DNA of 64,000 nt from Arthrobacter echini (GTDB taxonomy: Bacteria; Actinomycetota; Actinomycetes; Actinomycetales; Micrococcaceae), in contig NZ_SSWH01000008.1 in NCBI RefSeq assembly GCF_004803505.1, positions 62,001 through 126,000 on the forward strand, read 5' to 3'. The notes beneath the pieces were generated by a model. It ran no database searches, was not told the DNA's origin, and saw nothing but the letters and a program-made list of their open reading frames with translations. Made by a program: the position numbers and the translations under genes. This document shows, piece after piece, positions 1 through 64,000 of the stretch. The first letter of the stretch is position 1, and each line of letters opens with the position of its first letter.

Positions 1-18
1 CGGGCATCGGGGCGCGGA

Positions 19-771
19 CTAGAACCCGGCGATCGTCTCGTCGGTGTTGATCCCCACCACATGGAACACCTCGGCGCTGCGCCCCTCGCCCAGCCCGCCT
101 CGTCGGGCGTTGTCCTGCAGGATCGCCCGGACGCGGGCCTGCATGCGCTCCACATCCGGATGCTGGCTCTCATGGGCCATGATTGCGGCGATCTTGAGCT
201 CCTCGGCACCGGTCACATCGACGAAGCGATTCTCGAGGTGCGCGGGCGAGCCGTAGAACCACAGCCAGGGCACCTTGAAACTGGCGATCCCCGCGGCTTC
301 GAGCTCGGGATAGGCGTAGGGATTCTCCACAGCCGGATAGACGGCCCTCGTTACCGCCTCGCCACTGGCCATGTGGTCTGGATGGCTCTTCTGGATCATG
401 TCCCAACTGCGCTCCGGGTGCATGGAGAGCACGATGTCCGGTCGGACCTCCCTCATCCGCCGGACGATCTCGCGGATCACGGCGTCGGACGGCTGCAGGT
501 ATCCGTCCGGCTCCCCCAGGAAGGTCACATCGGTCACGCCCACGCGAGCGGCTGCGGTACGCTGCTCGGTCCTGCGCAGCTCCGCCAGGCCCGGCCTGTC
601 CTCGTCGGAGAATCCCCCGGCGTCGCCGTCGGTCAGGATGCAGTAACTCACCGAAGCCCCGGCGGCGGTCCAGCCCGCAATCGTCGCCGAAGCGCCGAAA
701 TCGATGTCGTCCGGGTGCGCCGCGAACGCCAGTACCCGTGCGGGGATGGTCGCTGCCTCGTCGATCGACAT
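19..771 (-). CDS. PIG-L (LmbE-like) family deacetylase
   Basis: A 250-residue protein of the PIG-L/LmbE fold, zinc-dependent N-deacetylases that act on GlcNAc-type or mycothiol-pathway substrates. Visible metal motifs are AHPDD at residues 18-22 and SHPDH at 129-133, the two usual zinc-binding blocks. There is no signal peptide or membrane segment, so it should be cytoplasmic. The ATG start lies 3 bp after the etfA stop, so it is the last gene of an etfB-etfA-deacetylase operon. Family members include MshB and Mca of mycothiol metabolism, but the sequence alone does not say which substrate is used. The family call is firm and the substrate open. Confidence 0.88.
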   Translation of the reverse strand: MSIDEAATIPARVLAFAAHPDDIDFGASATIAGWTAAGASVSYCILTDGDAGGFSDEDRPGLAELRRTEQRTAAARVGVTDVTFLGEPDGYLQPSDAVIREIVRRMREVRPDIVLSMHPERSWDMIQKSHPDHMASGEAVTRAVYPAVENPYAYPELEAAGIASFKVPWLWFYGSPAHLENRFVDVTGAEELKIAAIMAHESQHPDVERMQARVRAILQDNARRGGLGEGRSAEVFHVVGINTDETIAGF

Positions 772-774
772 GTC

Positions 775-1719
775 CTAGAGACCGCGCTTGCGGATCTCGT
801 CCGTGGCCTGCGGCAGTACCGCGAAGAGGTCACCGACGATCCCGAAGTCGGCGATCTCGAAGATCGGCGAATCGGCGTCCTTGTTGATCGCCACGATCAC
901 CTTCGACGTCTGCATGCCGGCCCGCTGCTGAACAGCTCCCGAGATGCCGACGGAGACGTAGAGCTGCGGGGAAACGGTCTTGCCCGTCTGTCCCACCTGG
1001 GCGGAATGCTCGATCCAGCCCGCGTCCGTCGCGGCTCGCGATGCCCCCACCGCGCCTCCCAGTGCATCGGCCAACTCCTCCAGTGGACCGAAGTTGCCCT
1101 CCACCCCACGACCACCGGCGACGACGACCCTGGCTTCGGAGAGCTCCGGACGACCGCTGACCGGTTTGTCCACCCGGCCGGTGATGTGCGCCGCAGCGGG
1201 CTCGGCGTCCACCGGGATGCGAACCTCGCGCGGCGACACCGGAGCACCTGCTTCCACGGCCTCGAAGCTGTTCGGTTTGACGGTCAGGACCGCCACGTCC
1301 GTGGTGACGCGGCAGGTGACCGTGTAGGAGCCCGCGAAGTCGGCCTTCGTCGCCGTCAGCTCATCGTCCAGGGACACGACGTCCGTGATGACGCCTGCCT
1401 CGAGGCGGATCGCGGCGCGCGCGGCGATCTCCTTGGCCTCGTAGGAGTTGCCCAGCAGCACGACGTCGGCGCCCGCGGCGCGGACAGCGTCCGTCACGAA
1501 CGCGGCCTTGCCTGCGACCAGAACCTGCGTGACGTCCCCCTCCGGTCGGTAACACTCCTGCACCCCGTAGGACCCGATGCCGTCGAGGTAGGTCTGTTCG
1601 GCGTCTCCGGCAAGAGCCACCGACACATCTCCGAGGGAGCCTGCCAGGGACAGGAGCTCGCGTTCACTCTTGGCGAGGCTCGCTCCGGCGTGGTCGAGGA
1701 AGATGAGGACTGCAGTCAT
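775..1719 (-). CDS. etfA: Electron transfer flavoprotein alpha subunit
   Basis: 314 residues, the usual length for EtfA/FixB. The C-terminal half carries the FAD-binding signature (around [20 protein letters not shown], residues 277-296), which holds the FAD of the EtfAB dimer. With EtfB it moves electrons from acyl-CoA and related dehydrogenases to the respiratory quinone pool. The start is an ATG 32 bp after etfB, preceded by a GGAGAATCC-type Shine-Dalgarno sequence. It is co-transcribed with etfB upstream and a PIG-L deacetylase downstream. Confidence 0.95.
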
Positions 1720-1751
1720 GGTGGATTCTCCTGGCAGGAAAGGCGTACGGA

Positions 1752-2579
1752 TCAGAGGAGCTTCTGGCCGGCGAGGAAGTCGACCAGACGGATGCCGGCG
1801 TCGCCCTCGTCGGTGATGACGACACCCTGACTACGCGGTGGTCGTGGCGCTGCCGCCTCGACCCGGGTCCACGAGCCGGCAAGACCGACCTCGTCGGCAC
1901 CGACGCCGATGTCGGCGAGGGACAGTGTCTGGATCTGCTTCTTCTTCGCCGCCATGATGCCCTTGAAGTTCGGGTAGCGGGGATCGTTGATCTGGTCCGT
2001 CACGGAGACCAGCGCCGGCAGGGGCGCCTGGACGGTTTCGGCGAACGTGTCGTTGTCGCGGCGCGCCGTCAGCGTCCATTCCCCGCTCTCCGTGGTCGCC
2101 TCCAGTGCTGCCGCGAAGGTCACCTGGGGCAGGGAGAGCCGTTCGGCGAGCTGGGCTGGTACCAGTGAGGTCTCCCCGTCGGTGGAGGCCATGCCGGTCA
2201 GGACCAGGTCGAAGGGCCCCAGGTGCTCGAGAAGGGCCGCGAGCGCGCGGGAGGTGGCCGAGGCGTCGGAACCGGACAATGCCTCGTCGCTCAGATGGGC
2301 GCCGTCGTCGGCCCCGATCTGGAGTGACTTCTTCACTGCCGCGACCGCTGCCGGCGGACCCATGGTGATCGCGGTGATGCGGTGACCTGCTGCCGCTCCC
2401 CCGTGTGCCTCGACCAGCTGCAGAGCCGCTTCGAGCGCGTATTCGTCGAGCTCGGACAGGATGCTCTCGGCGCGCACCGTCGTCAGGTTCTCCCCGGCGA
2501 TCTCGCGGTCGAACTGAGCATCGGGTACATGCTTCACCAGGACCGCTATGCGCAGTCCACCTGCTGTGGCCTCGTCCAT
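1752..2579 (-). CDS. etfB: Electron transfer flavoprotein beta subunit
   Basis: 275-residue EtfB/FixA. The N-terminus LRIAVLVKHVPDAQFDR and the acidic SELDEYALEAALQL block near residue 50 are typical, as is the AMP-binding fold. It pairs with EtfA to shuttle electrons from flavin dehydrogenases. The ATG start is preceded by a strong GGAGGAAGG ribosome-binding site about 7 bases away. It is the first gene of the etfB-etfA-deacetylase operon. The htrA terminator at 2660-2700 insulates it from the gene upstream. Confidence 0.95.
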   Translation of the reverse strand: MDEATAGGLRIAVLVKHVPDAQFDREIAGENLTTVRAESILSELDEYALEAALQLVEAHGGAAAGHRITAITMGPPAAVAAVKKSLQIGADDGAHLSDEALSGSDASATSRALAALLEHLGPFDLVLTGMASTDGETSLVPAQLAERLSLPQVTFAAALEATTESGEWTLTARRDNDTFAETVQAPLPALVSVTDQINDPRYPNFKGIMAAKKKQIQTLSLADIGVGADEVGLAGSWTRVEAAAPRPPRSQGVVITDEGDAGIRLVDFLAGQKLL

Positions 2580-2659
2580 TGCCGACCTTCCTCCATCGGG
2601 GATCTTCCCGATTCCTAGCTAACCACAGCGGGCCGACGCTTTCGCATGGTCCGGGTCGA

Positions 2660-2700
2660 ACGCGAGAGGCGGTCCCCTCGTCGGGAACCGCCTCTCGCGT
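2660..2700 (-). terminator. Hairpin terminator after htrA
   Basis: A 14-bp inverted repeat (2660-2673 with 2687-2700) extended by CCC/GGG across a single bulged A, with a 6-nt loop. It lies 50 bp past the htrA stop in the direction of htrA transcription and just before etfB. There is no clear U tract, as is common in high-GC actinobacteria. Confidence 0.75.
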
Positions 2701-2749
2701 CCGGCGTCGATCCACCCCGGTTCGCCTGCCGTGGTTCGTCGTCGTGCTC

Positions 2750-4138
2750 CTAGCCCACCTGGGCCTGCCCCAGTGTGACGTCGACGGTGGTGGACTCGCC
2801 GTCGCGGAGGATCTCCACCGGTACCTGCTCCCCGACCGGGTGCATGCGCACCGCCGCCGTCAGGGACTCGGCATCGGTGACCGTCAGATCCCCGACCCCG
2901 GTGATGACGTCGCCCGCCTGCAGGGCGGCTTCCTCGGCGGGTGAACCCGGCTCCACCGATTCGACGAGCGCTCCGGACGAGAAGGGCGAACTCGTCGGCG
3001 AACCCTCCGCGGAGGCAGAGGTGATGCTGACCCCGAGGAAACCATGGGACGCCTCGCCGTCGGCGATGATCTCCTGAGCGATCCGGTCGGCGTAATTGAT
3101 GGGGATGGAGAACCCCACGCCGATGTTCCCCGTGGGTTCACTCGAGCCGCCCGAGGCGATGGCGACGTTGACGCCGATGATCTGCCCGTCCTTGTCGACG
3201 AGCGCTCCCCCGGAGTTCCCCTGGTTGATGGCCGCATCGGTCTGGATCACATTGAGGTAGACCGAGCCCTGGGATTGAGGCGCAGGCACGCCCGGGTTGC
3301 CCGGAGGAAGGAAGTTGAAGCCGTCCTCGTTCTCCGACTCCGCGCTGTCGGGCTGCTGCTCCGGCACCGCGGAGGACGCGACGCTGATCGTCCTGTTCAG
3401 CGTGGACACGATGCCGTCGGTGACCGTGCCACTGAGACCGAGCGGCGAACCGATGGCGATCGCGATGTCCCCGACGTTCAATTCGTCGGAATCCGCGAGG
3501 GTGGCGGCGGTGAGCGAGGGCGCATCGATCTTGATCACCGCGAGGTCGCTGAGCGGGTCCGTTCCGACCACCGTTGCCGGATACAGTCTTCCGTCGTTCA
3601 ACCTGACCTCGATGGTGGGCTCCGCGACCTGCCCACCGAGGGTCACCACGTGGGTGTTGGTGAGGATGTGGCCGTCCGTGTCGAGGATGATGCCCGATCC
3701 CGAGCCGCCGGCGCTGCCGCCGCTGACCGCGACCGTCACGACGCTCGGTGAGGCGGTGACAGCAGCGCCGGTGACCGTGTTGACGTCATCGAGGTCGTTC
3801 ACGACGATCGATTCCGGGTCGGCCTGCGTGATGCCCGCGGAGGAGTCCGACTCCAGGGCACTGTAGCCCAGGGTCGCCACCCCGCCGCCGATCAGCCCGG
3901 CGACGAGTACCCCGGCTGCGAAGGTGGCAACACCCACCCGCCGTCGCTCCCGGGGTGCCTTCGCCCCGGCCTGCTGGGGCGACGGGCTCCCGCCGGAATC
4001 GCCGTAGAACGGCTGGTGGCCGGCATATGCGGGATGCGGGGCGCTCGACCCCACGGCGTCCCGCTCCGCTGCCCAGGCAGGCGGCCTGCTCGGTTGAGGG
4101 GGAAGTGGCCGATCGGAGGTGCCCGGCTGCTCGTTCAT
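2750..4138 (-). CDS. Membrane-anchored trypsin-like serine protease with PDZ domain (HtrA/PepD type)
   Basis: 462 residues. A Pro-rich cytoplasmic N-terminus (1-65) is followed by one membrane helix (about 70-95), so the protease domain faces the outside. The catalytic triad is visible as His163 (NTHVV), Asp198 (PLSDLAV) and Ser309 (GNSGG). A C-terminal PDZ domain spans about 355-455. HtrA proteases degrade or refold damaged envelope proteins. A Pro/Ser/acidic insertion at about 257-290 lies between the body of the protease and the active-site serine. The ATG start has a GAGAGGAC ribosome-binding site. It is divergent from the TPM/PspA envelope-stress pair and has its own terminator. Confidence 0.93.
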   Translation of the reverse strand: MNEQPGTSDRPLPPQPSRPPAWAAERDAVGSSAPHPAYAGHQPFYGDSGGSPSPQQAGAKAPRERRRVGVATFAAGVLVAGLIGGGVATLGYSALESDSSAGITQADPESIVVNDLDDVNTVTGAAVTASPSVVTVAVSGGSAGGSGSGIILDTDGHILTNTHVVTLGGQVAEPTIEVRLNDGRLYPATVVGTDPLSDLAVIKIDAPSLTAATLADSDELNVGDIAIAIGSPLGLSGTVTDGIVSTLNRTISVASSAVPEQQPDSAESENEDGFNFLPPGNPGVPAPQSQGSVYLNVIQTDAAINQGNSGGALVDKDGQIIGVNVAIASGGSSEPTGNIGVGFSIPINYADRIAQEIIADGEASHGFLGVSITSASAEGSPTSSPFSSGALVESVEPGSPAEEAALQAGDVITGVGDLTVTDAESLTAAVRMHPVGEQVPVEILRDGESTTVDVTLGQAQVG

Positions 4139-4417
4139 GGAAAGTCCTCTCGTTGCTGTTGACCACCATCATGGCAAGCTTCGCTGGACGTCGAGCGAGG
4201 CTTTGCTGAATGTTCGCTGGGCATCAGCTGGAGCCGGGCATGTCCGGTCCCGCTGGTAGCAGGGTCATCCTGCACCCAGTATGCGCTGTCGGGAGACTGC
4301 CGTGGTGGACGCTCTCCGGGCTCGCCCATAGACTCGGGAAACAACAGGGAGCCTCCGGCGTCCGCCGGTCCCGGTCCCGGGATCGTGAGGTCCGGGGGAC
4401 GTGCTGAAGGGTCGGAC

Positions 4418-6550
4418 ATGCGATTGACGAGCAGGCGCCTACGCGTCTCTGCTGTGCTGGGTGCCCTCGTGGCGATCCCGCTGCTGGGGAGCACGACGGC
4501 GTTCGCCGAGGAGCCTGTCGACTTCGGACCCGGCGAGTACGTCCTCGACTCCGCCGATGTCCTCAGTGCGTCGGAGGAGGATGAACTCCAGGTCGCCATC
4601 GAGGAGCTGCGGTCCTCCGAGGGCTTCACGGTCCGCATCGCCTATGTCGACATCTTCGAGAATCCCTCCGACAGCGAAGCCTGGGCCGACACCTCGGCCC
4701 TGCTCAATGCCCAGAGCGCGAACGAGGGTCTTCTCGCCGTCGGACTGGATCAGCGCGGAGCATTCTATTCTGTGGGCAACAACTCCCCCATCGGCGGTCA
4801 GGGCCAGGCGATCTACGACCAGTACATCGGCCCTGAACTGGGTGCCGGCAACTTCGCAGACGCGGGCCTCGGCGCCGTGGAGGGGACCGAGGCTGCGCTG
4901 TCGGGCGAACCTGTCGGAAATGGGAATGCGGTCGTTCCCCGTGACACCGCGGTCGGCCCGGCCGATTCCACCGGAGGCAGCGGGCTGGGTGGCCTCGTGC
5001 TCGTCGGCGGCCTCGTCGCCGTCGTCGGTGCTGGTGGCTACCTGCTCCTGAAGCAGCGCGGCGGCACCAGTGCGCAGCGCAAGCGCGAGCAGTACGGGTA
5101 CGGGCCCGAACCGGCGGCGGACGGCGAGGTCGTCGACCCGCTCGCGTCGCTCAGCATCGAGGAGTTGCGCACTCGCGCGGGCAGCCTGCTGATCGCGGCC
5201 GACGACGCCATCAAATCCAGTGAGCAGGAACTCGGTTTCGCCGAAGCGCAGTACGGCGCTGCCGCGATCGAAACGTTCGCCGAGGACATCGCCGCCGCGA
5301 AGCGCCACATGGGCGAGTCCTTCAAGCTGCAGCAGCAACTCGACGACCACATCCCCGACACCGAGGAACAGCAGCGTCAGTGGCTCGGCGAGATCATCCG
5401 CCGCTGCGAGGAGGTCAACGCGTCCCTCGAGGAGCACAAGGCGGATTTCGATGCCCTGCGCGAGCTCGAGCGGAACGCCCCTGATGCCCTGCGGAAGGCC
5501 CGGTCAGCGGCCGACGGCGCCCGGCAGCGACTCGCCGCCGCGCAGCAGGCCCTCAGCACGCTGCAGAGCCGCTATGCCGAGACCGCGACGAGCCAGGTGG
5601 CGGACAACATCGAGCAGGCGCGGGAGCGGCTGGCCTTCGTGGACAGCGCCGCCGGCGAGGCCCGGGAGCGCATGGACAGCGGAGACACCGGGCGGGCCGT
5701 CGTCGCCGTCCGCGCCGCCGAGGAAGCCGTCCATCAGACAGACGTCCTCCTCGACGCGATCGACAGGAGGTCCGGCGAACTCGCCGCAGCCGAATCCGAA
5801 CTCGAGCGTGCGCTGCCGGACACCGAGCAGGATCTGGCGCAGGCGAAGGCCATGGAGCGCACCGGTCAGTACCGTGACCTCGCCGGCCCCGTCGCAGCCG
5901 TCGAATCGGCCGTGGCGACCGTCCGCGAGGAACGACACAGGAGCCGCAGCAATCCCCTGGCACTGCTGGAGCGCCTGGAGAACGCGCACGCCCAGCTGGA
6001 CGCGGCGCTGGCCGGGGTTCGCGACCAGGCGGAGAACGCGCGCCGCGCGCAGGACTCCCTGCAGCACGCCATCATCGCGGCGCAGTCCGGCATCTCGGGT
6101 ACCGCCGACTACATCCGGGCGAGACGCGGCGGCGTGGGGCGCGAGGCACGCACGCGGCTGGCAGAGGCCGAGCGGAACCTCGACTACGCCATGGACCTCC
6201 GGCGCTCCGACCCGGTGACCGCTCTGGCGCACGCACAGCAGGCCGCCGTGCTCGCCGATCAGGCCGCCCGACTCGCCGAACAGGATGTCGACGGCTTCGG
6301 CGGCGGAGGCTTCGGCGGCGGCTATGGACGCAGGGGCAACGACGGCATGGGCGGCGCACTGCTCGGTGGGATCCTGCTGGGCGGGATCCTGAACGGCGGC
6401 GGCTTCGGTGGCGGCGGTCAGGGCGACGGCGGAGGATTCGGCGGCGGCTTCGGCGGAGGTGGTGGCAGCTTCGGCGGCGGAGGATTCGGCGGCTTCGGCG
6501 GTGGAGGCGGTAGCTTCGGCGGTTTCGGCGGAGGCGGCGGCGACTTCTGA
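4418..6550 (+). CDS. TPM-domain membrane protein with coiled coil and Gly-rich tail
   Basis: 710 residues from the ATG at 4418, chosen because a signal peptide starts there (MRLTSRRLRV, hydrophobic core, cut near TTAFA) and GAAGG lies 7 bases upstream. In order: signal peptide 1-31, TPM domain about 35-170 (extracytoplasmic, TPM_phosphatase/Psb32 family), a membrane helix about 190-212, a long Glu/Ala/Arg-rich coiled coil about 245-610, and a Gly/Phe-rich tail of GGGFGG-type repeats ending in GGGGDF. The helix puts the TPM domain outside and the coiled coil inside. The next gene is PspA, itself a coiled-coil membrane-stress protein, 62 bp downstream, so the pair probably works at the membrane. 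The biochemical role is unknown. Confidence 0.88.
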   Translation: MRLTSRRLRVSAVLGALVAIPLLGSTTAFAEEPVDFGPGEYVLDSADVLSASEEDELQVAIEELRSSEGFTVRIAYVDIFENPSDSEAWADTSALLNAQSANEGLLAVGLDQRGAFYSVGNNSPIGGQGQAIYDQYIGPELGAGNFADAGLGAVEGTEAALSGEPVGNGNAVVPRDTAVGPADSTGGSGLGGLVLVGGLVAVVGAGGYLLLKQRGGTSAQRKREQYGYGPEPAADGEVVDPLASLSIEELRTRAGSLLIAADDAIKSSEQELGFAEAQYGAAAIETFAEDIAAAKRHMGESFKLQQQLDDHIPDTEEQQRQWLGEIIRRCEEVNASLEEHKADFDALRELERNAPDALRKARSAADGARQRLAAAQQALSTLQSRYAETATSQVADNIEQARERLAFVDSAAGEARERMDSGDTGRAVVAVRAAEEAVHQTDVLLDAIDRRSGELAAAESELERALPDTEQDLAQAKAMERTGQYRDLAGPVAAVESAVATVREERHRSRSNPLALLERLENAHAQLDAALAGVRDQAENARRAQDSLQHAIIAAQSGISGTADYIRARRGGVGREARTRLAEAERNLDYAMDLRRSDPVTALAHAQQAAVLADQAARLAEQDVDGFGGGGFGGGYGRRGNDGMGGALLGGILLGGILNGGGFGGGGQGDGGGFGGGFGGGGGSFGGGGFGGFGGGGGSFGGFGGGGGDF

Positions 6551-6612
6551 CCCCCAGCAGGGACAGTTCAGCAGGACACACGGACCACGGACAGAAATCG
6601 GAAGGTAGATCA

Positions 6613-7410
6613 ATGGCAAAGCAGTCAATCTTCGGGCGGATCGCCCAGCTCACCCGGGCGAACATCAACTCGTTGCTCGATCAGGCGGAGGATCCGCAGA
6701 AGATGCTGGACCAGATGGTCCGCGACTACACGAACAGCATCGCCGAGGCGGAAAGTGCCGTCGCGCAGACGATCGGCAATCTGCGCATGATGCAGGAGGA
6801 CTACAACGAGGACCTGGAGAACTCCCGCAGCTGGGGCAACAAGGCTCTTGCTGCCTCGCGGAAGGCCGACGAGTACCGCGCCTCAGGCAACACCGCCGAC
6901 GCGCAGAAGTTCGACAACCTCGCCAAGGTCGCCATCCAGCGCCAGATGTCCGCCGAGGGCGAAGCCAAGGGTGTGGAACCCACCATCGCGTCGCAGACGG
7001 AGATCGTGGACAAGCTCAAGGACGGCCTCAACCAGATGAGGGGCAAGCTCAATGAGCTGACGGTCAAGCGCGATCAGCTGATCGCCCGCTCACGCACCGC
7101 CCAGGCACAGCAGCAGGTGCACGACGCCGTGAAGAGTCTCGACTTCATGGACCCGACGAGCGAGGTGGGTCGCTTCGAGGAGAAGATCCGGCGCGAGGAA
7201 GCCAAGGTGCGCGGACAGCAGGAGCTGGCCTCCTCCAGCCTCGACGCCCAGTTCGAGAGCCTCGAGGATCTCGGCGAGCAGACGGAGATCGAGGCGCGAC
7301 TGGCCGCCCTGAAGTCCGGTGCCGGTTCCCGGTCGGCGCTCGAGCAGGGCGATGGCGAGTCGGACGGCGCACCCTCGTCCGCCGGCGGCACCAGCGACAG
7401 AACTGTCTGA
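6613..7410 (+). CDS. pspA: PspA/IM30 family membrane-stress protein
   Basis: 265 residues, mostly charged alpha-helical coiled coil, starting MAKQSIFGRIAQLTRANINS, which is the amphipathic helix region typical of PspA/IM30. The central block around QDY/NLRMMQED and the repeated helical heptads match the ESCRT-III-like PspA fold. Family members bind the inner face of the membrane and stabilise it under envelope stress. The C-terminus (about 240-265) is a Ser/Gly/Asp disordered tail. The ATG has a GGAAGG ribosome-binding site. It is co-transcribed with the TPM-domain protein and followed by a strong terminator. Confidence 0.92.
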   Translation: MAKQSIFGRIAQLTRANINSLLDQAEDPQKMLDQMVRDYTNSIAEAESAVAQTIGNLRMMQEDYNEDLENSRSWGNKALAASRKADEYRASGNTADAQKFDNLAKVAIQRQMSAEGEAKGVEPTIASQTEIVDKLKDGLNQMRGKLNELTVKRDQLIARSRTAQAQQQVHDAVKSLDFMDPTSEVGRFEEKIRREEAKVRGQQELASSSLDAQFESLEDLGEQTEIEARLAALKSGAGSRSALEQGDGESDGAPSSAGGTSDRTV

Positions 7411-7470
7411 TCCGTCCGAGCCGACGGATTCTCCGGAGGAGGCAGACCGCGGGACGCCCCGCGACGCAGT

Positions 7471-7507
7471 GAAGGGGAACCACGGCCGGCGGCCGTGGTT
7501 CCCCTTC
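7471..7507 (+). terminator. Strong hairpin terminator after pspA
   Basis: A perfect 17-bp stem (7471-7487 with 7491-7507) closed by a 3-nt GGC loop, 60 bp after the pspA stop. It separates the TPM-pspA unit from the photolyase promoter at 7544. Confidence 0.9.
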
Positions 7508-7543
7508 GTTCGGCATCACCGGAGCCGTGTCGGAGGCCGCCGA

Positions 7544-7549
7544 TAGATT
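7544..7549 (+). promoter_or_regulatory. -10 box of photolyase, leaderless start
   Basis: TAGATT ends 6 nt before the ATG at 7556, with no Shine-Dalgarno sequence. The alternative GTG at 7550 would touch the -10 box and cannot be in the mRNA. Confidence 0.65.
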
Positions 7550-7555
7550 GTGTCC

Positions 7556-8947
7556 ATGGCTGTGACACTCGTGTGGTTCCGTGACGATCTGCGTATCTCC
7601 GACAATCCGGCCCTCGCGGCCGCAGCGGACAGCGGGGACGACGTCGTCGCCTGCTACGTGCTGGACGAGGAGACCGAGGGCATCCGTCCGCGGGGCGGCG
7701 CCTCGAGGTGGTGGCTGCACCACTCCCTCGCGGCCCTGACCGCAACCCTCGAGGACCTCGGCATTCCCCTCGTGCTCCGTCGGGGCGCGGCCGCTGAGGT
7801 CCTGCCCCGACTCGTCGACGAGTGCTCGGCCCACGCCGTCGTCTGGAACCGCCGCTACGGACTGGCGGAACGCACAGCGGATGCCGCAGTGAAGACGGCG
7901 TTCTCCGAGAACGGCATCTCCGCCACGAGCTATCAGGCCAATCTGCTGTACGAGCCGTGGGAGGTGACCTCGGGAACGAAGGAGCCCTACAAGGTGTTCA
8001 CGCCCTTCTGGCGGGCGTGCCTGACTTTCCGTACGCCCCGTAGACCGCTTCCCGCCCCTGACACACTGCACGGACCACGGCTGGATTCCGAGGGGCTCGA
8101 CGACTGGGCCCTGCCGCCCACCGAACCCGAGTGGATCCGCGGCCTGCAGGAGACCTGGACGCCGGGGGAAGCGGGCGCCCAGGAGCGCCTCGACGACTTC
8201 CTCGACAGCGGAGCCGAGGGCTACAACGAGAATCGGGAGCGACCGGGCATGCAGAGCACCAGCATGCTATCCCCGCACCTGCGCTTCGGCGAGATCAGCC
8301 CCTTCGAGGTCTGGCACGCCGCGCAGGACCACAAGGACACCTCGACGGCCCACGATATCCGGGCCTTCGGATCGGAACTGGGCTGGCGGGAGTTCAGCTG
8401 GCAGCTGCTGTACTTCAACCCCGATCTAGCCACCGTCAACCATCGCAGCGAATTCGACGCCTTCGCCTGGGAGGACCCGACGACGGCGGATCTCTCCGCG
8501 TGGCAGCACGGGACCACCGGCTATCCGCTGATCGACGCCGGGATGCGCCAGCTCCACGGGATCGGGTGGATGCACAACCGCGTGCGCATGGCCACGGCAT
8601 CCTTCCTGATCAAGAACCTCATGATCGACTGGCGCGTGGGTGAGAAGTGGTTCTGGGAACGCCTCGTGGACGCCGACCCGGCGTCCAATGCGTTCAACTG
8701 GCAATGGGTGGCCGGATCGGGCGCCGATGCCAGCCCCTACTTCCGCATCTTCAACCCGGTGCTGCAGAGCAGGAAGTTCGACCCGGAGGGCAGGTACCTC
8801 CTGCGCTTCGTTCCTGAGCTCACGGAGGCGGACAATCTGCATGAACCGTGGAAGGGATCCGCTCCCGGCTACCCCGAGCCGATCGTCGATCTCAAGGAGA
8901 GTCGCGAACGCGCGCTGAGCGCGTACAAGGCCCTGCCGAAGAGCTGA
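7556..8947 (+). CDS. phrB: Deoxyribodipyrimidine photolyase
   Basis: 463 residues from the ATG at 7556 (a GTG two codons earlier is ruled out by the -10 box). The N-terminal Rossmann-like antenna domain begins TLVWFRDDLRISDNP. The C-terminal FAD domain shows the class I signatures WMHNRVRM and the block NAFNWQWVAGSGADASPYFR, residues that hold FAD and the flipped dimer. The enzyme uses blue light to split cyclobutane pyrimidine dimers. Cryptochromes share the fold, but the intact motifs favour a CPD photolyase. It stands alone, with terminators on both sides. Confidence 0.94.
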   Translation: MAVTLVWFRDDLRISDNPALAAAADSGDDVVACYVLDEETEGIRPRGGASRWWLHHSLAALTATLEDLGIPLVLRRGAAAEVLPRLVDECSAHAVVWNRRYGLAERTADAAVKTAFSENGISATSYQANLLYEPWEVTSGTKEPYKVFTPFWRACLTFRTPRRPLPAPDTLHGPRLDSEGLDDWALPPTEPEWIRGLQETWTPGEAGAQERLDDFLDSGAEGYNENRERPGMQSTSMLSPHLRFGEISPFEVWHAAQDHKDTSTAHDIRAFGSELGWREFSWQLLYFNPDLATVNHRSEFDAFAWEDPTTADLSAWQHGTTGYPLIDAGMRQLHGIGWMHNRVRMATASFLIKNLMIDWRVGEKWFWERLVDADPASNAFNWQWVAGSGADASPYFRIFNPVLQSRKFDPEGRYLLRFVPELTEADNLHEPWKGSAPGYPEPIVDLKESRERALSAYKALPKS

Positions 8948-8958
8948 GCCGTTCGAGG

Positions 8959-8999
8959 TCCTCGAGCACCGCAGCCTGGCAGGGCCCGGTGCTCGAGGA
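8959..8999 (+). terminator. Hairpin terminator after phrB
   Basis: A 13-bp perfect inverted repeat (8959-8971 with 8987-8999) with a 15-nt loop, starting 11 bp after the phrB stop. Confidence 0.75.
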
Positions 9000-9017
9000 T
9001 CTCCAGCGTCACACGAA

Positions 9018-9053
9018 GAAGTCCCGGTCAACCCTGGGGTCGACCGGGACTTC
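9018..9053 (-). terminator. Hairpin terminator after initiator tRNA
   Basis: A 12-bp perfect stem (9018-9029 with 9042-9053), 6 bp past the 3' end of the tRNA in its direction of transcription. Confidence 0.75.
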
Positions 9054-9059
9054 CATTCG

Positions 9060-9133
9060 TTGCGGGGACAGGATTTGAACCTGTGACCTCTGGGTTATGA
9101 GCCCAGCGAGCTACCGAACTGCTCCACCCCGCG
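9060..9133 (-). tRNA. Initiator tRNA-fMet (anticodon CAT)
   Basis: 74 nt without an encoded CCA. The acceptor arm CGCGGGG/CCCCGCA leaves a C1-A72 mismatch, and the anticodon stem has three G-C pairs (GGG...CCC) around CTCATAA. Both are hallmarks of the initiator tRNA rather than elongator tRNA-Met or tRNA-Ile2. The T loop reads TTCAAAT. It starts translation with formyl-methionine. A hairpin terminator follows immediately. The UPF0182 gene lies downstream on the same strand. Confidence 0.95.
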
Positions 9134-9217
9134 GCGTGTTCCCAACGTTACCGGGCGGGGGGTCGAGAGGCAAATCGCACAGCCCCCTCGACCCCCCCCC
9201 GCCCGGCACTCATCCAG

Positions 9218-12200
9218 CTACTCGGTCCCTGCCGAGACGCGCTCTTCCGCGTCCAGCGCCCGCTGCAGTGCATCCTGCAGCCGGTCCTGGGCCTCGCCGT
9301 AGGCAGCGAAGTCATTGGCGGACAGGGCGGCATTGCCGTCCTGGATGGCCGCGTTCGCGTCATCCAGGGCCGCGCGCAGGTCGGCCGCGGGATCGTCCGT
9401 CGTCCCGCCGGGTGCACCGGCTTCGGAGGGAGCAGGCGCCGGCGTCGGTGTGGCCTCGGGCGCCGGTGTGTCACCGTCGGCTCCAGCCGGCGGTGCGGCG
9501 GGATCGTCCGGTGTCGCCCCGACGTTCTCCTCGTCGCCCGCGGTCGCTCCCGAGTCGCCACCGAACACCTGGTCCAGCGCCTCGTCGAGAGTCGGCGCGA
9601 AACCGACGTTGTCACCGAAGCTCACCAGGACCCGGCGGAGGACCGGGAAGGACGAGCTACCGGAAGACTGCACGTACACCGGTTGCACGTAGGCGATGCC
9701 GCCACCGATCGGCAGTGTCAGCAGATTGCCGTTGATCACCTCGGACGCTCCCTGGCGCAGGAGGTTCAGCTGCTGCGACACGGTGGTGTCCGAGTTGAAG
9801 AGGTTCTGCGCCTGGCCCGGGCCGACCACGGAGTCCTGCCCGGAGGTGTCCAGCAGCCTCAGTCGACCGTAGTTCTCGTTCTTGACCCCGTCCTCACCCG
9901 TTCCTGCATCGCCGTTGGCGGCCAGGAAGCCGTAGAGCACGTTCCTGGGCGTCTGTCCGGTGGGCACGTAGGGAATGTAGGGCGTGGTCAGCGAGAACGC
10001 GGCCTCCTCCTGCTCGTCCGCCTCGTCGATCGGCGGCATCTGCAGCGTCAGATAGAACGGCGGCTGACGCGGGGTCTGCGCCGTCGTCGCGCCATCGGTG
10101 CTCTCTCCCGGATCTGCCGGTACGCTCCAGGCCTCGCTGTTGTTGTAGAACTCGTTGGTCGCCGTGACGTGGTAGCGGGCGAGCAACTCGCGCTGCACCT
10201 TGAAGAGGTCCTCGGGGTAGCGCACATGGGCCAGCAGATCCGCGGACATCTCGCTGTAGGGCCTGAGCGATGACGGATACACGTTCTGCCACGAGAGCAG
10301 CACAGGGTCCTGGTCGTCCCAGGCGTAGAGATCGACCGAACCGTCGTAGGCGTCCACGGTGGCCTTGACCGCATTCCGGATGTAGTTGACCCGGTCCGCC
10401 GGCAGTGCCGTCGCGAGCCCCTCCTGGGTCCGGGAATCCTGTGTCGCCGATTCCAGTTCCTGCTCCGTGGAGTAGGGGAAGTTGGGGCTGGTGGTGTAAC
10501 CGTCGATGATCCACTTCACGCGACCGTCCACGATGGCGGGGTAGCTGTTGCCGTCGAGGGTGAGGTAGGGGGCTACCTTCTGGACCCGCTCCACCGGGTC
10601 CCGATCGTAGAGGATCTGCGACTCGCCGTTGACCTGATCGGACAGGAGCAGGTCCGTGGACTGGAACTTCAGGGCGTAGACCAGCCGGTTGAAGGGGTTC
10701 CCGACATCCGGGCCGCCATCGCCGGAGAAGGTCGTCCTCGAATCCGTGTCGGAGTTCTCGTCCTGTGGCCGGTCGATCTCCGCCGCGTCCTGGCCCTCAG
10801 GAGCTCCCACCACGGAGTAGTCGGGCGAGGCCTCGCCGAAGTAGATCCTGGGCTCGTAGGTCGACTCGTCGCCGAGCACGCCGGTGGAGGGGATACCCGA
10901 CTGCAGGAATCTCGGCCGCCCATCGGGCTGGACCGTCGTCCCGGCCGCCGCGACCACACCGTAGCCGTGCGTGTAGAACACGTGCTCGTTGACCCAGCCG
11001 TCGGGCACACCGCTCGTGTCGAGTTCGCGCACCGCGATGACGGTGTCCACGATGTCGTCGTCGATCTCGTAGCGATCGACATTCAGTGTCTCCGGGAACT
11101 GGTAGTACTGACGGAACTGCTGCAGCTGGCTGAAGGCATCGGAGACCAGATTGGGGTCGAGCAGGCGGATGTTCGCCGTGGTCTCCCCGTCGTCGTTCAG
11201 GGCGCCTGCGACGGGGGTCGACTCCGGGTCGTAGGCGGACTCCTCGACCTGGTCGAGGCCGTAGGCCTCCCGCGTGAGCTCGATGTTCCGGTCGATGAAC
11301 TCGCGCTCGCGGGAGAGCTCGGACGGCACCACCTGGAAGCGCTGCACGACGGCCGGGTAGACGCCACCGGCGAGCAGAGCGGTGACGATCAGCATCGCGG
11401 TCCCGATCAGGGGCAGTCGCCAGCGCCCGATGAACGCCGAGACGATGAACAGGATGGCGACGATGACCGCTGCGGCGGCGAGGATCGCCTTCGTCGGGAT
11501 GACGGCATTGACGTCGGTGTAGAGGGCTCCGGCCCACCTCTCCTGGTTCAGGAGGGTGCCGTAGCGGTCGAGCCAGTAGTTGATGCCCTGCAGGATGAGG
11601 AACAGCGCCACGACGACGGCGATCTGGATCCGCGCCGCCTTGGTGGTGAACAGGCCCTTCTCCTCGAGCCTGATGCCGCCGTAGAGGTAGTGGGTGAGGA
11701 TCGTGGCAATGGCACTGATGATGACCACGCTGATCAGGAAACCGGTGATGAACCCGAGGAACGGCAGGGTGAACATGTAGAACGAGTAGTCGAGGCCGAA
11801 CTGGGGATCCTGACGGCCGAACTGCTCCTGCCGGAGGAAGAGCAGCACTTCCTGCCACTGCGACGACGCCGCGGTTCCCGCGAATGCTCCCAGCACAGCC
11901 GGTATGCCGAGCATCAGGAGCCGGCGGATCGGCTCGAGCTGGGCCTGGTACCGGTTCAGATTGTCCTGGATGGCGCTGTCGGGAGCGTAGATGGGTCTGC
12001 TGCGGTAAGCGATGCGCAGGCTCAGGTACACCGCCCCGGCCATGATCAGGAAGGCTGCGAGGAACAGCGCTATCCGCGTGAGATTCTCGGTGACGAAGAC
12101 CTCGAGGAAGCCCAGCTGGTTGTACCAGAGGACATCCGCGTACACCTGCGACAGATACACGAAAGCGATGACGATGATCGCCACGACGATGATCGTCGGT

Positions 12201-12283
12201 ATGAGCGGATTGCGGCGCCGGTTGGCCGGCCTTCGTGGTGTGCTCGGGCTACTGCCGAACGGACGGTCTGGTCCGGTTGTCAC
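9218..12283 (-). CDS. UPF0182 family large integral membrane protein
   Basis: 1021 residues, the usual size of the actinobacterial UPF0182 (COG1615) family. The first third holds about seven hydrophobic helices, the first at about residues 27-47 and the last near 325. A large soluble, probably extracytoplasmic region follows, then a Pro/Ala/Thr-rich low-complexity stretch (about 900-955) and a short helical C-terminus. The GTG start has a GAGG ribosome-binding site 5 bases away. The family has no assigned function. In mycobacteria it also sits beside a YlbL-like protease, as here. Confidence 0.93.
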
Positions 12284-12528
12284 ATATACCTCATCGATAG
12301 GTGCTGCGGGTCACGATGACAGGACTGCTGTCCCGCGCTCCGTCCCGGGTACGGGGCGCAGTAGCGTGAAGTCACGCCCTTCGTGCTCTCATTCTGCCCT
12401 CTTCACGTCCGGGCCTCCCAATTCGGTTCCATGAGGTGCCACAACGGCGCTGATCGTCACCCAACCGTGTCCTGCCGCTTGTCGACCGGAGAGGTGCCGC
12501 ACGGCGTCCGACGGCGCATCCTGGTCGG

Positions 12529-13623
12529 TCAGCAGGATGCCAGCTCTGCTGCGTCGCCGCCCTCCCCCAGTGTCCTCACGGCCTCGACCGCCTCGTCGAG
12601 TGTCGCGACGCTGACGACCGTCAGCCCCTCCGGGATGTTCCCGATGACCTCGTCACAGTTCTCGGTGGGAGCCAGGAAGAACTCCGCACCACCGGCGCGC
12701 GCTCCGATGAGCTTCTGCGCGATCCCACCGATCGGCCCCACCGAGCCGCCCGAATCGATCGTCCCTGTCCCGGCGAAGTGCCGGCCGCCGGTCAGATCGC
12801 CCTCGGTGAGGGTATCGATGATCCCGAGCGCGAACATGGTGCCCGCCGACGGCCCCCCGACGTCGTCCAGCTGGATCGTGACGTCGAAGGGGAAATCGAA
12901 GGTGGACGCCAGCAGGACCCCGAGCTGGTAGTCGCCCTCGTCGGACTCCTTCGGCACCACGGACACCTCACGCGGTGTGCCGTCGCGGACGACGGTAAGC
13001 TCGACCGCTGCTCCACCGCCATCGTTCAGCGCCTCCCGCAGCGTGTCGATCGCGTCGATCTCCCCGCCGTCGATCGACCGGAGCACGTCACCTTCCTGCA
13101 GGAGCCCCTCCGCGGCGGAGTCGGGGCCCAGACCCACGACCGAGAGCTCCTCCGTGTAGTCGATGTCCTCGTGGGACAGGGCCGCTGCGATCGCGGATTC
13201 CTGGGACGAGGTCATTGCCACGGCGTTCTGCTCCTGCAGCTCGCTGGAGGTCGTGCCCTCCGGATAGACGAGCTGCTCGGGAAGGACGTCCTCGTCCGGA
13301 TCCGCCCAGGCCCGGATGGTGTCGAGGACGTTGACCTGTCCGTTGGGGCCGCCGCGGACGAAGACCGTCGTCAGATCGAGCTCGCCGTCGGGCGTGAACG
13401 TCTCCGCGCCGTCGATCTGGATGAGCGGATCTCCGTCCACCTCGCCGATGGTGTTGAAGGTCGGGCCGGGGGCCTCCAGAACGTAGGGAGAGGGCAGGAG
13501 GACGGCCGCGGCAGTGAGGACGAGGGCGAGTCCGCCGGAGACGGCCATGACCCGGAAGCGCGGGTCCCTGGGCTGCTCCGGCCCACGGGAGTCGGTGGTC
13601 TCGGCCTGGGCGAACTGCGTCAC
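12529..13623 (-). CDS. PDZ-domain Lon-like serine protease (YlbL family)
   Basis: 364 residues from a GTG at 13623, with GAGAAG just upstream. In-frame codons further upstream precede the putative promoter. A membrane anchor lies at about residues 27-45, then a PDZ domain in the middle and a C-terminal peptidase S16 domain. The catalytic Ser is in GGPSAGTMF and the Lys in AQKLIGAR, the Ser-Lys dyad of Lon. It lacks the Lon ATPase, so it is an ATP-independent membrane-bound protease. It is followed on the same strand by UPF0182 after 245 bp and is divergent from the DUF2342 metalloprotease. Confidence 0.92.
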   Translation of the reverse strand: MTQFAQAETTDSRGPEQPRDPRFRVMAVSGGLALVLTAAAVLLPSPYVLEAPGPTFNTIGEVDGDPLIQIDGAETFTPDGELDLTTVFVRGGPNGQVNVLDTIRAWADPDEDVLPEQLVYPEGTTSSELQEQNAVAMTSSQESAIAAALSHEDIDYTEELSVVGLGPDSAAEGLLQEGDVLRSIDGGEIDAIDTLREALNDGGGAAVELTVVRDGTPREVSVVPKESDEGDYQLGVLLASTFDFPFDVTIQLDDVGGPSAGTMFALGIIDTLTEGDLTGGRHFAGTGTIDSGGSVGPIGGIAQKLIGARAGGAEFFLAPTENCDEVIGNIPEGLTVVSVATLDEAVEAVRTLGEGGDAAELASC

Positions 13624-13938
13624 GGGTCTTCTCTCTGTCGTAAGGTCGGGGCGGAGCGCGAGCACCGGGCCGGCACACCCAGCCTAGACGCTCCGACCTC
13701 GTGGGTTGCTGGACGATTCCTGCATGCCGGCCCTGGACCGCTGATCCACACCTGCACGCGGACACGCGCGTCGGCCTGCACCGGTTGCTCTGCCCTCAGC
13801 GGTTTGCCCTCAGCGAACTGCCCGTGACCTGAAGCGCACTGCGGTGCCCGGCCCGGTAGCGTGGTGACGACAGCCGGCAGCGCGGGGCAGTCCCGCCCGA
13901 CCGGACCCGCCAAGCTATCCCCAGGATCGGTGGTATCA
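13624..13938. promoter_or_regulatory. Divergent promoter region, ylbL-like protease / DUF2342 gene
   Basis: 315 bp without a gene. On the minus strand TAGGCT at 13681-13686 is a candidate -10 for the protease (leader about 50 nt). On the plus strand TAGCGT at 13857-13862 is a candidate -10 for the metalloprotease (leader about 70 nt). An 11-bp direct repeat, TGCCCTCAGCG, occurs at 13791-13801 and 13805-13815, a possible regulator site upstream of the plus-strand promoter. Confidence 0.45.
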
Positions 13939-15441
13939 GTGACCAACCCCCCGAACGACGACGACACGCCCCAGGATCCACTGTCCGAGATGCTGTCCAA
14001 GATGTTCGGCGGAGGCGCCGGCGGCTTCGATCCCCAGGAACTCGCCAAGGCAGCCGGGCTGCCATCGGATCCGGCGGCGATGGCCATGATGATGCAGCAG
14101 GTCCAGGCGATGTTCTCCTCGACCAGCGACGGGCCCGTGAACTGGCAGCTGGCCCATGAGCAGGCACGCCGGATCGCGTCCACCGACAATGACCCCTCCG
14201 TCTCCTCACTGCAGCGCAGGAGCGTGGACGAGGCACTGAAGCTCGCGGAGATGTGGCTCGATCCGGTCACCGATTTCCCCAGTACCGGTCAGCTCGGCCG
14301 GGCGTGGTCGCGCGCGGAGTGGGTCGAGGCAACCATGGCGACCTGGCGACGCCTGACCGAACCCGTCGCGACGAGCATCGCCAAGGCGCTCTCCGATGTG
14401 ATCTCCGAGCAGCTCCCCGAGGAGATGAAGTCGATGCTCGGTGCCATGGGCGGACCGGCGTCGATGCTGCAGAACGTGGGCGGCGCGATGTTCGGGATGC
14501 AGCTCGGCCAGGCAGTCGGAGCCCTCTCCAAGGACGTCGTCGGATCCACCGACATCGGCGTTCCGCTCGCCGACGGCCGGATGGCCCTGCTGCCGGCGAA
14601 CGTGGGCGCCTTCGGCGCGGGTCTTGACATCCCGGAGCAGGAGGTGCAGCTCTTCCTCGCAGTCCGGGAGGCCGCCCATGTGCGGCTCTTCACCCAGGTC
14701 CCCTGGCTCACCGGACACCTGCTCGGCAGTATCGAGCGCTACGCACGGGGCATCCACATCGACATCAGCAAGATCGAGGAAGCCGCCCGCGACATCGATC
14801 CGACCAACCCGGAGAGCATGCAGGGCGCGCTCTCCCAGGGCGTCTTCATGCCCGAGCGCACTGCGGAGCAGCAAGCTGCGCTCGTACGCCTGGAGACGAC
14901 GCTGGCCCTCGTGGAGGGCTGGGTCGACGAGCTGACGGCCGCGGCCGCGGTGAATCTGCCCTCGGCCGAAGCGCTGCGCGAGATGGTCCGACGTCGTCGT
15001 GCAACAGGAGGACCGGCCGAGCATGCCTTCGCCTCACTCGTGGGACTGGAACTGCGTCCGCGCAGGCTCCGCGACGCCGCCGCCCTCTGGTCGCTGCTCA
15101 CCACCGAACGCGGCGTGGAGGGCCGGGATGCCCTGTGGCAGCACCCGGATCTACTGCCGACGGCCGAGGATCTCGATGATCCTGCCGGTTTCTCCGAGCG
15201 ACGCCGCCTGATCGAGTCCTCCGACGCCGATGTGGATGCTGCCCTCGAGCGGCTCCTCGCCGGTGACTTCGAGGGTCAGGAGCAGCCCACGACAGAGAAT
15301 GACGGACCAGAGCGCGGAGACGACGCGGCACAGGATCCGACAGCCCAGTCCGGTCCGGGCAGCGACGATCCGGACAGTGATGGTCCGGGCAGCGACGATC
15401 CCGACGGCGGCTCGGGAGACGGGGAGATTCCCGGCCGGTAG
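13939..15441 (+). CDS. DUF2342 (coenzyme F420-associated) putative zinc metalloprotease
   Basis: 500 residues from the GTG at 13939 (MTNPPNDDDTP). The protein belongs to the actinobacterial DUF2342 family, described as zinc-dependent metalloprotease-like or F420-biosynthesis-associated. A helix with the EAAHVRLF motif near residue 245 is the putative metal site. The N-terminus is Gly/Met-rich. The last 60 residues are a disordered Asp/Ser/Gly/Pro tail with a repeated GSDDPD unit. There is no signal peptide. It faces away from the YlbL-like protease, a pairing also seen in mycobacteria (from memory Rv3194c/Rv3195). Its substrate is unknown. Confidence 0.88.
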   Translation: MTNPPNDDDTPQDPLSEMLSKMFGGGAGGFDPQELAKAAGLPSDPAAMAMMMQQVQAMFSSTSDGPVNWQLAHEQARRIASTDNDPSVSSLQRRSVDEALKLAEMWLDPVTDFPSTGQLGRAWSRAEWVEATMATWRRLTEPVATSIAKALSDVISEQLPEEMKSMLGAMGGPASMLQNVGGAMFGMQLGQAVGALSKDVVGSTDIGVPLADGRMALLPANVGAFGAGLDIPEQEVQLFLAVREAAHVRLFTQVPWLTGHLLGSIERYARGIHIDISKIEEAARDIDPTNPESMQGALSQGVFMPERTAEQQAALVRLETTLALVEGWVDELTAAAAVNLPSAEALREMVRRRRATGGPAEHAFASLVGLELRPRRLRDAAALWSLLTTERGVEGRDALWQHPDLLPTAEDLDDPAGFSERRRLIESSDADVDAALERLLAGDFEGQEQPTTENDGPERGDDAAQDPTAQSGPGSDDPDSDGPGSDDPDGGSGDGEIPGR

Positions 15442-15473
15442 CGCCGGGATGAATCCGATCGCCAGGTGGCAGG

Positions 15474-15504
15474 AGACACGCGAGCGGTGGTCCGTCGCGT
15501 GTCT
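15474..15504. terminator. Bidirectional hairpin between convergent genes
   Basis: A 10-bp stem (15474-15483 with 15495-15504) and an 11-nt loop, lying between the stops of the DUF2342 gene and the YgjP-like gene. It can serve both. Confidence 0.7.
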
Positions 15505-15514
15505 TCCCTGAGGT

Positions 15515-16156
15515 CTACCGCCCGGGGTGCGGCCCCTGCCCGGAATCGAGCGTGCTGTCCCGGTCATCCGCGACGGACCGCTGGAAGGCGAAGGAGGCGC
15601 CGTCGAGGAAAGCCTTCGCTGTCTCCGTCCTCGGGTAGGCGGACAGCAGCGCCCAGAAGGCGGCACTGTGGGACGGCTCGATCAGATGTGCCAGCTCGTG
15701 CAGGATCACGTAGTCCACCACCCACTCGGGCATGCCCTGGAGCTTGTGGGAGAGTCGGATCGTCCCCCGGGAGGGAGTGGCAGACGCCCACCGCGAGTTC
15801 TGGTTGGTGACCCAGGTGATGGACGACGGGACAGCCCCGCCATCGAGGTACTCCCGCGAGAGGCGGCCGGCTCGTTCCAGCAGCTCGGGTACGGGCTCGT
15901 TCCCACGGATGGCTGCAGCGGCGTATTTCGCCTCCATCCGCTCCACCATCCGCTCGACCCACTGACGCTCCTCGCGGGCGGAGAAGTGCCCGGGGATCAG
16001 CACCCGGACGACGCCGTCCCGGATGTCCGCGCTGACCGTGCGCCTGCGTCGCGCCGACCGGTGGACCTGGACCGGCAGACGACCGAACCCGGCGTCGTCG
16101 GCTTCACGGGTCTCCTCCGCGCCGGTTTCCCCTGCACCCACGTCAGGCGTTGTCAC
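15515..16156 (-). CDS. YgjP-like metallopeptidase (M48-type, DUF45)
   Basis: 213 residues from a GTG at 16156 that overlaps the uvrD2 end by 14 bp. A second GTG at 16141 is also possible. The metal-binding HELAH motif is near residue 155, with a further conserved PSHSAAFW block downstream supplying another ligand. The family (YgjP/DUF45, WLM-like) are small zinc metallopeptidases of unclear substrate. There is no signal peptide or helix. It is the last gene of a nudC-uvrD2-ygjP operon, and the overlap suggests translational coupling. Confidence 0.88.
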   Translation of the reverse strand: MTTPDVGAGETGAEETREADDAGFGRLPVQVHRSARRRRTVSADIRDGVVRVLIPGHFSAREERQWVERMVERMEAKYAAAAIRGNEPVPELLERAGRLSREYLDGGAVPSSITWVTNQNSRWASATPSRGTIRLSHKLQGMPEWVVDYVILHELAHLIEPSHSAAFWALLSAYPRTETAKAFLDGASFAFQRSVADDRDSTLDSGQGPHPGR

Positions 16157-18248
16157 TGATGATCTCGAGGACGGCGTCCCCGTACCTCTCGAGCTTCGCC
16201 GATCCGATACCGGCGATCTCGCCGAGCTCATCGAGCGTCTCCGGCCTGGCCTCGGCAATGGCCACGAGTGTGGCATCGGTGAAGACCACGAAGGCCGGGA
16301 CGTCCTTCTCACGGGCCTCGGCGAGTCGCCAGGAGCGCAGTGCCTCGAACGTCTCCTCCTCGTATCCGACGGGACAGTCGTTGCATCGTCCGATCTTACG
16401 CTCCGATCCGGTGAGCAGCGGGCGCTTGCAGACCCGGCACGTCGGAGGTCCGGCAGACCTCCGCGCTGCCTTCGGGCGGGGCTGGCGGAAGGAGGCCTGG
16501 CCGGTCCCGGCCGGCCTGAGTGCATCGAGGAAACGCGACGGCTTGCGACTGGCACGGCCTCCCGGAGAACGGGCGGTGGACCAGGACATGGCCAGGTGCA
16601 CCCGCGCGCGCGTGATCCCCACGTACAGCAGCCGCCGTTCCTCGTCGAGCGCTTCCTGGGTGTCGGCGAACGAGATGGGCATCAGGCCCTCGCTCAGTCC
16701 CACGAGGAACACCGCATCCCACTCGAGCCCCTTGGCGGAGTGCAGCGACGCGAGCGTCACGCCCTGCACGGTCGGTGCGTGCTGGGCGGCAGCGCGTTCC
16801 TCGAGTTCGGCCACGAAGAGCTGCAGGGTGAAGGCGTCGGTGCCCCGCGCTCTCGCCAGCTCGTCCGCCAAGCCGACCAGGGCGGCCAGGGACTCCCATT
16901 TCTCGCGGACGGCTCCGGAGTTCTGCGGGGCGACGGAGGTGTAGCCGAGCGAGGCGAGGACGTCCCTCACCTGCTGCGGGACGTCCTCGTCCCCCTGTGT
17001 CCTTGCCGCGGCCCGCAACTGCAGGAGGGCATCGCGCACCTCACGGCGTTGGAAGAACCGCTCTCCGCCGCGGAGCTGGTACCCGATGCCGGCACCGGCA
17101 AGTGCCTGTTCGTAGGCCTCCGACTGCCCGTTGGTGCGGTAGAGGACGGCGATCTCGCTCGCCCTGACGCCCTGGTCGAGCAGCACCCTGATGCGCCGGG
17201 CGCACTCGGTCGCCTCCGCCTCGTCGTCGGTGCATTCGGTGAAGACGGGTTCGGGACCAGCCGGTCGCTGGGCGATGAGCTCCAGAGGTGCCGACCAGGT
17301 CGCGTTCGCCGTCCGGTCGGCCTCTGCGCCTCGTGCCGCGAGCAGGGTGTTGGCAGCCCGCACCACCTGCGGCGTCGAGCGGTAATCGCGTACCAGTTTC
17401 ACCACCTGGGCACCCTCGTACCGCTTGGTGAACTCGAACAGGTGCCGGGACGAGGCACCCGTGAAGGAGTAGATGGTCTGGGAAGCATCACCGACGACGC
17501 ACAGCTCCCGCCGACCGCCCAGCCAGAGATCGAGCATCCGCTGCTGCAGGGGTGAGACGTCCTGGTACTCGTCCACGACGAAGTGCCGATACTGCTCCCG
17601 GACGGTCGCCGCGATCCTCTCGTCGTCCTCGAGGATCGCGACGGTACTGAGGAGGACGTCCTCGAAGTCGATCAGGTTGCGATCCAGCTTCAGGTCCTCG
17701 TACGCCGAGAAGATCCTGGAGACCGTGGTGAGGTCCATTCCGGCGGGCTCCGATCTCCCCGCTGCCGCAGCGGTGTAGGCATCCGGAGTGAGCATGGACA
17801 CCTTGGCCCATTCGATCTCCGCTGCCACGTCCCTGATGGTCGCCCGGTCGGTGGACACTCGCAGGCGGCGTGCGGACTCGGCGATGAGCTGCGCCTTGTG
17901 GTCCACGAGCGCGGGCAGCGGCCCTCCCACGGCCTGGGGCCAGAAGTACTGCAGCTGACGCAACGCCGCTGCGTGGAAGGTCCGGGCCTGGACACCTCCG
18001 GCACCCAGATCACGCAGCCTCGTGCGCATCTCGGCAGCGGCCCGGGCCGTGAAGGTCACGGCCAGGACCTGCTGCGGCTTGTAGACCCCCGTGCGGACCC
18101 CGTAGGCGATGCGATGGGTGATGGCCCTCGTCTTGCCCGTCCCCGCTCCCGCCAGGACGCAGAGCGGACCGGTGAGCGTCGTGGCCACCGCCCGCTGCTC
18201 GTCGTCGAGCCCGTCGAGGATGCTGTCCTCGAGCAGTACGTCGGTCAT
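16143..18248 (-). CDS. uvrD2: UvrD2-type ATP-dependent DNA helicase with HRDC domain
   Basis: 701 residues from the ATG at 18248. Superfamily 1 motifs: Walker A GAGTGKT (residues 34-40), motif II VVDEYQDVS, motif III GDASQTIYSF, and motifs V/VI around HSAKGLEWDAV and YVGITRARVHL. A four-cysteine cluster (CRVCKRPL...GRCNDCP) precedes a C-terminal HRDC domain (about 630-701). This layout is that of mycobacterial UvrD2, a 3'-5' helicase for DNA repair. The start overlaps the nudC stop by 4 bp (ATGA). Confidence 0.94.
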   Translation of the reverse strand: MTDVLLEDSILDGLDDEQRAVATTLTGPLCVLAGAGTGKTRAITHRIAYGVRTGVYKPQQVLAVTFTARAAAEMRTRLRDLGAGGVQARTFHAAALRQLQYFWPQAVGGPLPALVDHKAQLIAESARRLRVSTDRATIRDVAAEIEWAKVSMLTPDAYTAAAAGRSEPAGMDLTTVSRIFSAYEDLKLDRNLIDFEDVLLSTVAILEDDERIAATVREQYRHFVVDEYQDVSPLQQRMLDLWLGGRRELCVVGDASQTIYSFTGASSRHLFEFTKRYEGAQVVKLVRDYRSTPQVVRAANTLLAARGAEADRTANATWSAPLELIAQRPAGPEPVFTECTDDEAEATECARRIRVLLDQGVRASEIAVLYRTNGQSEAYEQALAGAGIGYQLRGGERFFQRREVRDALLQLRAAARTQGDEDVPQQVRDVLASLGYTSVAPQNSGAVREKWESLAALVGLADELARARGTDAFTLQLFVAELEERAAAQHAPTVQGVTLASLHSAKGLEWDAVFLVGLSEGLMPISFADTQEALDEERRLLYVGITRARVHLAMSWSTARSPGGRASRKPSRFLDALRPAGTGQASFRQPRPKAARRSAGPPTCRVCKRPLLTGSERKIGRCNDCPVGYEEETFEALRSWRLAEAREKDVPAFVVFTDATLVAIAEARPETLDELGEIAGIGSAKLERYGDAVLEIISDNA

Positions 18249-19201
18249 CCCCCCTCCCCGGCGGGTTCCTCGTCCAGCGGCCCGCCGTACCAGCGCTCGA
18301 TGAGGGCACGGGCGATGGAAACACCACCGGCGACGGCGATCGTCCCTGCCCGGAGCTCGGCGTACAGTTCCGCCCGGGTGAACCACCGCAGCGAACGGAT
18401 CTCGAGCAGGTCCGGCGTGACGTCGCTCGACGCGGCATGCGCTGTGAAACCGAGCATGAGCGAGGCGGGGAAGGGCCAGGGCTGCGATCCGAGGTACTGG
18501 GGTGAATCCACGGTGATTCCGGCCTCCTCTCCCACCTCGCGGGTAACGGCTGCCTCTAGCGATTCGCCGGGCTCGACGAAGCCGGCGAGCGTCGAGTAAC
18601 GGTTCTCCGGCCACGCCACGGCGGATCCGAGCAGCAGCCGGTCCTCGTCGTCGATCACGGAGACGATGATGGCGGCGTCCGTCCGGGGATAGTGCTGCGA
18701 ACCGTCCCTGGGGCACTGCCGGACCCAGCCGGCGTCGCGCACCATCGTGGCGGTTCCGCACCGGGGGCAATGGGTGTGTGTCGCGTGCCAGTTGGCGATG
18801 GCGGCCGCCTCGACGAAGAGCCCGACGTCGCGGGCGTCGAGCGAGGCGGCGATGTCACGAAGACCCGCCCACTGCTCGAGGGGCGCCAGAGCCGGATCCT
18901 CCTCCTCGAGTACGGAGAGGACCACCTCGGCTCCGCCGTCGGCCGCTCCCTCGTTGACGCGCCCGAGATAGACCAGGACGCCGTGGGTACCGATCTCCGT
19001 GGCGGGGATCATTCTCAGTGCAGTGCCACTGACGGGTGCCCTGCCGCGTGCGACGGGCAGGACCTTGGTACCGGGTGCGGCCAGGAGTGTCTCGAGGAGA
19101 TTCTCGGTGGTCCTCGTCATACCGAAGCGATCCGAGTCGGCGCGGGAGAGCTGCAGTGTTTCCAGTGGAGGCTGCAGACGGTTCCGGAGGATGTCTGTCA
19201 T
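18245..19201 (-). CDS. nudC: NAD(+)/NADH diphosphatase (Nudix)
   Basis: 318 residues from the ATG at 19201, set by a -10 box 6 nt upstream. An in-frame ATG 24 bp further upstream lies before the promoter. The Nudix box is GFVEPGESLEAAVTREVGEE, and the NADH-specific SQPWPFP motif follows it. A zinc ribbon precedes the Nudix fold with CPRC and then CPRD, so the fourth cysteine is replaced by Asp. NudC cleaves NAD(H) to NMN and AMP and can remove NAD caps from RNA. It overlaps uvrD2 by 4 bp and leads the operon. Confidence 0.94.
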   Translation of the reverse strand: MTDILRNRLQPPLETLQLSRADSDRFGMTRTTENLLETLLAAPGTKVLPVARGRAPVSGTALRMIPATEIGTHGVLVYLGRVNEGAADGGAEVVLSVLEEEDPALAPLEQWAGLRDIAASLDARDVGLFVEAAAIANWHATHTHCPRCGTATMVRDAGWVRQCPRDGSQHYPRTDAAIIVSVIDDEDRLLLGSAVAWPENRYSTLAGFVEPGESLEAAVTREVGEEAGITVDSPQYLGSQPWPFPASLMLGFTAHAASSDVTPDLLEIRSLRWFTRAELYAELRAGTIAVAGGVSIARALIERWYGGPLDEEPAGEGG

Positions 19202-19207
19202 GGTTCT

Positions 19208-19213
19208 ACGGTA
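19208..19213 (-). promoter_or_regulatory. -10 box of nudC, leaderless start
   Basis: On the minus strand TACCGT ends 6 nt before the nudC ATG at 19201, with no Shine-Dalgarno sequence. Confidence 0.65.
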
Positions 19214-19337
19214 CGGTCTCACCACCCCGGAAATGCATTCTCCGCCGTGGTCGTGGAGGAGCAGTGCGGGGTCGGTGGCGGGGAGTACCTGCGATGACTC
19301 GCCGCGTCCCGAGTCGTACCACGGCCCTGGTACGCCC

Positions 19338-19343
19338 TACCGT
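19338..19343 (+). promoter_or_regulatory. -10 box of the phosphotransferase, leaderless start
   Basis: TACCGT ends 7 nt before the GTG at 19351. GGAGGG also lies in between, but only 1 nt from the GTG, too close for normal use. The same hexamer drives nudC on the other strand about 125 bp away. Confidence 0.55.
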
Positions 19344-19350
19344 GGAGGGT

Positions 19351-20661
19351 GTGAAACGCACACCGATGCAACTTGCTGCCATGGCCACCGCCGCCGTGCC
19401 GGGTCTGGCCCCGACGGGTGTGGCAGGCACTCCCGATGACGTGGCCGACTTCGACTCGGCGTTGCTGATGGACGATTCCGGCAAGCAGTGGCGGGTCCGC
19501 GCTCCCAGGCATGTCGAGGCCAGCATGCGGCTGGAGACCGAGTTGCAGGCACTGCGGGCCTTCACGCCGGCGGTGAAGGCCGAGCTGCCCTTCCTCATCC
19601 CCCATCTCGCCGGGAGCGTGCGCCAGGGTGAGCTCAGCACGTTCGTCTACTCGCATCTTCTCGGCAGTACCAGGACCCTCGAGGCAGTGACCGGTGGCGG
19701 TCCTGCCGTGGCCCAGGAGCTCGGCCGCGTCATCGCGGCGATCCATGACCTGCCGAAGGGGCTCGTCCAGCGCGCCGACCTGCCGAGCTACGAAGCCGAC
19801 GAGTACCGCCAGCGCAGACTCAACGAGCTCGATCAGGCGGCGACCACCGGCAGGATCCCCGCGATCCTGCTGCGTCGCTGGGAACATGCGCTCGAGGATG
19901 TCGGCCTGTGGCGGTTCAGTCCCACCGTCGTCCACGGCGATCTGCACGAGGACCACCTGCTCTTCTCCGGCGCCGAGGTGTCGGCCGTCATCGGCTGGAC
20001 GGAGCTGAGCCTCAGCGACCCGGCGCAGGACTTCGCCTGGCTCGCGGCGGCCGAGGACGCGGACTTCGTCCAGACCGTCCATGACGCATATGCGGCTGCC
20101 CGGACAGGGGCCGTGGATCCCCATCTTCTGCGGCGTTCGGCGCTCGCCGCGGAGTTCGCGCTCGCGCAGTGGCTGGTCCGCGGTGTTGCTCTCGAGGACG
20201 CGTCGATGATCGGGGAGGCCCAGGAGATGCTCGGGGCCCTCGCGGCAGATGTCGCCTCGCTCGAGCGCGAACAGCACGAGGCGGCCGAACGCGCTCGGAA
20301 CGCGGAACAGGAACGGCTCGAATGGGGTGATGAACGGGGCGCCGACGACCACACGCCCGCGGCGCACCCGGGAGACCAGGAGCTGCACGGCGCGACCGCT
20401 GTCACGTCGCGGAATCCACCGGCCGTGGCCGAGGACGCCCACCGGGACGTCTCCGGAGCCGACGGCGACACGCAGGACCAGGGCGCGCGCGGCGGCCGGA
20501 CAGCAGCCGGGTCCTCTCCGGCCCCTCAGGGCCCGGTGGCGGACCGACCTGCGTCACGGCCGCGCGGCAGGGTCGACGATTCCGCCGTCGGGGAACCGGA
20601 AGCGCGTGCCCGCGACGAGCTCGAGACGACGACGCTGCCCGTCGTGTCCTTCGGTCACTGA
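19351..20661 (+). CDS. Aminoglycoside phosphotransferase-fold kinase with disordered tail
   Basis: 436 residues from the GTG at 19351, chosen from the promoter spacing. An ATG at 19294 would add 19 residues. The kinase-like fold shows the catalytic loop VVHGDLHEDHLLF and the metal-binding GWTELSLSDPAQDFAWL block, as in APH/macrolide phosphotransferase-like enzymes. The first 300 residues are the fold. The last 130 are a charged, low-complexity tail that begins with Glu/Arg-rich helix and ends in Pro/Ala/Gly-rich sequence. Its place beside nudC, uvrD2 and adnAB suggests a conserved housekeeping role rather than antibiotic resistance. Substrate unknown. Confidence 0.82.
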   Translation: MKRTPMQLAAMATAAVPGLAPTGVAGTPDDVADFDSALLMDDSGKQWRVRAPRHVEASMRLETELQALRAFTPAVKAELPFLIPHLAGSVRQGELSTFVYSHLLGSTRTLEAVTGGGPAVAQELGRVIAAIHDLPKGLVQRADLPSYEADEYRQRRLNELDQAATTGRIPAILLRRWEHALEDVGLWRFSPTVVHGDLHEDHLLFSGAEVSAVIGWTELSLSDPAQDFAWLAAAEDADFVQTVHDAYAAARTGAVDPHLLRRSALAAEFALAQWLVRGVALEDASMIGEAQEMLGALAADVASLEREQHEAAERARNAEQERLEWGDERGADDHTPAAHPGDQELHGATAVTSRNPPAVAEDAHRDVSGADGDTQDQGARGGRTAAGSSPAPQGPVADRPASRPRGRVDDSAVGEPEARARDELETTTLPVVSFGH

Positions 20662-20701
20662 TGTGGGGAGGGCCATCCGCCTGGAGGAGGGTCTGTCCCG
20701 T

Positions 20702-23700
20702 TCAGGCGCCGCCGGTCCGGCCGCCCGAAGCCGCTGCGATGATCCGCTCGAGTTCGGCAGTGTCGGCCAGATCGTGCGGGCGCACCACCAGATTGTCCCC
20801 GACATAGAAGAACGCTGCTCGCACGCTCTCCAGGGGAACCTCCTTCAGCCTCGACCACGCCAATCTGTAGACGGCCAGCTGAACGGCCTTCGCAGCACGC
20901 AGGTGCGGTGCCGGCGGATGCCCGGTCTTCCAGTCGATGAGGTCCCAGCCGCCGTCGGGGTCACGGAACACCGCGTCGATGCGCCCGCGCACCACCACAC
21001 CGTTGATCTTCGTCTCGATCGGTGCCTCGATCGCTGCAGGTTGGCGCAGGGCCCATTCGGACCTCTCGAAGATCCCCGCCATCTCCTGCAGCCCGAGCGA
21101 TTCGTCCACGTACGCGTCAGCACCACCGGGGTACTCACCGAGGTCGAGCATGCCGGCCGAGCCGTAGAACTCCTCGATCCACTCATGGAAGGCGGTGCCC
21201 CTGCGGGCCGCCGAGCCCGGCCTGCGGGGCAGCGGTCGTCGTAGCTGCCGCATCACGGCTTCCGGATCCTCACGCAGTTCCACGAGGGTCGAGGCCGAGA
21301 TGTGGGCGGGCAGTGTGAGCGGCAACCGTTCGCCCTCCCGGCTCTGCCGCGCCAGGGCGAGCCTGACCTCACGACCCCATCGTCCGCCGTCGGTCTCGGA
21401 GGTCGTGTCTGGCGAAGGTGCTGCAGCCTGCTCGAGGACGGCCCGTGCCGCCTGCTCCATGGCCGTGCGGCGGGGACCCAGCGGGTCGATCGGCCAGCTG
21501 GCCCGCTCGGGTCTCGCGGTTGCCGGGTTGGTCCCACCGACCTCGTCGTCGATCCAATGCGGACAGGTGATGCCGGGCGTCCGGGCTTCGGCGAGGCCCA
21601 CGAGCTCGTGGAGGAAGGACGACGGCGCGGCGGGTTTGGAACGCCCTCCTGCCCACGCGGACGAGGTGCAGACCAGAACGTGCTTGGCGCGCGTGAATGC
21701 CACGTACGCCAGCCGTCGTTCCTCCCGCTCCGCGTGGAATCTCGCGTCATCGGTGAACTCCGACTCACTGGTCAGCCACGCCCTCTGGTCCTGCTGTTCC
21801 CAGTCCCACTGCGGCAGTTCCGGCGCGTCTCCGCGCAGCGGCCACGGGATCGAGGAGTTCCCGCTGCTCCAGCGCGAATCCCGCTCGCTCGGGAAGGACC
21901 CTGCGTTGAGCCCGGGTACGAGGACGACATCCCACTCCAGGCCCTTCGACGCATGCACGGTGAGGAGCTGTACTGCGTCCCGGCTCGCCTCCAACTGTGT
22001 CACCGGCAGGCCGTCCTCCTCCTGGTCGGCCGCCTCCAGCCAGGCCAGGAACGCCGGCAGATCCACACGTTCGGCCGTGGAGACGAAGCCGGCCACGGCC
22101 TCCGTGAAGGCATCGAGATTTCGGCGCGCCTCGTTGATCCCCACCCCGGGCTTCGCCGCGACTTCGATGTCCAGCAGGATCGTGCGTTCCACTTCCGCGA
22201 TCATGCTGCCGAGGTCGTCCCCCACGAAGCCGCGAAGGACGCGCAGTTCCTTCCGCAGGGCATCCAGGCGCTGCCGGGCGGTACCGCTGAGCGTTCTCCC
22301 GGACGAGGACACCCAGCCCGAGGGCGGGAGGTGATCGACCGCCTCGACCAGACTTCCGGCCTCGGCCGTATCGGGTGCGACGACGGCGTCGCGCAGCTCG
22401 TCGTCGATCTCCTCCCCCGCCGCCGTCGTGTGCCGGAACGCGGCTTCGCGCGAGTGCGCGAGCTGCCTGGACCAGTCACCGAGCGCCAACAGGTCAGCGG
22501 GGCCGATGCGCCACCGTGCCCCGGACAGGAGGCGGAGCATCGAGTCCGAGCGGTCGGGGTCGCCGAGCACCCGCAACGTGGCGAGCAGATCCACGATCTC
22601 GGGCGTGCGCAGCAGGCCCCCAAGGCCCACCACCTGCACCGGTACACCGGCACGCTCGAGTTCCCGCCGGATCGGCGCGAACTGCTTCCGCCCCCGGCAC
22701 AGGACCGCCATGGTGGGTGGAAGAGCTACGCCGTTGTGGGTCTCGAAGGAACGTCGACGCTGCTGCAGCACCTGCTGCGTGATGGCCTCCGCCTCGCTGA
22801 GGGGTGCGACGCGCTCCTGTGGCGAGTCGCCCTCGGGCGCCTCGTCCAGCGGCACGCCACCCTGCACCGGGGCGTCGGTCAGGAAGCGCCCCAGGGTCAC
22901 CTCTCCGAGCGGCGCCCCGGGTCGGGCGTCGAGTTCCGGTACCTGCTGGACGGTCGTGGTGCGCAGCCAGGGGGCGGGCCTGTTGAGCGGGCCTGCCACG
23001 GTGTTCGCCGCCTCGAGGATGGCCGTCGAATTCCGCCATGCCACGGACAGGTGCGTCACGGGCGCCGGAGCCCGATCATCGCCCGCAAGGGTCGGGAACG
23101 CGGTCCGGAAGGTTCCCAGTTGTCCCGCCGACGCTCCGCGGAAACCGTAGATCGACTGGTGCGGGTCGCCGACGGCGGTGACCGATCGACCGTCGGCGAA
23201 CAGGCGCGAGAACAGCACCATCTGCGCGTGGGAGGTGTCTTGGAACTCGTCCAGCAGCACCACGCGGTACTTCTCACGCTCCAGCTGCCCTGCCTCCGGG
23301 ATGTCCCGCGCGATCCTGGCCGCGAGCGAGACGAGATCGCCGAAGTCGAGCTGGCGACGTGCGAGCTTCGCGGCAGCATAGCTCTCGACGAGTTCCGTGA
23401 CGGTGACCCGCGTGCGCAGCCGGTCCAGGAGCTCCTGCACCTTCTGGGTGGGAGCCTTCGAGGTCCCGTGCACGTAGGCCCGACCGGTGACGTACTCGAT
23501 GTGGCGCCGGAGCTCGGCACGGACGGTCGCCGGGCTGACCAGGTGCTCGGCGCATTCCCCCGCCATGTCGAGCACCGCCTTCACGAGGGTACTCTTGGCC
23601 GCCGTGAAATGCGCCCATTCGCCGTCGTACGCCTCGACGACGGAGTGGGCGAGCTGCCAGGACTGCGCCGTTCCGAGCATGACGGAGTCGCGCTCGACGC

Positions 23701-24127
23701 CGATGCGCAGCCCGTAGTCCTGGACGATTCCGTTGGCGAACGAGTGGTAGGTGGAGATGGCCGGGTCGAGGCGGTCGACCACGTCCACGCCGGAGGGAGT
23801 GTCGTCCGTACCGAGCGCCGCATAGAGCTGCGCCAGTCGCAGGCGGACACGGGAGGCCAGTTCTCCGGCCGCCTTGCGAGTAAACGTGACGCCGAGGATC
23901 TGCTCGGGGCGCACCAGCCTGTTCGCGACGAGCCAGACCACCCTGTCCGCCATGGTGCGGGTCTTGCCCGATCCGGCTCCGGCGATCACCAGCAGCGGCT
24001 CCAGGGGCGCCTCGATGACCCGGGCCTGATCCTCGGTGGGATACTGCACCTCGGCGCCGGCATCGGCGTGCAGAAGCTCCGCGAGTTCCCGCGCCGAGTA
24101 GGTGCGGGTGGAGGTCGGGGCTGCCAT
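20702..24127 (-). CDS. adnB: AdnB helicase-nuclease subunit
   Basis: 1141 residues from the ATG at 24127, which shares one base with the adnA stop (TAATG). Helicase motifs: Walker A GAGSGKT (50-56), motif II LLDEFQDTS, motif III GDPHQSIYGFRG, and motifs V/VI HASKGLEWDVV and AYVAFTRAKHVL. A C-terminal RecB-like nuclease carries DLIDWKTG. AdnAB is the actinobacterial double-strand-break resection motor. From what is known of mycobacteria, AdnB is the main translocating subunit. Size and order match the mycobacterial pair. The stop is 40 bp from the convergent phosphotransferase, with no hairpin seen. Confidence 0.93.
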   Translation of the reverse strand: MAAPTSTRTYSARELAELLHADAGAEVQYPTEDQARVIEAPLEPLLVIAGAGSGKTRTMADRVVWLVANRLVRPEQILGVTFTRKAAGELASRVRLRLAQLYAALGTDDTPSGVDVVDRLDPAISTYHSFANGIVQDYGLRIGVERDSVMLGTAQSWQLAHSVVEAYDGEWAHFTAAKSTLVKAVLDMAGECAEHLVSPATVRAELRRHIEYVTGRAYVHGTSKAPTQKVQELLDRLRTRVTVTELVESYAAAKLARRQLDFGDLVSLAARIARDIPEAGQLEREKYRVVLLDEFQDTSHAQMVLFSRLFADGRSVTAVGDPHQSIYGFRGASAGQLGTFRTAFPTLAGDDRAPAPVTHLSVAWRNSTAILEAANTVAGPLNRPAPWLRTTTVQQVPELDARPGAPLGEVTLGRFLTDAPVQGGVPLDEAPEGDSPQERVAPLSEAEAITQQVLQQRRRSFETHNGVALPPTMAVLCRGRKQFAPIRRELERAGVPVQVVGLGGLLRTPEIVDLLATLRVLGDPDRSDSMLRLLSGARWRIGPADLLALGDWSRQLAHSREAAFRHTTAAGEEIDDELRDAVVAPDTAEAGSLVEAVDHLPPSGWVSSSGRTLSGTARQRLDALRKELRVLRGFVGDDLGSMIAEVERTILLDIEVAAKPGVGINEARRNLDAFTEAVAGFVSTAERVDLPAFLAWLEAADQEEDGLPVTQLEASRDAVQLLTVHASKGLEWDVVLVPGLNAGSFPSERDSRWSSGNSSIPWPLRGDAPELPQWDWEQQDQRAWLTSESEFTDDARFHAEREERRLAYVAFTRAKHVLVCTSSAWAGGRSKPAAPSSFLHELVGLAEARTPGITCPHWIDDEVGGTNPATARPERASWPIDPLGPRRTAMEQAARAVLEQAAAPSPDTTSETDGGRWGREVRLALARQSREGERLPLTLPAHISASTLVELREDPEAVMRQLRRPLPRRPGSAARRGTAFHEWIEEFYGSAGMLDLGEYPGGADAYVDESLGLQEMAGIFERSEWALRQPAAIEAPIETKINGVVVRGRIDAVFRDPDGGWDLIDWKTGHPPAPHLRAAKAVQLAVYRLAWSRLKEVPLESVRAAFFYVGDNLVVRPHDLADTAELERIIAAASGGRTGGA

Positions 24128-27100
24128 TACTGGGTCACCTGCCTGCCCTCTTCGCACAGTGGGCAGATCTCGGGCAGCCGGCACCCACTGCCACCGAAAC
24201 CTGATCTGCGCGGATCGTGGACGGTGTCGAACGTGGCGGCGGACATCATTGCCGCGGCGTCCTCGATCATGGTCCTCGCCCAGGTGTCCTCGGAGCCGAC
24301 CGGGGGTTGTTCCTGGACGGCCACGTTCTTCGCCGTCGTCCCGAGGTGCACGAGTGAGGCACCCCCGGGCGACCCGGTACGCGCAGCGTCGTCGGCGGTG
24401 ACGTCGTCGGCCGGGTCCTCGGCGAGGGCTCCGGATGCCACGGCGGTCTGATAGGCGGCCAGCTGCGGGTGATGCTCGATGTCGGCCGCGGTCGGTGCGC
24501 TCCTGCCCGTCTTCAGGTCGACGACGACGGCGCGGCCCTCGGCGTCGCGTTCGAGCCGGTCGATCTGGCCCCGCAGACGTGCCGTCCGCTCGACTCCCTC
24601 GACGAGCATCGTGAGATCGACGGAGAAGTCCACCTCCGTGGCCTGCAGCGTGCGCCCGGACTTCCGCATCAGCAGCACATAGGCAGCGAGTTTGCGGACC
24701 ATGCCCTCGGCCCGCCGGAAATCGGCCTGTCCCTCCCAGGAGTCGCTGATGCCCAGCCGCGGCCAGCGCCGTTCGAGTTCGCGGGTGTACTCCTGACCCG
24801 TGGCATCGGGGAGATCCTGCGCGATCTGATGGACCAGGGTCCCGAGCGACCGGGCGAAGTCCGTGGTCCGCTCCCCGCCCGCTGCGGAGACGAACCAGCT
24901 CAGGGGCGAGGCGAGCACGGACTCCACCTTCGACGGCGAGACAGTGATGGCCTGATCCTCCGGTACCACCGGGGCATCGCTGCTCACCTCGGCCAGCCCC
25001 CACCACTGCGCCGGATGGGCTCCGGGCACGGGAGGCTCCGCGACGGCCATACGACCCAGGTGCTGCACGGCCTCCTCGGACAGGACGGTACTGGCCTGCG
25101 GATCCTGTGCCACCCGGCGCAGCTCCGCGACCAGCGCGCGGAGAGTGAGGGGACGCAGTACCTCGGTACGCGTCCTCGCCTCGACACCTGCCGGCAGCGG
25201 GTCCAGTACATCGAGGAACGGGGAGGCCTGCTCGTCCTGGGAGGACACGGCGCAGCACACCAGCTCCTGGCTGGCCCTGGACACCGCGAGCGAGAAGGTG
25301 CGCAGCTCGTCGAAGCGGATGTCCTGCAGCAGGGAGACGGGATCGCGGGTGCTCCGGAAGGATTCGCCGTGATCGAGCAGGGCCCGCAGCTCCCCGGAGC
25401 CGAGCAGCTCCCCTCGAAGCCGCAGATTCGGCCAGACGCCGTCCTGCACACCGGCCACGATCACCATGGGCCAGTGCCTGCCCGCTGCACTGGCCGGGGT
25501 GAGGACGGAGACCGACGCCTGCCGGCTCGCGCGCTGGGCCAGCGTGTCCATGGGGATGTCCTGGCTGAGGATGTAGTCGAGGAAGAGCTCGGGATCGGCC
25601 CCGGGTACCTGCTCCACGAAGCGCTCGGCCGTGGTGAACAGGGCCATCATGGCGTCCAGATCGCGGTCCGCGCGGGCGGAGAACGGCCCCTCGGACAGGG
25701 CCGCCGTCGACCACTGCTGCGCGAGCCCGGAGGCGGACCACAGCGCCCAGAGGACCGTCTCGGCATCGGCGGCCACGTCGTCGGCAGCGGCCCGTCCCGC
25801 CTCCAGCATGCGGTACAGGCGCCGGGCGGGCGCTCCCTCCGAGGAGAGCCCGGCGATCTCGTCCGGTGCGGAGAAGAGATCGGTGAGCAGTTCGTCGCTC
25901 GTACGGCCTCCGCCGCGCTGCAGTTCGATGCGCCGCAGCTGCTGGCGCAGTCGCCGCAGCTCCAGGCTGCCCGCGCCGCCGATCCTCGAGGTGAGCAGGG
26001 AGATGCACAGCTCGGTGTCGAGCTGTGCCCTGCCCACGGCCACGGCATAGAGGTCGAGCAGGGGACGCACCGCCGGCTCCTCCCGGATGGCCGTCTCGGA
26101 GGCCGGTACGTTCACGGCGATCCCCTGCGCCGTGAGATAGCGCTGCACGGCGGAGACCTGCGCTCCGTTCCGGACGATCACGGCGATGTCGTCGAAGCTG
26201 CGCCCGCCGAACAGGTGTGCCTCGAGCACCTGCTGGGTGATGAAGCGCTGCTCGTGGAACACGCTGTCGAGGACGTGCACGGAGAGGGCTCCTGGCTGCT
26301 TCGACGCGCCGTCCTGCAGCATGCCGTCCTGCACCGAGCCGCCGTGGATCACCTCGCTCCCCGCATGTCGCAGGTGTGCGTCGTCCGGCCCGCCGGGCAG
26401 CGCTCCCTGCACATCACGGTAGGCCGTGCTGACACCGGTGGTGGCGATGCGCGCGGCCACGTTGCTCCAGGCGCCGGCCGACTGACCCCTCAACGTCCGG
26501 GATCCGGGCAGCGTCAGCGTCGTCAGGCCCCCCCGACGCCGGAAAAGAGTGGACAGGCGCCCCGTGAGATCGGGGCGCGCCCCACGGAAGCCCTGGGCCA
26601 CCGTGTCCGGGCAGGCGGTGATGACGACGTCGTTACCCGCGCCGATGAGTCCGAGCAGTGCGTGGATACCGGGGTTCGCCTCCTGATAGTCGTCCACCAG
26701 GACCAGCTGCAGGCGCGCGCGCTCCCGGTCGAGGAACTCACGATCGGTCTCCAGGATCTCGCGCGCGGCCGTGAGGATCCCTGCCGGGTCGAAGGCCTCG
26801 GGCATGCGCAGCTCGAGCACGTCGCGGTATTCGCGGTAGAGCTCGGCTGCGGCGGTCCAGTCCGGGCGATCGAAGCGCTCTCCCCAGGCCGCGAGGTCCT
26901 CGGCGGACACCGCGTACTCGCTCACGCGGTCGAACAGATCGCGGATCTCCTGGCGGAAACCCCGCGTGGGAAGGGCCAGTGCGAGACTCGCGGGCCACGA
27001 CGGACCGGGCGCGCCGTCCTGCCCGTGTCCGGCGAGGAGTTCCTTGATGATCAGGTCCTGTTCCGCTCCCGAGAGCAGACGAGGTGCGCGCCTGATCGCG

Positions 27101-27474
27101 GGCATCCGCCCCTCGGCCCGGGCTCGGCGGATGAGGTCGAAGGCGTAGGAGGACCAGGTGCGGGCAGGGGCTGTGCTGATGCTGCGGTCGAGCTTCGCGG
27201 TGAGCTCGTCCCGGAGTCTCGTGGCGGCGGCGCGCGTGGGACCGAGCACGAGGAGTCCCTCGGGCTCCAGGGTCCCGGCGTCGATCCGGCGGACGGCCAG
27301 ATCGGTGAGCAGCGTGGACTTCCCGCTGCCGGGAGCACCGAGGACGAGGACCTGCCCGGCGAGCTGCTGCAGCGAGTCGAGGACGGCGTCGTAGCCGCTC
27401 GCCGGCTTCTCTGCGGCTCCGTCTCGATCGGCGCCGGAAGGCGGTGCGGGAGCGTCATGGACGGTGCTGGTCAT
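24127..27474 (-). CDS. adnA: AdnA helicase-nuclease subunit (Fe-S nuclease domain)
   Basis: 1115 residues. Walker A GAPGSGKS at 46-53, motif II VLVDDYQEANPG, a RecB-like nuclease motif VVVDLKTG near residue 1010, and cysteines at the extreme C-terminus (GCRLPEICPLC) that fit a [4Fe-4S]-binding nuclease end. This arrangement marks the AdnA subunit. With AdnB it forms a heterodimeric helicase with two nuclease sites for end resection. The ATG at 27474 is 29 bp after the ATL gene, so the likely operon is ATL-adnA-adnB. Other UvrD/AddB-like helicases are possible but the gene pair makes AdnA the best call. Confidence 0.92.
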   Translation of the reverse strand: MTSTVHDAPAPPSGADRDGAAEKPASGYDAVLDSLQQLAGQVLVLGAPGSGKSTLLTDLAVRRIDAGTLEPEGLLVLGPTRAAATRLRDELTAKLDRSISTAPARTWSSYAFDLIRRARAEGRMPAIRRAPRLLSGAEQDLIIKELLAGHGQDGAPGPSWPASLALALPTRGFRQEIRDLFDRVSEYAVSAEDLAAWGERFDRPDWTAAAELYREYRDVLELRMPEAFDPAGILTAAREILETDREFLDRERARLQLVLVDDYQEANPGIHALLGLIGAGNDVVITACPDTVAQGFRGARPDLTGRLSTLFRRRGGLTTLTLPGSRTLRGQSAGAWSNVAARIATTGVSTAYRDVQGALPGGPDDAHLRHAGSEVIHGGSVQDGMLQDGASKQPGALSVHVLDSVFHEQRFITQQVLEAHLFGGRSFDDIAVIVRNGAQVSAVQRYLTAQGIAVNVPASETAIREEPAVRPLLDLYAVAVGRAQLDTELCISLLTSRIGGAGSLELRRLRQQLRRIELQRGGGRTSDELLTDLFSAPDEIAGLSSEGAPARRLYRMLEAGRAAADDVAADAETVLWALWSASGLAQQWSTAALSEGPFSARADRDLDAMMALFTTAERFVEQVPGADPELFLDYILSQDIPMDTLAQRASRQASVSVLTPASAAGRHWPMVIVAGVQDGVWPNLRLRGELLGSGELRALLDHGESFRSTRDPVSLLQDIRFDELRTFSLAVSRASQELVCCAVSSQDEQASPFLDVLDPLPAGVEARTRTEVLRPLTLRALVAELRRVAQDPQASTVLSEEAVQHLGRMAVAEPPVPGAHPAQWWGLAEVSSDAPVVPEDQAITVSPSKVESVLASPLSWFVSAAGGERTTDFARSLGTLVHQIAQDLPDATGQEYTRELERRWPRLGISDSWEGQADFRRAEGMVRKLAAYVLLMRKSGRTLQATEVDFSVDLTMLVEGVERTARLRGQIDRLERDAEGRAVVVDLKTGRSAPTAADIEHHPQLAAYQTAVASGALAEDPADDVTADDAARTGSPGGASLVHLGTTAKNVAVQEQPPVGSEDTWARTMIEDAAAMMSAATFDTVHDPRRSGFGGSGCRLPEICPLCEEGRQVTQ

Positions 27475-27503
27475 GGATCAAGCCCACCACACTCCACGGA
27501 CAA

Positions 27504-27989
27504 TCAGCGCACATCCGGCTCTCGTACCGATACCCGTGTCCGTGGCTCGTCGTTCGCGGACCGCCTGGAAGCACCGAGGCCCGCGATGACGGTCTGCTCC
27601 GCCGTCGTCGGCCACCAGCGGGCTCGGCCGAGATCCACGCGATAGTCCCCCGGACCGGCCGGATCCTCCGGCGCCCTCAGCGGCGTGGCCTCGTCGTCGT
27701 AGTGTGGTCTGGCGCGGTCGGCGAGGCCACTCGCGGGGTGACCGCCGGCGCGCAGCACGCGCCACCATGGCACGCTCCGGGTGCTGTGGGACAGTGCACG
27801 ACCGACCTGCCGTGGACCGCCGCAGCCGAGGAGCTCGGCGATGTCGCCGTAGGTCAGCACGTGGCCCGGTGGAATCATCCCGGTCACGGCCAGAACGGCC
27901 TCGGCGTAGACGTCCGGGGCACCTCGTGGCGGATCCACGATCCGCCCATGCTCTGCGGCCTCCCCACCTGCCGTGTCCTGTGGATCCAT
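27504..27989 (-). CDS. Alkyltransferase-like (ATL) protein, MGMT family
   Basis: 161 residues with the C-terminal DNA-binding fold of O6-alkylguanine transferases. The active site, normally PCHRV, reads P74-W75-W76-R77-V78, so the acceptor cysteine is replaced by Trp. ATL proteins bind O6-alkylguanine without repairing it and hand the lesion to nucleotide excision repair. The helix-turn-helix YGDIAELLG...RQVGRAL is intact. The C-terminal 50 residues are acidic and Pro-rich. The ATG is 7 nt from a -10 box. It lies upstream of adnA-adnB and divergent from an exonuclease. Confidence 0.9.
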   Translation of the reverse strand: MDPQDTAGGEAAEHGRIVDPPRGAPDVYAEAVLAVTGMIPPGHVLTYGDIAELLGCGGPRQVGRALSHSTRSVPWWRVLRAGGHPASGLADRARPHYDDEATPLRAPEDPAGPGDYRVDLGRARWWPTTAEQTVIAGLGASRRSANDEPRTRVSVREPDVR

Positions 27990-27996
27990 GAGCCCA

Positions 27997-28002
27997 ACAC
28001 TA
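27997..28002 (-). promoter_or_regulatory. -10 box of the ATL gene, leaderless start
   Basis: On the minus strand TAGTGT ends 7 nt before the ATG at 27989, with no Shine-Dalgarno sequence. It is back-to-back with the exonuclease -10 box 56 bp away. Confidence 0.6.
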
Positions 28003-28057
28003 GGCCGGAGTGTTGCGACTGTCGGAGCGGAATCCTCGATTGGTCGGCAGCCACCGG

Positions 28058-28063
28058 TAACGT
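28058..28063 (+). promoter_or_regulatory. -10 box of the exonuclease gene, leaderless start
   Basis: TAACGT ends 6 nt before the ATG at 28070, with no Shine-Dalgarno sequence. Confidence 0.65.
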
Positions 28064-28069
28064 GAACTT

Positions 28070-28831
28070 ATGACGAGCTGGCACGAGGAACCACGGGCTG
28101 CCTTCGACCTCGAGACGACGGGGCGCGATCCGTCGAGCGCGCGCATCGTCACCGCGACCATCATCCTCGTCGACGCCCACGGCGACATCCTCGAGCATCA
28201 TGAGTGGCTGGCCGATCCCGGCGTCGAGATCCCGGACGGCGCCACCGCGATCCACGGAGTCACCACGGAGCACGCTCGGAGCCACGGTCTTCCCGCTTCA
28301 GATGTGGTGCAGGGCATCGCGGCGGTCCTCACCCGCCTGTTCGACGACGGCGTGCCCGTGCTGGCCTACAATGCGCGGTACGACTTCACGGTGCTCGCCC
28401 GGGAAGGCCTGCGCCACGACGTCGACACGCCCGTCCCCTTCCCGGTGATCGACCCGTACGTCATGGACAAGCAGGCCGATCGGTATCGTCGGGGCAAACG
28501 GACGCTCACGGCAGTGAGCGAGCACTACGGCGTCGGCTTCGAGAACGCCCACACCTCCGCGGCGGACGTTCTGGCGACCCTGCGTGTCGGCCGGATCCTC
28601 GCCGACCGGCACGAGTTCCTCCGGAAGCCCGCAGCGGAGCTCCACGCCTCGCTCGTCGTCTGGGCCGCCCACCAGGCGGCGAACTTCGAGGAGTACCTCC
28701 GGCGGACGGAGCCTGATGCCGTCGTCGAGCGCGCCTGGCCGGTGCTCGAACCCGGTGTGGAGGACAGGACCGCCGTGCCATTCAACGGCGGCCACTCACT
28801 CACTCCCTCCAAGGACATGGCGCGGCAGTAG
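28070..28831 (+). CDS. DEDDh-type 3'-5' exonuclease (DnaQ-like)
   Basis: 253 residues. The exonuclease motifs are FDLETTG (Asp13, Glu15), the middle NARYDFTVL (Asp), and HTSAADVLAT (His and the final Asp five residues later), giving the DEDDh set. The fold resembles the proofreading subunit of DNA polymerase III, but the protein is a stand-alone exonuclease that may act on DNA or RNA ends. The C-terminal 80 residues include a helical extension. It is divergent from the ATL gene, so two repair-type genes share a 56-bp promoter region. Confidence 0.92.
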   Translation: MTSWHEEPRAAFDLETTGRDPSSARIVTATIILVDAHGDILEHHEWLADPGVEIPDGATAIHGVTTEHARSHGLPASDVVQGIAAVLTRLFDDGVPVLAYNARYDFTVLAREGLRHDVDTPVPFPVIDPYVMDKQADRYRRGKRTLTAVSEHYGVGFENAHTSAADVLATLRVGRILADRHEFLRKPAAELHASLVVWAAHQAANFEEYLRRTEPDAVVERAWPVLEPGVEDRTAVPFNGGHSLTPSKDMARQ

Positions 28832-28925
28832 TCGTGCCCGGCGGCCGGGTGATCTACTGCCAGACGCTCACCGGACATATCCCCGCATTCGTGCGGCTAC
28901 CTGCCTTCGTCCCCGTCAGCGCATC

Positions 28926-28958
28926 ACAGTGTGGCCTCGATCGGCTACGTCACACTGT
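28926..28958. repeat. Inverted repeat upstream of the alcohol dehydrogenase gene
   Basis: ACAGTGTG at 28926-28933 and CACACTGT at 28951-28958, an 8-bp inverted repeat with 17 nt between the arms. It lies about 40 bp before the candidate -35 box of the dehydrogenase gene, so it could be a regulator site. It could equally be a weak terminator of the exonuclease gene 95 bp upstream. Confidence 0.4.
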
Positions 28959-28995
28959 CAATGATGTCAACGACAGCATGCATCAGTCCTGATTC

Positions 28996-29025
28996 TTGAG
29001 GGGCCTGCGGTGCCACTCCTAGCGT
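28996..29025 (+). promoter_or_regulatory. Candidate promoter of the alcohol dehydrogenase gene
   Basis: TTGAGG (28996-29001), an 18-bp spacer and TAGCGT (29020-29025). This would give a leader of about 50 nt with AAGGAG before the ATG at 29085. It is one of the few places here with a recognisable -35 box. Confidence 0.45.
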
Positions 29026-29084
29026 TGAGCAGAGTTGATGATCAGTCGTCCCGCTGGTCGCTCGAAGCTGAAGGAGCACACATC

Positions 29085-30293
29085 ATGAAAGCCCTTGTCT
29101 GGCACGGTGAAGGTGATATCCGACTCGACAACGTCGATGATCCTTCGATCATCGATCCCACTGACGCCATCGTGCGCGTCACCCGGACCGCCATCTGCGG
29201 TACCGATCTGCATTTCATCCGCGGCACCATGGCGCCCATGAAGGAAGGGACGATCCTCGGCCACGAAGCTGTCGGCGAGATTACTGCCGTTGGCGATGCA
29301 GTCCGCCGCTTCGCCCCCGGAGACCGGGTGGTGGTGTCCTCGACCATGTCCTGTGGCGTCTGCTGGCAGTGCCGAGCCGGACACACAGCCCAGTGCGACA
29401 ACGCGAACCCGAACGGCCCGCAGGCGGGAACGTGCTTCTTCGGTGGGCCCGGGTCAACGGGACCCGTCGATGGGCTCCAGGCCGAGTACGCGCGTATTCC
29501 ATGGGCATCGAACACCCTGACCGCACTGCCGGACAACATCAGTGATGAGCAGGCCATTCTGCTCTCGGACATCTTCCCCACCGCATGGTTCGGGGCCCAA
29601 CTGGCCGGTGTGCAGCGCGGGGACACCGTCGCGGTATACGGAGCGGGACCCGTCGGGCAGTTCGCGATCGTATCTGCCTTCCGGCAGGGAGCCTCGCGGG
29701 TGTTCGCAGTCGACGGCATCGACACCCGGCTCGTCCTGGCGCTCGACCAGAACGCCGAGGTCATCAACTTCAACCGTGAGGACCCGGTGCAGGCCATCAT
29801 GGAGGCGACGCTAGGAATCGGCGTGGACGCCGTCATCGATGCCGTGGGCGTCGATGCGCAGCGCCCCAGATCCGGACCGGCAGCGGCGGACAGCGAGCAG
29901 CAGGCGGACGAGTTCGGGCAGGAAGTGGCGCAGGTGGCTCCCAAGACGAACATCCAGGGCGAGAACTGGGTGCCGGGCAACGCGCCGTCGCAGGTGTCAC
30001 AGTGGAGTATCGAAACCGTCCGGAAGTATGGTCGCATCGGCATCATCGGGGTCTATAGCCCGGACCTGATGTCCTACCCGATCGGGCAGGCGATGAACAA
30101 GAACCTGACCATCCGGATGGGTAACTGCGACCACCGCTCGGTCACACCGCCGCTGCTCGACCTCGTCGCTTCGGGGGTATTCGACCCGACGAGGTTCATC
30201 ACCCAGCACGAGCCGATCACCGACATCGTCGACGCCTACCTGAGCTTCGATCGGCGCGAGGAGGGCTGGCTCAAGACGGTGGTGGCCCCTTGA
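29085..30293 (+). CDS. Zinc-dependent alcohol/formaldehyde dehydrogenase family protein
   Basis: 402 residues from the ATG at 29085, preceded by AAGGAG 8 bases away. Catalytic zinc ligands Cys38 (ICGTD) and His60-Glu61 (GHE). Structural zinc cysteines 90, 93, 96 and 104 (CGVCWQC...C). A Rossmann fold follows with GAGPVG near residue 190. The length and the insert QGENWVPG after residue 285 recall the glutathione-independent formaldehyde dehydrogenase group rather than short alcohol dehydrogenases. The substrate is not evident. It lies in the accessory-looking 29-33 kb segment. Confidence 0.88.
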   Translation: MKALVWHGEGDIRLDNVDDPSIIDPTDAIVRVTRTAICGTDLHFIRGTMAPMKEGTILGHEAVGEITAVGDAVRRFAPGDRVVVSSTMSCGVCWQCRAGHTAQCDNANPNGPQAGTCFFGGPGSTGPVDGLQAEYARIPWASNTLTALPDNISDEQAILLSDIFPTAWFGAQLAGVQRGDTVAVYGAGPVGQFAIVSAFRQGASRVFAVDGIDTRLVLALDQNAEVINFNREDPVQAIMEATLGIGVDAVIDAVGVDAQRPRSGPAAADSEQQADEFGQEVAQVAPKTNIQGENWVPGNAPSQVSQWSIETVRKYGRIGIIGVYSPDLMSYPIGQAMNKNLTIRMGNCDHRSVTPPLLDLVASGVFDPTRFITQHEPITDIVDAYLSFDRREEGWLKTVVAP

Positions 30294-30424
30294 ATCGAGC
30301 CGGCCCTCCTCGCTGGCCGCGATGCCGGGAGCGTGTAAGCCGCCGCCGATGACCTTGCCGCAGGGTCGAACAACACGACTGGACTCCCTGATGCCCTGTG
30401 AAGCCCAGCGGCTATGCCGTCGCC

Positions 30425-30946
30425 ATGCCGAGGGACGTCGCACTGATCCGAGGGGTAGGAGGGCCGACCGCCCTGCGGATGCCGGCTTTGCGCTCAGCGC
30501 TAGAAGCCGTGGGCCTTGAAGGCGTCGTGACCCTGCAGGTGGCCGGGAACGTCGTCTTCGAGCGCGGTGCCCGTTCCTCATCAGCGTGTGCCGAGCTCGT
30601 CAGGCGCACCATCCGCGAGACATTCGGCCACGATCTGCCCGTCGTCGTCCGATCGCATGAACAGCTCGTCGACGGCGAGCGGCGCAACCCGTTCGTCGGC
30701 ACCCAGGAGGGACGGTGGGTGATGACGGTGTTCCTCGACGGACCGCCGCACACCGGTCTCGTCCTGGCGGCGGACAGCAGCGCACCCGATCTGTTCGTCG
30801 TGGACGGGATGGAGGTGTTCATCCGCTACGCCGACGCCGCGGGGACATCGAAACTCCAGGCCGCCTGGTTCGAGAAGCGGCTCGGGGTCATCGGCACCGC
30901 CCGTAATGCCAACACGGTCGCAAAACTCGTGCAGCTCACCGCGTGA
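30425..30946 (+). CDS. DUF1697 domain protein
   Basis: 173 residues from the ATG at 30425 (MPRDVALIRGV). It fits DUF1697, with the LIRGVGGPTALRM start in place of the usual LLRGINVGG, the block VTLQVAGNVVF and the VRSHEQL block. No function is known for the family. TATGCC ends 6 nt before the ATG, a weaker form of the leaderless promoter pattern, and there is no Shine-Dalgarno sequence. It follows the dehydrogenase by 131 bp on the same strand and is convergent with lactate monooxygenase. Confidence 0.82.
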   Translation: MPRDVALIRGVGGPTALRMPALRSALEAVGLEGVVTLQVAGNVVFERGARSSSACAELVRRTIRETFGHDLPVVVRSHEQLVDGERRNPFVGTQEGRWVMTVFLDGPPHTGLVLAADSSAPDLFVVDGMEVFIRYADAAGTSKLQAAWFEKRLGVIGTARNANTVAKLVQLTA

Positions 30947-31025
30947 TGCTGGAGCGACGCATTGGAGGTTGCACGAGAATTCGCGCCTGTGACAGCGGAG
31001 GGCCCCTGGATCGGAGGAACCTGCG

Positions 31026-32366
31026 TCAGCGGCTGCTCAGGCTCTCCACGGTGATCTCCCGGGCCGAGACATGTCCGGCCAGCCCGAGGGTGAGGTCGAA
31101 TTCGGCGATGAGGTTGGCGACGGTGTCGCGCGCTCCCTGGGCCCCGTTCAACGCCAGCCCGTACAGGTAGGGACGACCGACGGTCACGGCGTCCGCACCC
31201 AGGGCGAGCGCCTTGAAGATGTCGGCGCCGGTGCGGATGCCGCTGTCGAACAGCAGGGTGGCCTTGCCCCCGACGACGCCCGCGATATCCGCGAGCGCGT
31301 CCAGGGACGCGATGCTGCCGCCCACCTGACGCCCGCCGTGGTTGGAGACCATGATTCCGTCGACGCCGATGTCCAGCGCCCGCCGGGCGTCGTCCGGGTG
31401 CAGCACACCCTTGAGGACCACGGGCAGGTCCGTGCGGTTCCGAAGCGTGATCAGGTCCTGCCACGTCAATGAGGGGCGGGAGTAGATGTCCAGGAACGTC
31501 TCGACGGCGGCGCGTGGAACGGGTGAGCGCAGATTGTCCAGGAACCGGCCGGGGAAGCGTCTGCTGATGTTCACCAGGGTCCTGATGGAGCCGAGGGTGA
31601 CGTCGGCCGTGTCCTTGATGCCCGCGGCCCTTGCTGCTGCGAGTCGTTCCCGAACTATCTGCAGGAACGTGTGATCGGCGGTGTACTGGGCAATGCCCTG
31701 TCCCTGGCTGAACGGCAGTGAGCCCAGGTTGAGGTCCAGGGGCCGCCAGCCGAGCAGCTGGGTGTCGAGGGTGACGACGACGGCCTCGGCGCCGATGTTC
31801 TTCGCCCGCTCCAGCAGGCTGTCCACGAGCCTGTCGTCCTTGCTCCAGTACAGCTGGAACCAGCGCGGTGCTGATCCCATCGCAGCGGCGCACTCCTCCA
31901 TCGGAACCCCTGCCTGGTTCGAGAGGATGTAGGGCACACCCAGATCCGCGGCAGCCCGGGCAATGGCCCTGTCGGCCTCGGGGTGGACCAGGTCGGAGGC
32001 GCCGAGGGGTGCCAGCAGGACCGGTGCGGGAATTCGCCGGCCGAAGAGCTCCACGCTGATATCGCGGCGGGAGACGTCGCGCAGGACCCGCGGAACAATC
32101 TTCCACCGCTCGAACGCCTCGCGGTTGGCCCGCATGGTGGAACCGTCCCCGGCACCTCCGGCCGTATAGGCCCATGCCTTCGCCGACATCCTGCGGCGTG
32201 CGCGCCGCTCGAGCGTTGCGAAGTCCGTGGGCACGATCGGTGTTCGCCCCAGGACTCCCGCGCGGTAGATCGCGTTCTGCCGTGCACGCCCGGGTCCTGG
32301 TTCCTGGTCCTTGTCCGTGGCGGGTTCGTTCGTCGGGCTCGCGTTCATCGCGTTCGCAGTCACCAT
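31026..32366 (-). CDS. Lactate 2-monooxygenase-type FMN alpha-hydroxy-acid oxidase
   Basis: 446 residues of the FMN-dependent alpha-hydroxy-acid oxidase family. The FMN and active-site signature SNHGGRQ carries the catalytic His. The block TLDTQLLGWRPLDLNLG followed by QGQGIAQYT matches lactate 2-monooxygenase more than lactate dehydrogenase or glycolate oxidase. This enzyme turns L-lactate into acetate, CO2 and water. The N-terminal 30 residues are polar and disordered. The ATG has AGGAGAG upstream. It is divergent from the FitAB pair. Another hydroxy-acid substrate remains possible. Confidence 0.87.
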   Translation of the reverse strand: MVTANAMNASPTNEPATDKDQEPGPGRARQNAIYRAGVLGRTPIVPTDFATLERRARRRMSAKAWAYTAGGAGDGSTMRANREAFERWKIVPRVLRDVSRRDISVELFGRRIPAPVLLAPLGASDLVHPEADRAIARAAADLGVPYILSNQAGVPMEECAAAMGSAPRWFQLYWSKDDRLVDSLLERAKNIGAEAVVVTLDTQLLGWRPLDLNLGSLPFSQGQGIAQYTADHTFLQIVRERLAAARAAGIKDTADVTLGSIRTLVNISRRFPGRFLDNLRSPVPRAAVETFLDIYSRPSLTWQDLITLRNRTDLPVVLKGVLHPDDARRALDIGVDGIMVSNHGGRQVGGSIASLDALADIAGVVGGKATLLFDSGIRTGADIFKALALGADAVTVGRPYLYGLALNGAQGARDTVANLIAEFDLTLGLAGHVSAREITVESLSSR

Positions 32367-32484
32367 GGATCAACTCTCCTATGGATCGAAGCCTGCGACC
32401 AGGATTGCGGGCTCGGACGAGACCGGCGCGGTGCGGTCCTTCGAAGGCCGCTCTGCTGTTGTCAGAGCGATCCGATCCAGCACT

Positions 32485-32504
32485 GATATCGTGGAATCGA
32501 TATC
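32485..32504. promoter_or_regulatory. Palindromic operator of the toxin-antitoxin operon
   Basis: GATATCG (32485-32491) and its complement CGATATC (32498-32504), a perfect 7-bp inverted repeat with a 6-nt spacer. It covers the likely -10 box TATCGT (32487-32492) and ends 14 bp before the antitoxin ATG. This suits binding by a ribbon-helix-helix antitoxin that represses its own operon. Confidence 0.75.
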
Positions 32505-32518
32505 GAAGGTGGTCACTC

Positions 32519-32746
32519 ATGGAACAGATTCTGATCCGCAATCTTCCTGCGGGAACCAAGGCCGCGCTACGCGCGCGTGCCAAAGTGCGTCACCGCTCGG
32601 TGGAGGCTGAGGTGCGCGAGATGCTCACCAGGGCCCTGATGGACGAGCCCGTCACCCTCGTCGACCTTCTGGGAACCGACGACGGTGCCGACATCGACTT
32701 CGAACCAGACCGCCTCGGACTGACGGCCCGCTCGGCAGATCTGTGA
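32519..32746 (+). CDS. FitA/VapB-type ribbon-helix-helix antitoxin
   Basis: 75 residues from the ATG at 32519 with AAGGTGG about 6 bases upstream. The N-terminal strand IRNLP and the following helices (AALRARAKVRHRSVEAEVREML) form a ribbon-helix-helix DNA-binding domain of the FitA type. The acidic C-terminus (about 45-75) would wrap the toxin. It should block the PIN toxin and repress the operon through the palindrome at 32485-32504. Its last codons overlap the toxin start by 4 bp (GTGA). Confidence 0.88.
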   Translation: MEQILIRNLPAGTKAALRARAKVRHRSVEAEVREMLTRALMDEPVTLVDLLGTDDGADIDFEPDRLGLTARSADL

Positions 32747-33168
32747 AGTACGTCCTGGACACCAACGTCGTCTCTGCGCTGCGCGTCCGCCGCCGCAACC
32801 GGCCCGTCGAGGTGTGGGCGGCATCGGTTCCCCTCAGTGACCAGTTCGTTTCAGCGTTCACCATCGCGGAGATCGAGCGAGGGGTGATCGCCCAGGAGCG
32901 ATCGGACGCCCCGCAGGGGAAGGTGCTGCGCCGCTGGTTCACGGAGAACTTCCTGCCCGCGTTCGCCGACCGAGTGCTGTCCTTCGACCTCGCGGCGGCC
33001 CGGGTTCTCGCAGGGTATCAGGTACCGGAGCATGCACCGTTCGACGACGCCCTCATCGCCGCCGTAGCCCAGTCCGCAGGAATGACCATCGCAACGCGGA
33101 ACACCAGACACTTCGAGCCCCTCGGCGTCCTCTGCCTCAACCCATGGGACATGACGCCGAGCGCCTGA
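32743..33168 (+). CDS. FitB/VapC-type PIN-domain toxin
   Basis: 141 residues from a GTG that overlaps the antitoxin stop. The PIN-domain acidic residues are Asp6 (LDTNVV), Glu43 (AEIERG), Asp101/Asp102 (FDDALIA), with the IATRNTRHF block near residue 117 typical of FitB. PIN toxins are Mg-dependent ribonucleases, many cutting tRNA. All catalytic residues are present, so the toxin looks active. Together with the antitoxin and its operator the module appears complete. It sits between lactate monooxygenase and the heme operon. Confidence 0.9.
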   Translation: MKYVLDTNVVSALRVRRRNRPVEVWAASVPLSDQFVSAFTIAEIERGVIAQERSDAPQGKVLRRWFTENFLPAFADRVLSFDLAAARVLAGYQVPEHAPFDDALIAAVAQSAGMTIATRNTRHFEPLGVLCLNPWDMTPSA

Positions 33169-33216
33169 GTCAGGCGCCGAGCACCGTCGTCGTACGATCG
33201 TCGCTGACCTAGGCGC

Positions 33217-34554
33217 TCAGTCGAGCGGGACCGCCGTCGCGGCAGCGCGGGCAGCCGCCGGCAGGGCCGCGATGATGCGCTCCATCGCGGTGTCGTCGTG
33301 CGCCGCCGAGAGGAACCACGCCTCGTACACCGACGGGGGCAGATAGACACCGGAGTCGAGCATGGAGTGGAAGAACGGCCCGTACCGGAACGTCTCCTGG
33401 GCCTGGGCATCGGCGTAGTTCCACACCCCATGCGCAGAGGTCCCGAACGCGACGCTGAACAGATTCCCCGCACGCTGGATCGAGTGGTCCACGCCGGCCT
33501 CGGTGAGCGCGTCCGAGACGGCGTGGCTCAGCTCCAGGGAGCGGGCGTCGACGTGACGGTAGACGTCGTCCGTCGCCGCCGTCAGGGTGGCGACGCCGGC
33601 GGCCATCGCGATCGGGTTCCCGGACAGCGTGCCGGCCTGGTACACCGGCCCGATCGGCGCGAGGTGGTTCATGACGTCGGCCCGGCCACCGAGCGCCGCG
33701 GCCGGGATACCGCCGCCGATGACCTTGCCGAACGTCAGCAGGTCCGGGGTCCACGGGTGCTCGGCATCCTCGGCCCCGCCCGTGAGCTTCCAGTACCCGC
33801 CGGGGTGCGTGCGGAACCCGGTCATCACCTCGTCGACGATGAACAGTGCGCCGTGCTCGGCGCTGATCCGGCTCAGGAAGGCGTTGAAACCCGGCGCCGG
33901 TGTGACCACGCCCATGTTCGCAGGCGCTGCCTCGGTGATGATGGCCGCGATGTTCCCGCCGTGGGTGCGGAAGGCTTCCTCGACGGCCTCGACGTCGTTG
34001 TACGGGAGCACGAGGGTCTCCGCCGTCGTCGCCTCCGTGACACCGGCGGACCCGGGCAGCGCGAGCGTCGCGACGCCGGACCCGGCCGCCGCGAGGAGGC
34101 TGTCGACGTGCCCGTGGTAGCACCCGGCGAACTTCACGATCAGATTCCGCGAGGTGAACCCGCGGGCCAGGCGCACCGCGGTCATGGTCGCCTCGGTGCC
34201 GGTGGACACCATGCGCAGGAGCTCGACGGCGGGGACGCGCTCCTGCACGAGTTGCGCGAGCTCGGCCTCGGCGGGAGTGGAGGCACCGAACGTGAGCCCG
34301 TGGTCCACCGCCCGGTGGACGGCGGCGATGACCTCGGGATGCGAGTGGCCGAGCAGCGCCGGACCCCACGATCCGACGAGATCCACGTACTGCGTACCGT
34401 CGGCGTCGGTGACATAGGCGCCCTGCGCGTCGACGAGGAAACGCGGCGTCCCGCCGACCGATCCGAAGGCGCGGACCGGGGAGTTGACGCCGCCGGGCAT
34501 CAGGGCGCGGGCACGCTCGTACAGGGTGTCCGACGTCGGGGAGGGCGTGGTCAT
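33217..34554 (-). CDS. hemL: Glutamate-1-semialdehyde 2,1-aminomutase
   Basis: 445-residue PLP enzyme (class III aminotransferase fold) that converts glutamate-1-semialdehyde to 5-aminolevulinate, the product of the C5 pathway started by HemA. The PLP lysine is in [11 protein letters not shown]. The N-terminal [12 protein letters not shown] block is diagnostic for HemL. It is the last gene of the heme operon, 10 bp after hemB, with AAGGAA upstream of the ATG. It is convergent with the PIN toxin. Only a short palindrome at 33161-33177 lies near the end. Confidence 0.96.
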
Positions 34555-34564
34555 GTGGGGTTCC

Positions 34565-35551
34565 TTAGCTGTGGTGGTCGTCGAGCCAGAGCGCGAGCTC
34601 CGAGGCCCAGTAGGTGAGGATCAGCTGCGCCCCGGCGCGCTTGATGCCGAGAACCGATTCCTCGATGGCGCGCCGCCGGTCGATCCAGCCGTTCGCCGCT
34701 GCAGCCTCGATCATGGCGTACTCGCCTGAGATCTGGTAGGCCGCGACGGGCACGGGTGACATGGCCGCGACATCGGCGAGGATGTCCAGATAGCTCATGG
34801 CGGGCTTGACCATCACGAGATCGGCGCCCTCCTCCAGGTCGAGTTCCACCTCGTGGAGTGCCTCCCGGCGGTTCGCCGCGTCCATCTGGTAGGTCCGGCG
34901 GTCACCGGTGAGCTGGGAGTCGACGGCTTCGCGGAAGGGCCCGTAGAAGGCGGAGGCGTACTTCGCGGCGTAGGCGAGCACCGTGGTGTCCTGGTGGCCC
35001 GCGTCGTCCAGGGCCTGCCGGATGACGCCGACCTGTCCGTCCATCATGCCCGAGGGCCCGAGGACGTGCGCTCCGGCGTTGGCCTGCTCCACCGCCATCT
35101 GCGCGTAGAGCGCCAGGGTGGTGTCGTTGTCCACGGCGCCGTCGGCGTCGAGCACCCCGCAGTGACCGTGATCGGTGAACTCGTCGAGGCAGACGTCGCT
35201 CATGACGACGAGCGAGTCCCCCACCTCGCTCCTGACGTCGGCGATCGCCCGGTTCAGGACGCCGTCGGGATCGATGCCCGCGCTGCCGGTGGCGTCGCGG
35301 TGCTCGGGGATGCCGAAGAGCATGATGCCGCCCACCCCGCGCTCCACCGCTTCCGCCGCAGCCCGCTTCAGCGAGTCGGTGGTGTGCTGGACGACGCCGG
35401 GCATGGACGAGATGGGCGAGGGCTCGGTGAGGCCCTCGCGGATGAACGCCGGCAGGATCAGCTCGGCAGGATGCACCCGGTGCTCGGCGACCATCCGCCG
35501 CATGGCCGGGGTGGACCGCAGCCTGCGCGGGCGGTGCTGGGGGAAACTCAT
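34565..35551 (-). CDS. hemB: Porphobilinogen synthase (ALA dehydratase)
   Basis: 328 residues. It condenses two 5-aminolevulinate molecules to porphobilinogen. The two Schiff-base lysines are in [11 protein letters not shown] and [10 protein letters not shown]. The metal site reads [14 protein letters not shown] (residues 119-132): Cys121 and Cys131 as in zinc enzymes, but Asp123 where zinc enzymes usually have Cys, a mixed set of ligands. The ATG has GGAGATCG upstream. It lies in the hemD-hemB-hemL end of the heme operon. Confidence 0.96.
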
Positions 35552-35569
35552 GATCGATCTCCGTTCGGT

Positions 35570-36469
35570 CTACAGCGAATGATCTGTCGTGGCAGTGCGG
35601 CCGGTCGCGTGACGGACGGCACCGACGATGCCCTCCGGCGTGGGCATGGCCGCTGTGGCCGCCGGGTCCCAGCCCTCAGCGCGCAGGGCAGCTGCCGTGG
35701 TGCGGCCGATCGCGACCGCTGTGAACGAGGGCCGTACGCCACCGGACCCGATCACCCTGTCACCGAACTGCCGCACGGCGCTGGGCGCGGTGAAGACGAC
35801 GACGGCCCGCACAGTACCGGTCACCAGGTCCAGGGCGTCGCTCATGCCGAGCAGCGGTGGCGGGACGCCGGCCTCCTCGACGCCGGGGACACGTCGCTCC
35901 GGCTCGGCGGGATAGGGCACGGTGCGGTAGGCCTCGACGCGCCGTACGGACCAGCCAAGACGTTCCAGTCCGGCGCGAAGAGTGTCGGGGGCGAGATCGG
36001 ACTGCGGCAGGAGGACCCGGCCGGTGCCGTGGGGAGAACCGTGGGGAGAGCCGTGGGGAGAGCCGTGCGGGAAGATGTCCAGGATGCCGGCCGCGGATTC
36101 GTCCTCGGGGAGCAGCGACACCTCGACGCCGATACCTCCCAGCAGGTCGGCCGTCGCCGTTCCCACCGCCACCACCCGGGCACCCCCGGTCCGGACGGCG
36201 TCCGCGACCGAGGTTCCGGATCCCCGGGCGACCAGGTCGAGAGCCTGCACGGTGTTTCCGCTCGTCACCACGAGCCACGCGTACTCCCCCCGAGCCAGCG
36301 CTGCCAGTTCGCGCACCACGGCGTCGGTGTCGTCCGGCAGCTCGGTGTCCGTGAGCGGCAGCGCGGACACCCTGAAGCCCGCCTCCCCCAGCGCCGCGGT
36401 CAGCCGGACTGCGCGTGCGGGGTGCCTCAGGACGATGACCGGCGGGGTGGGCCCCTCTGCTGCTGCCAT
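35570..36469 (-). CDS. hemD: Uroporphyrinogen-III synthase
   Basis: 299 residues, two-lobed HemD fold. It closes hydroxymethylbilane to uroporphyrinogen III, with the acyl-ring inversion. HemD is poorly conserved, and the call rests on the fold-level pattern (VTSGNTVQAL, VVFTAPSAVRQF, AIGRTTAAALRAEG) and on its place 6 bp after hemC. Residues around 130-149 hold a PHGS repeat encoded by tandem 12-bp units, an insertion in the linker between lobes. Confidence 0.92.
   Translation of the reverse strand: MAAAEGPTPPVIVLRHPARAVRLTAALGEAGFRVSALPLTDTELPDDTDAVVRELAALARGEYAWLVVTSGNTVQALDLVARGSGTSVADAVRTGGARVVAVGTATADLLGGIGVEVSLLPEDESAAGILDIFPHGSPHGSPHGSPHGTGRVLLPQSDLAPDTLRAGLERLGWSVRRVEAYRTVPYPAEPERRVPGVEEAGVPPPLLGMSDALDLVTGTVRAVVVFTAPSAVRQFGDRVIGSGGVRPSFTAVAIGRTTAAALRAEGWDPAATAAMPTPEGIVGAVRHATGRTATTDHSL
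36026..36073. repeat. 12-bp tandem minisatellite inside hemD
   Basis: Three near-identical 12-bp units (consensus GCCGTGGGGAGA) and a fourth degenerate one. On the coding strand they encode repeated Ser-Pro-His-Gly. Because the unit is four codons, changes in copy number keep the reading frame. Confidence 0.85.
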
Positions 36470-36475
36470 CGGCGC

Positions 36476-37423
36476 CTACGTGGTCAGCGGGGCGATGCCG
36501 GCCGCGCCCGCGGCGAGGAGTTCATCGGCGAGGTCGTGACCGAGCTGCGAGGCTGCATCGGCATCCCCGACGGGAGCAGTGCGGTTCAGCCGGAGGATCG
36601 ACCGCCCGTCGAGACTGCAGACCACCGCCTCGAGCGCCAGCTCGTCACCCTGCACGCGGGCCAGCGCGCCGATCGGGGCACTGCATCCGGCTTCGAGGCG
36701 CCAGAGGACGGCGCGTTCCGCCGTGACGGCAAGCCGGGTGGAGCCGTGGTCGTAGGACGTCAGGGCCTCCCGCAATCCCGGCGCCGATTCGCTCTCGCGG
36801 CACTCCACCGCCAGGGCACCCTGACCGGGCGCCGGCAGCATGACGGCGGGATCGACGAGTTCGGTGATGGCTTTCTCGCGGCCCAACCGGCGCAGCCCGG
36901 CAGCGGCGAGGACCACGGCGTCGAGATCTCCAGGAGCACCGCTGACGAGACCGGCGACGCGACCGAGACGTGTATCCACATTCCCGCGGATGTCCACCAC
37001 CTCGATCCCCGGCCGGGCGGCTCTGAGCTGCGCGGCCCGCCTCGGCGACCCGGTCCCCACCCTGGCGCCGTCGGGCAGTGTGGCGAGCGTGAGACCGTCG
37101 CGGGCACACAGGGCATCGCGGACGTCCTCCCGCTCCGGTACGGCGGCGAGCGTGAGGCCGGGGGCGGGCAGCGTCGGCAGGTCCTTGAGCGAGTGCACCG
37201 CGAGGTCGCACCGCTCCTGGAGCACCGCCTCACGCAGTGCCGCGACGAAGACACCCGTGCCGCCGATCTGCGAGAGCGAGCCCTTCAGGACATCGCCCTC
37301 GGTCCGGACCCGCACGAGCTCGTAGGACGACTCCGCGAGGTCGCCAACTCGCTCCGCCACCGATGTGGTCTGCGTCATCGCCAGGGCACTGCCCCGGGTC
37401 CCGATCCTGATGGGTGTCATCAC
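36476..37423 (-). CDS. hemC: Hydroxymethylbilane synthase (porphobilinogen deaminase)
   Basis: 315 residues, standard length. It links four porphobilinogens into hydroxymethylbilane on a dipyrromethane cofactor bound to the Cys in LEAGCSAPIG. The N-terminal IRIGTRGSALAMTQT and the KDLPT block are diagnostic. The ATG overlaps the cpfC stop by 4 bp (ATGA), and hemD starts 6 bp later, so expression of the three is probably coupled. Confidence 0.96.
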   Translation of the reverse strand: MMTPIRIGTRGSALAMTQTTSVAERVGDLAESSYELVRVRTEGDVLKGSLSQIGGTGVFVAALREAVLQERCDLAVHSLKDLPTLPAPGLTLAAVPEREDVRDALCARDGLTLATLPDGARVGTGSPRRAAQLRAARPGIEVVDIRGNVDTRLGRVAGLVSGAPGDLDAVVLAAAGLRRLGREKAITELVDPAVMLPAPGQGALAVECRESESAPGLREALTSYDHGSTRLAVTAERAVLWRLEAGCSAPIGALARVQGDELALEAVVCSLDGRSILRLNRTAPVGDADAASQLGHDLADELLAAGAAGIAPLTT

Positions 37424-38625
37424 TCGCCGGGGTTCGGCAGCGGAGTGCCCACGGTGGAGTCGACGGCCGCGATGGTCGGCTTCTCCCCGCGCCGGTTGGC
37501 GCAGCAGTTCGGCCGGCAGACGTCGTACCAGGGGCCCAGCGACGTCGTCGAGGGACGATCCGCGATGTTGTTCTCGAGCGTGCGCTCGAGGATCAGATCG
37601 ATCAGGCCCTCGATGAACTTCCGATGCGTGCCGGGCGTGGGGACGCGGTCCATGACGATGCCGAGCTCGTCACACGTCTGCCTCGCCTCGGTGTCGAGAT
37701 CCCAGACGACCTCCATGTGGTCGGTGACGAACCCGAGGGGCACCACGACGACGCCGCGCGTGCCGTTCTCGTAGCGGTCCCGCAGGGCGTCGCTGATGTC
37801 CGGCTCGAGCCAGGGGATGTGCGGGGCGCCGGAGCGCGACTGGTAGACGAGCGACCACTCGAGCCCTTCGGCTTCCGGGATCCGGTCGAGGACGGCCTGG
37901 GCCGTGGCGAGATGCTGCGCCACGTAGGCGCCCTCCTCGTACACCGGCCCGCCGTCGGCATCACGCGGCCCTGCCGCCTCGGCGTCGCCCATCGGGATGG
38001 AGTGGGTGGAGAACATGATGTGCACGGGAGCCTCGGGGGTACCTCGCTCGGCGAGACCGGCGCGGACCTTCGCGAGGCCCTCGGTGACGCCCTCGACGAA
38101 GGGCTCCACGAAGCCGGGGTGGTCGAAGTACTGGCGTACCTTGTCCACCTCGAGCCGCCCCTCCAGGCCCGTCGTCACCAGGGCCATGCCGAGATCCTCG
38201 CGGTACTGCCGGCAGCTCGAGTAGCAGGAGTAGGCGCTCGTGGTCACCGCGAGGACCTTGCGGTGACCGGCGTCGTACGCCTCCTGCAGGGTATCGGCGA
38301 TGAACGGTTCCCAGTTGCGGTTGCCCCAGTACACCGGAAGATCGATGCCGCGGCGGCGCAGCTCGGCCTCCATCGCGCTCCGCAGCGCCCGGTTCTGGCC
38401 GTTGATCGGACTCACGCCGCCGAAGGCGCGGTAGTGGTGCGAGACCTCCTCGAGGCGCTCGTCCGGGATGCCGCGGCCACGCGTGACATTGCGCAGGAAC
38501 GGGATGACGTCGTCCTGCCCCTCGGGTCCACCGAAGGAGGCGAGCACGACGGCGTCGTACGCCTTCGGGGCCATCCTCCCGTTCTCGTCGACGCCCTCGC
38601 GCGGGTCGAATACCTGAGTGGTCAC
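37420..38625 (-). CDS. cpfC: Coproporphyrin III ferrochelatase
   Basis: 401 residues from the GTG at 38625, longer than the usual 310-350 because of extensions at both ends. It inserts iron into coproporphyrin III. The core shows YDAVVLASFGGPEG, the FSTHSIP metal-chelation block and FVTDHMEVVWDLD. Cysteines at YSCYSSCRQYRED and near the C-terminus (VCRPNCCANRR) fit the [2Fe-2S] cluster known in actinobacterial ferrochelatases. The start overlaps the chdC stop by 4 bp and the stop overlaps hemC by 4 bp. Confidence 0.95.
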   Translation of the reverse strand: MTTQVFDPREGVDENGRMAPKAYDAVVLASFGGPEGQDDVIPFLRNVTRGRGIPDERLEEVSHHYRAFGGVSPINGQNRALRSAMEAELRRRGIDLPVYWGNRNWEPFIADTLQEAYDAGHRKVLAVTTSAYSCYSSCRQYREDLGMALVTTGLEGRLEVDKVRQYFDHPGFVEPFVEGVTEGLAKVRAGLAERGTPEAPVHIMFSTHSIPMGDAEAAGPRDADGGPVYEEGAYVAQHLATAQAVLDRIPEAEGLEWSLVYQSRSGAPHIPWLEPDISDALRDRYENGTRGVVVVPLGFVTDHMEVVWDLDTEARQTCDELGIVMDRVPTPGTHRKFIEGLIDLILERTLENNIADRPSTTSLGPWYDVCRPNCCANRRGEKPTIAAVDSTVGTPLPNPGE

Positions 38626-39341
38626 TGGAGTACCTCTGCAATCTCGTCGTGGGTGATCCGCCGGCCGGTGAAGAACGGTACTTCCTCGCGCACGTGCCGG
38701 CGGGCTTCGGTCTCCCGGAGATGCCGCATGAGGTCCACGAGGTCCACGAGGTCTGGGGCCTCGAGCGCCAGGATCCATTCGTAGTCCCCCAGCGCGAAGG
38801 ACGACACCGTGTTGGAGAGTACCTGGGGGTACTTGCGGCCCTTCATGCCGTGGTCCATGAGCATCTGACGGCGCTCCTCCATCGGCAGGATGTACCAGTC
38901 GTAGCTCCTGACGAACGGGTACACGCAGACCCACTCGGCCGGTGCCACGCCGCGGGAGAACGCCGGACTGTGGGACTTCGAGAACTCGGCGTCGCGGTGC
39001 ACGCCCATGGCGGACCACTCGATCTCCGCTCCGGCGAAGGCTTCGGTGCGCCGCAACTTCCTGACGGCACCCTGCAGATCCTCGGGCTTCGGGCCGTGCA
39101 GCCAGACCATGACGTCGGCGCCGGCGCGCATCGCGGAGACGTCGTAGAACCCGCGCAGAACCACGCCGTCCTGGTCGAAGGATGCGATGGTCTCCTCGAG
39201 ACCCCCTGAAGGGGCGGGACCGGCGCCGGTACTGCGCCTGAAGACGGTCCAGAGGGTGTAGAACAGCTCTCCGGGGGCGTCGTCGCCCTCGCCTGTCTGC
39301 TGCGGAGCGTGGTCGGATCTGCTGCCGGTCGACTCAGTCAT
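38622..39341 (-). CDS. chdC: Coproheme decarboxylase (HemQ)
   Basis: 239 residues, chlorite-dismutase-like family. It oxidatively decarboxylates coproheme to heme b, the last step of the coproporphyrin-dependent pathway. Conserved blocks include YPFVRSYDWYILP and MDHGMKGRKYPQVLSN. The N-terminal 25 residues are polar. Its presence with cgoX and cpfC shows that this organism does not use the protoporphyrin route. A 71-bp, A+T-richer gap with a small hairpin separates it from cgoX upstream. Confidence 0.95.
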   Translation of the reverse strand: MTESTGSRSDHAPQQTGEGDDAPGELFYTLWTVFRRSTGAGPAPSGGLEETIASFDQDGVVLRGFYDVSAMRAGADVMVWLHGPKPEDLQGAVRKLRRTEAFAGAEIEWSAMGVHRDAEFSKSHSPAFSRGVAPAEWVCVYPFVRSYDWYILPMEERRQMLMDHGMKGRKYPQVLSNTVSSFALGDYEWILALEAPDLVDLVDLMRHLRETEARRHVREEVPFFTGRRITHDEIAEVLQ

Positions 39342-39412
39342 GACTACAGTTTGCCCCTGTCCGGAGACGATTCGAAATCATTTTCTTCTACACACCGTAG
39401 AAGCGACGAACA
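39342..39412. promoter_or_regulatory. A+T-rich gap with hairpin between cgoX and chdC
   Basis: This is the largest gap in the heme operon, where most other junctions overlap or are under 20 bp. It holds a 7-bp hairpin (CTTCTAC at 39385-39391 with GTAGAAG at 39397-39403) and a GATTCGAAATC near-palindrome at 39369-39379. It may be a processing site or an internal promoter for chdC onward. Confidence 0.4.
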
Positions 39413-40921
39413 TCACACGCGAGCATGGGCAAGCGCGTCCGCGAGTTCCTCCGCACGTGCCCGGGCGTCCTCGATCACGGCCACGAGTCCGGTCCCCGCG
39501 AGCCACCCGCCGGTCACCGCGAGAGAGGTTGCCTGCCCGGTCACGGCCGACCTGATGCGCGCCACGCGCTCGCGGTGCCCCACCGCGGCGTGCGGCAGGG
39601 CGCCGGCCCAGCGCACCACGTCGTGGTCCAGGACGTCGGAGGCTTCGATAGGGACACCGAGCAGCGCTGAGGCGTCGGCGAGCGCGTGACGGAACAGGAC
39701 GTCGTCGGGGCTTCCGATCCCCACGTCCTCGGGGTCATCACCCACGCGCCCGAAGGACAGGCGCAGCACATGCGATCCTGGACCCGCCTGATCGCGGAGC
39801 CAGGCCCACTTCGCGGTCGAGTGGGTCAGTGCCTTGGCCGCGATCCCCTCCACGCCGCGCGCCACGAGGACGCCGGTTCCCCGCGGCCGGGCGTCGAGTT
39901 CGGGGATGTCGACGATCAGTGTCACGAGGGCCACCCCCGGTACCGGATCGGGCCGCTCGCCCGACAGTGCGGGCAGAACCGGCGCCAGCAGTTCTACGGC
40001 GGCCCGGCCCTCGGTGGCGACGACGACGCCGTCGGCCGGGAGGCGCCGCGTCAGGCCGGAGTGCTCCGTGGTGACGAGCCAGCCGGTCGACGATCGGGCC
40101 AGTCCCGTGACCTGCTCCCTGGTGCGCAGGTCCGCACCATCCGTCCGAAGTTCCGCAACGAGGCGATCCCGCAGCTGAGCGATGCCGCCCTCGAGTCCCC
40201 CGACCGCGGCACCCGCCGGCGCAGCCGCACGCAGGGCGCCCGCCGCAGCACCCAGGGAGCCCAGCCGGGCCATGGTCGTCCGCAGACCCGGCGCCACGGA
40301 GTCGACGTCGAGATCGTCCGGGTCCGCGGAGAACACCCCGCCGGCCACCGGCGCGACGAGGCGCACGAGCACCTCCTCCCCCATCCGTGTGCGGACCAGC
40401 TCCCCGAGACTCACCGTCGGACGGGTCGCGAGGGAGCCCAGCGGCAGGACCCGGTCCAGGGCCGCCCGGAGCGATCCCGCGCGGGAGAGCAAGGCGCCGA
40501 TGGCCGGATCCGACGGGTCAGCCGGGATCCCGAGGACGCCGGAACTGGGAAGGGGCCGCGCGGAGGCCCGGAGGTCCTTACCGGGTAGCTGCACCCATGC
40601 ACCGCTCGCGTCGGGGGTCACGATGCGCTCGCCCAGGCCGAGCTCGGCAGCCAGCGCGGGAACGGTCGCCGAGCGGGTCGAAAAGGACTCGGCCCCGCTG
40701 TCGAGGTACAGCCCGCCGAGCATTCGCGCATCCACCGTGCCACCGAACCGATCCGAGTGCTCCAGCAGGGTCACCCGAATGCCTCGAGCCAGCAGGGTCC
40801 GGGCGGCCAGCAGGCCCGCCATGCCTCCGCCGATCACCACAGCCGCGCGCTGCTGCTCGCGCACGGTGCGTGCCTGTGGATCAGCCGCGGCGGCGGCGTC
40901 CCCATGGGTGTCCCTGGTCAC
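39413..40921 (-). CDS. cgoX: Coproporphyrinogen III oxidase (HemY/HemG-type flavoprotein)
   Basis: 502 residues from the GTG at 40921, which overlaps the hemE stop by 4 bp. The FAD-binding GGGMAGLLAARTL and the following acidic residue (TLLEHSDRFGG) mark the amine-oxidase-type flavoprotein fold of protoporphyrinogen oxidases. With HemQ next to it, the expected substrate is coproporphyrinogen III. The N-terminal 25 residues before the Rossmann fold are Ala/Asp-rich and may be disordered. There is no membrane segment. Confidence 0.94.
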   Translation of the reverse strand: MTRDTHGDAAAAADPQARTVREQQRAAVVIGGGMAGLLAARTLLARGIRVTLLEHSDRFGGTVDARMLGGLYLDSGAESFSTRSATVPALAAELGLGERIVTPDASGAWVQLPGKDLRASARPLPSSGVLGIPADPSDPAIGALLSRAGSLRAALDRVLPLGSLATRPTVSLGELVRTRMGEEVLVRLVAPVAGGVFSADPDDLDVDSVAPGLRTTMARLGSLGAAAGALRAAAPAGAAVGGLEGGIAQLRDRLVAELRTDGADLRTREQVTGLARSSTGWLVTTEHSGLTRRLPADGVVVATEGRAAVELLAPVLPALSGERPDPVPGVALVTLIVDIPELDARPRGTGVLVARGVEGIAAKALTHSTAKWAWLRDQAGPGSHVLRLSFGRVGDDPEDVGIGSPDDVLFRHALADASALLGVPIEASDVLDHDVVRWAGALPHAAVGHRERVARIRSAVTGQATSLAVTGGWLAGTGLVAVIEDARARAEELADALAHARV

Positions 40922-41985
40922 TCCCAGGGCTCCAGCGAGTGGATGAGCTCGACGACGCGCGTCAGCACGTCGGGGTCCGTACCGGGCGGCACACCGTGCC
41001 CGAGGTTCACCACGTGCCCCGGTGCGGCGGCTCCGGCGGCGAGGACCTCGCGCACGTGCTGCTCGAGAACGGGCCACGGCGCGGGCAGCAGGGCCGGGTC
41101 GATATTGCCCTGCAGGGGGACGGTGCCGCCGAGTCGCCGGTTCGCCTCGTCCAGCGGCAGCCGGTAGTCGACGCCGATCACGTCCACGCCGACGTCGTGC
41201 ATGGCCACGAGCAGTTCCGAGGTGCCGGTGCCGAAGTGGATCAGGGGCGCTCCGAGTCCCCGCACATGGTCCAGGGCCCTGCGCGATGCCGGCGCCACAT
41301 GATCCCGGTAGTCGGCCAGTGAGAGCGAGCCCGCCCAGGAGTCGAAGAGCTGCGCCGCACTGGCACCGGCCTCGAGCTGGGCGCGCAGGAACATGCCGGA
41401 CGCGTCCGCGGCCCACTCCGTCAGGGCCCGCCACGTGTCGGGATCCGCGTGCATCATGGTGCGCGGTCCGAGGTGGTCCCGGGAGGGCTTTCCCTCGACC
41501 ATGTAGGCGGCCAGCGTGAACGGCGCACCGGCGAATCCGACGAGCGGGGTGGACCCGAGCTGCTCGACGGTCAGGCTCACCGCCTGTCGGATGGGCTCGA
41601 GGGCCTCGGGCGTCAGGCGCGGGAGGGCAGCAACGTCGGCAGCGGACCGGACCGGGGAGCCGAGGACGGGTCCGACGCCGGGCACGATATCCACGTCGAC
41701 GCCGGCGAGCTTGAGTGGGATCACGATGTCGGAGAAGAAGATCCCCGCGTCGACGTCGTGCCGGCGGACGGGCTGGAGCGTGATCTCGGAAGCCATCTCC
41801 GGGATGAGGCACGACTGCAGCATGTCGGTGCCCTCGCGCAGTGCGCGGTACTCGGGCAGGGACCGTCCGGCCTGACGCATGAACCAGACGGGGCGCCGAT
41901 GCGGGGCCTGGCCACGATAGGCGCGGATGAGCGGCGAGCCGGACGTGCGTCCGTCGACCAGCGGGTGGGTTGCTCCAAGGTCCAT
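40918..41985 (-). CDS. hemE: Uroporphyrinogen decarboxylase
   Basis: 355 residues. It removes four acetate carboxyls from uroporphyrinogen III to give coproporphyrinogen III. The signature PVWFMRQAGRSLPEYR is near the N-terminus, and GFAGAPFTLAAYM and the GNIDPALL blocks follow. It is the first gene of the eight-gene operon. CAGAAT lies 7 nt before the ATG, a weaker form of the leaderless -10, with no Shine-Dalgarno sequence. It is divergent from hemA, 193 bp away. Confidence 0.96.
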   Translation of the reverse strand: MDLGATHPLVDGRTSGSPLIRAYRGQAPHRRPVWFMRQAGRSLPEYRALREGTDMLQSCLIPEMASEITLQPVRRHDVDAGIFFSDIVIPLKLAGVDVDIVPGVGPVLGSPVRSAADVAALPRLTPEALEPIRQAVSLTVEQLGSTPLVGFAGAPFTLAAYMVEGKPSRDHLGPRTMMHADPDTWRALTEWAADASGMFLRAQLEAGASAAQLFDSWAGSLSLADYRDHVAPASRRALDHVRGLGAPLIHFGTGTSELLVAMHDVGVDVIGVDYRLPLDEANRRLGGTVPLQGNIDPALLPAPWPVLEQHVREVLAAGAAAPGHVVNLGHGVPPGTDPDVLTRVVELIHSLEPWE

Positions 41986-42163
41986 GCCCCCGATTCTGCC
42001 GAAGATCCCGACGGATCGTTAACCGGCCGTGGCGCCCCTGGGCACCGGCCGCACCGCCCGTGGCCAACATCACCCCACCATCCAGGAGGCTGGTTCCGCG
42101 GAACGACGCGGGAGTCTGCTGCGGGTAAGGACCACCTATCTCCTGAACAGGGGGCGTTCTCGG

Positions 42164-42169
42164 TATGCT
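42164..42169 (+). promoter_or_regulatory. -10 box of hemA, probable leaderless start
   Basis: TATGCT ends 9 nt before the GTG at 42179. GAAGGG is in between but only 2 nt from the GTG, too close to act as a normal ribosome-binding site. Confidence 0.5.
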
Positions 42170-42178
42170 CGAAGGGCC

Positions 42179-43546
42179 GTGGTACTTCTTTCACTTGTAG
42201 CGACACACTCGGATGTAGACCTGGAGACCGTTGCCCGACTCAGCGTCGGGGCGCCCCAGGTCCCTTCGGTGGTGCTCGCCGACGACAAGACGGTGTCGGG
42301 CGCCGTCGTACTGGCCACGTGCAACCGCTTCGAGATCTACGCCGAGGCCCCGTCGGAGGACGACGTCGAAGCTGCGCGCTCCGCGATCGTCTCGACGATC
42401 AGCGAGTACTCCGGTATCTCCGAGCAATCCGTCGCCGCGTCCTTCCGGACGCACACGGGACAGGACGTCGCCGAGCACCTCTTCGCCGTCGGCGCCGGTC
42501 TCGACTCCGCCGTCATCGGTGAACGGGAGATCGCCGGACAGGTCCGGCGTGCCCTCATCGAGGCGCAGGGTTCCGGTGCGGCCAGCGGCTCCCTGGTACG
42601 TCTGTTCCAGGCCGCGTCGAAGACCGCGAAGGACGTCGGCGCACAGACCGCCCTCGGTTCGCGCGGGCGCTCCATCGTCTCCGTGGCACTCGACCTCGGC
42701 GGTGACGTCTCCACGGATCCCGACTGGTCCCGTAAGTCGGTCGTTCTGTTCGGTACCGGAGCCTACGCCGGCGCTACGGTCGCTGCCCTCAAGGAACGGG
42801 GCTGCACCGACATCTCCGTGTTCTCCTCCTCGGGCAGGGCCGAGGCGTTCGTCGCATCGCGCGGGGGCACCGCCGTCACGGCCGAGGATCTGCCGGCTGC
42901 CATGCAGCGAGCCGACGTCGTCATCGGGTGCAGCGGCAGCGATGCCCGCATCGACGCCGCCGACATCGAGCGGGTCCGTCAGGGCAGCACGTCGTCGTTG
43001 GTCGTCATCGACCTGGCCCTCAGCCATGACTTCGACCCGGCGGTCGGACTGCTCGACTACGTCGAACTGATCACCCTCGAATCCGTCCGCGCCGCAGCTC
43101 CCGAGGAACAGGCCGATGCGCTGACCCAGGCGAACGATCTGGTACGCGACGCGGCCCGCTCCTTCGAGGAACAGCAGACCATACGCGCCATGAACGCCTC
43201 GATCGTGGCACTGCGCCAGCACACCCAGGCGGTCCTGGAATCGGAGATGGCGCGCGTGCGGGCCCAGCACGGGTGCACTGCCGCCGCGGACGAGGTGGAG
43301 TTCGCTCTGCGCCGCATGGTGCGCCAGCTCCTGCACGTCCCGACAGTGCGTGCGCGGGAACTCGCCGCCGAGGGACGTCAGCAGGACTATGAGGCGGCTC
43401 TCGAAGCCCTGTACGGGATCGATGTCCCGCACGCCGCTGCAGCTGGGCCTGCGTCGAACGAGCAGGCCACCTCGAAGCCGAAGCGCTCCGGGCCCGAGAG
43501 CGCGCAGTGCCCCGTGGACCACGAGCCGCCCGCGCGCGAGGCCTGA
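42179..43546 (+). CDS. hemA: Glutamyl-tRNA reductase
   Basis: 455 residues from the GTG at 42179 ([15 protein letters not shown]). It reduces glutamyl-tRNA(Glu) to glutamate-1-semialdehyde, the committed step of heme synthesis. The catalytic Cys is in [13 protein letters not shown] near residue 50. GERE/QV follows at about 120, the NADPH fold with [12 protein letters not shown] comes near 185, and a helical dimerisation domain ends the protein. The C-terminal 40 residues are a disordered Pro/Ser-rich tail. It is divergent from hemE and the other heme genes, so both arms share a 193-bp control region. Confidence 0.96.
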
Positions 43547-43573
43547 CGCCGGTCCTGGCGATCAGCACTCGGG

Positions 43574-43601
43574 CCGGTAGGGCCGGCGCCGGCCCTACCG
43601 G
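43574..43601. terminator. 28-bp perfect palindrome between hemA and moeZ
   Basis: CCGGTAGGGCCGGC and its exact complement, 43574-43587 with 43588-43601. It lies between two convergent stops (hemA 43546, moeZ 43648) and can terminate both strands. Confidence 0.75.
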
Positions 43602-43647
43602 TACACCGGTAGTTTCCCACCGACCGGTACCTTCGTCACTGACCGGG

Positions 43648-44904
43648 TCAGTACAACGGTTTCCAGGGTTCGATCCTGTGCACCCACTCCGTGATGCCAC
43701 CCTTCACCGAATGGACGTCCCGGTGTCCCTGCTCCAGCAGGAACCGCACCACGTCCGCCGACCGTACTCCCGACTTGCAGTGCACGTACGTGGTGCGGGT
43801 GGCGTCGAGGGCACTCTCGCCCTCCACGATGTGGTTCCTGGGGACCAGCGACGCGCCGTCGATGCTCACGATCGCGTACTCCTCGGGGCTGCGCACGTCG
43901 ATCAGGTCGAAATCGGCCCGGCCCGCGGCACGCGCCGCGAGGAGTCCTGCGAGCTCGTCGACCGTCACGAGCGGAACGGTGCTCGGCGGCGCCGTGCCGG
44001 CGGCCGGCAGTCCGCAGAACTGCCCGTAGTCCACGAGTTCGGTGATGCGCGGGGCGTCCGGATCCGGCCTGACCCGCAGTTCCCGCCAGCTCATCGCGAG
44101 AGCATCGAAGACCAGTACCCGTCCGAGCAGCGTGGTCCCCACCCCGGTGATGAGCTTGATGGCCTCGTTGACCATGACGGATCCGATCTGCGCACACAGG
44201 ACGCCGAGCACACCGCCCTCGGCGCACGAGGGCACGGACCCCGGCGGCGGTGCCTCCGGGAAGAGATCCCGGTAGGTGGGGCCGTGGTCCTGCCAGAACA
44301 CACTGACCTGGCCGTCGAAGCGCAGGATGGAACCCCACACATAGGGCTTGCCCAGGATCGCGGCAGCGTCATTGACGAGGTACCGGGTGGCGAAGTTGTC
44401 GGTGCCGTCGATGACGAGGTCGTAGCCGGAGAAGAGCTCGAGCGCGTTCGAGTTCTCCAGCCGCTCCTCGTGCAGCACCACCTCGACGAGGGGATTGATC
44501 TCCTGGATGCTCAGGCGCGCGGACTCGGCCTTGGAACGTCCGAGGTCGGAGACTCCGTGGATCACCTGACGCTGCAGGTTGGAGAGTTCGACGTCGTCGT
44601 CGTCCACGATGCCGAGCGTACCCACGCCGGCCGCCGCCAGGTACAGGAGCGTCGGTGAGCCCAGGCCGCCGGCTCCGATCACGAGCACACGAGCGCTCTT
44701 CAGACGCAACTGGGCATCCATGCCGAAGCCGGGAATGATCAGATGCCGCGAGTAGCGCTGGGTCTCCTCCTGCGACAGCGAGCCCGCAGGCTGCACCAGT
44801 GGGGGCAGACCGAAGGTCGGGGTCGGGGTCGGGGTCGGGGTCGGTGTCGGGGTCAGGGCCGGGTCGACGGCGGGGACCTGGGGCTCGGTCCGGAAAGCAG
44901 TCAT
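43648..44904 (-). CDS. moeZ: Adenylyltransferase/sulfurtransferase (MoeZ/ThiF-rhodanese fusion)
   Basis: 418 residues from the ATG at 44904. An N-terminal disordered Thr-Pro run (residues 18-30) is followed by a ThiF/MoeB E1-like domain (GAGGLGSPTL nucleotide loop, DDDDVELSNLQRQ, TDNFATRY). The C-terminal rhodanese domain has the active Cys in HCKSGVRS. The protein activates and sulfurates ubiquitin-like carrier proteins for molybdopterin, cysteine or thiamine synthesis. The ATG is 5 nt from a -10 box. It is divergent from the TetR gene. Confidence 0.93.
   Translation of the reverse strand: MTAFRTEPQVPAVDPALTPTPTPTPTPTPTFGLPPLVQPAGSLSQEETQRYSRHLIIPGFGMDAQLRLKSARVLVIGAGGLGSPTLLYLAAAGVGTLGIVDDDDVELSNLQRQVIHGVSDLGRSKAESARLSIQEINPLVEVVLHEERLENSNALELFSGYDLVIDGTDNFATRYLVNDAAAILGKPYVWGSILRFDGQVSVFWQDHGPTYRDLFPEAPPPGSVPSCAEGGVLGVLCAQIGSVMVNEAIKLITGVGTTLLGRVLVFDALAMSWRELRVRPDPDAPRITELVDYGQFCGLPAAGTAPPSTVPLVTVDELAGLLAARAAGRADFDLIDVRSPEEYAIVSIDGASLVPRNHIVEGESALDATRTTYVHCKSGVRSADVVRFLLEQGHRDVHSVKGGITEWVHRIEPWKPLY
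44815..44856. repeat. GGTCGG hexamer repeat in moeZ
   Basis: Five perfect GGTCGG units (44815-44844) and two imperfect ones. On the coding strand they give alternating Thr-Pro. The unit is two codons, so expansion or loss would not shift the frame. Confidence 0.85.
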
Positions 44905-44909
44905 ACCCA

Positions 44910-44915
44910 AGGGTA
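44910..44915 (-). promoter_or_regulatory. -10 box of moeZ, leaderless start
   Basis: On the minus strand TACCCT ends 5 nt before the ATG at 44904, with no Shine-Dalgarno sequence. Confidence 0.5.
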
Positions 44916-44955
44916 GGGCGGATCCGCACGGCCCGGCCACCGGGCTACCGGCGGG

Positions 44956-44961
44956 TAAACT
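44956..44961 (+). promoter_or_regulatory. Candidate -10 box of the TetR gene
   Basis: TAAACT, with the start codon 37 nt downstream and TGAGGA as ribosome-binding site at about 44986. Unlike its neighbours this gene appears to have a leader. Confidence 0.45.
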
Positions 44962-44998
44962 GGTGCTCACCCGACCGCAGAACCTGAGGATTCCCTAC

Positions 44999-45616
44999 GT
45001 GAGTGCAGAACCGACCACCGGAAGGGCCGTCCGGCTCCCGCGGGACGAGCGCCGTCGCCAACTGCTCGCGGCAGCGCAGGAAGTCTTCGTGGGTCAGGGG
45101 TACCACGGCGCAGCGATGGACGACATCGCGGATGCGGCCATGGTCAGCAAGCCTGTGCTGTACCAGCACTTCCCGGGCAAGCGTGATCTCTATCTCGCGT
45201 TGCTGGACAGCCATCTCGCAGAGCTGACGCAGCTGCTGATCGGAGCCCTCCGCTCGACCGACGACAACGACCTGCGCGTGCACGCGACCATGCGCGTGTA
45301 TTTCCAGTTCATCGCCCAGGACAGCCAGGCGCACAGACTGGTCTTCGAATCGGACATCAGCAACGAGCCCGATGTCAGCAGCCGTCTCGAGGCGTTCAAC
45401 GCCCACTTCGCCGGCGCTATCGCCGAGGTGATCGCCGACGACACCCAGCTCCCGCTGGTCGAGGCGACCCTCCTGGGCAGGGGTCTGGCCGGAATGGCGC
45501 AGATCAGTGCCCGCTACTGGCTCGAGACCGACGGCGTCCTTGACATCGATGCGGCCGCGGAGCTGATCTACCGTTTAGCTTGGCGCGGAATCAGCCGCTT
45601 CCCCAAGGAGATCTAG
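44999..45616 (+). CDS. TetR family transcriptional regulator
   Basis: 205 residues from the GTG at 44999 with TGAGGA upstream. A GTG at 44963 almost touches the -10 box and is rejected. The N-terminal helix-turn-helix reads RRQLLAAAQEVFVGQGYHGAAMDDIADAAMV...LYQHFPGKRDLY across residues 20-65, the standard TetR motif. The C-terminal ligand domain ends with GISRFPKE. The ligand is unknown. It is followed after 47 bp by DUF3107, which is probably in the same operon. TetR next to DUF3107 is also found in mycobacteria. Confidence 0.92.
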   Translation: MSAEPTTGRAVRLPRDERRRQLLAAAQEVFVGQGYHGAAMDDIADAAMVSKPVLYQHFPGKRDLYLALLDSHLAELTQLLIGALRSTDDNDLRVHATMRVYFQFIAQDSQAHRLVFESDISNEPDVSSRLEAFNAHFAGAIAEVIADDTQLPLVEATLLGRGLAGMAQISARYWLETDGVLDIDAAAELIYRLAWRGISRFPKEI

Positions 45617-45663
45617 AGTAGGTTCCAGAGAGCAACAGGCACACTACCCAGGAGGCATCCGCC

Positions 45664-45888
45664 GTGGAAATCAAGATCGGTATCCAGAACGTCAACCGCG
45701 AGATCAGCGTCGATTCCGCCGAGAGTGCCGATGCCATTGCCGAGCAGGTCGCCAAGGCGCTGAGCGATGGTGCCGAATTGCGTCTCACCGACTCCAAGGG
45801 CCGCCAGGTCATCGTTCCCGCAGCGGTGCTCGGGTATGTGGAGATCGGCGCCGAGGAGACCCGCCGCGTCGGCTTCGGGGCGCTCTGA
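45664..45888 (+). CDS. DUF3107 family small protein
   Basis: 74 residues, starting MEIKIGIQNVNREISVDS. It matches the actinobacterial DUF3107 family, short ubiquitously kept proteins of unknown function. The predicted fold is alternating strand and helix. GTG start with AGGAGG 8 bases upstream, one of the strongest ribosome-binding sites in the window, so it may be made in large amounts. A strong terminator follows. Confidence 0.92.
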   Translation: MEIKIGIQNVNREISVDSAESADAIAEQVAKALSDGAELRLTDSKGRQVIVPAAVLGYVEIGAEETRRVGFGAL

Positions 45889-45912
45889 CCGCACACCGAT
45901 GAGCACGATCGG

Positions 45913-45954
45913 AAGGACCCGTTGCACGCCTCGCGGCAGGCAACGGGTCCTTTT
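45913..45954 (+). terminator. Intrinsic terminator after DUF3107
   Basis: A 13-bp stem (45913-45925 with 45940-45952), a 14-nt loop and a TTTT end, the most canonical terminator in the window. Confidence 0.9.
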
Positions 45955-45984
45955 CCGTGCAGGCGTACCCCAGGAGGGAGGTTC

Positions 45985-46755
45985 CTAGGCCGTGAGGCCC
46001 AGGGCACTCATGCGCCGCGAGTGGTTGCGTGTGAGTTCGGAGAAGAATGCGCCGGTGGGACGGACATGCCCCTCATCCTCCCCGAAGAGGATGCCGGCGA
46101 GATTCTCCCGCTCGATACCGACGCGTTGTGCCTGGGTCAGGGCCTCCCCCACGAGCCGCCGACCCCAGAGAGCGCAGCGCGAAGCGAGCCGGGGATCTGC
46201 GGAGAGGGCTTCCTTCAGACGCCACTGGAGGTGGTCCGCGCCCTGACCCGAGTCGATGGCCTCGATCAGGTCGCGGGTCCTCGAGTCGAGGTTGTCCGCC
46301 AGCGAGCGGTAGAAGTCCCGCGAGAAGGCATCGACGACATAGGCCTTCATGAGCGATTCGTACCAGTCGCCCGGACGGGTGCGCTCGTGGAACGCATCGA
46401 TGGAACTGCGGAACGGTGTCATCGCGTCCTCCACGGTGATACCGAGCTCGTTCAGGAAGCGTCCCACGAGTTCGAAGTGCTCGAACTCCTGCACGGCGAG
46501 CCTGCCGAGGCTCGCCCGGTCGGCGAGGCTCGGCGAGAAGCGCGCATCGGAGGACAACCGCTCGAAACCGGACAGCTCCGCGTAGGCGATGGCGCCGAGC
46601 AGATCGGCGACGAAGCGGACGTACTGCGGATTCCCGAAGGCCTCCGCGTCCCGATCCGTGGCAGTGCTCGTGCCCACGCCATGCTCTGTCGTCGAAGCTG
46701 CGGCGTGCGACTCGGAGGCGGGAGCGGCCGTGCTGTCGTAGGAGCCGTTGTTCAT
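45985..46755 (-). CDS. Ferritin-like fold / MiaE-type hydroxylase-like protein
   Basis: 256 residues from the ATG at 46755. An in-frame TTG at 46773 lies before the promoter. The di-iron helices show IAYAELSGFERL and the EFEHF motif, consistent with the ferritin-like, tRNA-hydroxylase-related (MiaE_2) family. The N-terminal 35 residues are a Ser/Ala-rich disordered stretch. Whether it hydroxylates tRNA or another substrate is not known. It is convergent with DUF3107 and divergent from the DEAD-box helicase. Confidence 0.85.
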   Translation of the reverse strand: MNNGSYDSTAAPASESHAAASTTEHGVGTSTATDRDAEAFGNPQYVRFVADLLGAIAYAELSGFERLSSDARFSPSLADRASLGRLAVQEFEHFELVGRFLNELGITVEDAMTPFRSSIDAFHERTRPGDWYESLMKAYVVDAFSRDFYRSLADNLDSRTRDLIEAIDSGQGADHLQWRLKEALSADPRLASRCALWGRRLVGEALTQAQRVGIERENLAGILFGEDEGHVRPTGAFFSELTRNHSRRMSALGLTA

Positions 46756-46762
46756 GCTGCTA

Positions 46763-46768
46763 AGAGTA
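46763..46768 (-). promoter_or_regulatory. -10 box of the ferritin-like gene, leaderless start
   Basis: On the minus strand TACTCT ends 7 nt before the ATG at 46755, with no Shine-Dalgarno sequence. Confidence 0.6.
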
Positions 46769-46823
46769 CGCAATCACCCCGGTGCGGCAAGCCGATCGTC
46801 TGCGCAATCCGACGCAGGCAGGC

Positions 46824-46868
46824 GCACCGGGGATCAGGTGGGCACAGCGCCCACCTGATCCCCGGTGC
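46824..46868. repeat. Perfect 20-bp inverted repeat, terminator-like
   Basis: 20-bp arms (46824-46843 with 46849-46868) around a 5-nt ACAGC loop. It has the shape of a strong terminator, but no annotated gene ends here, because both neighbours are transcribed away from it. Confidence 0.85.
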
Positions 46869-46941
46869 CGCCATCCGATACGCCCGCACGGGACCGGCGC
46901 GCCCGGCTCCCGTGAATGACGTCCAGCAGCGACAGGCGGGG

Positions 46942-46947
46942 TAGGAT
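46942..46947 (+). promoter_or_regulatory. Candidate -10 box of the DEAD-box helicase gene
   Basis: TAGGAT. If it is used, the helicase mRNA has a leader of about 225 nt, long for this window. Cold-shock RNA helicase genes often have long regulatory leaders. Confidence 0.4.
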
Positions 46948-47179
46948 AAGGCACAGTAATGGATGCCCGGTCGTTATCACGTCGTCGATGACCCGCAGTA
47001 CCTCCTCGATCCCGAGTTCCCTCGCCGGCGCAGGAAACCTCCGCGGCCGGCACGCAGTTGCAAGCCCGCGATCGGCTTCCACTGGACGCCTCACGCCCGT
47101 CGATACGCTCCGCTCCGGACAGCTCCTGCCCGGTGCGTCGAGCCTCGACGGCCGTACGGCCTGAAACGAACGGTAGAAC

Positions 47180-49030
47180 GTGCACAACACAGAACACGAC
47201 ACGACCACAGATCCGACGGACACCACTGCAGACCCGGCCGCCGGTGCACATCATCTGGTGGCCGACAACTCGGCCGACGCCATCGACGTCGAGGAGACCC
47301 TCGTCTCGACCGATGAACCGCACGCGGCCGTCGCCCAGACGTTCGCGGACTTCAATGTCCGCCCCGACATCGTCGAGTCCCTCGCGGACGCCGGAATCAC
47401 CCACCCCTTCCCCATCCAGGCCATGACCCTGTCGATCGCACTCGGCGGGCACGACATCATCGGGCAGGCCAAGACCGGCACGGGCAAGACGCTCGGCTTC
47501 GGCATTCCGGCGATCCAGCGGGTCGTCGGACCCGACGATGCGGGCTACGAGAAGCTGCCCGTCCCCGGCGCTCCGCAGGCCCTCGTCGTCGTACCCACGC
47601 GTGAGCTCGCCGTGCAGGTCGCGAACGACCTGACGACGGCGGCGAAGAAGCGCAACGCGCGTATCGTCACCATCTACGGTGGCCGGGCCTATGAACCCCA
47701 GATCGAGGCCATCAAGCAGGGCGTCGAGATCGTCGTCGGTACGCCGGGCCGCCTGATCGACCTGTACCGGCAGAAGCTGCTGGTACTGAAGAACGTGAAG
47801 ACCGTGGTGCTGGACGAGGCCGACGAGATGCTGGACCTCGGCTTCCTGCCCGACGTCGAGACGCTGATCGCCGCCACCCCTCCGGTGCGCCAGACACTCC
47901 TGTTCTCGGCGACCATGCCCGGTCCGGTCATCGCGATGGCCCGCCGCTACATGACCCAGCCCACGCACATCCGCGCCGCGGACCCCGAGGACGAGGGCAT
48001 CACCAAGAAGGACATCCGCCAGGTGATCTACCGGGCGCACAACCTCGACAAGCCGGAGGTCGTGGCGCGCATCCTGCAGGCTCGGGGCCGGGGCCGCACG
48101 ATCATCTTCTGCAAGACCAAGCGCACGGCCGCGAAGCTGTCCGAGGAACTGATCGACCGAGGCTTCGCCGCCGGAGCCATCCACGGGGATCTGGGACAGG
48201 GCGCCCGCGAGCAGGCACTGCGCGCCTTCCGCGGGGACAAGATCGACGTCCTGGTCGCCACCGAGGTGGCTGCGCGCGGGATCGACGTCGAGGACATCAC
48301 CCACGTCATCAACTACCAGTGCCCCGAGGACGAGAAGGCGTATCTGCACCGCGTGGGTCGGACCGGCCGGGCCGGGAAGAAGGGCACCGCAGTGACCTTC
48401 GTGGACTGGGACGATCTTCCCCGCTGGGGCCTGATCAACAAGGCACTCGGGCTCGACACTCCCGAGCCCGTCGAGACCTACTCCTCCTCGCCCCACCTCT
48501 TCACGGACCTCGACATCCCCGAGGGCACCAAGGGACGGCTGCCCCGCAAGGACCGCAAGCTCGCGGGCATCGATGCCGAAACCCTGGAGGATCTCGGCGA
48601 GACGGGCAAGCGCGGTTCGGGCAGCCGGGGTTCCGGTCAGGACCGCTCGTCCGGTCGCGGCTCCGGTGGTCGTTCTTCGGGCAGTGGCGGTTCGAGTGGG
48701 CGCCGCTCCGGAAACGGCGGCACCGGCAGTGACTCGGGCAGTCGCGGCGCCAGCGGTCGGGGTGGCGAGAGAACCCGCGGGTCCCGCGGACGCGGGCGCG
48801 GCGCCAATCGCCCCGACGCTGCGGATACCCCGGCAGGAGAAGCACTGCGCATGCGCGAGTCGCCGAACAACCCGGCTGCTGCGGCGGACGTGCCTGCGGC
48901 TGAAGCCCAGGGCAGCCGCCGACGGGGAGCCGACGGCGAGACGTCCTCCACCGATCGTCCCCGCCGGAGCCGGACACGCCGGCGCAACGGAGAGGTCGTT
49001 GCACGACCGTCCGGTGGCACGCAGGACTAG
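47180..49030 (+). CDS. DEAD-box RNA helicase
   Basis: 616 residues. Q motif around FNVRPDIVESLADAGITHPF, motif I AKTGTGKT, motif II VLDEADEM, motif III SATM, and motif VI HRVGRTGRAGKKG. An N-terminal 45-residue acidic stretch and a C-terminal 190-residue Arg/Gly/Ser-rich tail with RGRGRG-like repeats flank the core. The tail is typical of RhlE/DeaD-like helicases that bind RNA nonspecifically. It probably works in ribosome assembly or RNA decay. The GTG at 47180 has no clear Shine-Dalgarno sequence and the exact start is uncertain. The methyltransferase follows after 6 bp. Confidence 0.92.
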   Translation: MHNTEHDTTTDPTDTTADPAAGAHHLVADNSADAIDVEETLVSTDEPHAAVAQTFADFNVRPDIVESLADAGITHPFPIQAMTLSIALGGHDIIGQAKTGTGKTLGFGIPAIQRVVGPDDAGYEKLPVPGAPQALVVVPTRELAVQVANDLTTAAKKRNARIVTIYGGRAYEPQIEAIKQGVEIVVGTPGRLIDLYRQKLLVLKNVKTVVLDEADEMLDLGFLPDVETLIAATPPVRQTLLFSATMPGPVIAMARRYMTQPTHIRAADPEDEGITKKDIRQVIYRAHNLDKPEVVARILQARGRGRTIIFCKTKRTAAKLSEELIDRGFAAGAIHGDLGQGAREQALRAFRGDKIDVLVATEVAARGIDVEDITHVINYQCPEDEKAYLHRVGRTGRAGKKGTAVTFVDWDDLPRWGLINKALGLDTPEPVETYSSSPHLFTDLDIPEGTKGRLPRKDRKLAGIDAETLEDLGETGKRGSGSRGSGQDRSSGRGSGGRSSGSGGSSGRRSGNGGTGSDSGSRGASGRGGERTRGSRGRGRGANRPDAADTPAGEALRMRESPNNPAAAADVPAAEAQGSRRRGADGETSSTDRPRRSRTRRRNGEVVARPSGGTQD

Positions 49031-49036
49031 CCCTTC

Positions 49037-49906
49037 GTGACAGACCTTCCCGCGCCGTCGTCGTCCCCGGGCTGGAGCGCCGACGGCGCCAATCTCGTGG
49101 TGCACGCCGACAACGCGGCGTTCCTGGCGACGCTTCCGGACGAGTCGTTCACGCTCGTCTACGTCGACCCACCCTTCAACACGGGCCGGGTACAGCGCCG
49201 GCAGCAGATGAGGACGAACCGGGCCGAGGCCGGAGCCGGGGACCGGGTGGGCTTCAAGGGCCTGTCGTACTCGACCGTCAAGGGCACCCTCGCGAGCTAC
49301 GACGACGCGTTCGAGGACTACTGGGACTTCCTCTTCCCGCGGCTCGTCGAGGCGTGGCGGCTCCTGTCCGACGACGGCACGCTCTACCTGCACCTCGATT
49401 ACCGTGAGGTGCACTACGCCAAGGTGATGCTGGATGCCCTGTTCGGGCGGGAGAGCTTCCTCAACGAGATCATCTGGGCCTACGACTACGGTGCGCGTGC
49501 CAGACGGAAGTGGCCCACCAAGCACGACAACATCCTCGTCTACGTGAAGAATCCCGCAACCTACCATTTCGACAGTGCCGAAGTGGACCGGGAGCCCTAC
49601 ATGGCACCGGGACTCGTGACCGCCGAGAAGGCCGAACGCGGCAAGCTTCCCACCGATGTGTGGTGGCACACCATCGTGTCGCCGACGGGGAAGGAGAAGA
49701 CCGGCTACCCCACCCAGAAGCCCGAGGGCCTGCTGCGGCGGATCGTCGCGGCGAGCAGTCGTGAGGGCGACTGGGTACTGGACTTCTTCGCCGGCTCGGG
49801 CACGCTCGGGGCGGTCTCCGGGAAGCTCGGGCGACGTTTCGTCTGCGTGGACAGCAATCCGCAGGCCGTCGCCGTGATGCGCGCGCGCCTGGCCCCCTGG
49901 CTCTGA
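49037..49906 (+). CDS. Orphan DNA N4/N6 methyltransferase
   Basis: 289 residues, GTG start. The catalytic motif IV is DPPF (44-47, in VDPPFNTG), and the AdoMet-binding motif I, DFFAGSGTLG, lies near residue 255. Motif IV before motif I is the beta-class order. It modifies adenine (N6) or cytosine (N4) in DNA. No restriction endonuclease gene is near, so it is likely a solitary methylase with an epigenetic or regulatory role. Target recognition probably lies in the middle region (about 60-230). It is only 6 bp after the helicase gene, an unusual operon partner. Confidence 0.88.
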   Translation: MTDLPAPSSSPGWSADGANLVVHADNAAFLATLPDESFTLVYVDPPFNTGRVQRRQQMRTNRAEAGAGDRVGFKGLSYSTVKGTLASYDDAFEDYWDFLFPRLVEAWRLLSDDGTLYLHLDYREVHYAKVMLDALFGRESFLNEIIWAYDYGARARRKWPTKHDNILVYVKNPATYHFDSAEVDREPYMAPGLVTAEKAERGKLPTDVWWHTIVSPTGKEKTGYPTQKPEGLLRRIVAASSREGDWVLDFFAGSGTLGAVSGKLGRRFVCVDSNPQAVAVMRARLAPWL

Positions 49907-49930
49907 GCTGTGGCGAGCCCGGGCGCCGGT

Positions 49931-50773
49931 TCAGCCGGCGGTCGTACCCGAGGCAAGGCTCCGGATGGCCTCGAAGGTCTCGGGCGACGTGAGATTCTCG
50001 CCGAGCAGATTCGGCTTCCCCTCCCCGTGGTAGTCACTCGATCCGGTCATGAGGAGCCCTCGCTCCCTGGCTATGCCGCGCAGGGCCGTTCTCGCCGCAG
50101 CAGGATTGTCGCGGTGGTCCACCTCGAGCCCCAGCAGGCCGGCATCGATCATCTCCTCGAGATCCGCCCCGCCCACCAGTGCTCCGCGGTTCGACGCCGA
50201 GGGGTGCGCGAACACCGGAACTCCCCCGGCGTCGCGGATGAGCTCGACGGCGCGGGCGGGGTGCGGAGCGTAGTGGCTGACCCAGTACGGCGACCGCGCG
50301 GTGAGGACACGCTCGAACGCTTCAGACCGGGTCCGCACGACACCGAGGGTGACCAGCGCATCGGCGATGTGCGGACGTCCCACGGTGGCACCCGCACTGA
50401 CGTGCTGCTCCACGAGATCCCAGCTGATGGGGTAGTCCGCCGACATCAACTCCACCATGCGGCGGGCCCGGGTCAGTCGAGCGGTCCGGGACTGCTCGAT
50501 CTCCGCGCGCAGTCCCGCGTGCAGCGGATCGTGCAGATAGGAGAGCATGTGCACGCTGATGCCGGTGTCCGTGCGGCAGGAGACCTCCATCCCCGGGACG
50601 AACATGATGCCGGTCCTCCGCGCCGCCGCACGCGCCCGGTCCCACCCGGCAGTGGAATCGTGATCGGTGAGGGCGACGGTGTCCAGCCCGGCAGCCGACG
50701 CCGATTCGACGAGGACCTCGGGGTCCTCCGTGCCGTCCGAGACATTGGAGTGCGTATGCAGATCGATCCTCAC
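49931..50773 (-). CDS. PHP-domain phosphoesterase (TrpH/YciV-like)
   Basis: 280 residues from a GTG 6 nt from a -10 box. The PHP metal motifs are DLHTHSNVSDG (residues 4-14) and ALTDHDSTAGWD (about 35-46), with FVPGMEVS and VFAHPSA further on. The family includes E. coli YciV (RNase AM), a 5'-3' exonuclease, and nucleoside 3',5'-bisphosphate phosphatases. A trinuclear metal site in a TIM-like barrel is expected. The substrate could be RNA ends or pAp-like nucleotides. It is divergent from pepP. Confidence 0.9.
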   Translation of the reverse strand: MRIDLHTHSNVSDGTEDPEVLVESASAAGLDTVALTDHDSTAGWDRARAAARRTGIMFVPGMEVSCRTDTGISVHMLSYLHDPLHAGLRAEIEQSRTARLTRARRMVELMSADYPISWDLVEQHVSAGATVGRPHIADALVTLGVVRTRSEAFERVLTARSPYWVSHYAPHPARAVELIRDAGGVPVFAHPSASNRGALVGGADLEEMIDAGLLGLEVDHRDNPAAARTALRGIARERGLLMTGSSDYHGEGKPNLLGENLTSPETFEAIRSLASGTTAG

Positions 50774-50779
50774 CGGTCC

Positions 50780-50785
50780 AATCTA
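50780..50785 (-). promoter_or_regulatory. -10 box of the PHP gene, leaderless start
   Basis: On the minus strand TAGATT ends 6 nt before the GTG at 50773, the same hexamer and spacing as photolyase and gluA. Confidence 0.65.
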
Positions 50786-50874
50786 CGCGCCGGCAGCGGC
50801 GCGACCGTCCACCACCGTCCACCAGCGGCTACGCCGGACTTCCCGGCCCACGGCTGCGGTGAGACGATGGAGGG

Positions 50875-52455
50875 ATGAGTACCGCCGACATCCAAGCCCC
50901 AGCCCAGAACCCCACCGACTCACCGGAGGGCCAGCCCCTGTCCGACCGCAACGAGAACCGTTCGCAACGTCCCGACTCCGACGCCTTCAAGGCGTTCATG
51001 GCCGGCGACTGGGCACCCGACGCCTCCGCACTCCCCGAGCGCTCTGCCGTCGCCGAGCACGCCGCCCGCCGCCGTCGTGCCGTCTCCGAGCGCTTCCCGG
51101 GCGAGCGCATCGTGGTCCCCGCCGGCCCGTTCAAGGTCCGGTCCAACGACACGGACTACCGGTACCGGCCCCACTCCGGCTTCGCGCACCTGACCGGTCT
51201 GGGGCTGGACCACGAGCCCGACGCCATGCTGGTCCTCGAACCCGTGGAGCACGGACAGGGCGACGACGGCGGGAACCACGCGGCCACGCTCTACTTCCGC
51301 GAACTCGCCGGCCGTGACAGCGCCGAGTTCTACGCCAACGCCCGCTACGGCGAGTTCTGGATCGGGTCGCGTCCGTCGATGGCACAGCTGAAGGCCCAGG
51401 TCGGTGTGGAGACCGCGGATCTCGGTGAGCTGGAGGTCGCCATCACGAAGGACGCCGGGGTCGCCGAGATCGGCGGCATCGGCATCCGTCTGCTCCGCGA
51501 GGTGGATCCTGCGGCGGATGCGCTCGTGGACACCTCGCGCATCAACACCGGCGTGGACCTCGAGAAGGCGGATGCGCTCGACGCCGTGCTCGCCGAGTTC
51601 CTCTCCGAACTGCGACTCGTCAAGGACGCCTGGGAGATCGAGCAGATGGAGGCGGCTGTGGCTGCGACCGTCAACGGCTTCCACGAGGTGGTCCGGACCC
51701 TGCCGCGTGCCATCTCCCATCCCCGCGGCGAGCGCGTGGTGGAGGGCGCGTTCTTCACGCGGGCCCGCGAGGAGGGCAATGACCTGGGCTACGACACCAT
51801 CGCCGCAGCGGGGAACAACGCCACCACGCTGCACTGGATCCGCAACACGGGCCATGTCAGGGCCGGTGAACTCCTGCTGCTGGACGCCGGAGTCGAGGCC
51901 GAGAGCCTCTACACGGCCGACATCACGAGGACGCTCCCCGTCAACGGGACGTACACGGACACGCAGCGGAAGATCTATCAGGCCGTGCTCGACGCCGCGG
52001 ATGCCGGTTTCGCCGCCGCCCAGCCGGGGCGGAAGTTCCGTGAGATCCACACTGCGGCCGTGACAGTGCTCGCCGAGAACCTCGACCGCTGGTCTCTGCT
52101 GCCGGTGTCCCTCGATGAGGCCCTGGCTCCCGACGGCCAGCACCATCGCCGCTGGATGCCGCACGGCACCAGCCACCACCTCGGGATGGACGTCCACGAC
52201 TGCGCCCAGGCCAAGCGTGAGCTCTACCTGGACGGCGTCCTCACCGAGGGCATGGTCTTCACCATCGAGCCGGGGCTCTACTTCAAGGCCGAGGATCTTG
52301 CGGTCCCTGAGGAGTACCGCGGCATCGGTGTGCGCATCGAGGACGACATCCTCATGACCTCCGACGGCCCGGTCAACCTCAGCGCCGCGCTCCCGCGCAA
52401 TCCGGACGACGTCGAGGACTGGATGGCCGGGATCTGGGGCAGCACCGGCGAGTAA
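50875..52455 (+). CDS. pepP: Aminopeptidase P (M24 family)
   Basis: 526 residues. The N-terminal 'creatinase-like' domain (about 50-240) is followed by a pita-bread M24 catalytic domain. Metal ligands are visible in LLLDAGVEAESLYTADITRT (two Asp), HGTSHHLGMDVHD (His), TIEPGLYF (Glu) and GVRIEDDI (Glu). It removes the first residue from peptides with Pro in position 2. An N-terminal 45-residue polar stretch is extra. GACGAT lies 6 nt before the ATG, a weak leaderless-type -10. GGAGGG abuts the ATG and is too close to be a normal ribosome-binding site. A strong terminator follows. Confidence 0.94.
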   Translation: MSTADIQAPAQNPTDSPEGQPLSDRNENRSQRPDSDAFKAFMAGDWAPDASALPERSAVAEHAARRRRAVSERFPGERIVVPAGPFKVRSNDTDYRYRPHSGFAHLTGLGLDHEPDAMLVLEPVEHGQGDDGGNHAATLYFRELAGRDSAEFYANARYGEFWIGSRPSMAQLKAQVGVETADLGELEVAITKDAGVAEIGGIGIRLLREVDPAADALVDTSRINTGVDLEKADALDAVLAEFLSELRLVKDAWEIEQMEAAVAATVNGFHEVVRTLPRAISHPRGERVVEGAFFTRAREEGNDLGYDTIAAAGNNATTLHWIRNTGHVRAGELLLLDAGVEAESLYTADITRTLPVNGTYTDTQRKIYQAVLDAADAGFAAAQPGRKFREIHTAAVTVLAENLDRWSLLPVSLDEALAPDGQHHRRWMPHGTSHHLGMDVHDCAQAKRELYLDGVLTEGMVFTIEPGLYFKAEDLAVPEEYRGIGVRIEDDILMTSDGPVNLSAALPRNPDDVEDWMAGIWGSTGE

Positions 52456-52500
52456 CAGGAACCGGCCAGCAGGAATCCCGACGCCGGGGCACACAGAAAC

Positions 52501-52544
52501 GAGGAAGGGCAGGGACCCGATACCACAGGTCCCTGCCCTTCCTC
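52501..52544. terminator. Bidirectional hairpin between pepP and general stress gene
   Basis: A perfect 17-bp stem (52501-52517 with 52528-52544) and a 10-nt loop, between convergent stops (52455 and 52557). Confidence 0.9.
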
Positions 52545-52556
52545 GTCAGGGCTGGA

Positions 52557-53426
52557 TCAGCTTCGCCCTGCTGCGGAGGATCCGTGCCCCTCGGTGCCCT
52601 CGTCGGCGCCGTGGCCGGGTGAGAGCCGCTCGCCCGGCTCCCCCGACCGACCCGCGGGATCGGCGGCAGGTCCGTCCTCGACGCGCACACCGTACTGGGG
52701 CCGGCCGTCCGGAAGGTCCGGGAACTGGCCCCGGCGTGGTCCCGAGGTGCCCGGACCGGCAGTGTCGTCAGCCGTGACGGGGTCCTGCTGGGGTTGCTGC
52801 TGGGGAGCGTGGGCGGGCTGGGGCGGCTGCGCGGAGTAGGGGTCGTTCCACTGCGCCGGGCGCTCAGGAGCCTGCTGCGCCTGCTGCCGGCCCTGCGTCG
52901 GGCCGGCAGGGGTGACGCCTGGATGCTGGATCTGACCCTGCATGGGGAGCTGCTGCAGGAGCGTGCGCGCCTCCCCGACGAGGGCGGGATCGACGAGGAC
53001 GTCGTAGCTGGTCGCGATCACCTGGCTCGTCGACGTGAAATCCCGTTTGCCGCGTTGGAAGGCGTAGGTGATCACTCCGAAGAGGAGCCAGAAGATCGCC
53101 CCGAGGGCGATCGACGAGGTGATGGTGATACCCGACTCGCTGCCCGCGAACAGACTCAGGATGAGTCCGACGAAGAGGCCGAACCAGGCTCCGGTGGCGG
53201 CACTGCCGAGCGCGACACGCGGGTAGCTGAGCCGTCCGGTGACCCTCTCCACCGCCTTGAGGTCATTGCCGACGATCGCGACCTTCTGGACGGCGAACTT
53301 GTTGTCGGCAAGGTAGTCCACCGCCTTCTGGGCGTCGAGATAGCTCGTGTAGCGGCCGATGATCTCACCCGTGGGCAGAGTACGGCCCAGGTCACGGGGG
53401 GCAGTGGTTCCAAGTGGCGTCGACAT
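52557..53426 (-). CDS. General stress protein (YflT/GSP17M-like) membrane protein
   Basis: 289 residues. The N-terminal ~60 residues (GEIIGRYTSYLDAQKAVDYLADNKF) match the general stress protein 17M-like domain. Two hydrophobic segments follow (about 75-95 and 102-122), suggesting a small membrane protein. The last 120 residues are Gln/Pro/Gly-rich and probably disordered. The name comes from the Bacillus stress regulon, and the function is unknown. GAGAAT is 6 nt before the ATG, a weaker form of the leaderless promoter. It is divergent from the MgtE-like gene, with 130 bp between. Confidence 0.85.
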   Translation of the reverse strand: MSTPLGTTAPRDLGRTLPTGEIIGRYTSYLDAQKAVDYLADNKFAVQKVAIVGNDLKAVERVTGRLSYPRVALGSAATGAWFGLFVGLILSLFAGSESGITITSSIALGAIFWLLFGVITYAFQRGKRDFTSTSQVIATSYDVLVDPALVGEARTLLQQLPMQGQIQHPGVTPAGPTQGRQQAQQAPERPAQWNDPYSAQPPQPAHAPQQQPQQDPVTADDTAGPGTSGPRRGQFPDLPDGRPQYGVRVEDGPAADPAGRSGEPGERLSPGHGADEGTEGHGSSAAGRS

Positions 53427-53544
53427 GGTCCCATTCTCACCTACACGCCGGCGCCCTGTCAGCGGTATCGCCGCGGGTGAACGAGAGGGTTGACGCCCCG
53501 CTCACCCGTGATCGGCTGCTGCCGGCCGGTTTTGCGCTGCCCGA

Positions 53545-53550
53545 TAACCT
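53545..53550 (+). promoter_or_regulatory. -10 box of the MgtE-like gene, leaderless start
   Basis: TAACCT ends 6 nt before the GTG at 53557, with no Shine-Dalgarno sequence. The ATG codon right after the GTG may instead be used. Confidence 0.6.
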
Positions 53551-53556
53551 AGAACG

Positions 53557-54840
53557 GTGATGAACAACCCCACCCGCGTCTTCGTCGCGCGCCTTCTCGG
53601 CCTCGACGTGTTCGACCCGCTCGGCGACCGTCTGGGCCGGTTGCGCGACGCCGTCGTGCTCGATCGCGGTCCGGGTGAGTACCCGCAGGTGGTGGGTCTG
53701 GTGATCGAGGTCCCCGGGAAGAAGCGCGTCTTCGTGCCGATGACCCGCATCACGTCGATGGACGCATCCCAGATCATCTGCACGGGCCTGGTCAACCTCC
53801 GCCGGTTCGAACAGCGCGGCGCCGAGATGCTCGTGGTGGCGGAGCTGTTCGACCGCCGCCTCACGCTGCGCGACGGCAGCGGCAGCGCCGTGGTCGAGGA
53901 CGGCGCCATGGAACGCAATCGCAGCGGGGACTGGCACGTCTCGCAACTGTACGTACGCCGCGGCGGATCGACCTCCCCCCTGCGCGGCCTGCGCCGGGGC
54001 GGCGAGCGCCTGATCATCGACTGGCTCGACGCCTTCCACGGTTCCACGAACGAGCCTCAGGGAGCCTCGCAGTTCGTGGCGCAGTACGAGGACCTCAAGG
54101 CGGCCGACTTCGCGGACGCGCTCCACGAGATGAACGACAAGCGTCGCGTCGAGGTGGCCGGCGAACTGCAGGACGATCGACTGGCCGATGTGCTGCAGGA
54201 GATGCCCGACGACGATCAGGTCCAGATCCTCTCCGCGCTGACGCGTGAACGTGCCGCCGACGTCCTCGAGGAGATGGACCCCGACGACGCGGCGGATCTG
54301 CTGAACGAACTGCCCGAGGCCGAGAAGGAGGAGCTGCTCCAGCTCATGGAACCCGAGGACGCGGAGGACGTGCGCCGCCTGCTCGAGTACGAGGAGGACA
54401 CGGCCGGGTCGCTGATGACCACGGTGCCGGTCATCCTGCCTCCGGAGGCCACCGTCGCCGAAGCCCTCGCCCACGTGCGTCGCGAGGAACTGACGCCGGC
54501 CCTCGCCTCCGCGATCTTCGTCTGCCGCCCGCCGCTGGAGACCCCGACGGGCCGCTACCTCGGCGTGGTCCACATCCAGCAACTGCTGCGCTACCCGCCT
54601 CCCGAACCCCTCGGCAACATCATCGACACCGATCTGGAGGCGGTCGGCGACCAGGCGGCAGTGAGCGACGTCTCGCGGATCCTCGCGACCTACAACCTGA
54701 ACTCGGTGCCGGTCGTCAGCACCGAGGGCCGGCTGGTCGGGGCAGTGACCGTCGACGACGTCCTGGACCATCTGCTGCCCGACGACTGGCGGGCACAGGA
54801 CGACACATCGGAAGTCAAGAGAGGCGCACGCCGTGGTTGA
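53557..54840 (+). CDS. MgtE-like cytosolic protein: PRC-like, MgtE N-domain, CBS pair
   Basis: 427 residues. The N-terminal part (about 1-135) looks like a PRC-barrel-type beta domain. An MgtE N-terminal superhelix follows (about 155-285, with repeated DVLEEMDPDDAADLLNELP-type units), then a CBS-domain pair (about 285-415). In MgtE magnesium channels these last two form the Mg-sensing cytosolic part, but here the membrane channel domain is absent. It is therefore a soluble Mg or nucleotide sensor, or a channel partner. It overlaps the DUF1003 membrane gene by 8 bp. Related genes near mrp are kept in mycobacteria. Confidence 0.88.
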   Translation: MMNNPTRVFVARLLGLDVFDPLGDRLGRLRDAVVLDRGPGEYPQVVGLVIEVPGKKRVFVPMTRITSMDASQIICTGLVNLRRFEQRGAEMLVVAELFDRRLTLRDGSGSAVVEDGAMERNRSGDWHVSQLYVRRGGSTSPLRGLRRGGERLIIDWLDAFHGSTNEPQGASQFVAQYEDLKAADFADALHEMNDKRRVEVAGELQDDRLADVLQEMPDDDQVQILSALTRERAADVLEEMDPDDAADLLNELPEAEKEELLQLMEPEDAEDVRRLLEYEEDTAGSLMTTVPVILPPEATVAEALAHVRREELTPALASAIFVCRPPLETPTGRYLGVVHIQQLLRYPPPEPLGNIIDTDLEAVGDQAAVSDVSRILATYNLNSVPVVSTEGRLVGAVTVDDVLDHLLPDDWRAQDDTSEVKRGARRG

Positions 54841-55429
54841 GAGAATCAGATCCAGTTCCAGCGGGCTGGACACGCCCCGCGAGAGCCGCATGCGCCTTCT
54901 TCCACGCCTGCGCCCGAACCCGGACGCGTTCGGCAGCGCCACGGAGAACTTCGCGCGGTTCATGGGTACCCCGCAGTTCCTCTTCTACATGAGCGTGTTC
55001 TGCGCGGTCTGGCTGTTGTGGAACACCCTGGCGCCGGAGAGTCTGCGCTTCGACAGCGCTGCGATCGGCTTCACCCTCCTCACTCTCATGCTCTCGCTCC
55101 AGGCCTCCTACGCCGCTCCCCTGCTGCTCCTGGCGCAGAACCGGCAGGACGACCGCGACCGCGTCTCGCTCAAGGAGGACCGTCAGCGGGCGGAACGCAA
55201 CCTCTCCGACACCGAGTACCTCACGCGCGAGATCGCCGAGCTGCGCATCGCGCTGCGCGACGTGGCCACACGTGACTACGTGCGCTCGGAACTGCGCTCG
55301 GTCCTCGACGAGGTCCTGGAGACAGCGGACGGACAGGACGTGCTGCTGCAGAAGCGCAAGCCCCGCAAGCCCTCCGATGCCACGACGTCCGTGCCCAGGG
55401 TCCAGCCCGCGGGGAGGCAGTCGCAGTGA
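54833..55429 (+). CDS. DUF1003 membrane protein
   Basis: 198 residues, GTG start overlapping the MgtE-like gene by 8 bp. Two hydrophobic segments (about 47-65 and 78-102) form the DUF1003 core. The N-terminal 35 residues are basic, and a cytosolic coiled-coil (about 110-165, with KEDRQRAERNL and EIAELRIALRD) follows. The function is unknown. The layout (short membrane hairpin plus coiled coil) beside a soluble MgtE-type sensor suggests the two proteins meet at the membrane. Its stop overlaps the mrp start by 4 bp. Confidence 0.88.
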   Translation: MVERIRSSSSGLDTPRESRMRLLPRLRPNPDAFGSATENFARFMGTPQFLFYMSVFCAVWLLWNTLAPESLRFDSAAIGFTLLTLMLSLQASYAAPLLLLAQNRQDDRDRVSLKEDRQRAERNLSDTEYLTREIAELRIALRDVATRDYVRSELRSVLDEVLETADGQDVLLQKRKPRKPSDATTSVPRVQPAGRQSQ

Positions 55430-56556
55430 GCAGCTCCCTCCCGACCGAGCAGGCGGTGCGTTCCGCCCTCGCCACGGTGATCGATCCCGAACTCCGCCGG
55501 CCCATCACGGAACTCGGCATGGTCGACTCCTTCTCGCTCGAGGGCACCACGATCCGGGTCCGGATCCTGCTGACGATCTCCGGCTGTCCCCGCCGTGAGA
55601 CGATCACGCGTGATGCCGAAGCTGCCCTCTCCGCTCTCGACGGGGTGGAGGAGGTGGTGGTGGATCTCGGTGTCATGGACCAGGAGCAGCGCGATGCCCT
55701 GAAGGACCAGCTCAAGGGAGTCGGTGGAGAACGCGGGATCCCGTTCGCCGATCCTTCCTCGCTTACTCGCGTCTACGCGGTCGCAAGCGGCAAGGGTGGT
55801 GTCGGAAAATCGAGTGTCACGGTCAATCTGGCCGTGGCCATGGCCGCTCGTGGTCTGCGTGTGGGGATCGTGGATGCGGACATCTACGGCTTCTCGGTTC
55901 CCTCGCTCATGGGCATCAGCCAGCAGCCCACGCGGGTCGACGAGCTGATCCTGCCGCCGGTCGCGTACGGCGTGAAGGTGATCTCGATCGGCATGTTCGT
56001 CGAGGGGAACAAGCCTGTCTCCTGGCGCGGCCCCATGCTGCACCGCGCACTGGAACAGTTCCTCACCGATGTCTACTTCGGCGATCTGGACGCCCTGTTC
56101 CTGGACCTGCCACCGGGCACGGGCGACATCGCGATCTCCGTGGCCCAGCTCCTGCCCTCCTCCGAACTCCTGATCGTGACGACTCCGCAGAGCGCTGCCG
56201 CCAGTGTCGCGGAACGCGCCGGAGCGATGGCTGCCCAGACCGGGCAGCGCGTTGTCGGCGTGATCGAGAACATGTCCTGGCTCGAGCTGCCGGACGGCGA
56301 GCGGCTCGAGCTGTTCGGCGCCGGCGGTGGCAGTACCCTGGCGTCCGGGCTGTCGGCCACGCTGGGTGTCGAGGTTCCCCTGCTCGGGAGCATTCCGCTG
56401 GATGTCGCACTGCGGGAGGGCGGTGATGCCGGTGCACCGCTCGTGCTCGGCACCGGCGCCTCCGCAGCTCGCGAGGAACTGACGAGGATCGCCTCGGAAC
56501 TGGCGGGAAGACCACGCGGTCTGGACGGAGTCCAGCTGCCGGTCAGCATCGCCTGA
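55426..56556 (+). CDS. mrp: Mrp/ApbC family iron-sulfur carrier ATPase
   Basis: 376 residues, GTG start overlapping DUF1003 (GTGA). The N-terminal MIP18-like domain (about 1-95) has the SGCPRRETI block. The P-loop ATPase has the deviant Walker A GKGGVGKS near residue 125, as in Mrp/NBP35 proteins. The usual CxxC for Fe-S in the C-terminal part is not evident. Mrp proteins carry and deliver Fe-S clusters. The coupled order MgtE-like, DUF1003 and mrp is a striking operon. It is convergent with tatB. Confidence 0.93.
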   Translation: MSSSLPTEQAVRSALATVIDPELRRPITELGMVDSFSLEGTTIRVRILLTISGCPRRETITRDAEAALSALDGVEEVVVDLGVMDQEQRDALKDQLKGVGGERGIPFADPSSLTRVYAVASGKGGVGKSSVTVNLAVAMAARGLRVGIVDADIYGFSVPSLMGISQQPTRVDELILPPVAYGVKVISIGMFVEGNKPVSWRGPMLHRALEQFLTDVYFGDLDALFLDLPPGTGDIAISVAQLLPSSELLIVTTPQSAAASVAERAGAMAAQTGQRVVGVIENMSWLELPDGERLELFGAGGGSTLASGLSATLGVEVPLLGSIPLDVALREGGDAGAPLVLGTGASAAREELTRIASELAGRPRGLDGVQLPVSIA

Positions 56557-56600
56557 GCGAGGGCGTCCGGGGGGGGTGTTCTCCGACCGTGCCGGTCCGC

Positions 56601-57017
56601 CTAGGTGGCTTCGAGGTCGTAGGGTGCGCTCTGGCCCGGTTCGAGCCGGGGACGCAGCGGCACGGACGGTCCCGGGCGGGCGGAGGTGAGGCCCTCCGTC
56701 GCGGGAACCACGGCCGGTGCGGCTGCGGGCGCTCCCTTGCTGACCGGCTTGAACACGTCGTCCAGGTCGTCGAGGAGCGCTTCCTTGATGATGCGCCGCG
56801 GATCGTACTGACGCGGGTCCAGCTTGCGCCAGTCGACCTCGTCGAGTTCCGGGCCGATCTCCTCCCGTAGCTGCTCCCGGGCTCCGGTCGCCATCCGCTT
56901 GAGGCCCTTCACGAGCCGCGCCAGCTGCGCAGCGTACTCCGGAAGGCGCTCGGGGCCCAGTACCACGACGGCAATGAGGGCCAGGGCCACGAGTTCCAGT
57001 CCGTTGATTCCAAGCAC
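56601..57017 (-). CDS. tatB: Sec-independent translocase protein TatB
   Basis: 138 residues, GTG start at 57017, 6 nt from a -10 box. One N-terminal hydrophobic helix (LELVALALIAVVVLGPERLP) is followed by an amphipathic helix (YAAQLARLVKGLKRM), the TatA/TatB plan. The long C-terminal region and the GPERLP motif fit TatB rather than TatA. TatB receives twin-arginine substrates with TatC. The distal half is Pro/Ala-rich. It sits beside the anti-sigma factor and sigE, as in other actinobacteria. Confidence 0.9.
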   Translation of the reverse strand: MLGINGLELVALALIAVVVLGPERLPEYAAQLARLVKGLKRMATGAREQLREEIGPELDEVDWRKLDPRQYDPRRIIKEALLDDLDDVFKPVSKGAPAAAPAVVPATEGLTSARPGPSVPLRPRLEPGQSAPYDLEAT

Positions 57018-57023
57018 GGCAGA

Positions 57024-57029
57024 AGCCTA
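57024..57029 (-). promoter_or_regulatory. -10 box of tatB, leaderless start
   Basis: On the minus strand TAGGCT ends 6 nt before the GTG at 57017, with no Shine-Dalgarno sequence. tatB is therefore probably transcribed separately from sigE and its anti-sigma gene. Confidence 0.6.
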
Positions 57030-57096
57030 CCTTCCTGATCCGACCCGATCACATTCGACGGCAGTCACGGTATCGGACCCACCGACGGGATCGTGC

Positions 57097-58050
57097 TCAT
57101 GGGTCCTGCGGATGGACCATGATCGACAGCCCGCGCATGATGCGGTCGATCGTGGATCCGTTCCGGGGTTGCGCCACGGTCGGCAACTGCGCGTACTCGG
57201 TTGTGACCAATTGCTGGAGCGTCCGTGGCATGTCCGCCGGTGGGAGCTCGGAGACCACGGTATAGGTGGCAGACGACGAACGAAGTACGACCGTCCACGG
57301 CTCGCCGGAGTGGACCCAGAGGTCCTGCTGCAGGCCTCCCACATGCTCGAAGCCGTCCTCGGCAACGGTCCTGCCGGTGACCGCGTTCGTCGGCGGTGTC
57401 CTCCGGCGGCCGTCGACCGCGCGCTGTTCGTAGACGGTGACGCGGTCACCGTCGTGCTCGAGCACGAGCTCGAGCGTGGGCAGCCCGTCGATCGTCAGAC
57501 CTTCGGCGCTCCTGAGCGTGAGTCCGAGGGTCGTCAGGCCGGGACACGACCAGCCTTGGGTTCGAAGCACCTCCACCTGGTCCGCATCGAGAGCAGCCGG
57601 TGTGCCCCGGAACGTCTCTTCCCATCCGGCTCGCGGCGTCGTCGAACCCGCTTCCGCGCCGGCCGCGGGATCCGATCCGGAGCCGACGACATAGGCACCG
57701 GTCAGGACCGCGGCTGCCAGTACGGCCGAACCACCTGCCGCAGCTACGAGGCGGAGGCGGCGGGACGGCTTCGGCGAGGCGATGGTCGCGGCACGGTCCG
57801 GCTGGAGCCCCGGCCGGTCCGGCGCCGATCCTGTGCTGGGTCCGGGTCCGGTGGAGAGCAGTCGGCGCTGGAACTCGGGATCAGGGGATGGACTCCCGAG
57901 TCCCAGGAGCGTGCCCTTGTGTTCCCGCAACCCCCTCACGTCGTTCGAGCACGTGTCGCAGACCTGGAGGTGGTGCTCGACGACGGATCGCCGGCGATCG
58001 GACAACTCACCGTCCACGAGGTCCTGCAGCGATCGACGCGGGTGGAACAC
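57097..58050 (-). CDS. rseA: Anti-sigma factor with zinc-finger (RseA-type)
   Basis: 317 residues from the GTG at 58050, 5 bp after the sigE stop, with GTAGGGG upstream. The N-terminal anti-sigma zinc domain has HHLQVCDTC (His, Cys, Cys; the HxxxCxxC pattern). One membrane helix lies at about residues 100-125 (AAAGGSAVLAAAVLTGAYVV), and an extracytoplasmic region of 190 residues follows. It should hold SigE inactive at the membrane until envelope stress. The position after sigE is the usual arrangement for ECF sigma/anti-sigma pairs. Confidence 0.88.
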   Translation of the reverse strand: MFHPRRSLQDLVDGELSDRRRSVVEHHLQVCDTCSNDVRGLREHKGTLLGLGSPSPDPEFQRRLLSTGPGPSTGSAPDRPGLQPDRAATIASPKPSRRLRLVAAAGGSAVLAAAVLTGAYVVGSGSDPAAGAEAGSTTPRAGWEETFRGTPAALDADQVEVLRTQGWSCPGLTTLGLTLRSAEGLTIDGLPTLELVLEHDGDRVTVYEQRAVDGRRRTPPTNAVTGRTVAEDGFEHVGGLQQDLWVHSGEPWTVVLRSSSATYTVVSELPPADMPRTLQQLVTTEYAQLPTVAQPRNGSTIDRIMRGLSIMVHPQDP

Positions 58051-58055
58051 CGCCC

Positions 58056-58700
58056 CTACCCCAGACCGACGACCCGGGGCACGCCGAGCGTGGTGCCGCT
58101 GCCGGGGCGAGGGTCGCGGTGCGCGAGCTTGTCGCGGAGCATCGTGCGTCCGCGGTGGATCCGGGAACGCACGGTGCCGAGCTTCACGCCGAGCACACGA
58201 GCCACCTCGTCGTAGGCCAGTCCCTCGAGATCGCACAGGACGACTGCGGCTCGGAAGTCCGGTGGTAGCTCCTCGAGCGCCGCCTGCACGTCGACGTCCA
58301 GATTGTTGAATTCGAAGCTGCGCTCGGGCCCGGGGTGCCTGCTCGCCAGACGGCTCTCCGCCTCGTCCGACAGGCCGTCGAAGCGGATGCGGGTCCTGCG
58401 CCGGGCCTGATCGAGGAACAGGTTCGTGGTGATCCGGTGCAGCCAGCCGTCGAGCGTTCCCGGTCTGAATTTCGCCAGGGACCTGAAGACCCGCACGAAG
58501 ACGTCCTGGGTGAGGTCCTCGGCGTCGAACCTGTTGCCGGTCAACCGGTAGGCCAGTCGGTAGACCTTCGGTGAGTAGGTGGTGACGACGTCCTCCCACG
58601 AGGGCGCCACCCAGGGGTTGCCGTGCTCGTCCAGGACGGGCAGGTCCTCTCCGTCGAGGATGTCCACCTCCGGCTGTGGTGTTCCAATGCTAGACATCAT
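58056..58700 (-). CDS. sigE: ECF sigma factor (SigE)
   Basis: 214 residues from the ATG at 58700 with GAAGGGG upstream. Sigma-2 region LAYRLTGNRFDAEDLTQDV and sigma-4 region LPPDFRAAVVLCDLEGLAYDEVARVLGV and GTVRSRIHRGR are clear. There is no region 1 or 3, typical of extracytoplasmic-function sigma factors. The N-terminal 38 residues are an acidic extension. With the anti-sigma factor and TatB next to it, this matches the SigE envelope-stress locus known from actinobacteria. It is divergent from the O-methyltransferase, with 12-bp tandem repeats between. Confidence 0.93.
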   Translation of the reverse strand: MMSSIGTPQPEVDILDGEDLPVLDEHGNPWVAPSWEDVVTTYSPKVYRLAYRLTGNRFDAEDLTQDVFVRVFRSLAKFRPGTLDGWLHRITTNLFLDQARRRTRIRFDGLSDEAESRLASRHPGPERSFEFNNLDVDVQAALEELPPDFRAAVVLCDLEGLAYDEVARVLGVKLGTVRSRIHRGRTMLRDKLAHRDPRPGSGTTLGVPRVVGLG

Positions 58701-59077
58701 GTGCCCCTTCTCGCCTGAACTCCGGGAGCTGTCCTCACCGGGTCCGTCAGGGCCCGATCGGTGCTGGCAGTGATTCGGTACCGCTGTGCCGCCGGATGCC
58801 CGGTGCTGAAATACTTTCGCACCAAGCTGGGAACTGGCTGGCAGCGCCGAACGTACCGCCCGGACCGTCCCTCGTCGAACGCGATCCACAGGCCACCGCA
58901 CGGGTCACCGCACAGGTCACTGCACAGAGACCGGGTACGGGTCGGGCGGGTGGCACCCTTCGCGGAGCTTCCCGGCACAGTAATGTTGAACTGGGCTCCA
59001 ACTCCCCGCCGACCCCTGCTCTCCCGCGTCGCATCCGGCGCGCGTGGGAGCACGAAGCCGCACAACGAAGGAGAGTC
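58701..59077. promoter_or_regulatory. 377-bp divergent control region of sigE and O-methyltransferase
   Basis: No gene. It holds three 12-bp tandem repeats (58892-58927), a GGGAAC box at 58829-58834 with CGTA 17 nt later (a weak ECF-type promoter on the plus strand), and TAATGT at 58981-58986, the best -10 for the O-methyltransferase. A -10 for sigE on the minus strand is not obvious. Confidence 0.5.
58892..58927. repeat. Three 12-bp tandem repeats upstream of sigE
   Basis: Three units of consensus GTCACCGCACAG (58892-58903, 58904-58915, 58916-58927), each with 0-3 changes, and a more decayed fourth unit before them. The 12-bp spacing puts each site just over one DNA turn apart, as for a cooperative regulator. 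Alternatively it is a chance minisatellite. Confidence 0.7.
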
Positions 59078-59716
59078 ATGGCTGCCGACAAGCACAACAG
59101 CTGGTCCTACACGGAGGGCCTTCCCGAGGAGGACGACACCCTCCTGAGGGCACGGGACCGCTCCCACGAACTCGGTGTCACTGCTGTGACGCCTGCAGTC
59201 GGTGCGGCGCTGACCGTGCTCGCCGCCGCGACCAAGGCCGTCACCGCCGTCGAGGTCGGGGCGGGCGCCGGAGTCTCCGGCGTATGCCTCCTGAGGGGAC
59301 TCGGCCCGCAGGCGGTCCTGACCACCATCGACGCCGACGTCGATCATCTGCGGGCCGCACGTGAGGCGTACTCCGAGGCCGGCATCCCCTCGAACAGGAC
59401 CCGGACGATCTCCGGACGCGCCTCGGACGTGCTTCCGCGCCTGACGGACGCGGCCTACGACCTCGTCTTCATCGACGCCGACAAGGGCGGCCTGCCGGCG
59501 TACGTCGACCAGGCGACACGACTGCTCAAGGCCGGGGGAATGCTCATCATCAACGATGCCCTCGACCAGGACCGCGTTCCCGAACCCGCCGTCCGCGAGC
59601 CCTCGACCAACACGCTGCGTCAGGTCGGGAAACTGGTCCGCGACGACGAGTCCCTGGTCTCGGCACTCCTGCCGACGGGCACAGGGCTCCTGTTGGCGGT
59701 CAAGCAGCGCAGCTAG
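59078..59716 (+). CDS. SAM-dependent O-methyltransferase
   Basis: 212 residues from the ATG at 59078, with GAAGGAGAG upstream. The SAM-binding motif VEVGAGAGVSGVCLL and the acidic DLVFIDADKGG motif identify the catechol-type (methyltransf_3) O-methyltransferase family. There is no N-terminal extension, and the protein is cytosolic. It is divergent from sigE. From memory the mycobacterial gene next to sigE (Rv1220c) is also a methyltransferase, so the arrangement is conserved. The acceptor is unknown. Confidence 0.92.
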   Translation: MAADKHNSWSYTEGLPEEDDTLLRARDRSHELGVTAVTPAVGAALTVLAAATKAVTAVEVGAGAGVSGVCLLRGLGPQAVLTTIDADVDHLRAAREAYSEAGIPSNRTRTISGRASDVLPRLTDAAYDLVFIDADKGGLPAYVDQATRLLKAGGMLIINDALDQDRVPEPAVREPSTNTLRQVGKLVRDDESLVSALLPTGTGLLLAVKQRS

Positions 59717-59746
59717 TCGCGTGAGTGGCCCACCTCGATGAATCGA

Positions 59747-59778
59747 CGATCGGGCCCGCGCATCTGCGGTCCCGATCG
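59747..59778. terminator. Hairpin between O-methyltransferase and DUF3117
   Basis: An 8-bp stem (CGATCGGG at 59747-59754 with CCCGATCG at 59771-59778) and a GC-rich loop, between convergent stops. Confidence 0.5.
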
Positions 59779-59787
59779 CGGCACGGG

Positions 59788-59955
59788 TCAGGTCGTGACG
59801 GTGAGAAGGCAGTCCTTGAGCTTACCGGCTTCCTCAGCGTTGAGTTCCACCACGAGGCGTCCGCCTCCGTCGATCGGAACGCGCATGATCAGAGAGCGCC
59901 CTTCCTTGGTGACTTCCATCGGTCCATCGCCGGTACGCGGTTTCATGGCAGCCAT
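59788..59955 (-). CDS. DUF3117 small protein
   Basis: 55 residues from the ATG at 59955 (MAAMKPRTGDGPMEVTKEGR), with AAAGGGA as ribosome-binding site. An in-frame start upstream is ignored because the conserved protein begins here. It belongs to the DUF3117 family, tiny proteins almost fully conserved in actinobacteria. It has no signal peptide or helix of note and is basic at the start. It is of unknown function. It lies between the sigE block and the tag/DivIVA genes. Confidence 0.92.
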   Translation of the reverse strand: MAAMKPRTGDGPMEVTKEGRSLIMRVPIDGGGRLVVELNAEEAGKLKDCLLTVTT

Positions 59956-60186
59956 CGGGGAATCCCTTTCAACAGGGCGCACCCGCCAGCGGCGGACTGC
60001 GCGTCAGTAAACGGTGCTTCGTCCGGCTTCCCCCTGCGGGTCCGACGGAGCACATCATGCCCCTCATTATTCAGCACAAGTCGTGCACCTGCTAATTCAG
60101 GTGCGGCGCGCATCACACCGCGTGGAGCGCCCACGGGCTGTGGCCGACGGTGCCGGAACCGGTACGAGGCAGCCCGGCAGGGCAGC

Positions 60187-60825
60187 TCACCGATCGGCGG
60201 ATCGCCCGCAGATCTCGCCGCCTGGTGGATCCGCGCTCCCGCCGTCCGCGGGCCGGCCCCGTACCCAGCAGTCGCGGAGGTGGTCGTTCACGAAGCCTGT
60301 TGCCTGCAGCATGGCATAGGCGGTGGTGGGACCGACGAACCGGAACCCGAGTCGTCGCAACTCGTGCGCCAGGGCGGAACTGCCCGTCGTGCTCGCCGGT
60401 ACGTCCGCCAGGCTCACCGGCGCGGGGCCGGTCGGTGGTCGGTGCGCCTCGAGCACCGACCCGAGGCTCGTTCCCCCGGGCAGTGACAGCAGCGTCCGGG
60501 CATTGCTGATCGTCGCCTCGATCTTCCGGCGATTTCGGACGATCAGCGCATCGCCCATGAGCCGCTCCACGTCCCCGGCACCGAATCCTGCCACGGCGAC
60601 CGGGTCGAACGCGGCGAACGCGCGGCGGAAGTCGCTGCGCTTGCGCAGGATCGTGATCCAGCTCAGTCCCGACTGGAACGCCTCGAGGCTCAACCGTTCG
60701 AACAGTGCCTGCTCCCCATGGACGGCTCGGCCCCACTCCTCGTCGTGGTAGCGCTCGTACTCGGCGCTCGAGACGGCCCAGCCGCACCGCAGGAGACCGT
60801 CCGAGCCGGGAACGGCCGGTGTCAC
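60187..60825 (-). CDS. tag: DNA-3-methyladenine glycosylase I
   Basis: 212 residues, GTG start overlapping the DivIVA-domain gene by 4 bp. The fold is the TAG type, with RCGWAVSSAEYERYHDEEWG near the start, AFQSGLSWITILRKR, and the active-site block RFVGPTTAYAMLQATGFVNDH. It excises 3-methyladenine from alkylated DNA. A short Pro/Gly tail ends the protein. It is downstream of the DivIVA-domain gene in a two-gene operon. Confidence 0.93.
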   Translation of the reverse strand: MTPAVPGSDGLLRCGWAVSSAEYERYHDEEWGRAVHGEQALFERLSLEAFQSGLSWITILRKRSDFRRAFAAFDPVAVAGFGAGDVERLMGDALIVRNRRKIEATISNARTLLSLPGGTSLGSVLEAHRPPTGPAPVSLADVPASTTGSSALAHELRRLGFRFVGPTTAYAMLQATGFVNDHLRDCWVRGRPADGGSADPPGGEICGRSADR

Positions 60826-61208
60826 CTGACCATGCCCTGTTCCGTGAGGTGCAATCGCAGGTGCTCGATCTCCGCGTCGCGTTCGGCGATCGCAGCAGCC
60901 AGCCTGTCCAGGACCTCGTCCACCTGGTCCATCCGATAGCCCCTCATGCCGAGGCCGAACCGGACGGCGTCGACATCCTGCGCCGAGACGGAACCCGGCA
61001 GAAGTACCGGTGGCAGGGGCGCCACGGGCGCCACCAGACCGAGATCCTCGCGGATGACAGCGCTCCAGCCACCGGTCCTGCGCCCGGTTCCGTCCGCCGT
61101 CCGGCGCCTCGGCTTCAGGCCACCGGGTCGGCGAAGTGATCGCCCGGAGGCGATGACCGCGGTTCCCACCACCAGCAGGGCTGCGAGGATCACCAGGAAG
61201 ATAGTCAC
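60822..61208 (-). CDS. DivIVA-domain membrane protein
   Basis: 128 residues, GTG start. An N-terminal membrane helix (TIFLVILAALLVVGTAVIA) is followed by a basic linker, and the C-terminus holds a short DivIVA motif (RFGLGMRGYRMDQVDEVLDRL). DivIVA domains sense membrane curvature or bind the cell-division machinery. In this small form the domain is tethered by a helix. The actual role is unknown. It overlaps tag by 4 bp. Confidence 0.85.
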   Translation of the reverse strand: MTIFLVILAALLVVGTAVIASGRSLRRPGGLKPRRRTADGTGRRTGGWSAVIREDLGLVAPVAPLPPVLLPGSVSAQDVDAVRFGLGMRGYRMDQVDEVLDRLAAAIAERDAEIEHLRLHLTEQGMVR

Positions 61209-61241
61209 ACGATCATGGTGCCAGAAGGCTCCGCTGTGCCG

Positions 61242-62087
61242 TCACCGTCCGCTGTGGTCAGGCGTGGTCGGGGGGCCCGCGGAGTCCGCCATGATCCGTA
61301 CCGCGTCCTCCGCCGTGTCGACGAGCTGCAGCAGATCCAGGTCCGTCGCGGAGATGGTGCCCTCGGCCAGCAGGGTGCCCTCGATCCACGCCAGCAGGGG
61401 TTTCCAGTAGTCGATCCCGACGAGGACGATCGGGAAGGAGGTCACCTTGCGGGTCTGGACCAGGGTCATCGCCTCGAACAGTTCGTCGAGGGTACCGAAC
61501 CCGCCGGGCAGCACCACGAAACCGCTGGCGTACTTGACGAACATCGTCTTGCGCGCGAAGAAGTACCTGAAGTTCACGCCGAGATCCACCCACTCGTTCA
61601 TCCCGGCCTCGAAGGGCAGTTCGATCCCCAGCCCCACGGAGATCCCCCCGCCCTCACAGGCACCCTTGTTCGCCGCCTCCATGGTCCCCGGTCCGCCTCC
61701 GGTGATGACCGCGAACCCGGCTCCGACGAGGCGACGTCCGACCTCCTCCCCCATCGCGTAGTACGGGGACTGGCGGGGCGTCCGCGCCGATCCGAAGACG
61801 CTGATGGCGGGTCCGAGTTCCGCCAGCGCTCCGAAACCCTCCACGAACTCGCTCTGGATGCGCAGCACTCGCCACGGGTCGGTGTGGGTGAAACCGTTCG
61901 CACTGTCCGAGTCCAGCAGGATGTTGTCGGACTGAGGAGCGCCGGCCTGACTGCGGCGCAGGACCACCGAGCCCTTGCGCCGGATCGGCGGAGTCACTGT
62001 CGCGGTCGTGTCGTGATCTCCCGGTCCGGTGCCGGTCTGCTGGGAGGTGGCGCCGTCGTCGGCCGGTGATCGCTGGTAGGAGGACAT
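61242..62087 (-). CDS. LOG-family nucleotide 5'-monophosphate phosphoribohydrolase
   Basis: 281 residues, TIGR00730-type Rossmann fold. GGGPGTMEAANKGA and the PGGFGTLDELFE motif mark the active site of LONELY GUY-like enzymes, which release the base from nucleoside 5'-monophosphates. The ATG is 6 nt from a -10 box (62094-62099). The N-terminal 65 residues are polar and disordered. It is divergent from gluA. Confidence 0.92.
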   Translation of the reverse strand: MSSYQRSPADDGATSQQTGTGPGDHDTTATVTPPIRRKGSVVLRRSQAGAPQSDNILLDSDSANGFTHTDPWRVLRIQSEFVEGFGALAELGPAISVFGSARTPRQSPYYAMGEEVGRRLVGAGFAVITGGGPGTMEAANKGACEGGGISVGLGIELPFEAGMNEWVDLGVNFRYFFARKTMFVKYASGFVVLPGGFGTLDELFEAMTLVQTRKVTSFPIVLVGIDYWKPLLAWIEGTLLAEGTISATDLDLLQLVDTAEDAVRIMADSAGPPTTPDHSGR

Positions 62088-62093
62088 TCCCTT

Positions 62094-62099
62094 AGGCTA
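62094..62099 (-). promoter_or_regulatory. -10 box of the LOG-family gene, leaderless start
   Basis: On the minus strand TAGCCT ends 6 nt before the ATG at 62087. AAGGGA is in between but touches the ATG, too close for a ribosome-binding site. Confidence 0.6.
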
Positions 62100-62205
62100 A
62101 CCAACCCCGCCCGGCTGTCCGTGCGCTCCACGGGATCCCTGGTTGCTCTTGAATCACGATTGCCTCCTTTGCCTGGGCCCATGGTGCTGTTCCGCAATAG
62201 TTCGC

Positions 62206-62211
62206 TAGATT
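62206..62211 (+). promoter_or_regulatory. -10 box of gluA, leaderless start
   Basis: TAGATT ends 6 nt before the ATG at 62218, with no Shine-Dalgarno sequence. It is divergent from the LOG-family promoter, 107 bp away. Confidence 0.65.
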
Positions 62212-62217
62212 TCTCCC

Positions 62218-62994
62218 ATGACACCTCGAGCTCAGCCGACCGGATCCGCGACATCGGCGGGTCCCCTGGTCCGGCTGAAGAACGTCAACAAGCACTTCGG
62301 GGAGCTGCACGTGCTCCGTGACATCGATCTGGACGTCGCCCGCGGGGAGGTCGTGGTCGTCATCGGACCGTCCGGGTCCGGCAAGTCCACGCTCTGCCGG
62401 GCGATCAACCGCCTGGAGACCATCGACGACGGCGAGATCACGATCGACGGCGAGGTGCTGCCCGCGGAGGGGAAAGGCCTGGCCAAGCTGCGCGCCGACG
62501 TGGGCATGGTCTTCCAGTCCTTCAATCTCTTCGCCCACAAGTCCATCCTGGAGAACGTGACCCTCGGACCCATCAAGGTCAAGGGCATGAAGAGCGCCGC
62601 AGCCAAGGAGCTCGCCATGTCCCTGCTCGAGCGCGTGGGCGTCGACAACCAGGCCCAGAAGCTCCCCGCGCAGCTCTCCGGCGGCCAGCAGCAGCGCGTC
62701 GCCATCGCCAGGGCGCTGGCCATGCAGCCCAAGGTCATGCTGTTCGACGAACCCACCTCCGCCCTGGACCCCGAGATGATCAACGAGGTCCTCGATGCGA
62801 TGGTCGTCCTGGCCAAGGAGGGGATGACGATGATCGTTGTCACGCACGAGATGGGCTTCGCGCGGAAGGCCGCCGACCGCGTGATCTTCATGGCCGACGG
62901 CGAGATCATGGAGCAGGCCACCCCCGAGGAGTTCTTCACCAATCCGCAGAGTGATCGGGCCAAGGACTTCCTCGGCAAGATCCTCGCGCACTGA
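62218..62994 (+). CDS. gluA: Glutamate-type amino acid ABC transporter ATPase
   Basis: 258 residues. Walker A GPSGSGKS, the signature [15 protein letters not shown], Walker [13 protein letters not shown] and the H-loop VTHEMGFA are all intact. The closest family is the polar-amino-acid importer ATPase (GluA/GlnQ type). The first 18 residues are an extra Ser/Ala stretch. It is followed by the binding protein gluB, 55 bp downstream. Confidence 0.93.
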
Positions 62995-63049
62995 CGCACT
63001 ACCCGCACACCTCACGGCCTCCGCGAAGGCCTCGACGCAAGGAGATCCA

Positions 63050-63898
63050 ATGCGTAAGACCCGATACACAGCAGCAGCAATTGCCGCCGTGACCGCACTG
63101 ACCCTGTCCGCCTGCGGCGGAGGCGACGACGACGCCGCCGGTTCCTCGGGAGCGAGCGGCGAGGCCGGTGGCGAGAGCGTGCGCATCGGCATCAAGTTCG
63201 ACCAGCCGGGCCTGGGCTTCGACGAGGGCGGCTCCTACTCGGGATTCGACGTCGACGTCGCCAGGTACGTCGCGAACGAGCTCGGCTACACCGACGAGCA
63301 GATCGACTTCGTGGAATCCCCGTCGGCCAACCGCGAGAACATGCTGGCGAACGACCAGGTGGACATGATCTTCGCGACCTACTCCATCACCGACACGCGC
63401 AAGGAGACCGTCGACTTCGCCGGACCGTACTTCATCGCCGGGCAGGATCTGCTCGTCCCCACGGACAGCGACATCACCGGGCCCGAGGATCTCGAGGGCC
63501 GGAATCTGTGCTCCGTCACAGGCTCCACCTCCGCGGAGCAGATCAAGGAGCAGTATCCCGGCGTGCAGCTCGTGGAGCAGCCCGGATATGCGGAGTGCGT
63601 CACGGCGATGGGCGGCGGGCAGATCGACGCCGTGACCACCGACGACATCATCCTCGCGGGCCTTGCCGCGCAGGACGCCAACGCCGGCCAGTACAGGGTG
63701 GTCGGGAACACCTTCTCCGAGGAGAGGTACGGCGTCGGCCTGCCCCCGGGCAGCGACCGGTGCGAGGACATCAACGCCGCCATCACCCAGATGATCGAGT
63801 CGGGTGCGTGGGAAGAGGCGCTCGCCGCGAACACCGAGGGCGCGGACTACAGCTACAACGAGGATCTGAACCCGCCGGAGCCCGAGCCCTGCGCCTAG
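63050..63898 (+). CDS. gluB: Glutamate-type substrate-binding lipoprotein
   Basis: 282 residues from the ATG at 63050, with AAGGAGATCC 4-10 bases upstream. A signal peptide ends in the lipobox LSAC near residue 21, so the mature protein is lipid-anchored outside the membrane. The periplasmic-binding fold (SBP_bac_3) has IDFVESPSANRENML and the FAGPYFIAGQDLL block. It binds glutamate or a related amino acid and passes it to the transporter. It is followed by a long hairpin and probably gluC. Confidence 0.93.
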   Translation: MRKTRYTAAAIAAVTALTLSACGGGDDDAAGSSGASGEAGGESVRIGIKFDQPGLGFDEGGSYSGFDVDVARYVANELGYTDEQIDFVESPSANRENMLANDQVDMIFATYSITDTRKETVDFAGPYFIAGQDLLVPTDSDITGPEDLEGRNLCSVTGSTSAEQIKEQYPGVQLVEQPGYAECVTAMGGGQIDAVTTDDIILAGLAAQDANAGQYRVVGNTFSEERYGVGLPPGSDRCEDINAAITQMIESGAWEEALAANTEGADYSYNEDLNPPEPEPCA

Positions 63899-63907
63899 TC
63901 GACCGTC

Positions 63908-63945
63908 CGTTGGTGGGGTCCCCCGGTCAGGGGGCCCCACCAACG
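63908..63945 (+). terminator. Hairpin between gluB and gluC
   Basis: An 11-bp outer stem (63908-63918 with 63935-63945), a bulged T, and a 5-bp inner CCCCC/GGGGG stem with a 5-nt loop. It lies inside the operon, after gluB and before the likely gluC start, so it would act as a partial terminator or mRNA stabiliser. Confidence 0.7.
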
Positions 63946-63992
63946 CCATGCTCTTCACACTGCCGACATCACACTGCCGAAAGGGGTGACCC

Positions 63993-64000
63993 GTGGAGAA
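63993..64000 (+). CDS. First codons of a probable permease gene (gluC), cut by window end
   Basis: GTG GAG at 63993, preceded by AAGGGG (63981-63986) at a normal distance of 6 nt. In the gluABC/gluABCD order the next gene is the permease gluC. Only the start codon and two following codons are present, so the identification is from context alone. Confidence 0.4.

Follow-up and report, generated by a model that had tools for sequence, protein, structure and literature searches.

Conserved TANNNT hexamers next to the start codons of 13 Arthrobacter echini genes: predicted leaderless promoters, two of them with an exact or one-mismatch PafBC-type box

Results

TANNNT hexamers in the window

The window is a stretch of 64,000 nt from contig NZ_SSWH01000008.1 of Arthrobacter echini. 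It contains 13 genes for which the original prediction reported a TANNNT hexamer close to the start codon. All 13 hexamers are present on the coding strand, at or a few bases from the predicted positions. They are listed here with the gap (the number of nucleotides between the end of the hexamer and the start codon) and their retention in congeners.

7544..7549, + strand: TAGATT, predicted -10 element of phrB (photolyase); gap 6, ATG at 7556; kept in 6/6 congeners with a usable match
19208..19213, - strand: TACCGT, predicted -10 element of nudC (NUDIX, zinc ribbon); gap 6, ATG at 19201; kept in 12/12
19338..19343, + strand: TACCGT, predicted -10 element of an APH-family phosphotransferase gene; gap 7, GTG at 19351; kept in 12/12
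27997..28002, - strand: TAGTGT, predicted -10 element of ATL (O6-methylguanine methyltransferase DNA-binding domain); gap 7, ATG at 27989; kept in 9/12
28058..28063, + strand: TAACGT, predicted -10 element of exo (RNase_T-family exonuclease); gap 6, ATG at 28070; kept in 12/12
42164..42169, + strand: TATGCT, predicted -10 element of hemA (glutamyl-tRNA reductase); gap 9, GTG at 42179; gap of 9 kept in 12/12
44910..44915, - strand: TACCCT, predicted -10 element of moeZ (ThiF and rhodanese); gap 5, ATG at 44904; kept in 8/12, with gap 5 in 6 of the 8
46763..46768, - strand: TACTCT, predicted -10 element of a ferritin-like gene (Pfam MiaE_2); gap 7, ATG at 46755; kept in 11/12
50780..50785, - strand: TAGATT, predicted -10 element of a PHP-domain gene; gap 6, GTG at 50773; kept in 12/12
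53545..53550, + strand: TAACCT, predicted -10 element of an MgtE_N/CBS gene (MgtE-like); gap 6, GTG at 53557; kept in 12/12
57024..57029, - strand: TAGGCT, predicted -10 element of a TatB-like gene (tatB); gap 6, GTG at 57017; kept in 12/12
62094..62099, - strand: TAGCCT, predicted -10 element of LOG (Pfam Lysine_decarbox); gap 6, ATG at 62087; kept in 12/12
62206..62211, + strand: TAGATT, predicted -10 element of gluA (ABC transporter ATPase); gap 6, ATG at 62218; kept in 12/12

As claimed, the hexamer ends 5-9 nt before the start at 13/13 genes, and the gap is 6 at eight of them (phrB, nudC, exo, PHP, MgtE-like, tatB, LOG, gluA); it is 7 at the phosphotransferase, ATL and ferritin-like genes. 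Two genes deviate from the main spacing, hemA with a gap of 9 and moeZ with a gap of 5.

Across 12 congeners, six of which lacked a usable phrB match, TANNNT is retained at 142/150 orthologous starts of the 13 genes, compared with 9/342 for the 38 other genes of the window. At the same 150 starts, control gaps of 12-16 nt gave four matches; control gaps of 20-24 nt gave 24, owing to alternative starts close by.

Spacing, density and Shine-Dalgarno matches

Genes were called with a simple fourth-order, 3-periodic model of coding sequence only, which missed ATL. Among 726 called genes in 864 kb, the hexamer lies at gap 6 in 69, at gap 7 in 23 and at gap 8 in 5, while any other gap from 0 to 17 occurs 0-2 times. 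Dinucleotide shuffling gave a mean of 2.5 and a maximum of 8 genes with gap 6 (200 shuffles), and control start codons rarely have the motif (gap 6 at 6/7,449 internal in-frame starts). In the window alone, 10/50 called starts have gaps of 5-8, against a shuffle mean of 0.9 and a maximum of 6 (500 dinucleotide shuffles). Over the whole genome there are 99 occurrences of TANNNT-N6-ATG in which a C stands ten bases past the ATG, compared with 40 for the reversed control. Gap 6 was also found at 21/318 called genes in a second sample (400 kb more of the same genome) and at 32/357 in 400 kb of a congener; the share of genes led by TANNNT ("TA-led") differs among the samples (19.4%, 12.6% and 18.2%).

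The original prediction had considered the density of such promoters in the window notable. It is ordinary: 11/50 genes in the window are TA-led, versus 130/676 elsewhere (one-sided Fisher p = 0.37), close to the mean of 19.2% given for TA-led leaderless genes in Actinobacteria by Zheng et al. 2011 (range 2.3-29.8%, present in 86/89 genomes; PMC3160421). The 11/50 omits ATL, which was missed by the caller, and hemA, whose gap of 9 falls outside the counted gaps of 5-8; adding both gives 13/51, the figure of 130/676 elsewhere still being on the caller-only basis with gaps of 5-8. Sliding 64-kb stretches of the remaining sequence contain 5 to 18 TA-led genes each (155 overlapping stretches).

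The claim that the 13 genes lack a normally spaced Shine-Dalgarno (SD) sequence holds for matches of at least 5 bases. Among called genes, such matches precede 0/141 TA-led genes and 169/585 others. Matches of 4 bases precede 20/141 TA-led genes, a frequency similar to that for internal starts (115/717). In the window, hemA has the 4-base match AAGG at a spacing of 3 and tatB has AAGG, AGGT and AGGA at spacings of 11-15; at the phosphotransferase gene, GGAGG lies only 2 nt from the start.

Predicted leaderless mRNAs

Because the spacing is sharp, SD matches of at least 5 bases are missing and the motif is conserved in congeners, we consider the leaderless interpretation put forward originally to be the best reading, with a probability of roughly 92%: the 13 hexamers would be -10 elements of sigma-A-type promoters, transcription would begin at the start codon or directly beside it and the mRNAs would be leaderless, with phrB and exo predicted to be damage-induced. 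From the motif, spacing, lack of SD and conservation, which are observed directly, we infer where transcription begins and how translation proceeds, as follows. Each TANNNT would act as the -10 element of a housekeeping promoter, and RNA polymerase would start about 7 nt past its last T. With a gap of 6 the transcript would begin on the first base of the ATG or GTG, and with gaps of 5 and 7 within about one base of it; at hemA, with its gap of 9, a leader of 2-3 nt is expected. On such leaderless or near-leaderless mRNAs the ribosome would initiate at the start codon at the 5' end, with no SD sequence involved.

The leaderless arrangement is common in this bacterial group, and the Arthrobacter set differs from it in nothing by kind. 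Like those of Arthrobacter, the TA-led genes of Actinobacteria lack an SD and carry TANNNT some 12 nt ahead of the start; relative to the available part of that report (PMC3160421), our set adds conservation gene by gene and the odd but fixed gaps of hemA and moeZ. In Mycobacterium tuberculosis, leaderless genes make up 26% of those with a primary start (Cortes et al. 2013; PMC3898074), and the TANNNT -10 element is centred 7-12 bp before the transcription start, with no -35 element. Arthrobacter is alike, no -35 signal being found in 129 aligned promoters. The M. tuberculosis starts were mapped, whereas those of Arthrobacter are deduced from sequence.

Among the alternatives, the one that survives best, though we regard it as improbable, is that additional promoters lie upstream, so that the genes would be transcribed into leaderless mRNAs and also into leadered ones, which would prevail under certain conditions. 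There is precedent in the 47 M. tuberculosis genes with a leaderless start that also had another start, according to the part of the study available (PMC3898074), but the complete lack of SD matches of at least 5 bases in the 141 TA-led genes makes it less likely that longer mRNAs are translated from an SD sequence.

It is very unlikely that the promoters are real but translation truly starts at codons further downstream, giving mRNAs with leaders and SD sequences. The coding-only caller did choose a later start for hemA (42269) and another for the phosphotransferase (19342), besides missing ATL, and for ATL and moeZ some congeners align only from beyond residue 20. At most genes, however, the orthologues align from residue 1, and downstream starts would leave the fixed gap between motif and start unaccounted for. 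In hemA, the GlutR_N domain begins at residue 8 from the TA-led start, at profile position 3, so a start at 42269 would truncate the domain. In the phosphotransferase gene the start is the GTG at 19351; a GTG at gap 5 runs into a TGA at once. The expectation that the hexamer would help to settle ambiguous starts was borne out.

Chance, whereby the loose TANNNT falls 5-9 nt before starts by accident or through AT-richer intergenic DNA, is refuted for the set as a whole by the sequence statistics (69/726 called starts with gap 6 against a shuffle mean of 2.5, a flat profile at other gaps, and retention at 142/150 orthologous starts), even though TANNNT also precedes some of the 9,184 uncalled NTG triplets in non-coding DNA (59 at gap 6, 19-39 at each other gap) and an individual site might still be accidental if its relatives had lost the motif.

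For a culturable genus, the leaderless reading provides predicted leaderless genes that form a conserved set, and it settles starts that a coding-only caller gets wrong.

PafBC-type box at phrB and candidate box at exo

The mycobacterial RecA-NDp/PafBC promoter core is described as tTGTCRgtg, 8 nt and TAnnnT (PMC5656591, PMC6789036, PMC11804915). Boxes of this type lie upstream of two of the hexamers:

7528..7533, + strand: TGTCGG, PafBC/RecA-NDp-type box, exact TGTCRG, 10 nt upstream of the phrB -10 element
28042..28047, + strand: GGTCGG, PafBC/RecA-NDp-type box mismatched at one base, 10 nt before the exo -10 element

The phrB promoter has the arrangement TGTCRG-N10-TANNNT and, counted by eye, agrees with the longer published box at 7/9 bases. 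Of the 58 loci fetched for exo, 44 were used (12 distant or second matches and the loci L157 and L158 were left out); one start was not found and 10 duplicates were removed, leaving 33 distinct genus promoters. In 32 of the 33 the box lies at N10 with no more than one mismatch, and in 9 it is exact; the promoter of the window, with GGTCGG, is among the 33. By eye, ATL has no TGTCRG at N10 from its TANNNT, and it is absent from the exact-pattern matches. The original remark on DNA-repair genes is thus partly explained, by the box at phrB and exo, but not for ATL. A one-mismatch box at tatB (GGTCGG) was rejected, as it is not kept in the congeners compared.

The exact pattern TGTCRG-N10-TANNNT occurs 18 times in the A. 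echini genome and once as the reversed control; TGTCRG-N10-TANNNT-N6-RTG occurs 196 times versus 3 (summed tallies for 33 genus genomes, A. echini included). Several of the exact sites precede non-repair genes. One-mismatch boxes, counted over all TANNNT, number 43 at N10, barely above other spacers (18-40), and among TA-led genes there are also 7 at spacer N4. Since they are hardly enriched at N10, the exo box rests on its conservation, and the uvrB and uvrC boxes are weak. A fused PafBC-type ORF containing two WYL domains is present in the genome, and its best PDB match is 6sj9 'PafBC'; such a fusion has been described for Arthrobacter aurescens (PMC5656591, PMC6789036, PMC11804915).

At phrB and exo, then, the core of the PafBC (RecA-independent DNA-damage) promoter, TGTCRG (in exo as GGTCGG), precedes the -10 element by 10 nt, and both are predicted to be damage-induced leaderless genes. 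In contrast to the mycobacterial promoters, as far as the accessible parts of those reports describe them, the Arthrobacter start codon often lies 6-9 nt past the -10 element (9/18 exact sites), so that box, -10 element and start form one predicted unit. We suggest, tentatively and with less than even odds, that the Arthrobacter PafBC regulon is partly leaderless, with the box at -26, the -10 element and the start as a rigid unit of about 31 bp and SD-free translation, and that leaderless divergent pairs share a promoter of 17-23 bp. If true, damage genes could keep being made when SD-led initiation is impaired. The proposal links predicted leaderless promoters with a DNA-damage regulon; as a crystal structure of its activator has been published for A. 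aurescens, SD-independent translation of repair genes can be tested directly.

Divergent pairs and a 37-residue ORF outside the window

The genes tadA and upp face each other 22-23 bp apart with overlapping -10 elements in 30/30 genus loci read (34 genus genomes had a upp match; 30 had loci, all of which were read). An NmrA-like and a MarR-like gene have start codons 18 bp apart on TACGATA (TAnnnTA core); a symmetric shared -10 element of this kind was rejected as a general feature, being found in 1/33 genus genomes. Both pairs may be akin to the bidirectional promoters described in PMC10268837, in which divergent transcription starts lie 18 bp apart on a symmetric -10 element; compared with what is available of that report, both mRNAs are predicted to be leaderless in Arthrobacter, so that the whole region between the starts is 17 to 23 bp. 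In divergent pairs, leaderlessness of one gene is not predictive of its partner (17 pairs versus 13.6 expected, permutation p = 0.11). A cluster of both-leaderless pairs at 60-61 bp (5/17 in the first sample) was rejected as chance, as it recurred in 0/3 pairs from 400 kb more of the same genome and 0/6 from 400 kb of a congener.

An apparently leaderless ORF of 37 residues is encoded by 33/33 genus genomes, with TANNNT at gap 6-7 in 22/22 promoters. It was rejected as a general PafBC target (box at N10 exact in 3/22, with at most one mismatch in 9/22); its promoter sequences suggest a link to PafBC in part of the genus only.

Leaderless-type starts in the window

The window comes from a 3.18-Mb genome in 41 contigs, with a G+C content of 68.8%. 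The original prediction was that 13 of its genes are leaderless, each having a TANNNT hexamer that ends a few nucleotides before the start codon (TA-led genes; the intervening distance is the gap). All 13 hexamers are present on the coding strand, with an ATG or GTG 5-9 nt after the motif end, and the gap is exactly 6 at eight of them. Pfam agrees with the names given to phrB (photolyase), nudC (NUDIX and zinc ribbon), the phosphotransferase (APH), ATL (O6-methylguanine methyltransferase DNA-binding domain), the exonuclease gene exo (RNase_T), hemA (GlutR), moeZ (ThiF and rhodanese), PHP, and the MgtE-like gene (MgtE_N and CBS). The 'ferritin-like' gene matches MiaE_2, LOG Lysine_decarbox and gluA ABC_tran. 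TatB had no match in the Pfam search and matches the NCBIfam TatB models below their cut-offs. In a single scan of named genomes, exo matched Arthrobacter sequences best, at 88% identity to A. echini and to an Arthrobacter MAG.

A coding-potential model blind to promoters was used to call genes in 864 kb, made up of the window and an 800-kb sample and covering 27% of the genome. Among the 726 called genes, TANNNT occurs at gap 6 in 69 and at gap 7 in 23, and 0-2 times at each of the gaps 0-4 and 10-17. Dinucleotide-preserving shuffles gave a mean of 2.5 and a maximum of 8 at gap 6, and six of 7,449 internal in-frame starts have the motif at this gap. TANNNT is thus commoner before called starts than before random ones, and the prediction withstood the second of the two refutation tests set for it beforehand. 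Gap 6 was found in 21 of 318 genes in a second sample (400 kb more of the same genome) and in 32 of 357 genes in 400 kb of a congener, G003. The TA-led share was not constant across these samples, at 141/726, 40/318 and 65/357, respectively.

Shine-Dalgarno matches of at least five bases precede none of the 141 TA-led genes, compared with 169/585 other genes and 35/717 internal starts; for matches of at least four bases, the counts are 20/141, 316/585 and 115/717. No -35 element stands out in an alignment of 129 promoters, and Mycobacterium tuberculosis promoters are likewise described as lacking one (PMC3898074). The leaderless reading of the 13 genes, predicted from sequence, is very probably correct, the phenomenon itself being already established. 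What did not hold is that their density is notable: after re-selection of starts, 11 of 50 genes in the window are TA-led vs 130 of 676 outside (p = 0.37), which is ordinary for the genome. Judged by the mean of 19.2% of genes with a TANNNT motif published for Actinobacteria by Zheng et al. (PMC3160421), the density in this genome is also ordinary for the phylum.

Conservation in congeners

We read approximately 60 kb of the corresponding region in each of 12 congeners, accepting as orthologous an in-frame start that lay no more than 60 nt from the projected position. TANNNT is kept at gaps 5-9 at 142 of 150 orthologous starts. The control gaps 12-16 gave 4/150 and the control gaps 20-24 gave 24/150, the latter because alternative starts lie near by; the 38 other called window genes have the motif at gaps 5-9 in 9 of 342 cases. 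Odd gaps are conserved as well: 9 at hemA in 12/12 congeners, and 5 at moeZ in six of the eight congeners that have the motif. From its constant gap of 9, hemA is predicted to have a 2-3 nt leader. A CCTAT motif lies about 40 nt upstream of hemA (window 42134-42140), between hemA and the divergent uroporphyrinogen decarboxylase gene, at an identical offset in A. echini and, by eye, 11 of the 12 congeners.

A PafBC-type box at DNA-repair genes

The phrB promoter reads TGTCGG-N10-TAGATT and has the core of tTGTCRgtg - 8 nt - TannnT, the RecA-independent promoter described in PMC5656591. The genome contains 18 TGTCRG-N10-TANNNT sites (reversed control, one), and at nine of them a start codon follows the -10 element by 6-9 nt. 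Genes downstream encode RadA, RecA (behind a 66-nt leader) and PcrA, all over NCBIfam cut-offs, Nei2 (under its cut-off) and a product with a helicase C-terminal domain; some sites precede apparent non-repair genes, named by eye as dapB-like, MFS-like and epimerase-like. In a set of 181 TA-led genes, five exact boxes lie at N10; the remaining spacers between N4 and N19, 15 in number, hold one in all (at N19), so that the box does not account for the leaderless set overall. One-mismatch boxes are less telling: these genes have seven at N10, seven at N4 and 0-4 at the remaining spacers, and every TANNNT of the same sequence gives 43 at N10 vs 18-40 elsewhere. Three of the seven N10 genes are exo, one for a UvrB (identified by its first 406 residues, under the whole-protein cut-off) and one for a UvrC-like protein (named by eye); for uvrB and uvrC, we claim nothing beyond the one-mismatch box.

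The putative exo box is borne out by relatives. In 33 distinct exo promoters including its own (nearly all Arthrobacter, one Paenarthrobacter, one Sinomonas and one record titled otherwise), the N10 box is present within one mismatch in 32 and exactly in nine; the other spacers from 5 to 15 yielded a single case within one mismatch, at N14. The record titled otherwise, Vibrio cholerae strain 35D (L139), is counted among the 33; its contig's exonuclease region is Arthrobacter-like (80% identity), and it is probably mislabelled or contaminated. Summed over 33 genus genomes, A. echini included, TGTCRG-N10-TANNNT-N6-RTG occurs 196 times (reversed control, three).

A single open frame in A. echini encodes a 661-residue protein with two WYL domains; in the PDB it is matched best by 6sj9, an entry named PafBC (E 2.5e-116). 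PafBC of Arthrobacter aurescens, which is naturally fused, has a published crystal structure (PMC6789036), and we infer that 6sj9 is this structure. Given the boxes at phrB and exo and an encoded PafBC-type protein, two of the three repair genes in the window are predicted PafBC targets; ATL is not. PMC2897130 handles a leaderless lexA and the RecA-NDp promoter of a different gene separately, and narrow literature searches found no mention of leaderless genes driven by RecA-NDp promoters. The PafBC-type box fused to predicted leaderless starts is an addition worth keeping.

An exact box and a leaderless-type start also precede a gene for a 94-residue protein without a match in a Pfam search (G000:C2:25192-25473, minus strand; L267:3193-3474). 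In G001 a similar protein is encoded behind the same promoter.

Divergent promoters

Three divergent pairs in the window are predicted to be leaderless on both sides.

Divergent pairs in the window, both members predicted leaderless
nudC/phosphotransferase, 149 bp
LOG/gluA, 130 bp
ATL/exo, 80 bp (left out of the statistics, ATL having escaped the gene caller)

In the 864-kb sample, 39 of 60 members of pairs less than 100 bp apart are TA-led, vs 26 of 152 for pairs at least 150 bp apart; the two further samples pooled gave 23/46 vs 30/154. This enrichment may be mere geometry, because short regions leave scant room for leaders. Both-leaderless pairs are not in excess (17 vs 13.6 expected).

Outside the window, tadA (Pfam deaminase) and upp (Pfam UPRTase) diverge in 30/30 genus loci read, A. 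echini included (L235-L264; for example, G003:C1:395018-395040). Their start codons are separated by 23 bp in 23 loci and by 22 bp in seven, and their -10 elements overlap within the core CAATGRTACTTTTG. In other families, TANNNT was found by eye 6-8 nt before upp in 15 of 20 stretches with a readable start, the search string having no match in the remaining five. These very short divergent promoters, predicted to be leaderless, are likewise worth keeping.

NmrA-like and MarR-like genes (the MarR match is under cut-off) lie 17 bp apart at G000:C40:132795-132811 (L307), across a near-palindrome holding one symmetric -10 element for both, a layout found in one of 33 genus genomes. Alternatively, the near-palindrome could be an operator of the MarR-like protein.

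A conserved 37-residue open reading frame

A 37-residue open reading frame (G000:C38:74110-74220, minus strand; L272:3211-3321), membrane-type in sequence and preceded by a leaderless-type promoter, lies upstream of a THAP4/nitrobindin-like gene. A Pfam search gave no match, and NCBIfam gave weak matches only, to other small membrane proteins. The frame is encoded in 33/33 genus genomes, A. echini included (78-100% identity); of 119 genomes from the order, 55 have a match at E <= 0.01, in some cases a weak one. All 22 promoters read have TANNNT at gap 6-7, and three of them have an exact PafBC-type box.
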